This document shows positions 1 to 64,000 of a stretch of DNA of 64,000 nt, in pieces. The notes beneath the pieces are model-generated. The model was not told the origin of the DNA, searched no databases, and worked only from the letters and a program-made list of their open reading frames with translations. The DNA lies in assembly GCA_009602725.1 (NCBI GenBank), contig WELB01000087.1:475989-539988 (forward strand). The letters run 5' to 3'. Made by a program: the position numbers and the translations under genes. Within the stretch, counting starts at the first letter, position 1. Every line of letters starts with the position of its first letter. Source of the DNA: Spirogloea muscicola (taxonomy: Eukaryota; Streptophyta; Zygnematophyceae; Spirogloeales; Spirogloeaceae).

Positions 1-124
<124 letters not shown>

Positions 125-291
125 GGCGGCGGCGCGGCGGCGGCGCGGGGCGGCGGCGGCGGCGGCGGAGCCGCCCGTGTCAACCGCTGTGCAGTGACCA
201 AACGGTTTTGGCGGGCTGCCGTCACCGAGCCCGTCAACCTGCCGCCGAGAAGAAGAGGAGGCGCGCAGTTCGCATGGAATATAAGAGCAAG

Positions 292-446
292 TGCTCGCCC
301 ATTGAGAATAGGGGCTGGAACAACCAGCCCGAAAAAGAATGAACAGAGTACGAGAAGGGGGCCAGGGCAAGCGCTAAGAAACAGACACAAAGCAGCTACG
401 AGACACTCAGTAACCCCTGCTAAGCAGCCGCAGATCAGAGATGATA
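292..446 (+). mobile_element. Hairpin repeat family copy 1
   Basis: It begins GCTCGCCCATTGAGAATAGG and carries the hairpin of the family at 311-330: GGGGCTGG, a 4-6 base loop, then CCAGCCC. The family body follows: GAATGAACAGAG, a purine-rich stretch, then CAGTAACCCCTGCTAAGCAG at about 409-428. The copy decays after the GCAGATCAGAGA box. The same order of blocks recurs near 32726, 49187, 60598, 62308 and 62984. It is a short non-autonomous element of unknown class. Confidence 0.75.
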
Positions 447-710
447 TAAGGGAGGCCAAGCCGGAGCCGCTACATTGGTCACGCGGAAGGCAAAGGTAGT
501 GCAAACGATGGGGCCCACACAACGCGAACTTTGGGCTAGGAGGCGCTAATCATTGGGAAATGCGCGCAGTTGTGGATGAAGTGAAAGGGAGGCCATATCA
601 AGCCAATGCACTTTTCGGGCAAAAGCTAGTGCAAAGATGGGGGCTCCTTGAAGCCCTTTACCACGGTGGGCTGAGGTAAGGCTTTTGCCGGCTGAAGGAG
701 TCCTTCAGTA

Positions 711-1318
711 CCCACGAGAGAGTGCATACAGATCCGACAGGCTAAGCTGTGTAGCTGGAGAACCGTCACACAAGCCAGTGGCCTGGCTTAGAGCGTCGTG
801 CTCAGCACGCTGATGTTTCCAAACCTTGGGAGTACTGCATCCTGAGCGATAGATGCACTCTGTCAAATGCAACTGATGCCTGCCAGATGATAAGTCTATT
901 CCAGGCTGTTCCCCAACTGTGATGACGCACGTCAACCAGCTGTTCAATGCTGAAGCAGGTAGGGTCATCTTGAACCGTAGCCGCCAGCTATGTTGCATGG
1001 ATGAAAGTGGTCTCCTTGGAGTTGGTCCTTGTCATGCCTCTCCTTCTTGTGCTCCGGCTTGTTGCCTAGCCAGGCACAGTCGAGGTGGGTGTTCCTGCTC
1101 TTTTAGCGTCAATGAACAAGGACACTGTCGAGGAGCGTTAAGGCCCACAGCTCCGGGGGCCACATCCAGACGCCTCAGAAAGCACAAAGGCATGCCGAGT
1201 TCATCAATAACAGGCATGATGCCTGTTACTCTCCATTGCTCTAAGCTAAGTTACTGGATTCCGTGGCGGTGCTCCGGCTCCCCAGATTAGCCTGTCGGAT
1301 GCGTGTGCTCACTCGTGG
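711..1318. mobile_element. TIR element (MITE-like), long copy
   Basis: The left end at 711-748 (CCACGAGAGAG, then ATCCGACAGGCTAAGCT) and the right end at 1284-1318 (AGATTAGCCTGTCGGAT, then CTCACTCGTGG) are inverted repeats about 35 bases long with a few mismatches. The inside, about 535 bases, has no convincing coding sequence. A shorter relative with the same ends and a shared inner block (GGCCTGGCTTAGAGCGT) lies at 47712-48000. No transposase is present, so it would move only with a helper. No target-site duplication was confirmed. Confidence 0.7.
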
Positions 1319-2999
1319 TTTCTGAAGCCCCCCCAAATAGGGGTTCGCTGCATGTAATTCCACTCTTAGCACTAGCTTTTGCCTGAACAGTGTGTTGGTT
1401 TAATTCGGCCTCATTTTCATTTTCTGCTCACAGCACACCTCCTCTTGCTGGATAATAATCAGCCCTGCCAACAATGCCATGTGTAGCATCTCTTAGGTAT
1501 TGCGATCAACTCTCTCAACACAACTAAGAGCTCATAATGGTGGAAGCCATGCTATACGTGCAGCTGCCATTCCAGGGTCAGAAAGCAAGTCTTAATGCAG
1601 CGATTACAGCTTGGGCTCTGGCTACAATAGCATGGCGCCACTGTCCTTTACATGAGCTGCTCTGGAACCTATCAACGTGAATTGCCCGCAGCATATTTCA
1701 GATATTTTCAAGTATGTCAATACGCCCGTAAGCTACATGATGGAGGGGTCGGGGTCGTTTCTAAGCGCATCTGGGGCCGATTTCCTTCTCTCACTTGGCT
1801 TTAAGATCAGATGTACAGCCCATCAATACAGAATTTTGAAAAGCAATCCAATAAACAGATGTCAATTCGTTTTGTGCCTTGAATGTACTGTATCAGGATT
1901 CCGACAGCAGCTCAGCCATAACACCGAATAGGTACCAATGAGTGAGCACATTATGAACTGGCTAACACGCTACCTTGGGGAGCACCGCGATGAAACCGGT
2001 GCCAACAGAAGGGCGTGTCCAGCACGCCGATGAATGGCTAGGACGAGCGGAGCTGCAGGCTCCTAGAGAAGGAGAATTGACTGTCAAAAGCCAGCCCAAG
2101 AAGGCGGTCTAGAGGAGCGGGAAAGCAGGAACAACTCAGCTAAGCAAGTGTCTATAATGGATGGCTGGCCGCTCAAGAACCCCTCGTCAAGTCTATATGA
2201 CTCAGAAGTAAGTATCTCACGACTCCTGTAATCACAAAATTATGAACATGGAACAGTCTAGTCAACAGTTTAGTCATTGAGCTGTGGTAGCCTAGTAGCC
2301 TGCCTCCGAAAGCAGAATTAGTGTCTACTGATGGAGCTACCGTCCTCTTCGTCCGCCTTCTTTTTTTCTTTCGGCTGGCCTTTCACAACCACCATCGCCC
2401 CCCATGCAGAAAAAAAACCACAGCTTCCGCATTGTTTGTGAATGGTCAGAGGCCAGCCCAGAAGAGGAAAGCGCGGCCAAATTGACTGGTGGCTGTGAGA
2501 GAGTAAGTGGCTCCCAATGTGGGCAAGGGCTGTGGAAGGCCAGCCTGGCTGGGAGAGGCCAGCCCAAAAGGAATGAATAAGGTTTCTGGGGAGAAGGTTC
2601 TGGACTGGAAAGCTTCCACATCCATGCCACAACAGCCTGATGGAGGCCGTGGCGTGGGCCCGAGAAGGGACGTCCACTTTGCCCCTGCCGTGCACCACTA
2701 GATCTTTTTCGAGGCTGCGAGGCCTCCACGTGGGCTCGCATTGGTACGACAGCTGTCGCGTCGGCATGAAGTTGGACGTCGATGACACGTGGCGCACGCG
2801 CCGAGGGGCGTCGTACGGCGGACGCCATTGGCCGGGAAGCCAAGAGGGGGAGCTCCAACGCCGCGGGGGGCCGCTCGGGTTCGAACCCCGGACCTGCTGA
2901 CGCCCTCGCCGCCGGGGGGGTCTCTCCCTCTCCCCGGGTTCTGCAGCGAGTCGTTACCAGAGATCTCGCTTATCAGCAACCGCCGTCCCCTCCCACACC
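1319..2999. other. Intergenic, decayed repeats
   Basis: No gene is supported here. At about 1935-2060 there is a degraded piece of the TIR family (GAGTGAGCACA and a block like CCAGCACGCCGATGAATGGC). From about 2440 to 2640 there are decayed pieces of the hairpin family, recognisable by repeated CCAGCCC boxes followed by A-rich sequence. Overlapping reading frames on both strands have no recognisable protein family. Confidence 0.5.
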
Positions 3000-3206
3000 C
3001 CGCCTGCATTCCTCCCAGCGTTCCCACTCCGCGACCGGTGACCCCGCCGCCGCCGGGCTGGCCATGGCCGCCGCCGCGCCGCCGCTGCAGCCGCCGCTGC
3101 CGCCGTNTCGGCGCAGCGTCGCCGCGGCCTCCACCACCGCCGCGGCCGCGACCGCAGCAGGCCCTGAGGCGAGGCTCGTCGGTAGCGGCCGGCAGGGGCG
3201 GCGGAG
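3000..3206 (+). promoter_or_regulatory. GC-rich 5' region of the PAS-Raf kinase gene
   Basis: GCC/GCG triplets run through this leader, with a single undetermined base at 3107. The stretch lies just upstream of the chosen start at 3207. It is read as promoter and 5' untranslated sequence. The reading frames through the triplets are low complexity and are not treated as protein. Confidence 0.45.
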
Positions 3207-6200
3207 ATGGCTATGGGGATGGAGTCGCCTCCTGAACCACGGCGGCCGCCTGAAGCGCTGCCCGACCGCTCTCCTCCTGTGGACGAGCAGAAGGTGAGCG
3301 CAGGGCTTCGCGGCGTCGCGCCCTCCACCCCCCTCCCGGCTGGAGCACAGCACGCCCGCCGCATCCGCCGCTGCTTCCATTACCCTGAGCTCGTCGTGGC
3401 AGACATCGCAGGCCACAGCTCCTGCGTCCAGTAGCTCGCCGAGTGCGTCAGGAGCGGACGCCGAGAGCACCGCATCTCCCGCGCGCGTCCCCCAAGGTCG
3501 CACTGAGTCGCTTGAAGCTCCTATGACTGCCTTGGTGGCAGCTGGGGTTTGTGTCAGGAGGTCACATGGTTGACGTGCTAGCAGCTGCCTGCTAGCGCTT
3601 TCAATCAGTGTTGGCTACCGTGGCCGTTACCTGGCCTGGTCCAGAGTCTGCCACATCATCCGCGAAGTAGGAAGTTCGTCGAGCTCGTGGCTTGCGGACG
3701 TCACGCTCTGGCCTTCAGCACGCATAACAGCTGTCTGGCAGCATAACTGCTAGTGCTCCTTCGAGCTGTCGTCCTCCAGAGGCCTGTGGACTGAGGGACG
3801 AGAAAGTTTAGTAGCAGCTGGATACGAAGCTCCTCCACTTGTAAGTAGGGAAGATTACAAGGTCACTGCACCGTGGTGGATTAGACCAATGGTGGCAAAT
3901 ATTGGCCAGCAGTGGTATTCGTCTCAGGGGGGTCGGGATCTGTCATTCCTCGCCACTCGCCATCCCTTCAAATAGTTGTGGGAGAATGTGAAGTGGTTGT
4001 AGGACGCTAGTTGACGGCGCCCCAATCTGGATATTGAGCCTTTGCCAAGTGCTTTGGTAAAGGGTGCAGGAAGATTACTACTGACGCATTGGTCAGGTGC
4101 CCCTGCTCCTGTCATATAGCAGGATCTGCGGTTGAAGATCGCAGAGATGGAGGAGAGTCATCAGCAGCTGGTGAAGAAGATGGCAGATATGCTGCTCGTG
4201 CAGCGCAAGCTGGAGAGTGACCTCAAGGATGCCAAGCTGCTGCGCTATCCAAGCGACAGCGAGCTTCATGTGCGGAAGCGACCTGCCTCCACCAGCATGG
4301 CAGCAGCATATCCTCCTTGCGGGGAGGATTATAACATGGCGGTCGCTGCTCACATCACTGGTGCGAGCCTGTCTGAACACGAGGGCGTTGATTCGGCTGG
4401 TGTGGAGCATGCTCTGAGGGAGGTCGGCCAGGCTGTGTACTGCTTCACCGAAAGTGGCGAGATCACATACTGGTATAGCCTGACAACGGCTTTTGCAAAG
4501 TTTCAGCATAGTTGGCCTGCCTGCTAGTTGCTAAGTAGACCACCTTTGTGGCATCATGCAGAATGCTCATTCACATTGTGCCACTAAGGTAGTTGGCCAA
4601 CTTTATGTCTCCTAATGACGGAGCTAATGCTAGTAACCGGCCTGCTTCCTCGCGCTCGTTGGTGATTATGGCGGGGCCGCAGGAGCCCCGCAGCACAGGA
4701 CTTGTATGGCTACACCGAGGAGGAGGCAGTTGGCCGCAGAAAGACTGACCTGCTTGGCATGGACGGCACCAAGGAGGTGGCCGGCCACATTCTGGCGCAC
4801 CTAGTTTCAGGGCGGTCCTGGACCGGGCAGTTCCCACTGCATACCAAGTCTGGCCAGGTGTTTACTGCCATGATCACAGAGACGCCTCTCTTTGACGACC
4901 AGGGCACGCTCACTGGCATCATCGGCGTCGCCTGCGACGCCATTGCCTTCATGTGAGTCCGGTTGCTAAGTGTGAAGCTTGTGATTATGGCCGAAAGAGT
5001 GGCAGTCACTGCATTGATCTGTCTACTTCTTGACAGTTCCATAGAGCACTTGTGCCATCTCCATCGCATGTCAAGCCAGTGGCTGTGGTGGAGTGTGCGG
5101 GAGGACATCCAGCAGGCTGATCATTGTCGTGTACTTTGCAGTAAGAAACTCCACCTTGGGAATGACAAGCACGGCCTAAACCGTTCGGCAGAGGTGTCCA
5201 GCGCAAAGGCAAGGGCAGGGGCGGCCGGCAACGGCAGCAGGTCAGTCAGTCTAGCTCCTTTACCACATAATCTTAGTGCAAACTGCTCTTGTTGATTGCA
5301 TGTGCAGCTAATACATGCACTAATTAAAATGTTAGATGGCAGCCTTGAGCACCACCTTGTGATGGCATCGATCAGCTGACACTACCATTGCAAGGCTCCT
5401 TTGGCTCTCACAGGTGTGACGTCGTTGCTGGAAGCGAAGCCAGTCACAAGAGTGCACCTGTTACACCGCCGTCCAGGGCAACAGGTGCTCGGGTGTGCTC
5501 AGCAGGACTGAGAGGTGGAGACGCTGCTTCGTCAGCTTCGGGGGAGGCTGAGAGCTACGGCGGCGCCGGCTCGTCGGGCAAGGAGGTGCCTTGGGGCAGC
5601 CCCCTGGGCCAGAGCCAGGAGAAGCAGGAGAGCGCAACAGCGACGCCGCCGGAGTCGGCAGCGCAGCCCTGGGCTGGCATCTGGATGTACGACAACGCCC
5701 CCGCCTCGCCATCCATGCGGCCGTGGTTTGCGCAGTTCTACAGCCCCGGCCAAACGCCGCGGGCGCCCTCGAGGGCGCCCTTCCAGCGCTCGCCCTCGTT
5801 CCCGCCGGTCATGTGGTCTGCGTGGCAGCAAAACCTTGCCGCCCTTCAGGCGATGACGACAGGGGAGCCCATGCCAGGCAGCACCAAAGGGACACACCGA
5901 GAGGTGGATGCATGCCCCAGTGGCAGAGATGACACAGGGCTGGAGGACCTCGAGGAGCGAAGTCGATGTGCCTCAGATGACTTAGAGAAGGCAAGGCGGC
6001 CGGACGAGTCAGACTCGCTTGTTAGCAACTGGCAGGAGACGGTCGCTGCGCAGGGCGCCTGGCCACGGACAGGGGACGAGCACCGCGGCTGGGCCTCCGT
6101 GAACGGGGAGGAGGCAGCCGAGCGGTTAGCTCGCTTTGAGTCGCTGGACAGCGTGGAGCACTCGCCGGGCAGTGGCTCTGGCAGCAACACGAGCGACGAT

Positions 6201-9109
6201 GGCATCTCCCGTGGCAAGTACTCGTCGGGAGAAGACGACCCCATCACCTGGGAGATTCCTTGGCAGGAGCTGACTGTTCTGGAGCGAGTTGGTCAGGGTG
6301 AGCTGCCCTGTCTTGCAAACAACTTCACTGTCCCCCCCTTATGAGCACATCAATTGTGTACACGCAGAAACACAGTCTGCCTTGGCCATCACATACTGAA
6401 ACCCTGTAAACGACCACCATCAGGCAGCAGATACTTTGTGCCTGCATGTGACGTGCAAGCCATGACTGTGCAGGTTCAACTGCTACTGTGTACCACGGCC
6501 TCTGGCGGGGCTCAGTACGTGTGCTCGGCCCCACATGCTTGAATCCTGAACTTAAGCAGGAGTGACGAGGGACCAGGCAGAGCCAGGGTTGAAGGCTCTG
6601 GGTTTATGGTTCAGGGTTGGGAAAGGGTTTAGAGGTTGCACTACACTGTGTTGCCATGGCATTACATAGTATGAGCGCCAAGAGCATTTGGCTGGATGCT
6701 GTCACAAGTGGGTGCCAGTCATTATCATAATTGCAGTCAGACAACGGATTGCCCAGTAATTTGTGAATCTCGTTGCCTGACAGGACGTTGCCGTCAAGGT
6801 TTTTACCGAGCAGGAGTACAGCCCCCTGATGCTCGCTGAGATCAAAGACGAGGTAGCCTGAATATCATGTTTTCAGGGTGTGCAATGCCACTCTTTCTCA
6901 AGCAGGCTTAGCAAAGGTAGATACTATTCAGCACATAAGTGCTCAAACTGCTGTATGATATTGTGTACTTGACGTGCCTTTGGCCGCCACCATACTGATT
7001 GGAGTTGGCATTTACCTCTGTGCAATGTCAGACTACGATGATGAGGCGGCTGAGGCATCCAAATGTTCTACTTTTCATGGGCGCAACAACAACAGAAGAT
7101 CACCTCTCCATAGTAACCGAGTTCTTGCCAAGGTAAGACCTTTCCTTCACAAGTTTTTATGAGTATGACAAACATGGACTTGCATATCATCTGCAACAGA
7201 GACCGGTGCATTGTGCAATCTCTGATGAAGTAGCTGCTAAGTGCGGCAGGGGGAGCCTTTACCGCCTGCTGCATCGGAAGAAGGACAGCATCACTTGGCC
7301 TAGATGCTTGAGGATGGCACTAGACACAGTAAGACTTTTTGCAAGCAATTGCAGCAGTTGGAAGAACCTAACACCTTAATCTGGGACTTTCTTAAGTAGC
7401 ATGTTCACCGCTGTAATGACATTGATGACAGCATCCATTTGAACCTCAGTCTTGGTGTGGGGCAACCTCTGCGCATCTTTGGAGCTGAACAGTGAGCACA
7501 GCCTGGACTGCATCTTTCTTATGGAGTATATGGTCTGCCGTGAGCAGGCGAGGGGCATGGAGTACCTGCACCGCAGCAATCCTCCAATTGTACATCGCGA
7601 CTTAAAGTCATCCAACCTTCTTGTGGATAAGAACTGGACTGTCAAGGTATGTCGATCCCTTTGACTTCAGTTGAGGCAGGCATTGCTACTATACATCAAA
7701 ACAACGAAGCGGAATGAGAGTTGGGCCCATATTCATTCGAATTGTCTTCTGAAGACAATTAAGCCCTATTTACCCTTATCCGACTTGGAGCCTCACTGCA
7801 AGAATGTGAGAAGATGAGTTGGCTGTGTGCTGAGAGCTCAAGTCGCAGTAGCCATTCATTGAAAGTGCAGTGCCTCACTCTGATTTTGGTCATATCTCAC
7901 AAGGTGGGCGACTTTGGCATCTCGAGATTGAAACATGCCACATTCTTGACTGCCAGGTCTGGGAAGGGCACGGTGAGATCACTGCTCATTGGCTGGTGCT
8001 TAATGCCATTTTTAATTTGATTCACATACCTAGACTGACCCATTTTGTAGTTACTCATGCATCAGAGACATGCACAATAAAAGCATGTCCTACATATCAT
8101 GGTTGTGTGTTGCTTATGTGGCCTGTTGTGGAGAAGCCTGCTTATAGATTATGATATCCAATTCTTCTCTGCAGCCCCAATGGATGGCTCCTGAAGTTCT
8201 TCGCAATGACCCGTCTGATGAAATGTAACGTGCCCACATGCATGCTTGTGCTGCCCTGTATGTCGTTCCTTCTTTGATTAGCTGCTGTCAAGATCTTCAT
8301 CAATCAGGTGGTGCTGCTGACAAGTACCTTGATGCAGTGGTTCTGTATTGTCATACCCTTTCAAGAACTATGATGAGGTGGTTCTAATTTGTCATGACCT
8401 TCATGGTTTGCAGGTCGGACGTATATAGTTTTGGAGTCATACTGTGGGAGCTTGCAACAAAGCAGGTGCCCTGGGAGGGGCTCAACTCCATGCAGGTATA
8501 TTTTTATCTGGTCAGACTAGCAGTCATTGTCCACCCTCCCACTTACCTGGGTTCTGCCACTGAAGTGGTTTGACTGTGGCAATGACTATACATCTTCTTT
8601 GTATTCAAATTTTATTTTTGCTGACTTTGACTGTGCCATTGCAGGTTGTGGGAGCCGTTGGTTTCATGGAGCGTGCCCTTCCCATCCCGTCTGACATGGA
8701 GCCCAACATAGCAACACTCATAGAACGCTGCTGCAAGAGGTGCCTCCCCAGCCTCTGATGGGTTGAACTTAGTGTGTGGTGCATGTATGGCTGGTGCTTG
8801 AAGTTAAGCTCCCTTGCTGGTTAAAGCTTGCAATTGGTTTGAGATCTTAGAAGCTTGCTATTTAATATCTCTTTGTATGCCGCCGACACCGCTGCACGGG
8901 CAGTCCTTCAAGTCCTACAATACTGCGGTTGTTTCAAGCAGTCAACAACGCACGGAATTGTGAAGGTTGTTGATTGTGTTTGCTTGAATTTGACTTTGTG
9001 CTGCAGAGATCCCAAGGAAAGACCACCATTTCAGGAGATCAGTGCCATTTTGAAGGGCTTGCAGCTCCCTCTGACATCAAAGTCCGACAAGGTACATGCG
9101 GACCATTGA
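3207..9109 (+). CDS. PAS domain Raf-like protein kinase
   Basis: Fifteen exons join in phase: 3207-3293, 4123-4472, 4683-4952, 5142-5240, 5414-6297, 6474-6514, 6784-6852, 7032-7132, 7250-7328, 7548-7646, 7904-7972, 8175-8224, 8414-8495, 8645-8739 and 9007-9109, giving about 825 residues. In order they encode a short coiled coil ([12 protein letters not shown]), a PAS domain ([16 protein letters not shown] to TGIIGVACD), a long Ser/Gly-rich linker, and a Raf/MAP3K-type kinase domain. Kinase motifs seen are the glycine loop [17 protein letters not shown] with the catalytic lysine, [23 protein letters not shown] and [13 protein letters not shown]. Land-plant PAS-Raf kinases of this build take part in stress and hormone signalling; that role here is inference. 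All catalytic residues are present. The start is the first ATG reading into a clean donor, so the N-terminus is less certain than the rest. Confidence 0.9.
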
Positions 9110-9893
9110 GCAGTGACTACTGGGCGCCTCCATGTCCTGCAGTGGCACAGAGATACTTGTTTGCCGGGCGGTAGCAGCAGTGCCACATTGCTGCTCTCGT
9201 TGGGCTCGCCGTCAACCACCTCCATTGCTTTATTGGAGCACTGCCTGTGCTTTGACATCTATTTGTTGATGGTGTCGTCTCTCACGGACCCACCTTCCCC
9301 CCACCTTGCCCGCAAAAGCGCCCCACACGAGTCAGCCACCCCCGTGTCATGCTTTTCCAATTCCTCACAATTTACAAGGCCCTTACTCTGGCCTCTTTGC
9401 TTTTGAGTATCTTTAGCACAAGTGATTCGTGAGACGTTGAATTGAAGCACGAGAATATTGTGGGACCTATTAAGGCCTTGCTTGACAAGCGTCCCTACCC
9501 AACTGTTGATACTTGCCTACTTGCTTATATGTGACTGCGACATGAGCTGCCAACCGCCTGTGTCTTGCTCGAATCTGCTGCTGGAAGTCAGGAAGTCTCA
9601 GGAGAGAAAGAAGCGCATTCTTAAAGATACCTGCATTCCTATATTCCTATGTTGCTACTATGGTGTGGACTTTCATGGCCAACACCCCAGTTGAGAGTCT
9701 CTTCACCTGGCATTGCCAGGATGTAATAATTACTGTAAAGCACGTAATATGAACCCAGTACTGGTAGTTGCTCAAATATACACGTGACTCTGGGAACTAT
9801 GGGTTTACCTTAGGGCCATGGACTAGCTCACGGGCACAGTGCTAAAATAATCCCTTACAGCCGTAGTGCTCTGCTGCGCAGCATGGGCAACAA
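9110..9893. other. Convergent intergenic region
   Basis: This lies between the 3' ends of the kinase gene and elongin A copy A and should hold both 3' untranslated regions. Short frames on both strands match no family. No further feature is seen. Confidence 0.5.
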
Positions 9894-12269
9894 TCAGAGC
9901 AGGCCTTTGTTGCGGAGACCACGCAAGGCTGCTTGCCGGGTATGTTCTTGACCTTGACCTCGACCTCGGGCTATGGCGGCACTGGGCTTGAGTAGCAGGG
10001 ACCTACTGTTCACGTTGCGCCCCGCCAGGGTCACATCCATTGCCTTACTTGTTTCCTGCGCCCCACTGGTAGCAGCCGCCCGCCTTCTTGCAGCCATCGC
10101 TAGGTCCTCAGTGGCTGTTGGATGGAGGGGTCTGTGATGCATCGCGGGCATCGCAGCAGAACCAGGCCATGGCCTCTCAGGTGGGCCTGCGCGGAAGCTC
10201 TGAGGAGGTGCTTGGAGCCTTGCTTTGGCTGTTGCTGGCGGCGGTCGTAAACTCGCCTTCACCTTAGCTTCCAGGCTGAACCCGAACAACGAATTTGTCA
10301 GGATGAAGTGCTGTGGTGGCGCACCAGACTACACCAAGACACATTCTCTACTGTAGTGCAAGTCTTGGGTCATGTTCGCATCTAAATCCATCGCAAAGGC
10401 ACCCAACTCCTGCTGCATGTCTGAGAATGATTATGACAGGTCCTCGCAGCTGATGGCTTACTAGCTGTTATGCAACGAATAAACAGCAAAGGACGTTGCT
10501 GCAACAGTAACGAAGAAGTCACTCAACCTCATCTCCTGAGATGCACGGCATCGGCATCTAATGTAGCCACAAAGCCAAGAAGCCCTTGGTATATCGTGAT
10601 ACAATTTTGTACCTCTGGGCATACTCTTGCCGAGCTTTTTTCATGAGGCGGCCGCCACCCCCCTGCCCACCTGGAGGTCCACAGGCAATGAATAGCCCAT
10701 TGAAGGTGATAGAGGAAGTTACCTCAGCCAAGGAGTTTCCATGCAGTCTGTACTCGTCGGTGCATATGGTCAACTCTCGACTTTTCAAACCTCAGGCCAA
10801 CATCCTGGTTAGCCTAGCTGCGCGCCAACAAAGGAGGTGAGACATGAGAGCAGCACCTACCGCAAGCTGAGCCTGCCTGGACACCATTTGGGACTTGCCG
10901 TTTCCGAGTGCCGGGAGGTCTGAGCGTGCACAGCTGAATGCGCCGGCTCTGCTTGTCTGCAGGCTTGATTTCAGCAACATCAGAAAGAAAGGAATGGAAG
11001 AAGAGTAACACAATCTCGGCCTCCACTTGAGAAGGTGGGCTGATTGGGAACCAGAGTTGTGCACAAGAACTGCACCCAATGAGCATCACAGACCTCCTAT
11101 AGAAGTCAATAATGCCGGATGCGATTGCACCGCTGTGCCTGTGCTGGGCGTGCGGCACGTCAAACACCGAAGGGCAGCTTTACAGGTAGCAGACAAGTGG
11201 GCTCGAATGCCAGCTGCCGAATACAGGGGCAATGCCGGGCTTGAGTTGCTTACGACTTTCAGCCTCTAAATAGAGCTCCCGCAGGCGACTCGCGCACTGC
11301 CGCTGCGACTCCTCCTGCTCCTTGATCTTGGCCTGTGGCACACGCGTCCGATATATTCAGCCGCAGAGTGCACAGCTTTGCGGGTCAACCAATGCGCAAG
11401 TAGACTTTATCACACGGAGCATGATGGCGCCAGCCTGCAGCGGCAGGTCATAAGGGTCTGCAGCGGCAGGTCATAAGGGGCAGGTCATAAGGGGCTCACG
11501 TCGTGGAGAGTGCGCCAGCGGAAGAAGACACCGCGGCGCTGCATCCGCTCAGCCACGCCCTGCGCGGCGTCGGCGCCGAAGCGCCGCTGGTAGCAGTGCC
11601 GCCACAGCTCGTTGGTGACCGGGCTCAGGTCCCGACCCTGCCCAGCAATGGCCAAAAGCAATTAATGAAATCACATCATTCAAGGGAGTCATGTCTGGAA
11701 GAGGTTCTCAACGAGAAGGTGAACAATCTTTTCCAGTCACCGCGCCGAGAGCAAGCGGCGCCGCCGGGGACTCAGACGCCCACTTGCTGCCTCTATCTGG
11801 CCGGCGTGCACAGGCCAGCCGGTCGGTTATCCCCAATCGAAGGCAAACCACTTAGTGGGTGCTGGCTTCTGCCAGCGATACCACCCCGTCGGGGCTCTGG
11901 CGCCGCTCGGCGAGGCCTGCCTGCGGCCGGCCACGAGGCGCTGCCAGCCGCCACCACCCGGGCCGCGGCACCCGAGACCCTCAAGCCCCAAACCCCAAAC
12001 CCTAAAAGCTAAGACCTAGGTTCGAATCCTGTCACCTCGATGTCCTGCTTTGTTTTCTGGACCGGCTCTACGGGGCCGGGAGAGAGCGGGCGCACGGCGG
12101 TGGCGTCCTCGATGGCGGCGAGCTGGTCGGCGGTGCAGTGCACGAGGATGGCGGCCAGCAGCGCAGCGTCAGTGTCGCCCACGTCGCCGATGGCGTCCAG
12201 GTTGTCGATCAGCGCCCGCTTGCACAGCTCCTGCAGCGCCAGCGGCCCGCCGCCGGGGGTGGCCGCCAT
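9894..12269 (-). CDS. ELOA: Elongin A-like transcription factor, copy A
   Basis: The first exon, 12269 to 12096, encodes MAATPGGGPLALQELCKRAL and reads on to IGDVGDTDAALL and HCTADQLAAIEDATA. The second, 11637 to 11500, encodes GRDLSPVTNELW, RRFGADAAQGVAERM and FFRWRTLHD. Together these reproduce the N-terminal Elongin_A domain (compare human ELOA: LGDVGETD, HCTVDQL, GRDLSPVT). The third exon begins AKIKEQEESQRQCASRLREL. Later blocks (DKQSRRIQLCT, RLMKKARQEYAQR) resemble the C-terminal half of plant elongin A, and a basic tail ends at the stop at 9894. Elongin A works in the nucleus on RNA polymerase II elongation and as a substrate receptor for cullin ligases. Middle exon borders are only approximate. 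A second copy lies just upstream in tandem. Confidence 0.8.
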
Positions 12270-12400
12270 TGCAGCGGCGGCGCGGTGGCGCGCCCCAGAA
12301 TTTAAGCCATAAACCCTAAGCCGCAAACTCTAGATTCTTGGGAGGCGGCCCCCGCGGCCCGCGCCGCAACGGATCCCGCTCAGCGCTGCGAGGGCGGGGC
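10609..12400. repeat. Tandem duplication, unit A
   Basis: This block aligns with 12977-14739 base for base over long stretches. From the first elongin exon to the end of the block (about 12060-12400 against 14410-14739) I see no difference. Introns and the second exon differ by scattered substitutions and small insertions. The unit takes in the elongin A promoter, leader and all exons except the last. Confidence 0.85.
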
Positions 12401-12427
12401 TGGCGCAGCCCCGGCGCCCCCGCCGCC

Positions 12428-12976
12428 NNNNNNNNNNNNNNNNNNNNNNNNNNNNNNNNNNNNNNNNNNNNNNNNNNNNNNNNNNNNNNNNNNNNNNNNN
12501 NNNNNNNNNNNNNNNNNNNNNNNNNNNNNNNNNNNNNNNNNNNNNNNNNNNNNNNNNNNNNNNNNNNNNNNNNNNNNNNNNNNNNNNNNNNNNNNNNNNN
12601 NNNNNNNNNNNNNNNNNNNNNNNNNNNNNNNNNNNNNNNNNNNNNNNNNNNNNNNNNNNNNNNNNNNNNNNNNNNNNNNNNNNNNNNNNNNNNNNNNNNN
12701 NNNNNNNNNNNNNNNNNNNNNNNNNNNNNNNNNNNNNNNNNNNNNNNNNNNNNNNNNNNNNNNNNNNNNNNNNNNNNNNNNNNNNNNNNNNNNNNNNNNN
12801 NNNNNNNNNNNNNNNNNNNNNNNNNNNNNNNNNNNNNNNNNNNNNNNNNNNNNNNNNNNNNNNNNNNNNNNNNNNNNNNNNNNNNNNNNNNNNNNNNNNN
12901 NNNNNNNNNNNNNNNNNNNNNNNNNNNNNNNNNNNNNNNNNNNNNNNNNNNNNNNNNNNNNNNNNNNNNNNNNNNN
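12428..12976. other. Assembly gap (549 N)
   Basis: A run of undetermined bases sits exactly between the two elongin A copies. Frames drawn through it are meaningless. Confidence 0.99.
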
Positions 12977-14608
12977 GTACCTCTGGGCATACTCTTGCCG
13001 AGCTTTCTTCATGAGGCGGCCGCCACCCCCCTGCCCACCTGGAGGTCCACAGGCCATTTAATAGCCCATTAAAGGTGATAGAGGAAGTTACCTCGGCCAA
13101 GGAGACTTCATGCAGTCTGTACTCGTTGATGCATATGGTCAACTCCCGACTTTTGAAACCTCAGGCTAACATCCTGGTGTGCCTAGCTGCACGCCAATGA
13201 AGGAGGTGAGACATGAGGGCAGCACCTACCACAAGCCGAGCCTGCCCGGACACCGACTGCCGCTGGCCGCTTTCGAGTGCCGGGAGGTCTGAGCGTGCAC
13301 AGCTGAATGCGCCGGCTCTGCTTGTCTGCAGGATCAAAAACAGCAAAACAGATATGCAAAATTGGAAGAACAGTAACACAATCTCCGGCCTCCACTTGAG
13401 AAGGTGGACTGGTTGGGTACCAGAGTCGTGCATAAGAACCGCACCCAATGGGCATCGCAGTCCTTCTCATGAAGTCGATAATGCAGAATGCAATTGCACA
13501 CTGCCGTCCCTGTGCTGGGCGGCAGGATTGCTCAATCACCAGAGGGCAGCTTTCACAGGAAGCAGACAAGTGGGCTCGCATGCCAGCTACCGAATACAGG
13601 GGCAATGCCGGGCTTGAGTTGCTTACAATTCTCGGCCTCTAGATAGAGCTCCCGCAGGCGACTCGCGCACTGCCGCTGCGACTCCTCCTGCTCCTTGATC
13701 TTGGCCTGTGGCACACGCGTCCAACATACACCGCCGCAGAGTGCGCAGCTTGCGGGTCAGGCGTTTATGCAAGTAGAGTTCATCATACGGAGCATGACGG
13801 CGCCAGCCTGCAGCGGCGGTCCATGTGGGTCTGAAGGCTCACATCGTGGAGGGTGCGCCAGCGGAAGAAGACGCCGCGGCGCTGCATCCGCTCGGCGACG
13901 CGCTGCGCGGCGTCGGCGCCGAAGCGCCGCCGGTAGCAGTGCCGCCACAGCTCGTTGGTCACCGGGCTCAGGTCCCGGCCCTGCCCAGCAACGGTACAAA
14001 GCAATTGAAGAGAACACGTCAACTTATGGAATTACGTTTGGAAGAGGTTCTCAATGAGTACGTGAAACCTACTTTCCAGTCACCGCAGTAAGAGCAAGCA
14101 GCGCCGCCGGAAGCTCAGACGCCCACTTGCTGCCACTTTCTGGCTGGCGTGCACAGGCCAGCCGATCGTCCATCCCCCATTGGGGGCGAACCATTGGATG
14201 GGCGCTGGCTTCTGCCGGCGCCCACAGCCACCGAGGCTCTGGGCGCCGCTCGGCGAGGCCTGCCTGCACTGGCCACGAGGCACTGCCAGCCGCCACAACC
14301 CAGGCAGCGGCACCCGAAACCCTTAACCCTTAAACACTAATCCTTAGACCTAGGTTCGAATCCTGTCACCTCCATGTCCTGCTGATCTTTCCGGACTGTC
14401 TCTGCGAAGCGGGGCCGGGAGAGAGCGGGCGCACGGCGGTGGCGTCCTCGATGGCGGCGAGCTGGTCGGCGGTGCAGTGCACGAGGATGGCGGCCAGCAG
14501 CGCAGCGTCAGTGTCGCCCACGTCGCCGATGGCGTCCAGGTTGTCGATCAGCGCCCGCTTGCACAGCTCCTGCAGCGCCAGCGGCCCGCCGCCGGGGGTG
14601 GCCGCCAT
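12977..14608 (-). CDS. ELOA: Elongin A-like, copy B (3' end lost in the gap)
   Basis: Exon 1 (14608 to 14435) looks identical to that of copy A. Exon 2 (13980 to 13843) encodes GRDLSPVTNELW, CYRRRFGADAAQRVAERM and FFRWRTLHD, and differs from copy A at two residues (R for Q, R for G). Exon 3 again begins AKIKEQEESQRQ. The MKKARQEYAQRY exon runs to the edge of the N gap, so the C-terminal exon cannot be seen. The exons that can be read are intact with normal splice sites. Two explanations remain: a true tandem paralogue, or two alleles placed side by side by the assembler. Confidence 0.75.
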
Positions 14609-14739
14609 TGCAGCGGCGGCGCGGTGGCGCGCCCCAGAATTTAAGCCATAAACCCTAAGCCGCAAACTCTAGATTCTTGGGAGGCGGCCCCCGCGGCCCG
14701 CGCCGCAACGGATCCCGCTCAGCGCTGCGAGGGCGGGGC
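12977..14739. repeat. Tandem duplication, unit B
   Basis: Partner of 10609-12400. Identity ends abruptly at 14739, where copy A turns to other GC-rich sequence and soon enters the N gap. Confidence 0.85.
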
Positions 14740-15468
14740 GGCCAGGCGTCCGACGCGCGGCACTGGCGGCGGCACTGACGGCGGCGGCAGTGGCGGCAGC
14801 CGGCGGCGGGCGGCGGTGACGGGCGGCCGCCGAAGCCCGGGCTAAGAAGCGTGCGACCTAACCCTAGTCCTAACGCTAACCGCCGATGAGGCTCGGAGGT
14901 CTCAGTCGAGGTTCCAGGACGATGGGCTATTCCCAAACTAAGCGGTGTCTATGGCAAGCCGAGCTCCCAGAGGGACCCAACCCAAGTCAGAGCCCCAAAT
15001 GCGGCCGCCGCTCACTGCCGCCATGTGGAGGTGCCACTGCGGGCGCCAGCGCTTGCAGCAAGCCTTGACCCCCCACAGTTGCGCCAGCAGTGCAGCAACT
15101 GTCAAAATTGGTAACAGTAAATGTGTGTGCCTACAGCTGGCGTGGTGGGCACCATTGTCTCCAAGCCCTGCCTGACCTTCACCGCCTTATTCAATACAAT
15201 GGATGGCAGGCTGCCCTGCCCTACAGCGCCCTCGCATCCGTGGCAAATGGACGCGCCAATTATCAACCTGGTAAGCAACACTGAGCATCATACGCAAGGC
15301 AGCCACTCAGGCTGGCAGCAGCAGCTGCGAAGCTACAGATGACCACCAGAGGAGGCCAACGGCACGATCCCTGGCGGCCTCCTCCCTGCATCGCTCTCCA
15401 AGCCAGTCCCTGGAGAAGCTTCACGCCCTTGGAGGAGCTCCACGCCATGGCTGGACCCCGCGCTGAAC
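14740..15468. other. Intergenic, unassigned
   Basis: Upstream of elongin A copy B and downstream of the helicase stop. The first part is GGC-rich. A stretch around 15121-15342 reads open on the plus strand (TAGVVGTIVSKPCLTF and on) up to a possible donor at 15270, but I recognise no family and no partner exon, so it is not called as a gene. Confidence 0.4.
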
Positions 15469-20602
<5,134 letters not shown>

Positions 20603-20615
20603 CGCACAGACGGAT

Positions 20616-20646
<31 letters not shown>

Positions 20647-21272
20647 CGCAACCGCCGCCGCNCGCTGCCGCGCGCATTCGTCTGCCGCCGGCCGACGGCG
20701 AGCAGCCGCGCCGTCGGGCAGCTAACCGGAGACTAACTTGACCAAAAGAGAGCACTAATCGTTTGCTGTGCGGCGATACTGGCTTAACCTGCTGAGTGCC
20801 CGTCTTCTATCGAGTTAGTGCCCCGTCAAGTAACGGCGTCGACTGACTTGCACGACAAGGCGTTAACCCTTACCTCGGCCTAGCCCGCCCCGCGACCCCG
20901 CCGCCGCCGCGCGAGCCCGCCGCGCCGCGCGCCGCAAGCGGCGGCGGCGGCGGCGGCGGCGACGAAGCCAACTGGCGGCGTTAGAGACGGCAGAGACGGC
21001 AGAGCCACGATCGAAGTGGCCCGGGGAAGCAGTGGCAGCGCCGGCAGACTGCGCCAGCTGACTACGGCCGCCGCCGTTCCCCGCAGACCGCGGCGCCTGT
21101 CCGCCACCGGCGCCGCCCTTCCGGATAGCCCGGCGGGCCTGGAGGCGGCCTCAGCGGAGCTCGGAGCTTCGGCGCTGGCCCAGCCATGCGAGGCCCGCAG
21201 CTCCGGCGGCTCGCAGCCAGCATGGGGAGGACCTGACTTCCAGTGGCGGAAGCTCCAGCTCGCTCAGCTCCG
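20603..21272. promoter_or_regulatory. Bidirectional promoter region, helicase/SAL1
   Basis: Sequence between the helicase start and the leader of the SAL1-type gene. GCC/GGC triplets flank both sides, with a single N at 20662. The AT-richer core at about 20740-20880 is the likeliest shared promoter. This is inferred from gene order; no TATA or other element was pinned down. Confidence 0.45.
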
Positions 21273-22014
21273 CAGATGGCTTGCCGCTGCCCGCCTCCGG
21301 CTCCCAGCGCTCCTCGGCCCGCCTGCACCGGCACTGCGAAGCCCCGCGACCCGCCAGGAGGTGGTCGATTGTGGCGAAGAGGGCTGTTCGCACCTCCGCA
21401 TGTGGCCTTGACGACCCGGCGTGCGGTGCGTGCAGTCAGGAGCCTGCATAAGCCGCTGCTGCGGTGGGAGTCGTTGTAGCACGCGATCGATGAGCATGCA
21501 AGCCCACTGTGGTCTGCACCACCCTTAGCGTCTTTAGAGTCTGTCTGGCTCACTGATACCAGCACGCATAAGAAAACATGATTATATGCTTGTCAGGACT
21601 TGTTGCTAGACGGCCGAGCGCTACAGGCAGGTCGCTTATGCCACAGATCAATACATTGCTTGTTCGTCTGCAATGCAGCGCCATGTTGCTGGAGCTCCCC
21701 TCCCTCTGGTTGACAGTGCGCAACTGCCGGGCGTTTGCAGTGGCATAGCTGTGACCTCAGGACAACTCGCAGGTACATCAGTGACCACTGCTTGTACTCA
21801 GGTGCATATGGTTTGTCCCTTGCTCTTTGCAATGTCTCCTGTTACAGTGCTTGCTTAGTGAGTTGACACAGGAGCAGGAGGCTTGAGTATGTATGTCGGA
21901 CAGTCTGTACAGGCTGTTGGTTAGTGACATGGCACTTCATGTTTCGCTTGCTTATTATGTATGAAGATTGACCTGCGTAATTGAGTTATTTATGTGCCGT
22001 ACTTGTCTGCATAG

Positions 22015-24281
22015 GCTCTGCATTAGGAGGCAGTCAACCCCTTAGTCCTCTCAACTTCAACCCCCTTCTTGGACCCAAGTTGGGGCCTAGATTGAACTCG
22101 CCACCAAAGCAACAACATCGAGCAGAAGTGGTGCTAGAGGTGGAGACCGTGGACGAGCCAAAGAAGACTGCCCCAGAAAGACCGCAACAGTATGAACATG
22201 AGCTGAAGGTGGCCTCCCAGGCTGTTCAGTTGGCTTGTCAACTTAGTATAAGTGTACAGGAGAAGCTGCTGAGTAAGAAGGAGAAAGCTGATACAAAGAA
22301 GGACAAATCACTCGTGACTGTAGCAGGTACGTTGTCGTGCGTTCAGTGTTTCCTGTGGAAGTGTCCTTCATGTTCACCAGGATGTGTTAGATTTCAAAGC
22401 CGCATATAGCTGAGACACCTGATTGCTACAAGTCTTGCTTTAGTCCTTGATAACTCTCTCCAATAAGTCCAGATTATTGCCTTCTCATTTCCTCTTGCAT
22501 TGGATTCACAGTCGTCCCCAGTTGTGTCACTATTTCTTCACGTTTTAGTATAGGCAGCCTGGATTTTGTACCTCAGTGCAACTCAGATTATTGTCCTACA
22601 CAGGAAGTATGTCCATACTCCTCATTTAGGAGTGGCATTCTTATCCACACTGCGCTTGTGTAAGACACTGTTGTTTTGTCTGCTGTTGCCCACCAGACTG
22701 GGGAGTTCAGGCTGTGGTTACTTGGTTGCTCAGTCAGTACTTCCCTGGCGGGGACTTTTCAATGGTTGCTGAGGAAGACACAGAAGCTCTGAAGGGGCGG
22801 CAAGGAGTTGAGAACCTCCAAAAGGTGGTCACAGCTGTCAATGAATGCTTAGCTGGTGCTTCTACATTTGGCTTACAGCCACCACTGCAACCGCTGGGGA
22901 CCGTTGACGTTCTGAAAGTACGTGCGCTGCTATACTCTGTCTCTGAACGACTCCTCAATGGTGGGCAAGCAGCTGATCAGGCTGCTGATAGGTTCCGAAT
23001 GTTATGCTAGTCCATGTCTTAGGCATGAGTGAGATTAAGCATTATCTCTTCGCTTTATAATTGTCATACCTTCCTAGTTAGCAACCTGTACGAGCTTAAT
23101 TCTGGGTAGTTGACCAGCTCCTTCTTCACTTTTACATACAGGCAATCAACAGGGGTACTTCAAGGGGAGGGCCTACTGGCAGGCAATGGATCTTGGACCC
23201 TGTCGATGGCACGTTAGGATTCACCAGAGGTGACCAGTACGCAATTGCACTTGCAATGATGGAGGATGGAGAAGTGGTGCTGGGGGCTCTGGGTTGCCCA
23301 AACTTGCCCATGCGGGCTGCATGGCTCCGATATCCCCACCGATACTTTCGCCTGACAGCAGCCTTTTTCCCACCAAAGCCAGGCAGTTGGAACATGGGTT
23401 GTGTTATGACGGTGAGCCCTGTTTATGCGCAGGATACCACCACCTTGACCACTCACACGTGCATTTAAATTTATCTTCATGCAAGTCTTGAAACAGCAGA
23501 GAAGCATCAAGGCATGGGGAGCAAAGTGTCCAGTCTCTGCCCTGCTTGGCTGTCTTCTTGTCCAGCTTTCACAAGCTTTAATAAGAGTGCTGTTACCTGG
23601 TACAGGCTCGACAAGGAGGTGGCACGTGGATGGAGCCTCTGGTTTGCCACGGCCACACGGGTGTCAAGGCAAGGCAAGTACGAGTATCTTCAGTGGAGGA
23701 TCCTGCAGCAGCTACATTCTGCGAACCCGTGGAGAAAGCGAACAGCAGCCAGAGCTTCACTGCAGGGCTTGCTGACAGTCTTGGCCTGAGGTAGGCACGT
23801 GGCCAGGATGTCATGCAGCTTGTGGTGTCTCGTTGCCATTGCAACACTGCTATGAAAGTGCTCAAAAAATTCCTGGCTTTGAAACATTCTTGGTCATTCT
23901 TGGACGTTTGGCTCTTTAAAGAACAAAAACTGCTGATGCTCCAATGATGGCCACCCCTCTTGCGCTGTGGTTTGCAGGAATCTGCCATTGCGAGTGTATA
24001 GTATGGCCAAGTATGCTGCAATTGCAAGAGGCGACGCTGAGATCTTTATGAAGTTTGCCAGAGCTGGTTACAAGGAGAAGATTTGGGATCATGCAGCAGG
24101 GGTGCTGATTGTGCAAGAGGCGGGGGGGATCGTAACAGATGCAGGGGGCCGGCCCTTGGATTTCTCAGAGGGGCGCTACCTTGATCGTCTGGACCGTGGC
24201 ATCATTGCTTGCGGCTCCGTGAAGCTGCATGCATCCCTCACCTCGGCTGTGGAAGCTAGCTGGGATTCATCACGGCTTTGA
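22015..24281 (+). CDS. SAL1: 3'(2'),5'-bisphosphate nucleotidase, SAL1 type
   Basis: Five exons join in phase: 22015-22326, 22697-22917, 23142-23411, 23606-23790 and 23978-24281. The enzyme removes a phosphate from PAP, a by-product of sulfation, and belongs to the inositol monophosphatase superfamily. Motifs seen are ELKVASQAVQLACQLSISVQ, KSLVTVADWGVQA, SMVAEEDTEAL (metal ligands), WILDPVDGTLGF (metal site), LGCPNLPM, PGSWNMGCVM, VRVSSVEDPAAATFCEPVEK, SMAKYAAIARGDAEIF and KIWDHAAGVLIVQEAGG. Plant SAL1 is found in chloroplasts and mitochondria. A first exon with a targeting peptide should lie between 21186 and 21480, where an Arg/Ala/Pro-rich frame starts at the ATG at 21273, but its donor is not certain, so the called start is the first secure exon. 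The visible part, about 430 residues, is longer than bacterial CysQ and fits the eukaryotic form. Confidence 0.88.
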
Positions 24282-25552
24282 TTGCTACTACACCTGACCT
24301 TCTTGAATGGCATGGGAAGGACAGCAATGCCGGCTCGTCCAACAAGAGCTTGCCGTGCCACTTCACCTGCCTAAACATCAGAGCAGGAGCTTCCACTACC
24401 ACTCAATAACTGCCATTCATGTGCAAACACAATCAATTAGATTCTGGCCCGCCAAGTGACCTGCTCGTTTGCTCTCCAATGGCATTTCTTGCCTGTAGGG
24501 GTGGTTCCTAAGAGTAGCTCTGCCCACTCGCTTACTGAGCCTCCATGCTACAACCGTATCAAGGGGTTGGGGACTCTGCCTCTCGCACACCAGGGCCGCT
24601 CAAGACCCCAGTGCTGCTTCCACCACCTTGGACCCTCGGACGCGCTCAAACCCTCGCTCCCATCTTTCAGCTGGACTATCACAGCCGCAGCCTCCCTTCA
24701 GAAGAGCCATGTCCAGCTTAACTTGGCATTTGGCTTGCCTCTCTTGGCAGATCGTGCCCTGGCTGCCGCCTCAGGCTGAAGGTGGGGCGCCTGGAGACGG
24801 CTGCTACTCCTTCCAACTTGAGGCTGACCAAGGGTCACTGAGCAGGCAGCCGTTGTGGTCTCTAAGCTTTTTGACTCCTGACCTTGTACAATCTCGTGGG
24901 CTCGTGGGCTGGCTTTTTAATGCTTCGCCCCCTTCACAGAGAAGGCGCGCCGTGCGCATGAATTGAAAGGGAGAGGCCAGATTCATACAAGGTACATACA
25001 TAAGAGAGTGCACGTTTTTCGATAATATTAGGCTACATGGAAGGAATGGATTCTATTAGGCTACATGGAAGGAAGCCCTATGCTAAGGTTATTATGTGAC
25101 GTTAGTTCAGGAAGCGATAAGCCTTCTCTCTTTCGAAGAGTGGCTTCTCCTACCTGCTTCTGCTGCTTCTACAAATGGGGCGGCATGACACGGATCAGCC
25201 GGGTCCGTAGACGGCGCCACTGACCAACAGTCCAATTGGGCGGCTCCGCAGACGGCGGGAGGAGTAGCTGGGCATGCGCGACCCCGCGCCGCCACTCCAC
25301 GCGGCACGCGCGGCAGGGAGGCGCCGCGCTGTTGGGAGCACCTGCAAGGGATAGCCCACCAGCGTGGCCCCAACTGGAAAGACGGCGGGTAGCCCCGGCC
25401 AGCCCGAGCGGACGGGCGGGCCAGACGGTGGCGCCGTCTCTTGCGGCTTCTGGGCGAGACGACGCCGAGAAGCAAGCTGGCCTTCAACAGCCACTGCCTT
25501 ACATTGGAAGCTGTGTTGTGTGGGACTTGAACGTCAGCTGGAGAGCTTTCAT
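24282..25552. other. Intergenic
   Basis: No gene is supported. At about 25029-25075 there is a short direct repeat (TTAGGCTACATGGAAGGAA twice, 29 bases apart). From 25190 to 25500 the sequence is GC-rich, with frames on both strands that match nothing known. Confidence 0.45.
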
Positions 25553-25808
25553 TCCAGCTGGTTGTTCCAGCCCCTATTCTCAATGGGCGAGCACTTTCTT
25601 CTTCTTTCATTCGGGAGAGCCCTCGCTGCTGCCTCTGGCTCTGTCCAGGGGACCCACTTCCAGGACCCTAGCCTCTCTGATTTGCGGCTGCTTAGCAGGG
25701 GTTACTGAGTAATTTGTAGCTGCTTTCTTTCTTTGTGTGCTTTGGTTTCTTAGCGCTTCCTCTGGCTTCCTCTGGCCCCCTTCTCGTTCTTTGTTCATTC
25801 TTTTTTGG
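25553..25808 (-). mobile_element. Hairpin repeat family, young copy cut by a gap
   Basis: A hairpin remnant and the GGGCGAGC block lie at 25556-25594. From 25610 the sequence (GGGAGAGCCCTCGCTGCTGC and on) runs without visible difference from 60407-60598 until it meets the N gap at 25809. The reverse complement of 62630-62812 matches it equally well. Such near-identity between distant loci points to recent movement or recent conversion. Confidence 0.8.
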
Positions 25809-25981
25809 NNNNNNNNNNNNNNNNNNNNNNNNNNNNNNNNNNNNNNNNNNNNNNNNNNNNNNNNNNNNNNNNNNNNNNNNNNNNNNNNNNNNNNNNNNNN
25901 NNNNNNNNNNNNNNNNNNNNNNNNNNNNNNNNNNNNNNNNNNNNNNNNNNNNNNNNNNNNNNNNNNNNNNNNNNNNNNNNN
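25809..25981. other. Assembly gap (173 N)
   Basis: Undetermined bases. The break falls inside a hairpin-family repeat on the left and GCC triplets on the right, both hard to assemble. Confidence 0.99.
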
Positions 25982-26082
25982 CCGCGCCGCGCCCCCGCGC
26001 CGCCGCCGCCGCGGCCCCCCCGGCGGCAGCCTCGTCGGCGGCGCAATCGTTCCAGCTGCAGCCCGCCGCCAAGCGGTACGCC

Positions 26083-29000
26083 ATGACCATTAAGCTCACC
26101 CCGGAGCTCGTCACCGCGCTCGGTCACGCTCGGCGAGACGGCTTGGCCACCAGAATCCGCCTCGGAGCGGCCCAAGCTGAGCATGTGAGTCGTCCTGCTC
26201 AGTTGCTGGCCTGTCAATCCGATCCATCCTATGCCGCCTCGCACAGCGGCACCCGGTCGCAGATTGCCCGCATGTCTCGTCATTGCGCTTTCGGCTTAGC
26301 AAGGAGCTAGCTTGATGCTCGCTTGTACAGAATCCAGCAGGTAGTCCTTGAAGACTGCACCTGTCCTGGCTGCAAGCAGGTCATTCAAGTTGGCGACGAA
26401 GAATTCCAGTTCTCAGCAGCGCCTGAGGCGGGTGAGAACTTTGACTGCTACTGCGAGGAGGCATCCACCAGCTCAGGGAACAAGACACTCGTCGAGGCCG
26501 GGAGCATATGGAGGAAGCTCTCCGTCCTGCGAATCCTGACAACCACTGAAAAGGATCGTTGGAAGAAGCGCTCTGACGAGGCCGAGAAGGCGCAGAAAGC
26601 GCGCAAGTACGAGTTGCTTGGTAGCACATTCTAATCTGCAACAATGCAATGGCACGATGTCATTCACATCCAAGTAGTGCTTCACATCTCCTTAAAATTG
26701 TCAATCGTCACAGAAGATTACCCCACCTTTGTGGCATATGCTGGTGTGTCATTGGAAGCTTGCGATTGTTCATGTCGCGAAGGTCATCATCTAATGTGAT
26801 GACTGTTTCTTGCAGGGTCATTGTCATGCCGACTCCCCTTGTGGCTCCTCAAACAGCAGGTTAGACTCCAGCTTCCTAGTCCTGCCTGGTCTTTCAGATC
26901 TTGATGATGGAAACAGCCGGGAGCAGGCTTGAAGCAACTTCTTGAACTGAAGTAACGTCAATTACTAGATTGCGTCGCCTTACTTGACGTGCCACTGATT
27001 GTATGTATGGAGCATTCATTTTTGGTACCTGACAACCATTAGGCAGCTGGTTTAGGTGCTCGTAAGACCACTGCAGGCAAAGCCAAGGTTCACTTTGAAA
27101 ACAAGCGTCAGAAGCTCACCAGTGGTAAAACAAGCGCCCATCTTCCACGTACGAATGCAATGCTGGTCATTTATTGGAAACATTATAACAGTCTCGTTTT
27201 TACATGTAATCTGTGATTAGTATGGGCTACAAATCAAGCAACAAGCGACTCTAAGTGCATCAGCAGGCTTTGGCATATGTCCTGTCTACAGATGACATGA
27301 GTTCGTCATGTCCGGGCCTGATATGCTCGATAAGGCATACCCTACAGGGCAATCTGTTGCTGTCAGACATTCAGGAGCAGCTGATGTGACGGCGAAGCAA
27401 AAACGACCACTATCAGATGCTACTACAATGCCCCCGCCAAAGCACCAGGTCGTCTTGAAGGACAAGACTCCAAGCCCGGCTCCTTGTGCCAGCAGTCCTG
27501 GAGACAGTCTGTCTTCCAGGTCAAATTCAGCAGGTAGAGACAAGACACAAAGTCCTGGAGAAGGGCAAGCAGGAGGTGTATCAATGAGGCAAGGTACTAC
27601 CGAAGTCGGAGGTCAAGATCTGAAGCAGCTGCTACTCAAGATCCTCTCTGAGGTCCCAAGAGGGATCTCATTCAAGGTCAATACATTCCATATGATGCTG
27701 AAGGTGCTGCAATTTGGTGCCTGCATTGCTGTCTCTACATGCTCAGGATGCTCGTTCAACTGATGCTGAAGCTGGAGCTCAATCTCACTCCTATGGTCTA
27801 GTCATGTTGTCAACAGGCCATTGAGAAAGCAGTAGGAGAAGCAAAGTCGTCAAAGGTTGACAAGCAGGTCATTGACAGACATTTGAAGCAGGTAAGACAA
27901 GACACGATGTGTGCAAGGCTGACTTCTTCTAGTCCATAACCAGGACAGTGCCCACTGCAGCTCAGGGCCATTAGTGTCAGATGTACTTTGTGCTCACGCC
28001 TACTATTTATAAGAGCTACTTGCATCTGGATGCGGGCAAGAGAACTTTCAGCAAAACCTTGGTATGTGCTGGTTACATTATATGCAGCTGGCAGTGTATA
28101 AGGCCCCTGGCTTATGGCGATTGAAGCCAGATGTGGCAGAGGGTAGCTTGGTCAAGGCAAGTCAAAGCACAAGCAGGTAAGCGTCGAACTCCACTTCGTT
28201 ATGCTCCTACCCTTGCTTGGAGAGCTTGGATGGATGCACTGCACACCAGCCTTCCTCAAGTTGCAGACTCTAAGAATACATCCCTGTGTCTTGCAGCTCA
28301 CCCGACACCTTGCCAACAACACCCCCTCTGTTCAACTCAGACTCTCCTGCTGTTACAGCACTGCCCTTGGAGCCACGCAAGGTAGAAGGTCTTGAAGAAG
28401 GCAACTACATTGTAGGACCCGTGAGGGAGATGAAGGAGCCGCCTTCAATTGAGGCAACTACAGGCTCCTCAAAAGACGGAATGGAAGAGGGTGACCAAGC
28501 AAACAGGCCAGATAGGGAAGGAAGGCCTCAGGGTAATGGACAGATTGCAGGGACCAGTGATGAATTAGCAAAGTCAGAGCCTGAACAGTTGAAGTCCTGT
28601 GGTACCCTTGACCTACTAGAACGAGGACGAGAAGAGGACCAGCTGCGTAAAGAGTCGCAGGCAGACCAACAGAGGGGAGGTGACGTAGAGGTGGCGCAAG
28701 TTCCTAGCAAACATGCCAAGAAGCTATCAAGAAGTGGGAGCTTGAGACACCGACATCAGAAGGATACACTGCCAGGGAAGGAAGGTCAACCTCCCAGCAG
28801 CGAAGAGAGTGGAAGTGAGAGTGACTCTGGCAGTGACAGTGGCTCTGAATCTGGCACTGGCACTGATAGTGAAAGTGGGTCTGGTAGCGGAAGTGAGAGT
28901 GAGGAGGAAGATGAAGATGTGGATGTTGATGTGGGCGATGACGAGGACGGACAACAAAGAAAGGGAAAGCCGAAGTTGCGGCACTCTCTGTCGTCTGCTG

Positions 29001-31631
29001 CTGCAGCTGTGGCAGCACAGCAAAGTGCTTCCGCAGGAGCAAAGCCATCTGAAACAGTTGATGACAGCAAGATGGGACGCAAAGAAGCACAGTCAAAGCC
29101 TATGGAGGAGGGTCAAGGTCGACGAGTGAGCAGAGGTGCAGGCAAGGGCGGCCTAGGATCAGAGGACAGGTCTCAGCAGGAGGCTGTCAAGCAGAGGAAA
29201 GTGACAGAGAAGCTCCAGACGCTAGAAGGGAGTGAAAGGAAAGCAACTCTACTTCACTCTCAAGGGAGTCGTGTGGCAGCACATGAAGTCGCTGCCGAGA
29301 GGGCAAAGTCAGGTAAAGTAGATGATGAGTGCAGGAAAGATGTGAGAGGAAATCATTCAAGGCCCTCAGACGAGGATTCTGGTTATGGCAAGAGCACAGG
29401 GGCAGGCAGAAGTAGCTCAGGAGCAGGGGATGGGCCTCAGCTGGAGGTTGTGAAGCAGAAGGATGTTGCGGAGAAGTCCTTCAACCAAGGAGATGGTGAC
29501 GAGGAACTCTTCCTGCAGGAGGAGTCTGCAGCAGCACATGCACATGCTGCTGTCAATGCAAAGGCACCTGAAAGAGCTAGTGGTAATAAGAAGGTAGCCA
29601 TGGAAGCACAATTGAAGCCCGAGGAGGAGGATCCAGTACTTAGACGCGATCGCAAAGGAGCAGGCAAGGGCGTTCCAGGAAGAGGGGATGGGCCTCAACA
29701 TGAGGCCCTGAAGCAGAAGCGTAGTCCACATGCCCAGCCAACGAAAGGGAGTAATTTGGAGATGGCTTTGGAGGGCACCTCCCTACTTCCAATTGTGGAC
29801 AGGTGTGAAGTAGCTGAGGAAGGAGAATTAGACGTTTGCACGCAGGAGAGCCAAGGAGCCAGTCATCTGGTCGAGGAGGGCGAGGTCCGCGGAGGTGGTG
29901 ATGAGGCTGGCCAGCCATTGTATGAGATGGATCACCATGCTCCACAGGAAGTTGCTGCAGACGAGCGAAGTCCTACAGGCAACAGCCCTCTGGAGTTGGA
30001 CACAATGGTCAATGCACATTCCGCACAAAAGCACCGATTGGTGTCAGTAGCAGATGAGCGGCAGAAGCATGGCAATGTTCTCTCAGAATCTCAAGTGAAA
30101 CCTACAAAAGGATTGGTGGCCTTACCAAAATGTGAAGAGTCTGAAGATAGGCCGAGTCAAGAAGACAGATTGCGAATGGATAGGATCAAGGACAAGGTAC
30201 ACAAGAAGTCTGCCAGTGGAAGCAATAACGAGCATCAGACAACAAGGGCGCCTACAGCAGTTGCTGCCAGCAAGTCCTTGCAAGACAAGCCAGCAATAAG
30301 GCAGATCAACAGGGAGATTTCCTCTGCAGGAAATGGCAAGCACGAAGATGATAGAAGGGTGAGGTCCGAGCCACGCCTTGCTCCAGCTGAGGAGATTCGT
30401 GACCTGGACTTTTCAGATGAGCAGAAAGCCTCGTCACTTCAGAGGACCGGGCAAGTTGTAGGCCTCGTTGGAAAACCAAGGGGGCAAAACGGCTCATCTG
30501 AACATGGGTCACACAGGCGCCGCAATGGCGATTCGCAAGAGGACTTTTACTCTCATGCTGTGAGGGATAAGCCACAATTGAAAGTGCCTATCACATCCAC
30601 AGCACAGTAAGTGAATGACCATGTTGCCCCTGAGTTGGCTCTATCTCTCTCACATAATCCAGCCTCGTTAGTTGCACAGGACAGATGTGATCATAACTGT
30701 CCTATATGTCAGTCATGCTAAGGAAAGTCTAGCCAACTTGCTGAAAGTCTAGCCAGAGTTTTGTCACATATGCATGCAGCTGACACGACAGCTGTTCTTG
30801 GTGTAACAGGCTTAGAAAGTACGAGCGTGAGTACATTGAGAAGTATGACATTTACCTCAGATTAAGTGGACTGCTTGATACAGACAGGTACTTCTGATTC
30901 TATACTCAGCCTCGTGAGAGATCTACTCGGACATCTTCAATGTAACAACTATTGAATTAGAGGACGTGGTTTGGCTGATGGTTGTGTATTTATTGACTAC
31001 TCAACCAAGCATTGGTGATTACAGAGAGGACTTTGTCCTCCTAAAAAGGGACTTCGACCAAGCAAAGACTAGTGGCGAGAGGTCGAGCATCATCAATATT
31101 ATGAATGTCAAGTTCAGAGAAAAAGTAGAGGTCAGTGCCACACTACCATGCAAATTACAGTATATGCATGTCAATCAAGAAAGACTCTATCTTTGCTTCG
31201 CTTGCTCAGAGCCTCCCTCTGCAATGAACACTCCACTCCACACTCCACAGCAGCAGGAGGTCACCTTGGTTACTGGTGGCGGAGATCGTTTCCAACTTCG
31301 TCTTGTGCTTGACTGTGCTTGCAGAGACACAAACGTATGTCGCAGGCTTTTGACACGTTACACCGAGAGCTCCAGGTGACCATTTGATGATTTCAAATTG
31401 GTGACAATACATCTAAACGAGCAAGAGTCTAAGACATCTGGAGTGACGGCGTCTGAGCAATGCAGGCAAATTAGTCCCCTGAGATTGTGTTAAACTTCTG
31501 TCACCACCATCCAGGTACTGATGTCGCTTCACTGCTTCTTGCACCTGAAGCAGATGCTCAAGCATCAAATTAAAGAGTACTTGGGCACCAGCGACGAGCC
31601 GGGGAGCGGCCTGGAGTCAAGGCAGACTTGA
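26083..31631 (+). CDS. ELL: ELL-like RNA polymerase II elongation factor
   Basis: Thirteen exons keep phase: 26083-26184, 26341-26606, 26816-26859, 27047-27124, 27348-27676, 27817-27891, 27981-28061, 28127-28176, 28297-30606, 30810-30887, 31025-31130, 31325-31375 and 31515-31631, about 1228 residues. The N-terminus (KLTPELVTALGHARR, FDCYCEEAS, GSIWRKLSVLRIL, EKDRWKKRSDEAEKAQKA) resembles the ELL N-terminal domain. A helical block (DLKQLLLKILSEVP, KVDKQVIDRHLKQ) sits where ELL has its winged helix. One 2310-base exon encodes a linker rich in Ser, Glu, Lys and Asp. The C-terminus (RKYEREYIEKYDIYLRL, DFVLLKRDFDQAK, HKRMSQAFDTLHRELQVLMS, HQIKEYLG) matches the occludin/ELL coiled-coil pattern. ELL raises the elongation rate of RNA polymerase II in the nucleus. 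Identity rests on pattern, not on a search. The start is uncertain because triplets and a gap lie upstream. Confidence 0.65.
28800..28960 (+). repeat. Coding Ser-Asp/Glu-Gly low-complexity tract
   Basis: Within the ELL-like linker exon, codons for SES, SDS, GSG and EEDED units repeat for about 50 residues. The reverse strand gives long open frames here only because of this composition. Confidence 0.8.
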
Positions 31632-33140
31632 AGGCTATCTCCACGTCCTCATCCATATTGCGTCGTCTTTCCAAAGACCTTGTGTCGCAAACGCTGTTAT
31701 TTGCCTGCCTCACTGGCTTGACTGACGCTAACTGCCCTGTATTTACAGCAGATGAACCTTGTCGTCACCCACAAGCGCAAAAGCATGTCAGTGCATGCCC
31801 TGCGGTGGCGCGCATCGTTCTAAGAAGAAGAAGTGCTCATGCATCAACGTGCTCAATCATGCATTCGTTGGCGCCACGAGTGGAGGGGGCGAGGGGCGAT
31901 CCCGTGCGCTCGACCAAGAGTCTTGCACGGTGTAGGTGGCGTTGGCCTTGGTTGAGTTTGATAAGGCAGCCGCAGAAGAGTCACCATTTTAGCTTATGGA
32001 GGCCGGCTATTGGCAGTGCGAGCCACTTTGCTTGGTCCGAAAAAGTGGCTCCCAAATAACCAAAGGCGATAATTTGTATGCGATTGCAAGAGGAGGTGCG
32101 TGCAGGTCGCATAGGCGACAATGTGGGGCAGGGCATGCTTTGGCGGTTGAAATGATGGTGGCGGTGGCGGTGTTGGAGGCCAGATGGTCGTGAGGACCTT
32201 GCAGAGGGCAGCTGATCTGTAGCCCCATGTGTGTGCCCCCACGCCTTGGCGTGTCTGCAGCAGAGAGCAGCTCAACTTGGAACCATAGGAGAGGATCAGG
32301 GACCCGCCGCAAAGGCACTTCAATGGTAGAAGCGACTCCAAGGTCTCAACTGCGCATACAGACTGGGGACCTTGCTGCGGACCTTGCTCAAGTCAATGTG
32401 GGCTGGCTTTCCACAGCCCTCAACCCCAATTGAAGAGCTGCTTTTTCCAAGAAATAGCGCTTCTATTGTAAGGCAATAGCTGTGAGAAATTGCTCGCCCA
32501 CAGAGAAAGAGGGGCTAGCAAAGCCAGCCCAAAGGAGTATACAAGGTTTCAAAAAGCCGGATGGCGCGAAAAGCAGGAAATCATCTTCTTCAAAGAGGAA
32601 AGCTTGGGGTGGATGGCTCCGGCCCCTTCAGACCTAGTCCATTCCTCTGGGCGCTTTCTTCTGTGGGCTCGGCTCCTTCAGACCTTGTCCATACCTCTGA
32701 AGAAAGTGCTCGCCCATTGAGGATAGGGGCTGGAAAAGCCAGCCCAAAAAAGAATGAACAGAGTACGAGAAGTGGGCCAGGGGAAGCGACCTTGTCCACT
32801 CCTTTGGGCGCGCTTCTTTCCCAGCCACCAGTCAAGGCTTTCTTTCCTTTTGGGCTGGCCTCTCTATGGGCGAGCTCTTCTCTCATACACACACACTCAC
32901 TCTCATTTCTTCTTCTTCTTACAGCGATAGCTGTCAGGTCACTGTGGAAGAGATGTATCACCAAATGGCTATCTTGAAGTCGCCCCAAAAATATGACAAA
33001 TCCGAAGAGGCCGGAGAAGGCAAGTAGAAGTAGAAGCTCCAAGCTGCTCGAGGCAAACGCTGCCAGAGCTCTGCCAGGCCGTGGCCCAGAGCTGCTCGCT
33101 CCTCGCGCGGGGGGCCGTCGTAGCCGGCCGGCCGGCTTGC
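31632..33140. other. Intergenic with hairpin repeat pieces
   Basis: No gene is seen from 31632 to 32480. From about 32480 to 32870 there is a cluster of hairpin-family fragments: a decayed piece at 32495-32600, then GCTCGCCCATTGAGGATAGG with the full hairpin at 32726-32745, a truncated body, and more CCAGCCC-type boxes. A CACACA tract follows at about 32890. Confidence 0.55.
32708..32800 (+). mobile_element. Hairpin repeat family copy, truncated
   Basis: The hairpin GGGGCTGG-AAAAG-CCAGCCC lies at 32726-32745 and the body GAATGAACAGAGTACGAGAA follows. It breaks off at about 32790, before the CTGCTAAGCAG box, into unrelated sequence. Confidence 0.7.
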
Positions 33141-33159
33141 CGTGCCTCAGCCCCGGCCT

Positions 33160-33198
<39 letters not shown>

Positions 33199-33330
33199 GG
33201 ATGGNCGCAGAGCGGCTCTTCCGGCGGCGCGGCCGCCGCCGCCGCCATTGCCGCTCGCGGTCCCAGCGGCAGCTGCCAGAGTCCCCGCCAGCAGCCCGCC
33301 CGAGGTCTTGCCCCACTTGACACCGCAGAC
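33160..33330. repeat. GGC/GCC triplet run with single N
   Basis: A dense GGC run at 33163-33200 ends in a single undetermined base at 33205, followed by GCC-rich sequence. The position, upstream of the bTHX exons, fits the 5' end and transit-peptide region of that gene, but no start codon can be fixed. Confidence 0.5.
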
Positions 33331-33477
33331 TCCTGTGGCGCGGCGGCCGCGCCGCTTGCTTCCATAAGCTCAGGAGTTGTGGTAGTGAGGCTGTGACAGG
33401 CGTAGAGTTGCAAGCGGAGATCGTCAATAATGTAGTCCCCAAAAGCCCTGTCCTCGGAACCCTTCACCCAGATTTTG

Positions 33478-33572
33478 GTGAACCTAAACCTGACCTAAAC
33501 CTGACCTAAACCTTAACCTTGAAATCTAAAGCTGAACGGAACGTTCACCTAAACCTAAACCTAAACCTAGAC
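33478..33572. repeat. Interstitial telomere-like repeat
   Basis: CCTAAA units recur: AACCTGACCTAAACCTGACC, then three CCTAAA units and a CCTAGA from about 33549. These are six-base variants of the plant-type CCCTAAA telomere unit, in degenerate tandem. Weaker traces occur near 11975-12008, 14310-14345, 14860 and 50233. Confidence 0.65.
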
Positions 33573-34210
33573 GCAGCCTGAACTATACTCACTCGTACCT
33601 GAGCTCTCAAGCTGGCTGCAGGCTCCAACCTGCTGGCACGGGCCAGGTCTCTGCATGTTTACCGCTTGTGGCACTAATCCTTTGCCGGAGTCCCCGATTG
33701 GCTCAACCAGGTGCTTGCCTGTTGCGTGCGAGGCTGGACGGAGGAAGCCCTGCAGCACTGGCGGCTCCTCTTGCCAGAGTGCCATGGCGTCCTTGCTAGG
33801 CCATTGTGAGTTGAAGTGCACATCTTAGCAGTGGTTACTGTTAGCTGGGCAGGATGGTTGCAGCTGCTCCCTCAGAATCGCAAGCCTTGCTCTTCTGTGT
33901 AGCTCGGTTGTTAGGCATCTCTGCTACCGCCGGCTGGCGGCTCATCTTGGGCTTTCCTTTGTATCTCCTGATAATATCGTCCTAATTGTAGACCCTGCTT
34001 ATGCGTCAATCCTTCTCGGGAAGGCCCCCTGCATTGTTGGAAGCAAAAGCTGGGCTCAGGGCTTGAGCTGTTTCCAGCTGTCCGCTTGCTTGGACGAGCT
34101 GCTGTCGTGCTGGCGGCCTGATATCTGTCAAGCTCGGCCCCTGGACACACCTGCAGTCTCACATCGGTACTGGTGCCATCATCTGGAGCACATCCAAGCA
34201 CCACTTGCAG

Positions 34211-34573
34211 AACATCGGCTTTCCCTGCACTGCCCAGCCTCCCAGCACCAGGTATGTCGTATGCTGCTTACTTGGAGCTGTACTGAAAGGAGCGAGCAAG
34301 CAGCCCCACTGATCAGCAGCCAACTGTGACAATGCAGGATCCTGGCCTCTGAGATGCTCGCAAGTCCACCAGTCGAAGGCCGATACGGTGTGGGCGCCAA
34401 GTGGTGCAGTAGCCGTGCCCCTGTTGTGCGGCCGGGGGGACAAGCGTACCAAGCGTGGCAAGCGCTTTCGTCACTCGTTCGGCAATGCACGGCCCAGTCG
34501 AGGGCGTAGGGCTCGGAGGCTGAAGGCAAAGCTCGAAATTGACGACCCATCCTCGGATATGGGCCCCCCTTGA
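34211..34573 (+). CDS. PSRP4: Plastid 30S ribosomal protein bTHX (PSRP4), C-terminal exons
   Basis: Exon 34211-34251 (TSAFPALPSLPAP) and exon 34410-34573 join in phase to read PAPVAVPLLCGRGDKRTKRG and then KRFRHSFGNARPSRGRRARR, ending DMGPP with a stop at 34573. The block CGRGDKRTKRGKRF-HSFGNARP is the signature of bacterial Thx and the plastid-specific ribosomal protein 4, a tiny basic protein buried in the small-subunit head. The upstream part should be a transit peptide. Candidate Ala/Ser-rich frames lie at 33205-33396, but no clean junction could be fixed, so the gene is given without its 5' exon. The short acidic tail EIDDPSSD is usual in plant PSRP4. Longer antisense frames over this stretch are shadows. 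Confidence 0.78.
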
Positions 34574-35474
34574 TTGCTGTGTCGTCTTCCCAGGTGAGTG
34601 ATTGGTCAATGGAGACGGAGATAGCAACTCTTCTCTGCTCCTTTGTTCCTCTGCTGCAATGAGTCACGATCCAGCCTTGGCGAGATTACTTGGACTTAGT
34701 TGCCTTGAAACCTTGGTTTACAATTCAGGCCACAATCCCCAACCAAGATAGTATGTAAAGCTCAAGGTTGCTTGCAAGTTATTAAGATAGTTGCGCCACT
34801 ACCTGGCCAATGCATGCCGCTTGCACTGAGCTAGATATGACCAAGCAGAGGGCTCAGGCCTGCTAAGAAACATTTCAATTACGACTTTAAGTTTTCCAAA
34901 ATTCACTGACAGTGTTGCACTAGTGCAGCATTTCAAGAAGATGGAGCTGTGGATGCGCTTGGCTCAAACAGAGAAAGCACGCGGGCGCAGGACATGAACC
35001 GGAGACACAAGCGAGCCAATACACTGTGCATGTGGAGGGCATAAGTGCAAGTGATGGGGCTACATACACGATAGCCTAGGCTAAGAGGGGCTTAAGATAC
35101 AGAGCGAAAAAGGGCTGAAGGAGGGCTTTAGTACCCAAGGGTGAGCACACACAATTGGACAGGCTCACTTGGAAGCAAGAGAGCGTGCCCCAGCTCCACA
35201 ACCCATTCTTTTACTAGGATAGAAGAATTTGTAGATTAAGATGAATAGTGAAGGCATGAAATGTGCCTAGGTTGAAAGATCTTTGGCAACGCCTGCAATA
35301 AGAAGGAAGGGAAAAAGAGCTGAATTCCAAGTCAGACCAAGAGATCATGAACTGCGGGTACAGTCGACCTTAAAGAATTTTGGATGACACTTGTGGCAAT
35401 GTGGGAGGTTTTGTCACCATTCACCTTGCAAACAGGCCTGGCTGTGTGGCAGAAGCCAACTTAGGGTCTGCTAT
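34574..35474. other. Intergenic with TIR-family remnant
   Basis: Downstream of bTHX and of the SIK1-like stop. A single TIR-family end (GGTGAGCACACACAATTGGA, then CAGGCTCACTTGG) lies at about 35138-35172, preceded by AGGGCTGAAGGAGGGCTTTA, a block also seen near 690 and 47615. The partner end was not found. Otherwise nothing is recognised. Confidence 0.5.
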
Positions 35475-38400
35475 CTACAGTCTGAGAATGGTCCGAAGCG
35501 TGTCCGAAAGATTCTGAATGATCTGCTTTTCCTGCCCCACCTGCCAGCCCTGCAGGGGCATCTCATTGTAGCATCTGCATACATGCAAGAGGGTTGCCCA
35601 TTAAGACAGCTTGGCAGCTGTCAGTGCTCTTGTAATGGACGGTTTGTGGCACAAGCTTCAGCGTCAGTATGATCCTGAGAAGTTGAGGATATTAGTAAGA
35701 CCGTGACTAGCCACCAAGCAAGAGAGGTGTCACTGTCAGCTTGGAAATGCATGAGCATGGCTCATAGACCTGTGCATAGCAATGTAAGTAAGAAGCTAGA
35801 GCTGAAGTCAGCTCAGAAAAGCACGAGCAATCCAAGCAAGCAGTACATACTGCTTGTGATATGCCAGAGCTCGTGCGAGGTTGGGTAATGTGGTGCTGCC
35901 AGCAAGCCGGCGGTACACACTTGGTGGTAGGGGCATCTGCACCAGTGCCAAGCGTGAACAGGAACTCCAACAGTCAACAACAGCAAAAAAGCATGCAAAC
36001 ACTGGCGGACCAAGAATGTCAAAGGCTCAGCCTCACCTCCCAATCTGCAACTTGAAGCCAAGCACAAACAACCCAAAGGAAATAATAGCTACCGGTTAAG
36101 TTGCCTAACGAACTTCCTGCAGCATCACTCACCAGATTTTGATGGCATTTTATTAGCAACAGCAATTGAAGCTTGCAATGTAGACCATAATGGCGACAAT
36201 GCAAACAGAAGATGAAAGCAGACATCTAGAATGCAGTATACATCAGCTGACCTACAGTTTCCAGCTGTACAGGCCAAGCCTCACATCAACTCCAGGTGCT
36301 TTACGGTGGAGGCGATGTCCAGCAGCTAAGCCACCCCCACTGTAGAGCTCCTGTATTGTCTCCAGTGCAATCTCGCTGCCCCCGGGTGCTCCTTTGTTGC
36401 CAATGCCATCAGTGCCCGGCGTAGATATAAGAGCAAGTGGAGAGATGTCCGTGGCTTTGAGAAGTGGGATGGGGAGCGTGCTGCCTGCAGCATACACAGC
36501 CAGGATCTGTGCAGCGCCAGGGCAGCGTGGCCGAGATCAGAGCTCCAGACATACCAAAGGCTATGGCTAAGTTTGTCCTTCACTTCCAGAACTTGAAATC
36601 AGCTACCAGTAATCTCACTCCAATCATCACAATGAGAAATTCTTCTCCTGCATGTCCTAATCTCTTGGGGCAGTAGGCTTGTGGCTTGAGACATGGGCTC
36701 AATTCATGAAGGTTACCTTATCTTGCAGTGAGATGCCTCTGGTGAGGGTTCCCACTCCTGGGGAGCTGTCAGTAGGCTGTACACCCAACATGCTGGGGCC
36801 AGCCTCCGCGCTCCTCCTTCGGAGCTCCGCAGAATACAGCGGGGAAGGAAGACGAGAGGAGGGCGAATAAGCAGCATGCTGGCGCTGGCCAACGGGATAC
36901 ATGGGCACTCCAGGGGACGTCGACATATGTTGATGTATCAGCACATTTTCCAGTCTGTCACACAAGCTTATGAGAATTAGTGGAATGTCCTCTGTGTTGC
37001 AACATCATGCTCATAACCAAGAATTAGTGCTCGTTCTACATCCGCTGCTTGTGTGCTACATGCTTCCTACGTAAGGACAGGCTTGGACCAAGAGTGACCT
37101 GCCATTGACACTCTTGTTTGTATGATAAGTGCTTACCTTCGATCCACATTGCTTAGAGTGGCGCCTCGCTGGCTGTCTGGAGAGGGGGAAAGGCTGTCTG
37201 CAAAGTCCGCATCGTGCTCGTCCAGCTGAAGCTCTCGTGGCCTTCTTGTCTTGTGAACAACCATAGTACCTGGGTCTGCCGAGGAAGTGAGGCATGCTTG
37301 CTTAGAGTTGGGCTAGGACTGGCATGTGAGTGCTCAGTAGTTATATATAAGATTTATGCGGTGGACTATGACTTGCAAACGAATTTAGGTCACTGCAATC
37401 TTCAATTTGAAAAAGCGTCAGATGCCAAAGAGCTAGAAGCTGTGGCCAATGTGAAGGGGACATGAGCTGCAGGCAGAGACCTATGTCGTCACCGGGGGTG
37501 CCTGAAGCAAAGCTGGCAGCCGTGGCTTTGCTGGGGACAGTCGTGTACTCGTTCTGCTCTGCCTTGACAAGCATGGTGCCTGCCCCGTAGCCATCTGCTC
37601 CAGCTTTCACTGTCTGTCCCTCATCCCACGACCATTCTCCATTCTGTGCAAGCTGTGGATGAGGTAGCGAGGAGAATGCTTTGAGCTTCGCAGCCGTGAG
37701 TTGCATCCACTTGCATGCAGGTTGCTTACAATCTGTAGTTCATAAGCCTTGGTGTGCAATGCTTCAGTGGGCTGCATTTGTACAAGTTATATAGGCCAGG
37801 CAGCTGGTAGTGAACCCACAGGACCTACATAAGCTAGTAAGCTGATAGAAGTGTTCAGTCGCATGACCTGCCTGGCAGGTATACTCTTGACCTAGGAGTA
37901 CACATGGCAGATATACTCTTGATATAGGAGTACACATAATCCATCATGCCAAGGAAGTAAGTAAGGATAAGTGCTAGGCAAGCACTCTGCATCTCCCTAC
38001 CGAATTGCTAGCAGAGTTATCGGCGTCTTGATAGGTTGACCGTCTTGCTTGAAGCTCCATGCGTATGGCTCTTGCTCTCTCTATGCGGGGCACAAGAGAA
38101 GCTGCAGAGCCCTTGCATTTCTCTATGAACTTGTGCTGCAGTTGCAGAAGGACCCAACTTGACGCTGATGAGTTTGTCTTCAAGCTCGACTACAGCGGAA
38201 ACAGGAAGCAATCTGGCAGCTTTGGTGTAACTTGACAAATGCATGAAGAAGAGCTCGGATGCAACTTGCTCAAATTTATTTTCTCAAGTGGCAATGACTT
38301 CCACAATACTTACACAACACTCAAATACTAGCTCCGCCTGAACGTGACATAAGGCGCAGACAACTTGTGATGTGTACAACCTCAAGGAGGGCACTTGCAT

Positions 38401-41400
38401 TTGGCCGAAGACGTGGCTCCTTGGCCAAGCATTTGGCAATGTAATCATGAAACACCAAGGACCTGCAGTATTGGAAGTCAGAGTTATAAATGGTGGGCCA
38501 CAAATTGTCACATTCGACTCCTCAGCATCCACTACTACAGGACGTTGTTTAGTAAGCCCTGATGATGCTAGCTGCATTTGAATAGGCAGCAAAGGATGAT
38601 TCCATGGCTCAAGATGATCCTTTTTGAGCCACAACGACTGACACAAGACATGGGTATCTTACCACTTCTCCTTATCTTCAAGCATTGGTGCTGGCTCTCG
38701 TGAGATCATGAAGATGACCTGCTCAGCTAGAAACAATGTGGTACAAAATCATCAGAAACTAAAAGCACCAGCGCACATGACGAAGTTTATGTAAGGAATT
38801 GAGAAGCACTGAGCAGGGAATAGTAGAACAATTGTAGAGGGGGACAGGCTTACTCGCATGGGGTGCACATTGGAACGAGGAGGCAATAACTGAACAAGCA
38901 TTGAGAGTGACCAAGTCAATTGCTGTCTACAAGGTCCAGATTTTACAGGAACTGCAGTGAGGCATGCCCATTTGCTGTTAAGCAAGAGACTGGGGCAACT
39001 GACAACCTGTACTGCCCCAAACTTGCAAGCCAAACAACAGCATGTTGCATCTGCCAAATTCTTGGATCAAGATTGAGTGCAGGACCTCAGCCATTTCAAT
39101 TGCAGAGATACCCAATGCCCAGACATCGACCTGCCAGGTCAAACCAAGACGTGTTACTCAAAGACAGAGGGCGTTGTAGCAGTGCTGCATGGACATGCTC
39201 AGCAGTCATGATACGAGATACTGGATGCCAGTCTGTGGTGGAGAGAAAGGTCCTCAGACGAACATCATGACGTATTGTGTTACTAGTAGGGAACTAAGAG
39301 AAGGTGTCAGCGTATTCAATACCTTCCCATCATACAGATTCTCCTGAATAACCTCTGGAGCCATCCAGTGTGGCGTACCAATGAACTACAGAAGGTAGCA
39401 AATTGCACAAATTTGGAGATGTCAGCAAAATGCCTACGAGGACAGCCAGGCACAATTCATGGCACACCCACAGCAGACATCAAGAAGAACAACAAATAAC
39501 CCCTTGTAGATTGGGTAAAGCAAGCGCCTCACTGTGTTGCGCTTTGAGATTGTGGATGTCAACTGAGCTGCTACCCCAAAATCGCCTGTAACACATGCAG
39601 ATAAGTGGCACTTCAGGAGAGAAGGACACGTTGGTCAGATATCCCTCAAAGAACTAAGATTTGGTCATACATCATGGCGACTACAGTCAGTGTGGATCAA
39701 CCTCCTAGACAGAGACCGTGCGAAGAAATTACCAAGCTTGACTTCTCCAGTATCAGTCAGCAGAATGTTTCCACCCTTTATATCCCTGTGGACCTTCTGG
39801 ATGCCATGAAGGTAAGCAAGACCCTGCCAGACAGGAGTACCAAATTGTGCTGAGCGCCACACAGCAAGCTTTCTGACCCCTAAAGGTGCCATCGCCACAA
39901 GCTAAGAATGGCGTCTGCTGGGCTTGGAGAGCTTGATTGAGCTGAGAATCACTCAGCAGGTAACAAAAACCTTAAGAGCCTCTTTGCAGATGTAGGCTAT
40001 CATGTGCTCCTCAAGCGGTTGATCAGTGTGATTCATAAGGTCCGCCACGCTCCCTCCGCCACAGTACTCCATGACAATCTGCTCAATGATTGAGCACGGC
40101 GGTCAGACTACTGGTGCAATGAGCTAGTTGCTACTATCTAATTAATCCTCTAACTCTAGCATCCGGCAAAGAAGGCCTAGAATAACAGGAGTTCCTCACT
40201 TGCAGGGCTTAACGATGCCTAGTGCAGTCATAGCAGTAGCAGTCAACAAGGTTCTCATTGCTTCCCCAAAGATTTTGCTTCTTCTTGCTTACACTTCATG
40301 CTGCTCTGCAAGGAGCAGACTGCTCACAGCATGGAGTGTGAAGAGAACCACCGAACAGAGCAGCTGCTTTCACAAGTAATGTACATACCCAAAGAAAGTC
40401 ATCTCCTTGGTAGCTCCCAAGATATCGGACAACATTCGGGTTGTTGCATTGTTGCAGCATTTCAATCTCACCTCGTATGTCCTCAAAACCCTCCTCCTGC
40501 GCATGCTTGAGCTTTAGTATGCTCTGCTTACAAGTACAATCATATGAAGCCCTAAACCTAAAGCCTTCACCCCTGATCTCAGTAATCATTCAGGTTGTCA
40601 GGTCTTCAGATTCTTGGGATTTCAGCTTCGCAGATTTCAGATGTCAGGTCTTAGGTCTTAGGTTTTCAAGTTCGCAGGTTTCAGATATCAGGTCTTGAGT
40701 TTAAGACAACTTGCAATGCATCCTCTATGACTTAGAACGGCTTGATTTGGTCCTCTTCCCAGGTTCACGCGTTGTGCTGCTTGAGGTGAATGCATACCCC
40801 TGCGTCCCAGAATAACACATGCTCCCTGATAAATTGGTTGCTAGCAAACATCAGAAGTCTGTGTGCCTTAAAAGAAGACTGTGTTGCTAGACAGGGACTG
40901 AAATCAGGAGGTGGTTTTCAGCAGGACCTCTGGTTGAGAAGGAGCATCTTATACTGACCCCTTCAGCAAGAGACAGGACTTTGATTGCGACCAATTCGGA
41001 CGTTCTAAGATCCCTTGCTTTGAAGACTGCCCCATACGATCCTTTGCCTGTCATGAACGGGAGCAAATAGCGTCACATGCCTGCTAGCCTCCACAAGTTT
41101 ACCACTTTGGGAAGCCATACTCGCACAACCTTGTCATAAGCTGCGACGTTGCAGCAGATGCCCTTATTTGCAACACCATTGCCTAGCATGAAGCTAATTA
41201 TCAGCACAGGGTAGACACATCAACTTGTGCACCCGAGCATGTTGACTCAAGCTGCAGGCCTAGTGTGCATGGATCTCCTGCCATTCAGGACATGCAGCAT
41301 CCATGCTCCACCAGTGTGAGGCACCACTTAATGGCACCCGTCTTGCAAGTGAGGTTACGTCAATGGAGCCAGTGACACGTAAGGCCTGGATATGACGAGA

Positions 41401-42040
41401 GTGGCAGCGCTTGCTCACCGAGCTCGTCGAGCAGCTCATACTTCAGCGTGGGGTCTTCGTATCGCCCGCGCCCAGGCGTCCTGGGGTCTCTGAAGCGCCG
41501 GGGGAGGCCAGGCTTGGCCTGGCCGCCACCACCGGCGGCGCCGCCGCCTCCACCAGCGCTGCCGGGGCTGCCGTGACGGGGCTTGGCCTTGACAGTGCCC
41601 GATACGTCGAGCTGCTGCAAGCTGTGCTCCCACTTGGCGCCGCCGCCGAAGCCGCTGCCCGCGGCCTCGGGGCCAGGCGATCCCCGGGGGCGCCATTCCA
41701 CGGAGGCCGCCGCCGGCGCCGCCGCCGGCTGCGGCTGCTGCGTNGCTTTTGCCAGCGGTGATTCTGAAGTCCTCCGGCGGCGGCGGCGGCGGGGGCGGCG
41801 GCGGCGGCGGCGGCGGCGGCGGCAATGCCGGAGCTGCGGCGCGGTCAGCGGACACTGACGCCGGCTCGCAAGGAGTGCTGACGGCGGCCCATAAGCCCGA
41901 CGGCTGACGCCCAAATGCCCAGAGGGCGAATATCCCGCCTTCTGGTCGCCGTCCCACCGTTTGACGGCGCCCTCGCCGACGTGCCCGTCAGCGTTAGCCT
42001 TAGCCTTAGCCGCCGCCGCCGCCGCCGGACGCGGCGCCAT
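35475..42040 (-). CDS. SIK1: SIK1/Hippo-like STE20 protein kinase
   Basis: Exons read down the minus strand from about 41744. [13 protein letters not shown] is followed by [14 protein letters not shown] and [13 protein letters not shown] (about 41047-40965), [20 protein letters not shown] (about 40490), [14 protein letters not shown] (about 40075), [19 protein letters not shown] (about 39825-39760), DFGVAAQ (about 39585), [19 protein letters not shown] (about 39385-39328), [15 protein letters not shown] (about 39130), [24 protein letters not shown] and [16 protein letters not shown]. The C-terminus has [52 protein letters not shown] and [10 protein letters not shown], with the stop at 35475. 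Arabidopsis SIK1 has the same kinase and tail; it is the plant Hippo/MST relative that binds MOB1. All catalytic motifs are intact. The start is uncertain: a single N at 41744 breaks the frame, and the in-frame ATG at 42040 is only a candidate. Confidence 0.88.
37874..37937. repeat. 32-base tandem duplication in an intron
   Basis: Two copies (37874-37905 and 37906-37937) share GGCAG, ATACTCTTGA and AGGAGTACACAT with four or so differences. The repeat lies in an intron of the SIK1-like gene. Confidence 0.8.
40588..40705. repeat. Degenerate CAGGTCTT/TTTCAG repeat in an intron
   Basis: Short units such as TCAGGTCTT, TTAGGTCTTAGGTTTTCA and GCAGATTTCAGA recur about eight times in an intron of the SIK1-like gene, next to GCCCTAAACCTAAAGCC at about 40552. 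The pattern is loosely telomere-like, but it is too degenerate to call. Confidence 0.55.
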
Positions 42041-42682
42041 CTGCGGCGGCACGGGCAGGTGGCTGCGGCGAGCTCTCTGGCAGTCAGGCCGTGCCACAGC
42101 GGCGGCGCTCTGCCATCGCCGCCGGGATGGCCGCAGAGGCGGTGGCGGCCTCTGCTGGCGTGGCATGGAAGGCGGCGGCGCCAGCGGGGCCGTGGGCGGC
42201 TGCAGCGGCGGCGGGGCCGGGCAGGCGCTCCCACGATGGCGCCGATGCTTCCGCCAGACGGCTGCGGTGCTTGCTACGCAGGCAGGCCGCCTCTCTCGTG
42301 GCGCAGGCCATGCTGAGCGGCGCAAGGGGTCCTGGACGGTCGAGGCGCGCAGGCGGCGCTGGCCGCCGCCGCTGCACCGCCGCCGCCGTGCAGGAGCTTG
42401 AGCCCGCCGTCAAATGTACGAAAAGCTCCGCCGCGGAAAGCATTGGCCCCGTTGTAGTTGCTGGCGAGCTCAGACCTGCCCGATCCCAGTCAACAGCCAA
42501 TTGAAACAGCCACTCGCGTGGTCGCAGTGGAAGCTTATGGCCTCCTTGTTGGTACACGGAAAAGTTGAGAAATATCAGATTATAAGTCGAGTGATCGGTA
42601 GTGATTACCGGCTCCGCTTGAAGGTCACGAACTTCAGGAGCATGATGTGTACATCGTGCTGGCTTTGATCCTAGTGCCGCAG
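42041..42682. promoter_or_regulatory. Divergent 5' region, SIK1-like / ATP-PRT
   Basis: GCC-rich sequence between two divergent genes. On the plus strand an Ala/Arg-rich frame from the ATG at 42127 (MAAEAVAASAGVAWKAAAPA and on to about 42410) looks like a transit peptide for the ATP phosphoribosyltransferase. I could not find a donor that joins it in phase to 42683. If both candidate starts are right, the two genes share a promoter of under 100 bases. Confidence 0.45.
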
Positions 42683-45600
42683 CCTCGGAATGCGCCACGG
42701 CTGACCGTCCGACTCGCGCTTCCCAGCAAGGGTCGCATGGCGGAGGACTGCCTCGAGCTTCTCCAGGTTAGCTGCTCGTGCCATTCACGAGTGTGGCAGA
42801 ATGTAGCTCAGCAAGTATGGTCAGCCAACAAAGACAGCCTCTTTTACAGGCCATGTTTGCTTGCTTGACACCACAGTAGCCTGCTCGTTCGTTGCCAGAG
42901 AAGAATGAGGGAATGGGACTGATTTTTCTGTCTGAACTTCCCTCTTTAAGTACAGTCTTGCCAACTCACCGTGTACAAACCAAACCCCCGGCAATACATT
43001 GCTGACATCAAAGAGGTACTAGTCTCGCTCTTAGCTTGACAGCATCACTGAGCATCTGCAGGAGCTTCTTGTATGAATAGCATACTAGCAGTAGAGAAGA
43101 AATTCGTGCCCTGCTAGTAGTAGTGGCTGAGTCCTTGAACAGTTGACCAGCCTTTCAATCATAGCAGATGTATGAACCAGTGTACACCGCATAGCAGCAG
43201 CTGGATGGAACTAAAGAGGTTTCTTGAGACTGCTCAATGTAGTGGACTATTCACCTGTGCTAATGCTTCAACATATAATGCACTGGTCTGCCTGAGTAGA
43301 TGGAAGGTCTGGAGGTGTGGTTCCAAAGAGCAAGCGACGTAGTCCGGAAGCTTAAGAACGGGGATGTTGACCTCGGTATTGTGGGCTATGACATGGTGCG
43401 AGAGTTTGGGGAGGTAAGTCAATCTTGCATTCACTGTCACATACATGTTGATCTGCTTAGATAGATTTGGTCTTGATGCATTTGTCACTGTTTAGGAAGC
43501 CACTGGAGTGCACTGCTGGCAATGGAATTGCCCTAGGATAATAAATCATCCATGCTTGACTTTACATGAGGGACAATGGAGAATGCTGATACCTCTGGTT
43601 GTGTATTTACAAGGTGCATCTGACCAAGAGGACTGTTGCTGATTGCAGGACGACTCGGACCTAATTGTTGTCCATGAGGCCCTTGGTTTCGGTGCCTGTC
43701 ACCTGGCTATTGCTGTATGGTCCACCTCACCTGTATACCGAAGTCACCCAAGCTTGTCTGAGAGAATTCCGTAGGCAGCTATGACTTGCAGACTTTAGCA
43801 CATCTACACTCCCTTCTGCCTGCTGCAGACAAGGATTATCTTGTGTCTTCTGGTGTTGTTATACATTACCGCTGATTTGGCAGTCCCATCTGAACAGGTG
43901 CCTATGTATGGAATATTTGAGAGTATAAGCACGCTTGAGGAGCTGACAGCCATGCCTCAATGGACAGCACATCATCCTTTGAGGATTGTCACGGGCTACA
44001 CTTATGTGAGGCTAGACCATGCCAGCATTTCACTTTCCTCCCGTGTTTGCTTGGGATCAGGAATCAGGGCTGGGGAGTCACAAACTGCAGGTAACCATGT
44101 CACAAGGGAAAAGTTGACCTCTGTGCAAGTTGATTACTGGTGCAGCTTGGAGCACAATATCTTCAGGAAAAGGGCCTCAAGCACGTCAACATCCTGACTG
44201 CTGATGGTGCATTGGAGGCTCATCCCGCTGTAAGTCGAAGTCTCATGTGTCACTGTACAAAGAAGTGGCAAGACCCAGAGCAAGTGAATGTCTTGGCTTA
44301 TGCAAGTTCCTTGTGGACACGAGCTTATTGTCACTGACTTGTCTGATAGTAGATGTGTAGCATCTATCATTGGTCTAAATCCCCCACATCACCACCAGAC
44401 TTGGTGCTGTGCAACATCTATCATTGCTCTGAATCTCCCTCATGAACATCAGACTTGGTGCTGTGCAGATGGGCACGGCAGACGCAATTCTTGATCTTGT
44501 TAGCAGCGGGACAACCTTGCGTGAAAATAATCTGAAGGAGTTGAGAGGTGGCCGTGTGCTGGAGAGCCAGGTGAGATCATTGGACCAATGGCCTGGATGT
44601 CTGGGTCCTTGCATGACTGTTTTATTAAGCGTCCAGTAAGTGTTCGAAAAACTTAACAGACAAAATCTAGAAGGCTTACGTGCCATACATTACTTCTCTT
44701 GCAAGCTGCTGTAGTAAAATAATACTTCTCTTTCTGAAAGAATGTCGCAGGGAGTCTTAGTGGCAAGTAGGAAAGCTTTGCTTGAGCGGAAAGGGGTAAT
44801 GGAGGCGACACATGAGTTACTGGAACGATTAGAGGCTCATCTAAAGGCCAAGGAGCTGTTCACAGTAAGTAATGAGGACCAATGGTTGTGTTTCACATGA
44901 GACTGCTGCAGTCACTTTGCTCACCGTCCTGGCTTAGGGCAGGTCCTTCTTCAAGTACTGTCCTTCTGCATGGCAGGTAAAGGATATACTGAGCAGCTGT
45001 CTTGCTCTAACTCTGGCTGATGCATTCTGCAATCGAAGGTGACTGCCAACATAAGAGGCACTTCTGAGGAGGAGGTTGCCAAGCGCATCTTGAACCAGAC
45101 ATCATATCCAGGATTGCAGGTGCTCACAAAGCTGCCCAACCATCTCCCTCTCTATAGGTTAAACTTCTGCTTCCAGAATGCTCTTCCCCAGTATCGCATT
45201 ATAATGTTGCTGTAGCAATGCAGGGGCCGACTGTCAGCAAGGTCTTCACTAGCACTGAAAACGGCACAGTCAAGCTGGACTACTTCGCGCTGGTGGTCTG
45301 CGTGCCTAAAAAGCAGCTGTATGCAGCTGTTCGGGAGCTTCGTGCTGTAAGTATACCGTATTATTATTATGTTCTCTGTAGAAAATGCTTAGAAGATTCT
45401 CAGTGGAGCTATTTGCTGCTACAGCGTCTCTGTGCATGACTTGCAAGAAAGAAGAATGTGCTGCCTAGTTGCACAATGCTTCTGATTGAAGGGCTTTGAT
45501 GCTAAGAGAGCACAGAAGCTTTTTCTGTCCAGAGGTATTGGATCGGAACAGCTGCTGCTTACCAGCTATTTTAGTCAAGCTCTGCTTCCAAACATTCACG

Positions 45601-45726
45601 ATAACAATCTGGTTCGAACTGCAGGCTGGAGGCAGTGGGGTTCTGGTGTCGCCGTTGACATACATTTTTGACGAGGAAACACCCAGGTGGCGAGCGCTGC
45701 TGGACACTTTGAGAGCAGGCCATTGA
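42683..45726 (+). CDS. HISN1: ATP phosphoribosyltransferase (histidine step 1)
   Basis: Eleven exons join in phase zero: 42683-42766, 42956-43015, 43300-43413, 43649-43714, 43898-44005, 44146-44229, 44469-44570, 44751-44864, 45039-45119, 45224-45346 and 45625-45726, giving 345 residues. The enzyme joins ATP and PRPP, the committed step of histidine synthesis, in the plastid. Family motifs: [129 protein letters not shown] (PRPP loop region) and a C-terminal regulatory HisG domain ending [20 protein letters not shown]. This is the long form with the ACT-like domain that usually mediates histidine feedback. A targeting exon upstream is expected but not fixed. Confidence 0.92.
44361..44468 (+). 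repeat. Tandem duplication of an intron 3' end
   Basis: Two 54-base copies (44361-44414 and 44415-44468) form the end of the intron before HISN1 exon 7. The second ends CTTGGTGCTGTGCAG at the splice site used. The first ends CTTGGTGCTGTGCAA, so its acceptor AG is absent. Splicing at a first-copy AG would add a 54-base in-frame insert. Confidence 0.85.
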
Positions 45727-46466
45727 GCAGCGGGTTATTTGCTGCCGATGTTTTTGCGTCACATTTTTGGGCTGTCAAGGGCTGTCCAAGGCTGGGTAAG
45801 GTGCTAAGTGCAAGGGGGGGAATAAAGGACAAGCTTATCCCCTTAACTTCCACAAAGTGCAGTGGAGGTAAATGCTTATCTTGTCACCTTGAAACCCTTA
45901 ATATGTGCGGATTTGGATACGCTTTCATTCCAGCACGTTGTCAGCACACCCTGCGAATTCATCTATACATCTACAGGAAACTGCAGGCAGTAGTCACTTG
46001 CTATAATTCAAGTGGATTAAGCTTGTTCAGTAGACTGCATGGACCACATCATGGATAGCAGCACATCCTCTTTCAGAAGTGACAAATGAGACACGAGACG
46101 GTGCATAGACCAACCAGAAGGTTAAAAATGTTTGGTGATTTATGATGTTTTATGTGTTCATTTGCACTTGCAAATTTGCGACCCTTGGACAGACTTCACA
46201 TGGTTACAGGTCTGCCAGCAGAACAAAGTAATTCCTGACTACTAAATCTTAAGCCGTTGGATAATGCACCAGGTGGGCACACCTTGACGGCCAACATGAC
46301 AGGCTTCCCAGACTGCAGTCACAAAGTGTTATTGCGAGTGTGTGACTAATGAAAAATCACTGGAGTCTCCAGTAGAAAAGGCGTGTATGCACAAGGATAA
46401 AGGCTAATTTGAGGACACCCGCTGGCTAGCTCAGGACTTCCTTGGCAGACATGCCATAGCCAGCAG
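45727..46466. other. Convergent intergenic region
   Basis: Holds the 3' untranslated regions of HISN1 and the CYSTM genes. No gene or repeat is recognised. Confidence 0.5.
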
Positions 46467-46670
46467 TCACAGGCAGCAGTCACAGCAAATCTCGAAGATG
46501 AAGCAGCAGAAGAGGCACTCGCAGATGGAGCGGCAGAAGCCGTCGCAGCAGCCACGGCGCTCGGTGACCGCCACAGCCTGTCGCTGTGGCGGCGGCCTCG
46601 CGTAGACCATGGCGGGCGGCTGCCTCGGGGCCGCGTACGCTGGCGGCGGCACGGCCACCTTCTGCGGCAT
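46467..46670 (-). CDS. CYSTM small cysteine-rich membrane protein A
   Basis: An unspliced 67-residue frame starts MPQKVAVPPPAYAAPR. It has a Pro/Ala/Arg-rich front and ends in the cysteine-rich hydrophobic module RRGCCDGFCRSICECLFCCF and then IFEICCDCCL. This is the layout of CYSTM proteins: a variable, often Pro-rich cytosolic part and one C-terminal Cys-rich segment that sits in the membrane. In plants and yeast many are stress-induced and tail-anchored. No signal peptide is seen. A relative lies 135 bases upstream on the same strand. Confidence 0.82.
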   Translation of the reverse strand: MPQKVAVPPPAYAAPRQPPAMVYARPPPQRQAVAVTERRGCCDGFCRSICECLFCCFIFEICCDCCL

Positions 46671-46805
46671 TATAGCAGCGCTCCGGCCACCTGGCTAGAA
46701 GCGGCGAAGATGGCCCGGCAGCTCAAGCCTCCAGTACTCGCGGCGACGCAGCTCCGAGGGCCGGCGTTGCCTAGACAGGCCCCGGCCAGCCAGCTGCGCC
46801 GCCTT

Positions 46806-46997
46806 CTACCAGCAGCAGGGGCAGCAGACGTCGAGGAGCCAGCAGCAGAGGATGCACTCGCAGAAGGCGCGGCAGCACGTCCGGTCGCGGCGCACCACCA
46901 CGGCCTGGCCGCCGGCGGGGTAAACCATCTTGGGCGCCACGGGCGCCGCGTACGCGCCCGGCGGCGCCTGCACGTACACGCGCTGCGGGACCGCCAT
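46806..46997 (-). CDS. CYSTM small cysteine-rich membrane protein B
   Basis: An unspliced 63-residue frame starts MAVPQRVYVQAPPGAYAAPV and ends with RTCCRAFCECILCCWLLDVC followed by CPCCW. It shares with its neighbour the Pro/Ala/Val front, the basic pair before the module and the spacing CC-x3-C-x-C-x2-CC-x4-x-CC, so the two look like a tandem duplication that has diverged. The start at 46997 was taken because upstream sequence in frame turns into GC triplet repeats. The expected role is a tail-anchored membrane protein, possibly in stress response. Confidence 0.8.
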   Translation of the reverse strand: MAVPQRVYVQAPPGAYAAPVAPKMVYPAGGQAVVVRRDRTCCRAFCECILCCWLLDVCCPCCW

Positions 46998-47454
46998 GGC
47001 GGACCGGCCTCGGGGCGGCCGCCCTCGTTGGGCCCCGAGTTCACACCTCCGCGGCACTCCCCCCGCGGGCACTCCCGCGACGACCTGGCGCTCCCGGTGG
47101 CGGCGGCGGCGGCGGAAATAGCGGCGGTGGTGGCGGCGGCGGCAGCGGCGGCGGCGGCGGCGGTGACGGCGGCGGCGGCGGCGGCGTCGGAGGAGGTCGG
47201 CGAATGTCGGGCTCGAGACCGGCGACGCGGGTAAGGGAAGGCGGGAGATGGGGGTGGGAGGGAAGAGGGACACGTGTCGGTGCGAGGCGGGCCGCATGAT
47301 GCTGCCGGGCCACTGGCGGCCGCCGCGTGGCGCGGGGCGGGGGAGGTGCGCCATCCAGGAAGGCAGAGGAGAGAAAGGCGCACTGTGCGCATGTAAGGCG
47401 ATGGGTATGAGAATACGCCAATGCTGATTCATAAACGTGAGGCAACACCAAGCG
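46998..47454 (-). promoter_or_regulatory. GC-rich leader of the CYSTM pair
   Basis: GGC triplets run from about 47098 to 47190 upstream of CYSTM B. Long frames on both strands through this stretch are low complexity and are not believed. Confidence 0.4.
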
Positions 47455-48135
47455 AAGTAACCCCTAGCTAAGCAAGGGGCTACTTTTTAGTGCGAAAGCG
47501 GGCTGAAGAGAGGCAAGGCGCGCGGTGCACGTGAAAGGGAAAGGGAGGCCAATCCTAGCCTCACAAATGTCCTGATAACGGGGTAATGAGCTGGCTTATG
47601 AGCTGGGGGACACGAGCTGAAGGAGGAGTTCATTGAGCACCTGAGGTTGCTTAGCAGGGGTTACTGAGTGCTTCGTATCCTGAATGGGCCAGCCCTTGTT
47701 GTTCTTCGTTACCCATGAGTGAGACACACGGATGCGATAGGCTAACTTGGAGAGCTGGATCACCGCTACGGAAGCCTTGGCCTGGCTAGACTTAGAGCGT
47801 GCCCAGCATGCTAATGAACAGCCAGAGCTTGGGAGCGCTGCAATTAAATTTCCGCATCCTGGGAAATACGGATTTCAATCATTTCAATCCAAGCTCTGGC
47901 TACTCATCGGCGAGCTGGCTCGCTCTTAGTCAGGCCTCCATGGTGGTGCTCCGGCTCCCTAGGTTAGCTTGTCGGATGAATACGTGCACACTCGTGAGTA
48001 CTGACGTCCCTTTTGAGCCTGCATTCACGCTGCTCCCAGTCCCCCTTTGCATAGGGCTTCATTTTATGTAGCCCCTATTCTGGACTAGCTTCTGCCTGAA
48101 CAGCGTATTGCCTTCAATAGGCCTTCCTTTCATTG
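47455..48135. mobile_element. TIR element (MITE-like), short copy, with flanking repeat blocks
   Basis: The left end at 47712-47749 (CCCATGAGTGAGACACACGG, then GATAGGCTAACTTG) and the right end at 47961-48000 (AGGTTAGCTTGTCGGAT, then GCACACTCGTGAG) are inverted repeats, with 211 bases between. The inner block GGCCTGGCTAGACTTAGAGC also occurs in the 711-1318 copy. Left of it lie GAGGTTGCTTAGCAGGGGTT, a block shared with the hairpin family, and AAGTAACCCCTAGCTAAGCA at 47456. Right of it, 48000-48135 resembles 1318-1440 (CTTCTGCCTGAACAGCGTAT), so the shared unit extends beyond the TIR. Confidence 0.65.
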
Positions 48136-49160
48136 CATGGGCACCGCCCGCCTTTCTCTCAAAGTGCAACTAACACCGGCGGAGTGCTGGTACGCGCGAG
48201 CTGCGACTAAGACGATGCGCATAAAATAGCTGGACCAGATGCTGGAGGAAGGACCAAATCTCACCGTAGCCACCGTTTCAGTGTCCATAGCGCACGGATA
48301 GAAGTAGTCTCCTCGGGGATAGTCCTTGTTGTTAGCCTTCTGGACGACTCGTTGACATGTTGTTGAGTCCTTTGCAGTCCCTCACTCGTCCTGAACTCTT
48401 TCCTTCTCCAGGAGCTGTCAAGGAGCGCGAGAATCCTAGACAAACAGATGTTGCTTTTGACTCTCTGTAATAACTCCTCAAAGCACTTCGCCAGTACCAG
48501 GAAGACGAACGCTTCTCTAGTGAAAATATACATCTAATATAACCCCTCCTCTGAGCCCTGTGCTGCTGACATGTTTGCGGCAGCAGCTGCAGGCTGATTC
48601 TTGCACCTCTGTGCTAGGTGCGCACGAGCTGCAGTACTGGGCCGCTTAGGGGAGGAGTCATCCCACTCTCCTGTCCAGTTTGATTGGGGGCCGATTGTGA
48701 CTTGGCTTGCATACGAGGCCAATAAGTTCCACGCGACTGCTGGTTGCATCCCATGGTGAACTGAGTGTTCTCCGCGCCCTTCTCAACTTTCAATCTTTAT
48801 AGGCGATCCTGCGCTGGCCCCTCACGGCCATGTCACCTTGATAGGTCCAAGTTCCCTCCTTCAGGTGTGGCCACTACCAGCCACAGCTGCCTTCGAAGCG
48901 TCCTCGACCATATCACCGACGGCTCCTGTGGTTGCACCTTCACCCTGTGTGAGGAGCTCAAGAGTTGGTGGAGTGGCCCACAGTGGAGAGGGCTGCAGCG
49001 ATAAGTGGTCCCATGCACCTCTTATCGTGGAGCCCAGCCAGCCCAAAGCCGAGCACAAGAAGCTTCGGATCTCATTCGGTCTTTTGTGGGCTGACTTTTC
49101 CCAGCCCTCGTCCCTTGCGGAAGAGCTGCTTCTCTCCTCTTTGGGGCTGACTTTTTGCAA
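48136..49160. other. Intergenic
   Basis: No gene is supported. Several frames of about 60 to 130 residues overlap on both strands without family features. Confidence 0.45.
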
Positions 49161-49164
49161 GAGA

Positions 49165-49480
49165 AAGGACTCGCTTATTGAGGATAGGGGCTGGACAAGC
49201 CAGCCCAAAAAAGAATGAACAAAGCGCGAGAAGGGGGCCAGGGGAAGCGCTAAGAAAGACAAGCAAACAAATAAACCAAGGAGCTACGAATCACTCAGTA
49301 CCCCCTGCTAAGCAGGCGCAGGGTCAGAGAAGCTAGGCTCCTGGAAGTAGGTCCTCTGACCAGGGCCAGAGGCAGCAGCGAGGGCTCTGCCGGCACGCAG
49401 GTGCAGCGCTCGGGCCATGGACCGCTGCAGCGAGACGTTCAGGCGCATACGGTACACTTGCGCCAGCGACGCCTCTCCCC
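49165..49480 (+). mobile_element. Hairpin repeat family copy, long form
   Basis: The hairpin GGGGCTGG-ACAAG-CCAGCCC is at 49187-49206. The body follows with GAATGAACAAAGCGCGAGAA and CAGTACCCCCTGCTAAGCAG, then CCAGAGGCAGCAGCGAGGGC and an extra module to about 49478. Read on the minus strand that module encodes SLAQVYRMRLNVSLQRSMAR and ALHLRAGRALAAASG. The same module is present at 60320-60420, 60838-60955 and 62540-62612. Confidence 0.75.
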
Positions 49481-49795
49481 CCACGGAAGAGCTTTCCTCT
49501 TGGACGAGCTTCTGGTGGGTGGGGTTGGGGCTAGCGCGTATATCACAGCTGCCGACTGCTGTCGTAAGAATGCGTCGCCATCGCTGGAAGCTGGAAGCAG
49601 CCACCACGTCTCCCACTTGAAGAGCGATCAGACGTCGGCAGACCGAGGCCCGTCTGAGCCCTCCGGGGCCCCCCTCCCCGGTGCCGCCTTAGTCGTGTTA
49701 CCAGCCTCTGCCCTACCCCCTCTCCTCTTATGCTAAGCGGCCAATTTCGTTGATCTCCTGCATCACCACTGCTGCAAGCTGCAGCACGAGCTCAT

Positions 49796-50041
49796 GGCCG
49801 CCGCCGCCGCCCCTGCCGCCGCCGCCGCCCCCGCCGCCGCCGCAGCNTAGCGGCCGCCGCCGCCGCCGCCGCCGGCACCACCGCCGCGGGCGTCGAGCGC
49901 GAGGTGAGACGAGATCTCCCACGCCTCGCCGCCATCGCCGAGCTCGCGATTTTATTCCGGTTCTCCAGTCTCGCGCCCGCCGCTTCTCGCAGCAGCGCCG
50001 CAGGCGTCGCAACAGCCATTGATTCCGGGCGTCCGCTGTCT
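49796..50041. repeat. GCC triplet run with single N, leader of the SOUL gene
   Basis: GCC/CCG triplets run from 49796 to about 49875 around a single undetermined base at 49847, upstream of the chosen start at 50042. An upstream ATG at 49796 could extend the protein, but the N makes the frame uncertain. Confidence 0.55.
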
Positions 50042-52916
50042 ATGGCGGCGCAGGTGGCGACGGCGGCGCAGATCCGGGAGGCCAAGGAGTTCCTCCAGCG
50101 CGACGCCGGCAACCTCTTCTCGGAGCAGGTGTGCGCCGGCCCGCTGTCGCTCTCGTGGGACGACGTCGCCGGGCCGCCGCAGCGCCAGGGTCTTGGCTCA
50201 GACGTTGATGGCTTAGAGACACGGCTTTACGCCTAAACCCCAAACCTCAAATGTAAACCCAAAACTCAAATGCAAAAGCCTACCTGCAATTTAGCATCTG
50301 AGCGCCGAGGATCCGTACAATGCTACGCAAAGACTGGCAGTCCATGGCTGCCTTTATGTAAGCAGCGCCACGGCGGCTGGACCTGGTCGCTGCTCGCCAG
50401 CGGCAGGGGTCCGTGACCATGGCCGTGCAGTGGCCGGCCGTGCTGAGAGCTCCTCGGCTGCAGCCTCGAGGGCTTGTCAGCGGCTGCTGGCAACTCAGGC
50501 CGCCGCAGCCGGCCGCGCGGCGCGGGCCACCAGGGCATTGACCGCAGCAAGTACGAGGACGTGATGCACTTCATGGACCCCATCACCAAGTACGACACGC
50601 TGTCCGGCTACCTCCTCAACATCGCCATGCTGCGCCTGCTCTTCCACCCCGTTTACGACCTCCACGGCGTCACGCAGGTGATCTGCAGCTGCTGCAACCC
50701 TCACCCCTCGTAGTGCATCGCATGCCCCTAGGCCTCTCTCGACGAAGCTGCAAAGTTCCCAGGTCTTGACACACAATTCATCAACACCACAGTTGTCAGC
50801 TGCACAATCTGCCATGGCCTTTATAGTATAGAGGCGAGCTCTTCATACCTGCATTATGTGGTGGGGGTGAGGATGCAGACATCTCAAGCAGCCAAGCTTT
50901 GCTTGTCAAGCGAAGACTGAGTCCAGGCTCCGTGGACTCTCAAGCCACCTGATCTGCATCTTTGCAACCACTTCGCAAGGTGGGCGCTGATGCGGCGTGT
51001 GCGCGCTCCGCAGACCGGGCCCAACGAGCTGACGACGCGGTGGACGATGACCATGGACTTTTGGCTAATTCCCTGGCGCCCGCAGCTTGTCTTCACGGGC
51101 ACGTCTATCATGGCCCTCAATCCCGCTACCTCCAAATTCAACTCCCACATTGTGAGCCCCCCAGCTGCACCAGGAGGTTGCATGCTGCAGCCGACTGCCA
51201 GCCTTTAGTAGAAGATTTCTCTGCATCCAAGCCACCCAAATTCTATATTAGTTTATATTCCTTTATGACCACGTTGCTAAGTCACATAGACTGCTTGCTG
51301 GCCTCTCGCTCGCTCCCTGGTGCAACCTGTCAGGTCACAATCAAGTCAGGCTTCTGTAGCATCTCACTATCAATTTGGTAAAACGCATCTGCTATTTGTA
51401 CCTGCTCATGCTGCTCCTGCCGGTGCTTATCACTGGAGATTTTTAGCGCCTATCTTCCCATGCCATGGCGACAGTAACACAAGCATGCGAAGGCCAGAGG
51501 AGTCTTTGGCTGTTTCAAGTAGTCGGTGAATTGAGTAGTACAATCGAGAGAGGTGTGTTGGTGACTCTGGTCACAAGCCTAAGCAGGCAGAGGAGTATAA
51601 ATATCTGGAGACATTTGCTGGGCACACATGCAGGACACGTGGGACTCTATTCATGACCAGGAGTGGTTCTCGAAGCAGGGGTTCATGGACCTCCTTGCCC
51701 AGGTGCCAGAAGGGCCGCCTTTGTCTTACTTAATGTGACCTTGGTATTTTTGCAAGGAGCCCAATTGCTGCATCACGTCTTCACGCAGGTCAATGACCTG
51801 CATGATCGAAGCCAAGTATGGCAGCAGCCGCCTCGGACTCCCTCTTCTCCAGACAATCACGAGCATGTGCTCAACCTCGCCCACTCATCTTGCATTGTGG
51901 CTTGTAGTTGCTCTCCAGGCCTCACAGCAGAGCTTCGGCAGGAAGCCACCTACGCATCGCGTCCTCAAGCGGCTGGCAACTTATGAGGTATAATACATCC
52001 TTTGGTGTATGTACTGCTGCAGCTTTTCTTGTTGTAAGTCAAGAAGCTCGTCCAGGAAAGTTGAGAAGCGCTTCTGATAGTTCCACTTTATTTTTAGCAA
52101 CCAGATGCTGCAGGTACAACAAAGTGTCGTATTTGGCATAAAGGATACCCACGTTACAAAGTCTAGATTGGCGTTGTTGTAAGCTTTAACCTTCAACAGG
52201 TACGCAAGTTTGATCCACTGGGAGCTACGCACTTCCAGCCGCGAAGCAGGTTAATATTAAGCCTCAAACACCTACCGCAATATCGTCCTCAAGCATTGTG
52301 TCTGAGAGACTTTGTATCAGTGAGCTACCAATCCCGAGCATTCGCTCTGCCGGGTCCTTTGCCTGCAGCTCTCAGCTGGAGGTCATGCTGAGAGTTGCAG
52401 CTTGTCGTGCTTTCAGTGAGGTGCCAGATGAAAGGTTGAGGTCAAGAGGCGAAGCGGCTGTGAGAAAAATTCGTGGGAGCTCCCTGGGCAATGCCAGGTT
52501 AGCGGAAGAGGAGCAGGACCTCCGGCAGACATTGGTCTTAGACGGCCTGGCGGTCCAGGAGGGCAGCTTCGTTTCCGTGCCTGACCCCGGCTTCGTGCCG
52601 CCCTTCCTCAGAGTACGCTCGCACGGCAACTACAGAGCATCGGCTCCCATGGCTTTGGCACTGTCCTTACTTGCTATGCTACGACCTGCACCGGCTACCC
52701 AGATTGGGCTGCATCTGGCAGCTGCTCATACTGTAGCCAATGGCAGCGTTGGCTAGCTCAAGCGCGTCTAAGATTTACTCCTGAGAATGCAATGAGGAGT
52801 CCTTAGGTTTCTGTCCACCTCCTATGCAGACCACGGAGCTTCTCATCTGGTTGGACAACTTTGAGCTCTTGCACAGTGAGGAAGAGAAGATGAAGTCACA
52901 GATGGAGGCGAAGTAG
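50042..52916 (+). CDS. DUF2358-SOUL heme-binding protein, plastid HBP5-like
   Basis: Secure exons join in phase: 50042-50128, 50534-50677, 51014-51151 and 51634-51702, plus the last exon 52830-52916. They encode AKEFLQRDAGNLFSEQ, GIDRSKYEDVMHFMDPITKY, DTLSGYLLNIAMLRLLFHPV, TGPNELTTRWTMTMDFWLIP, VFTGTSIMALNPATSKF and DTWDSIHDQEWFSKQGFMDL. This is the DUF2358 half of Arabidopsis HBP5 (At5g20140), a plastid heme-binding protein. The SOUL half is recognised as HRVLKRLATYE (to 51988), VRKFDP (52200), LRVAACRAFSEVPDER (about 52390-52435) and ELLIWLDNFELL at the end. The central SOUL core with the MTTPVF-type motif was not found, and exon borders from 51703 to 52829 are unresolved. Either the core is diverged or it is missing. 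Confidence 0.8.
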
Positions 52917-54466
52917 TGCACACATTGCCCTGCATGGTTACTCCACGAAGGCAACGCGGGCCCCGCAAGCTTTTTCCGACCTCTTTATATTAGGATGGGG
53001 TTTGAGGAATTTCCTAATGCCTTCATGCCCCTGTGCCAGCTAGATTACTGTTCAGTTTCGGCCCATTTGGCCGCTGAGTAGTTGCCCATTGCTTTGTACG
53101 GATAGGGAATAAGTGACAAGTACTTGCATGCTAAGAGATTAACTTTTGGAGCGCCACAGACAAAATTTGACGTACTGCTTGAAGTTCTGTGCCAACCTTG
53201 GCGCCGCAACTTATCAGCGACGCGCGCATCACCATCCAACACTTTGCAACGTTTTGGGTCAGTCAACTTGGGTCAATGCCTGACGGGCAATGCTCTAGAA
53301 TGCCTCAAGCGTTTGCAAATGGCACCCAGAAAATTGTGTTTGGGTAACAGTGCCGGGATTCTTTCTTTCTGATCGTCCATGTCCTCTTTCTTTTCCATTT
53401 ACTTTTGCCAGCCTAGCCTCGACCCGTCAACAGTGGACCGCAGGTTGGGAGAACGGTGACTACCAGTATATTGGTGTGAATAGGTAGTGTACCTTCAGCC
53501 GTACAGTATAGAAGCCTTATAAACTCTCTAATCGTAAACGCGAGTTGCTCAAGCAACTACAGTGGCACATGCCCCTTGGGAGATCAGGGACAGGCTGACA
53601 AAAATTAGCAATATACAGCGCAACGCCTCAATGGGAGGCAACTGAGAACAAAATAAGGAGAGAAGAGAGGACTACTACCAGCACTCAGCCGCACAATGCA
53701 CGAATGCATTTGCAAGCGCAAAGATGCAATGCAGCGCACAACTGCATGCTCGCGTCTTGCTGGCCGCCTGTCCACAGAGGAGCGCTGACACTGTAGCGCT
53801 GCCCTGAACCTGGATAGGGCTCTCACTTTATGGGAGCCAGAGAAGTTGCCGCTTAATCAGAGGCATCTGCACCAAGCACCCTGCATAGCTTCCCAGTCAG
53901 CCCAGCTCAGGCCCACCATTCGCATAGTGGACCCAGAGGTCCACAGCGACAAGCCGAGCGCTTGCAGGCCGCAACATGGCCTGGCGCCCCACAATCACCT
54001 CAAGCTCACACCTCTGGTTCCATCAAGCCGAAAGCGCGAAGGATGGGCTGCTGATTGCGTCCTGAGCTTGCTTTGTATGACCATCCAAGCATTGTCCATC
54101 CAGAGTGGCTCTGGCCTATGACGGCGTCTCAGATCCCATGGCGAGGCCTCCAACAGGAATCTCAGCAACCGCAGAGGCCCAGTCGCTACTACGGTTTCTG
54201 TGCAGCATTGTCAAGTGCGAGGCGCTTGTCGTACTGTCCTTAAGGCTCCTCTGATCAGGCTGGCCCTCTCCCCTAACCAACCTTGGTGACAAGAGGAGCT
54301 TCCCTCCTCTGCAAAAACAGCAGGAATCCTCATTATCACAGACATGCCAAAACTTTGTGCCCACAGACATTGCTTGACCAGATGCTTGTTACCAAACACA
54401 CAGTGCCAGTATTGTGCAGATCCTGTGACAAACCCTGCAACAGGAAGGAAAACTTGGAGCTCTCAC
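52917..54466. other. Intergenic / unresolved 3' part of the histidine kinase
   Basis: From 52917 to about 53850 nothing is recognised. From 53850 to 54466 the minus strand probably holds the last exons of the histidine kinase gene, but no frame shows receiver-domain residues clearly and no end could be set. Confidence 0.4.
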
Positions 54467-57400
54467 CTGTGCACTTGTCCACCAGCTTTGGTTGTTGTCT
54501 CGGCACCCTCGTTATCCACAACAACCACGGCCTCCCTCATTGGCGCCTCAAGCACCACCTCTAAACCGCCGCTAGTCGGAGTATGGCAGGTGGGTTCTTC
54601 ACCAGCTGCATGTCCTCCGCTGACCTCAAGCTGCGGCAATGTGGAGCTTTCACTAGCGGAAAGATTATGGTGGCTTGAAAACCCTCGCAGACTCCCTCCA
54701 GAGCCCTTGTACCTTCCGTCCAGTGTATGATATGATCTGTTCGTACTGCCATCAGTACCAAGCGTTGGGGTGATGGGGAGCTGGAACCAGAATGTGCTCC
54801 CTCTACCTGGTGTGCTGATCACGCCACACGAGCCTCCCTGCAATCAAGGAACAGCCATTCTTCAGAGCCATCATCTCTTACTCTACTCTTCATTCAGGCC
54901 ATCAGTCAAAAGCTAGCACATTGAAGCAGGCCTTTCGCGCAGAAGGTCTACAATGACATTGTTCAACATAAACCTTGATAGAAGGTTCTACAAGGATACA
55001 TACCATCACCTCCACCAGCAGTTTGGCAATGGAGAGGCCCAAGCCTGTGCCTCCCCTCAGATTGCTCTTGTCAGGCGTCCCAAAGAAAGGCATGAAGACC
55101 TTTGCCTTTGCCTCCTCAGTCAACCCATCTCCTGTGTCAATGACGTCAAATCTCACACTGCTGGGCACCGCCACAGAAGCAACAACTTCAACTGAGCCCG
55201 CTTTGGTGAACTTGAGAGCGTTGCTTATGAAGTTGACAAGAACCTGTACAGGATGCACAGCACACAAGCACACAAAACACAAAATAAACTCACTGTCAGT
55301 CCATGCCTTGCACTTCCCAAGCTAAGCTCTGAGGCCGATGAGAGACACACAGCAGAAACACCGAAACGTTTAAGTGCACAATTGATCATCAAGAAGTCTG
55401 TCTCATGTTATTCTTTATAGAACCTCAACTAGGTGAGGTTGTATTTTCTGACTGCACCTGCTGGAGGCGGTGCTTATCACATGTGAAGTCAAGATCCTCA
55501 GTTCCTGGTTTCAGGGTGTATGTCATAGACACATGTTCCTTGGCTTTAACAGTCTCTATTGCTCTCTTCAGGATTGGACCAAGTCGAGTGGTTGTCAAGA
55601 CAACCCTTAGGTTTCCTCCCTCCAGCTTGCGGAGATCAGACACGTCCTCAACCACCTGAAATACCCAGACATGGTTGACAAGATGGCCGCATGAGAATCA
55701 ACAATGGATCTGTTGCTGTGATCTCGTGAACATGAGGTACCAGAATGCCAAACATGTGTATATATTCTTACAGGGTAACTGTGCAGTTACCTACCAGATG
55801 CGCGTAGGCAGACCCATAGCATACATGACAAGACAAGCCGACCAGCATGCCAAACATACAAAGAAGCAGGAAGGACCAAGGACTGCTCTGAACATGCCCA
55901 CTTGTCAAAGTTCCTCAGTGAGTTGCACACCGTGTTCATTACTCGACAACTCTCCTGAGCCTCCTTCAAAATTTCAGAGACTGCTTTACAGGTTGCATAG
56001 ACCTCCACCAATGGCGGCTGACTCCCATACTTTTCCTTGAGCAAAGAGCCAGCTTTCTTCAACCTCCTCATTATGGAGCTGAGGGGCTCCTGCAACTCAT
56101 GGCTCACGTAGCTGATTACCAGCAGTGATACTTCTCTTGCCGTAGCTTCCGCTCTGTCACAAGAGTAGAAGTACAGTCAACGGCTTTGAATGCAGAGTTG
56201 ACACCTCAAGCATGCTACCAGAGCATGCACACAAGTTGGCAACCTGCATACGTGAGAGTGAGTAGGCCAGAAGCACTGCCTCAACTGCATCCAATGTGTC
56301 CAACTGATCTCCAACGAACATCCGTGGGATGACTACTTAGGACTGCAGGCTCAGGTGATTGAGGTGTTGCAAGGCTTTGACCAGCAACTTCTAGGCCAGG
56401 ACTATTTTCCCAAGACAAGATGACCATGAACTCACGCTAAGCTGGCTCGAAGAAGATCAAAACGCTCTTCCACAAGGGTCAGCATGGATGCAAGAATTGG
56501 CCTGCCATGTAACAATGAGTCAACAGTCAAGCTTCTGGACAAGGAATACCGATAAAAAGCTCCACCTGCAGGGTCTGAATGTGCCAGGAAGCAGCTCACT
56601 TACCTGATGACAGCAAGGCCTTCTATAATTATTGTGACAATGATGATAGACGTGGTAACCCAGGTGATTATCAGGAGGGTGTGCAGATGATCCTTTCCGC
56701 GACTTGCATACACTCCGACAAGTGTATCCATCTCGTGCAAAAAGGTCACTTCATAGACAAGTATGTTGTTGACTTGTGCCGATAAAGCAGCACTGCCACA
56801 GTCCAGTAAGACTAGACCAAGTATTGGTCACAGCCAGCAGCAAATGCCAGACAAGTTGTGGTGACAACAAGGAGCCTAACACATCAAGACCAAAGTCTAG
56901 GACTGAGATTCCAGAGACCAGCTGAAGCAAAGGCTGGAAAGGTGGATCGAAGTGACCACCGCATCAAAGCATCTGACGGATGCTTGAAAGGATTGCTGAG
57001 ATGTCCTGACAAAGGTACCTCACGGAGCACATACAATACCTGGATATATTGTTCCGCTCAGCTGCAAGCACGGTGAGGATGGACATTGCTGAAGTCACAA
57101 GCTTGTCAAATAGGGGCTGGAGATCTGCAGGAAACAAGGCCCTCAGCATTGAGCCCTGTGTCTTCATGAGCTCCATTGGACTTATCGAGCAGAATGCACT
57201 TCTATCATCCCTACTTACATTCTCATTATATCTTCCACAGCGGGCAGCATTTGCACACAGGAATAGACCTCTTGACTCAGTTCAAGTGCAAGATATCAGA
57301 TCATATTTGAATTGCATGAGGTGTACAAACCTGCGAGGTATTTACGTATCTTTTTATCAGGTGCGTGGGGTATGTGTACGTCATCTCTTTTCCGAATTAG

Positions 57401-59240
57401 GTCAACCTGGCCCTTCTGAAATCTTGTCAAGGCTGTTCGCAATTCGGCAATGTAAAAGGCAGCATTCTGTCCCCTCGATGCCAGCAATTGAAGAGCGAGC
57501 GCATCCTTCGAAATCTGTAAGCCCCAGCGGTGTTACTCTCACTTCTATGCATATCAGAATCACAGCACTTCAAAGCCTTGAGACCAGCTGATATTTTCTG
57601 GAAATCTACAAGACGCAAGTATCAAAAGCAGAGCATTAGAGTTCCTTCTCACCTGCTGACACAACATCCGCTGGAGGCCAGCTTCATTGACAATTCGAGA
57701 GTCATCATACGAACTATCTACCCAAACCTGGCCAATGATTCCCAAAAGTGCACGATCAGTCAAGATTGATTTGCAAAGCTAGATACAGCTAGTATAGACT
57801 AACTTATGCAGTCTAGTACATTCAAGTCATCATACACTACATATAGGATTTTGGATCTCCCAAGAGGGAATCTTGTATGCTGCAAGTCCTGGAGGTCAAT
57901 ATCACCTGAACAATAATCTGGCCAGCTAGTGCCAGGAGCCCAACTATCAGCATGCAGGTAATGTATGCGAAAGTAAGCTTCTTGACAAGTCTGGGATTTT
58001 CAAGGCGTCCTGCTTTGCTGAATCCATCCTTCCAGTCATATGCTCCTGCACGATCTCAGCCGCGTAGTGCAGCGATTAGCTCTGAGCCTCACAATGTTGT
58101 GCATCCTTAAAGCCAAGAACAAGAGAGGCAAACGAATGCTGCAAAGTGGATGCACTCCTTCATGCACATATGCAATTCAGTATAATACACAGCCAGAATA
58201 TCTGGCAGACACTGCTGCTCCACTAGTAATCCGTATTGTGAAAAGTGCAGTTGGCTGGAGTCCAGCTATGTGTATCACAGAGAGCCGCCAATGGACCTCA
58301 CCGACAATTGCATCATATGCCTGAGCAGTCCTGCTCGACTACTTGACGGATATGGACAAAAAATGACCTGCCTTGGACCTGGGCATTAACAATATGCTCA
58401 TAAGACCAGTGCATGACCTCCAACGATCCAGCTGCAGCGGCAACATCCTCATGCCCGTACCTTGAGATTCGACAAATACTGATGGACACCCGAAAACATC
58501 AGCATACAGTATACACATGCTCCAGACTGAACCCAACTGGCAGTATGGCAGCCCAAAGTGACCGCAACCACCCGTTTGCCATCATCCACATGTCTAGGCT
58601 GGCATCACAAGAACATAGTTGCAAAAGGAACTCAGCCAGCGATGCCTCTTTCAATCACACCTGACTACAGTGACCAGGATTGTACAACATATCCTGAGGC
58701 TCTATATTGCTGTACAGAAACCGTCGTCGCAGATGAAGGATGCAAAGACAATTGAACCCCTTGTTAAGCAAATATGGGGCCACAGCACAGTGCACACGCA
58801 GTGAGAGAGGGCTCTTCAAGACATTAGACACGCAGCGTCCAAACTGGTGGATGGTGTCTGCTTCAAATGACATCGTCCACCCAGCTTCAGATGGGGATGA
58901 CAACCGTGACCAATCTTCTCGTACTGATGTCAGCCGGAGGAGAGGTCTCGTATCTCGGCTTCAACAACTTTCTAGCAAGCTACAATAGCTAAGTCCCAAC
59001 TTCTCCTGACCACCGTGTTCCGCAGACTGGTGTGCCAGCGGCACCACGAGCCGCGAAATCACGCGCTCACCTGAGGCGATTTGGCTGAAGGTCGGTACTC
59101 GGAGGACGTACTCCGACGCTCCGCGACGGCCATACCTCAGGCTACCATCCTCCGAGCTCGCAAACTCCTGGCTTGGCTTCCGCTGGAGGCCGCCTGCATG
59201 TGCGCTGTCGCCGTCCTTGTTGCCCCGTAGAGAGGGCATG
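54467..59240 (-). CDS. Membrane histidine kinase with PilJ-type sensor
   Basis: The start at 59240 gives MPSLRGNKDGDSAHAGGLQR (exon 59240 to 59071). TM1 (YITCMLIVGLLALAGQIIVQ, about 57970-57905) joins a PilJ/NarX-like sensor: VNEAGLQRMLCQQ (about 57695), ISKDALALQLLASRGQNAAF and YIAELRTALTRFQKG (about 57515-57410), MELMKTQGSMLRALFPADLQ (about 57176) and VTFLHEMDTLVGVYASRGKD. TM2 is LLIITWVTTSIIIVTIIIEG (about 56685-56620). The kinase has YVSHELQEPLSSIMRRL with the phospho-acceptor His, VLVNFISNALKFT (N box), DVIDTGDGLTEEAK (G1) and GGTGLGLSIAKLLVE (G2), then CGVISTPGRGSTFWFQLP. Such proteins autophosphorylate on His in response to a ligand bound outside the membrane. The exon ending at 54467 carries AVVVVDNEGAE, which hints at a degenerate receiver. 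The true C-terminus is not resolved and the exon edges are approximate. Confidence 0.8.
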
Positions 59241-60254
59241 GCGCCCGCGTCAGGCGCAAGCCATCGGCAGCCGAGGAGCACGGCACGCGGGCTGCGCAGG
59301 GTGCGCGGCCAGCGGCAGCGCCGCCGCCCGGTGGGCTTGGAGGCAACGGAGGCTGCGGGCAATGGCGGCGCCGCCGCTTCAAGCGGCGGCTCATCATCAT
59401 CATTCGTGTGGGCCAGTCGTCACCCCCCTGCGCACAGCCGCATCGCCGCTAGCTGAGTTGGCGGCACCACCAAGTTGGCGGCGTGCAATCCGATCATCAT
59501 CTTCAAGGGCAGCCGCTGCGGACCGTCCGCGGCCCCACCTATGTGCCGCTGGCCCCGCCAGATTAGCTCCGGTTCAACGAAGTAAGCTCATCATCTAGGT
59601 GGTGAGGTGCTGTTAAAGCCGAAACTCCGAAAGAGGACTCCGGCACCATGGGATCAGCTTCCGGCTGTAAAAAGCCAGCCCGAAAAGAATGAAAAAAGGT
59701 CCAAAGGCGCCGGTCGAAGGAGATTTTCTTCATCTAGAACAGAAACTAAAGAGAATCGAATCTCATCCAAAGAGGGGCGATGGCCGTGAAGGAGTGAACT
59801 CTTCCAAAAGGGCGGGTGCTGTGAAATTAGATGTGGCTCTCTCAATGGGGTCAAGGGCTGTTAATGAAAAGCTAAGCTCTTCCAAAGGGGGCTGTGAGAA
59901 GCCAGCCCGAAAAAAAAGGACAGCGCTTCTCGTAAAGAGTCAACAAGGTCCAAAGGGGCCGAAAAGAGCTGAGTTATATTATTCAGCAATAACCATGTAG
60001 GATAATTACTTATAACCTCCAGTTAGTCGCCGCAAGTCAGAATCACTAGCTGCCGGAAAGAACTGGCTCTCCCGAATGGGCAAGACGAAACAGCTTCTTC
60101 TTCTTTGGAGCACTTCGCTTGGAAAGAGAGAGAGAAGGCGCGCGGGGCGCATGAATTGAAAGAGAGAAAGTGGTTCCCAAGGGCTCTCGAGACGAGTTCT
60201 TCCCGTTGGCAATTGACATCCATGGGGCACTGGGCGCTCGGTGGCTTGAGCTAC
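59241..60254. other. Repeat-rich intergenic region
   Basis: At 59241-59600 lies GC-rich sequence upstream of the histidine kinase. From 59650 to 60000 there are at least three decayed hairpin-family boxes (AAAGCCAGCCCGAAAAGAAT and similar) mixed with CTCTTCCAAA motifs. No gene is supported. Confidence 0.5.
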
Positions 60255-60660
60255 TTAACCAGCTCGCCCGCCACGCAATCGCCCGTCGCTTCCATGGTGA
60301 ACCGGTAGACTTTCCTGCAGCCGGGTCGCTGGCGCAAGTGTATCGCATGCGCTTGGCCGTCTCGCTGCAGAGGTCCATGGCCCGTGCGCTGCACCTTCGT
60401 GCCGGGAGAGCCCTCGCTGCTGCCTCTGGCTCTGTCCAGGGGACCCACTTCCAGGACCCTAGCCTCTCTGATTTGCGGCTGCTTAGCAGGGGTTACTGAG
60501 TAATTTGTAGCTGCTTTCTTTCTTTGTGTGCTTTGGTTTCTTAGCGCTTCCTCTGGCTTCCTCTGGCCCCCTTCTCGTTCTTTGTTCATTCTTTTTTGGG
60601 CTGGCTTGTCCAGCCCCTATCCTCAATGGGCGAGCCCTTTCTTCTCTATGGGCGAGCACT
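60255..60660 (-). mobile_element. Hairpin repeat family, young long copy
   Basis: In reverse orientation, the hairpin GGGCTGG-CTTGT-CCAGCCCC is at 60598-60617 with CTCAATGGGCGAGC after it. The body, 60407-60598, looks identical to 25610-25808. The extra module at 60320-60420 encodes on the plus strand AAGSLAQVYRMRLAVSLQRS, MARALHLRAGRALAAASG and further to LSDLRLLSRGY with a stop at 60499, an open frame from about 60170. Confidence 0.8.
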
Positions 60661-62299
60661 TCTTTATCCCAAGGGGGCGAAGGCAGTAAATGGCCAGCAG
60701 AATAAGAAATACGAGGTCCGAAGGGGCCAAAAATTGCTTCTCAGAATTTTCGGTAGGATATTCACTTAGTAGCGTCTGGTAAGAAGCAGCAAATCAGAAA
60801 GACTAGCAGTCGGAAGCAATCACCCTGACCCTGAAAGCCAGAGGCTGCAGCTAGAGCTCGGCCAGCACGCAGATGCACGCCGTGGGCCATGGGATTGCTG
60901 GAGTTATAAGGACAGGCGCATGCGAAATACCTGCGCTAGCGAGCCAGCGGCGCTGAAGTTGGTCTGCTCGCCTCGCCTCCGGGACACAGCGCGTCGTGCA
61001 GGCGGGGCCAACAGGCTGGAAAAGAAAAGAGCCCTTCCAAAGGAGGAGCTTACTCCTTCAAGGAAATTGCTTTCTGGCGGCTAGCCTTCCTGATTTGTGG
61101 CTACTAAGTAGAGGTCACTATATGATTAGCTTAAAAGATCCTAGCTTAGTCATGCCTTACAGGGCTTCTCGGCCCCTTTGGACCTTGTCAATGCTTTTCG
61201 GACTGGCTGTTCACAGCCCGCGCCCCCTTTGAGAGAGCCACTTTCTCTTCCAAAAGGTGAGCTCTCGCCACATTCTTCCAATGGAAGAGGCTTCTCCCAA
61301 AGAAGGAGTAGAATGTGCATCGAGTGTTGGAGGGCCTGAGTGGCTCAAGTACGAAGGCAAGCACATTGACAGACCTGCTGCTAAGCTGACCCGCTCAGTA
61401 ACCACGAGTCAGCACATAGAGGTCGCTAACTGATGCCCAAATACTGGACGACAATTGACAAGCTCTTGTGCCACCAGCTAAGGCTCGACTAGCTTTCTAA
61501 TGCGAAGCATGAGCCTGAGCTCGCTGCAAACAGGCTGACATACACCATCGCAAATTGACAAATAGGTCATAGGCTGCCGGCATGCCCATCTGGACTGGAA
61601 GTGGCTTTCCCCAAAGAAGAACGACTCTTTCAGTGGTGGGCGTTTGCGTTTGCCAGCCCAGACAAAGAATGAGTGAAGTTCGATGGGGCCAAAAAAGCGT
61701 AGAAGAGAAGAGCGTACAAAGACACAGCGACTCCAGTGGCCACTGCTCAATATGCCCTGGTGAGTAGCTAAAGTGGGCGACGGTTGTGGACAGCCAGCCC
61801 GAAGAATTTGACAAGGTCCGAAGGGGCCAAAAAGCGGTTCCCCAAAGTTTTCCATGTAGGATGATCACTTACTCGTGTTAGGAGCAAGTCCAATGGGGCG
61901 GAGGCTGTGAAGTAAAGTGGCTCTGCCAAAGGCGGCGAGGGCTGTGACAGCCCGAAAGAGAAGTGAGACTCTTCCAGTGAAGGTGTTCCTGAAGCATTGA
62001 CAAGGTCCGGAGGAGCCGGACAACAGTCCATTTACAAAAGCCAGGGGCTGCGGCTAAAGGCCCTACCCAAACAGACTGGACGAGGTCCAAATGACTGAAA
62101 CCGCTGGGTCCGGGTCCCGAAGAGATGTTCTCTTCTTGCTAGGTCCGGATGCGCCGCCAGCGGCAGGGGCCGCCGCCGCTACATGTGGCGGCAAGCTGGT
62201 AGGCCGCAGCCCCCAATGCCGTACCGCGCGAGCGGCGGCCGTCCCGTGGATGGCCCACGGGGTCACCCCCTCTGGAGTCAGAAGAAAGGGCTCGCCCAT
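60661..62299. repeat. Cluster of decayed hairpin-family fragments
   Basis: CCAGCCCGAA boxes, CTCTTCCAAAGGGGG-type motifs and GACAAGGTCCGAAGGGGCC-type motifs recur at about 60700, 61020, 61210, 61795 and 61950. A fragment at 60838-60955 carries a broken version of the VYRMRL module. No host gene is recognised here. Confidence 0.55.
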
Positions 62300-62620
62300 T
62301 GAGGATAGGGGCTGGACAAGCCAGCCCAAAAAAGAAGAAGAAGTGGCACTCCCAATGGGGGCAAGGGCTGCGAAAAGCCAGCCCAAAAAGAATTCACAAA
62401 GGTTCAGAGGGGCCTAAGAGCGGTGAGCAGCTACAAAGGGGCCTGAGGATGCAATGGTAAAACAGGGGGAGGATGGATCACTCAATAAGTACGAGTGAGG
62501 AGCCTCAGATCCGACAGACTAGCTGCCGGGAAGCTATCACCCTGACGAAAGCCAGAGCCCGCAGCGAGAGCACGGCCAGCTCGCAGATGCAGAGCGTGGG
62601 CCATGGACCGCTGCAGGGAT
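62288..62620 (+). mobile_element. Hairpin repeat family pieces and TIR-like end
   Basis: The hairpin at 62308-62327 is preceded by GCTCGCCCATTGAGGATAGG. At 62490-62530 lies a TIR-family end (ACGAGTGAGGAGCCTCAGAT, then CCGACAGACTAGCTG), directly followed by the AGAGCACGGCCAGCTCGCAG module, so the two families meet here. Confidence 0.6.
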
Positions 62621-62621
62621 A

Positions 62622-63030
62622 AAAAAGAATGAACAAAGAACGAGAAGGGGGCCAGAGGAAGCCAGAGGAAGCGCTAAGAAACCAAAGCACACAAAGAAAG
62701 AAAGCAGCTACAAATTACTCAGTAACCCCTGCTAAGCAGCCGCAAATCAGAGAGGCTAGGGTCCTGGAAGTGGGTCCCCTGGACAGAGCCAGAGGCAGCA
62801 GCGAGGAGCTCTGGAGAGCCCTCGCTGCTGCCTCTGGCGCTGGCCAGGGGACACACTTCCAGGAGCCCAGCATCTCTGATCTGCGGCTGCTTAGCAGGGG
62901 TTACTGAGTGTCTCGTAGCAGCTTTGTTTCTGTTACTTAGCGCTTTCCCTGGCCCCCTTCTCGTACTCTGTTCATTCTTTTTCGGGCTGGTTGTTCCAGC
63001 CCCTATTCTCAATGGGCGAGCACTTTCTTC
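62622..63030. repeat. Long inverted repeat of two hairpin-family copies
   Basis: The left arm 62625-62815 (GAATGAACAAAGAACGAGAA to GAGGCAGCAGCGAGG) and the right arm 62816-62983 (GAGAGCCCTCGCTGCTGCCT to CTCTGTTCATTC) are inverted copies, almost touching at 62812-62822. The right arm keeps the hairpin at 62984-63003; in the left arm that part is missing. A transcript across both would fold into a stem of about 170 pairs. Confidence 0.8.
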
Positions 63031-63769
63031 TGGAGTCGCCCTCCCAGCAGCCGCAGAAGCCGCGCCGCCGCGGCGGCTCGAACCCTCGGCCGCCCGAAGG
63101 AGATCGGTCCTTATCGACGGTACGAGCCCTTCAGCCAATCCTTCTCCGCGATACTGGGACCCACGCGCGGGCCGACGGGATGTAACGGCGCCTCGCTCGA
63201 CGCTGCCGCTTTCGTCCACGGCACGTCGCCGTGGCCGCCCTCCCGCCTTGGCTTCCGTGGGCCCGCCATTCCCTGTCGCTTCGAATTTCCACCGCCGTCG
63301 CCATCGCCCGGCTCCGCCGCCAGCCGCACTGTACTGCAGGACGCGACCTGGCGTTCGCCGCGCCCGGCGCGGGACCTCGCGCCCCCGCATTGATCACTTC
63401 TGGCGCTACAACTGGAGTGGCCTTGTTTGTCAGCTTTGCTGCGGACATCCAGTTTTCAGGAGGACATTAGCAGCCTGCCAAATTGCTGCGTTCCCGCCAT
63501 AGGGCCGACCTCTCCTAGGTGCGGCCCTCAGCGTCGCGATTGACTGTAGTCGCTGGCAGCGATGCAGTCTTCACGCTTCAGGTGTGGCCGAGTTGCAGCA
63601 AGCATCGGCTGCTGCGAATGGGAGGCGGCGCTGATGGCTGCCGGTCACTATGGCCAGCCTCTGCGGCTTTTCAGCCCTAAGCAACAGCACTGAACTCCTC
63701 TTGCGAGTGGAAAGCCGACGCAATCTGCTCATCGCTGCGGCGGTATGGTAGTTGCCCGAAGGCGTGAGC
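63031..63769 (+). promoter_or_regulatory. Upstream region of the PIP-box gene
   Basis: GC-rich leader between the inverted repeat and the start at 63770. Frames on both strands are Arg/Ala/Pro-rich and not believed. An in-frame TAG about 21 bases before 63770 supports that start. Confidence 0.45.
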
Positions 63770-64000
63770 ATGGGCACACAGAGCTCCCTTAGGAATTTCT
63801 TTGCAGCCAGAAGAGTGAAAGATGAAGTCAAGAGCGGCGAGGGTACAGGAGCCAGCCAGGATGTCGGTGCCAGTCAGTCGCAGCTATTGCAGCTTGAGAG
63901 CTCCTGTCTGACGACTGGCATACACGTCTCTCCCGTGAGGAAGAGAAGGACATGCCTGGTGCCGGGGGTGAAGCGTGTTTTTGACGAGGACAAGCTTGTC
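63770..64000 (+). CDS. N-terminus of a PIP-box protein (runs off the window)
   Basis: An ATG at 63770 opens a frame of 77 codons that stays open to the window end. It begins MGTQSSLRNFFAARRVKDEV. QSSLRNFF fits the PCNA-interacting (PIP) box Q-x-x-L-x-x-F-F exactly, at the extreme N-terminus, with basic residues right after it. Further on are VSPVRKRR (a likely CDK site and basic patch) and VKRVFDED. Proteins with an N-terminal PIP box include CDT1, MSH6, DNA ligase I and uracil-DNA glycosylase. The basic residues after the box and the SPVRKRR motif make a CDT1-like licensing factor possible, but too little is visible to decide. A replication or repair role in the nucleus is the inference. Confidence 0.6.
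   Translation, partial: MGTQSSLRNFFAARRVKDEVKSGEGTGASQDVGASQSQLLQLESSCLTTGIHVSPVRKRRTCLVPGVKRVFDEDKLV

Follow-up and report, generated by a model that had tools for sequence, protein, structure and literature searches.

A hairpin repeat dispersed through a 153-Mb genome, interpreted as truncated 3' ends of a LINE

Dualen/RandI elements occur in green algae. The early-branching LINEs with a restriction-like endonuclease include R2, R4, NeSL, HERO, CRE and Utopia (PMC5678591, PMC4640811), and Dualen/RandI is likewise described as a LINE with a restriction-like endonuclease (PMC4640811). Recognition of a 3' stem-loop is described for ZfL2-1 and ZfL2-2 of zebrafish, which are LINEs of the stringent type (PMC4176376).

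The repeats analysed here, found in a 64-kb stretch of DNA (the window) and across the genome to which it belongs, are almost certainly the 3' ends of a LINE (non-LTR retrotransposon), with a sense strand opposite to the one on which the original prediction had read them. Several features mark them as 5'-truncated copies: the 3' end is fixed and the 5' ends are graded, a coding sequence and its stop lie upstream of the hairpin, direct repeats occur at the flanks, and relatives in the same genome bear a reverse transcriptase (RT). Literature searches found neither the 14-mer block that accompanies the hairpin nor anything on restriction-like-endonuclease LINEs together with green algae; among the papers listed, none dealt with this LINE family either, which does not make the family undescribed.

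Copies in the window and across the genome

Exact hairpins start at 312, 32727, 49188, 60598, 62309 and 62984, that is, at all six sites for which recurrence had been claimed, where dinucleotide shuffles lead one to expect 0.01 and none of 100 shuffles reaches six. The block said to flank them, the 14-mer GCTCGCCCATTGAG, is exact beside five of the six and has three mismatches at 49169; it is additionally found at 25579-25592. A second block, GAATGAACA, likewise comes after five of the six hairpins, the copy at 62309 stopping short of it. Copies occupy both strands, as had been stated: those at 293, 32708, 49169 and 62290 share one strand, and those at 25592, 60635 and 63021 have the opposite orientation. 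The hairpin of a supposedly decayed copy at 25556 proved not to be decayed: the copy is cut inside the stem and has the flanking repeat CTTTCATTC. In the genome (153 Mb, 471 contigs), a hairpin pattern that admits loops of 3-8 bases, and so includes hairpins of related families, has 9,160 places (reversed-pattern control, 1), and the exact 14-mer occurs 6,752 times (3,341 + 3,411; reversed control, 0 + 1), so that the repeat is not limited to one scaffold.

Read in the sense direction, a copy runs from the end of an open reading frame (ORF) through its stop into a 3' UTR that contains a GGGCUGG-loop-CCAGCCC hairpin; after the hairpin come the block CUCAAUGGGCGAGC and the short tail CUUUCUUC. 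The common fixed end of the copies is …CTCAATGGGCGAGC[A/C]CTTTCTTC, and the opposite end is cut at graded points. The copies compared came from the window and from 20 contig-1 regions, which were picked for listed copies and are hence copy-rich. Partners sharing the fixed end were found for 48 of the 51 copies compared; among these 51 the shared part mostly starts 4-14 bases ahead of the 14-mer, and homology stops at many points. The mobile-repeat part of the original prediction is borne out, in that the copies are dispersed and have one end in common. Its description as devoid of terminal inverted repeats, a poly-A tail or a tRNA head fits the copies as they were then viewed, and misses the tail CTTTCTTC on the opposite strand.

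A recognisable body accompanies 68 of 69 tail anchors. Length to the anchor runs from 12 to 495 nt, with a median of 54.5, in the 62 sampled copies that remain when own references are left out; the other six of the 68 are their own reference, so that their lengths (including 1,569 and 455 nt) only mark the reference cut, and with all 68 copies the median is 68. Past the anchor, the bases of CTTTCTTC are conserved up to position 9-10, beyond which composition is unremarkable. Most of the sampled copies amount to a short, truncated LINE tail.

Table 1. LINE-derived copies in the window
Feature	Position	Strand	Remarks
5'-truncated LINE 3' end	283..443	-	body 293-443; hairpin 312-330; flanking repeat CTTATAT; tail edge approximate
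LINE 3' end cut in hairpin stem	25557..25601	+	flanking repeat CTTTCATTC
LINE ORF end and 3' UTR fragment	25612..25808	+	100% identical to 60403-60599; runs into N at hairpin
Diverged short LINE 3' end	32482..32533	-	42 nt to anchor
LINE 3' end	32698..32788	-	81 nt to anchor; hairpin 32727-32745
Tail-only LINE insertion	32862..32885	+	14 nt to anchor; edges approximate
LINE ORF C-terminus and 3' UTR	49160..49470	-	hairpin 49188-49206; mutated tail block
Longest family copy in the window	60190..60645	+	ORF C-terminus, stop, 3' UTR, hairpin 60598-60616, tail
LINE 3' end	62280..62336	-	47 nt to anchor; hairpin 62309-62327
3' end of related LINE family	62345..62418	-	adjoins the 62280..62336 copy; TGGGAGTGC tail
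LINE fragment without hairpin	62621..62806	-	100% complementary to 60412-60597
LINE ORF end and 3' UTR	62815..63031	+	hairpin 62984-63002; flanking repeat TCTGGAG

Three LINE pieces of 186 nt (25621-25806, 60412-60597 and 62621-62806) are 100% identical, and diverged C-termini of other LINE families lie near the 60635 copy, at 60769-61017 (44% identity) and 61398-61610 (38%). Elsewhere the window holds a tandem duplication (10609-12370 and 12977-14709; period about 2.34-2.37 kb, pieces 76-100% identical), a telomere-like degenerate AACCTA repeat (33481-33569) and a low-complexity open frame of 778 aa with no Pfam match (28274-30610), possibly a host gene. Pfam matched none of ten window ORFs, and the window gave no hit in Rfam (at the gathering threshold) or in a tRNA scan.

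Coding sequence and relatives with reverse transcriptase

Longer copies enter a reading frame that ends …SISDLRLLSRGY*. At one locus (L013:1214-2668, minus strand) this is a 484-aa frame ending ...SISDLRLLSRGY with a TGA stop; it begins downstream of the RT core, and the distance from the start of the TGA to that of the hairpin is 79 nt. The internal palindrome CTGCTAAGCAG of the original prediction dissolves into part of the last ORF codons, being the reverse of codons in LLSRG. When the L013 protein was run by tblastn against the window and 28 loci, 81 pieces at 26-100% identity were obtained (window 60191-60496, an ORF C-terminus, is 94% identical to query residues 383-484); of the 76 pieces that remain when five in overlapping loci are left out, 54 begin no earlier than residue 380 and 39 stop precisely at residue 484, counts in which pieces of one copy may recur.

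The C-terminal fragments carry a knuckle, C-x-C-x12-H-x3-C (by eye), and RxxD(L/I)V...DVV.T(D/E)...KY-like motifs, which suggest a restriction-like endonuclease; Pfam and PDB searches of the C-terminal part gave no match. A motif-A pattern of RT has 116 places in the genome (reversed control, 0). Ten motif-A loci were cut out, with frames partly broken and partly open, L030 being the same element as L017. The L017 frame at 7454-9334 (minus strand) is a 70% match to the L013 protein over 156 aa, and the L017 C-terminus, in another frame, is a 60% match over 284 aa; the RT-like region of L017 reaches 25.5 bits to RVT_1, below the Pfam cut-off, and the L017 3' UTR is of a different type from that of the hairpin family. 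Two hand-picked open frames, P0005 and P0006, exceed the RVT_1 cut-off of 29.6, with 42.9 and 49.5 bits, and an N-terminal finger, CxxC-x12-HxxxC, was seen by eye in P0004, P0005 and P0006; P0006 has a long N stretch and is open at its start. Exo_endo_phos had no match in P0005 or P0006, the two RT-bearing frames scanned, and in the genome the apurinic-type endonuclease PF14529 had 0 matches and PF03372 had 10 (best, 39 bits), which revealed no abundant partner. Among the copies read, none joins finger, RT, endonuclease motif and hairpin end contiguously. The RT-bearing relatives probably mobilise the hairpin copies, the source copy of the hairpin family not being among the elements read.

Among the 150 of 985 PF00078 candidates that were scored, the top matches are mostly about 480 bp and look LTR-type; equal-scoring RVT_1 matches lie in 1,237-aa open frames (e.g. 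C33:908349-908831 and C235:98040-98522), which are probably LTR elements.

The preponderance of short copies in the sample could also reflect a SINE, or another short non-autonomous family with a borrowed LINE tail, and the 6,752 14-mers far exceed the 116 motif-A places, a rough ratio given that the two patterns differ in strictness. However, neither a length peak nor a shared 5' head is obvious in the 68 copies, the longer ones enter one and the same ORF, and an ARAGORN scan of the window gave no tRNA gene; we regard a SINE as very improbable.

The 3' hairpin and insertion

Hairpin loops among the copies include TTGTT, CTTGT, CTTTT and CTTTG. Related families with other tails have the hairpin with longer loops, and the hairpin is missing from the ends of some further LINE families in the same loci. 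The inner hairpin is predicted in all four folded copies of family A (z -3.2, -2.3, -1.8 and -4.0), while two sequences of another family type had no excess fold stability (z 0.39 and -0.65). An outer helix, GUUCAUU/AAUGGGC, between the two flanking blocks belongs to the minimum-energy structure of two of the four A copies; a similar one appears in the third in the centroid only, and the fourth, with a mutated block, pairs otherwise. We do not claim this helix, which is absent from the consensus fold of 11 hand-picked sequences of five family types and has no two-sided changes; family E pairs in its columns only when shifted by one place. Covariation across 11 sequences (0 of 13 tested pairs changed on both sides, shuffles not exceeded) neither supports nor opposes the stem, as the stems are well kept and hardly vary. 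By analogy with the stem-loop recognition of the zebrafish LINEs (PMC4176376), we think that the hairpin may serve as a start signal for reverse transcription.

Direct repeats of at least 7 bp flank 22 of the 68 copies against 4.9 expected per shuffled set, and those of at least 9 bp flank nine against 0.9. At 5-6 bp the number of matches (23) does not exceed that in shuffles (28.6), and 23 of the 68 copies have no flanking repeat of at least 5 bp. In many copies the repeats are about 7-12 bp and variable in length, with clear examples in the window at 293 (CTTATAT), 25592 (CTTTCATTC) and 63021 (TCTGGAG). An 11-bp match at 32708 is a doubtful target-site duplication, since some bases separate it from the tail and the surrounding sequence is apparently other LINE-derived DNA. 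At L026, a very short tail splits a LINE copy between two TCTATGG words, and at the same point the L013 and window 60635 copies hold a single TCCATGG. Because many of the repeats start pyrimidine-rich, it is uncertain where precisely the tail gives way to the target.

We infer that the hairpin is recognised and that early stopping causes the truncation: the LINE protein would bind the 3' hairpin and tail of its own RNA and nick pyrimidine-rich target DNA, and target-primed reverse transcription would begin at the hairpin or tail and usually halt early, giving short copies.

The original prediction had suggested a Helitron-like or otherwise unusual non-autonomous element. On a Helitron reading the hairpin would be the 3' terminal hairpin, and it does lie near the fixed end, with terminal inverted repeats not obvious. 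Against this stand the graded other end, the LINE coding sequence before the hairpin and the RT-encoding relatives, and a Helitron is expected to leave no target-site duplication, whereas flanking repeats are in excess here; a search with Helitron_like_N (Rep) gave 0 matches, but its control was silent too, so that it proves little by itself. A Helitron origin is therefore hardly credible. Introner-like elements (spreading introns) are similarly far-fetched, for although the pyrimidine-rich sense tail CTTTCTTC might be taken to resemble a 3' splice-site tract, the 5' ends are not fixed, so that a constant 5' splice site is lacking, and copies use both strands and in some cases sit inside one another.

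Host and comparison with known LINEs

The truncated-LINE reading makes of an apparently unclassifiable repeat a LINE family: the hairpin repeat is an ordinary kind of element, heavily truncated and seen from the wrong strand, and hairpin repeats need to be read on both strands. The host is photosynthetic, as indicated by 68 matches to the chlorophyll a/b-binding family, and is probably a green alga of streptophyte type. At L029 (1343-1935) lies the 3' half of an 18S rRNA gene, which we take to be streptophyte-like in appearance and which, by eye, breaks off into LINE-like sequence. We put forward only tentatively, and with more doubt than confidence, that restriction-like-endonuclease LINEs of a diverse and so far undescribed lineage inhabit the genome of this green alga, probably of streptophyte type, that they share one 3'-UTR plan (hairpin, TGGG-type block and CTTTCTTC tail), and that their extreme 5' truncation has scattered hairpin tags, nearly identical and numbering in the thousands, across the genome. 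If the endonuclease type and the host hold, an early-branching LINE type would be added in the green lineage; the 3' hairpin would then be an obvious recognition signal, and the very short insertions could report how target-primed reverse transcription fails.

Among the known systems, the zebrafish ZfL2 elements have a different type of endonuclease. Dualen also has an apurinic-type endonuclease, for which P0005 and P0006 gave no match, though P0006 may extend upstream. ZfL2-1 and ZfL2-2 belong to the L2 clade and resemble the elements here in a conserved hairpin near the 3' end, which in the present elements is a putative recognition site and has other loops in the related families. Unlike R2-type LINEs, the sampled copies show no single target gene, and the knuckle is C-x-C-x12-H-x3-C here versus CX2-3CX7-8HX4C in the known restriction-like-endonuclease LINEs (PMC5678591). 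With R2, R4, NeSL, HERO, CRE and Utopia the elements share an N-terminal zinc finger and a middle RT, and they resemble them in a putative CCHC-like knuckle at the C-terminus, after which comes a candidate D...D...K/Y-type motif.
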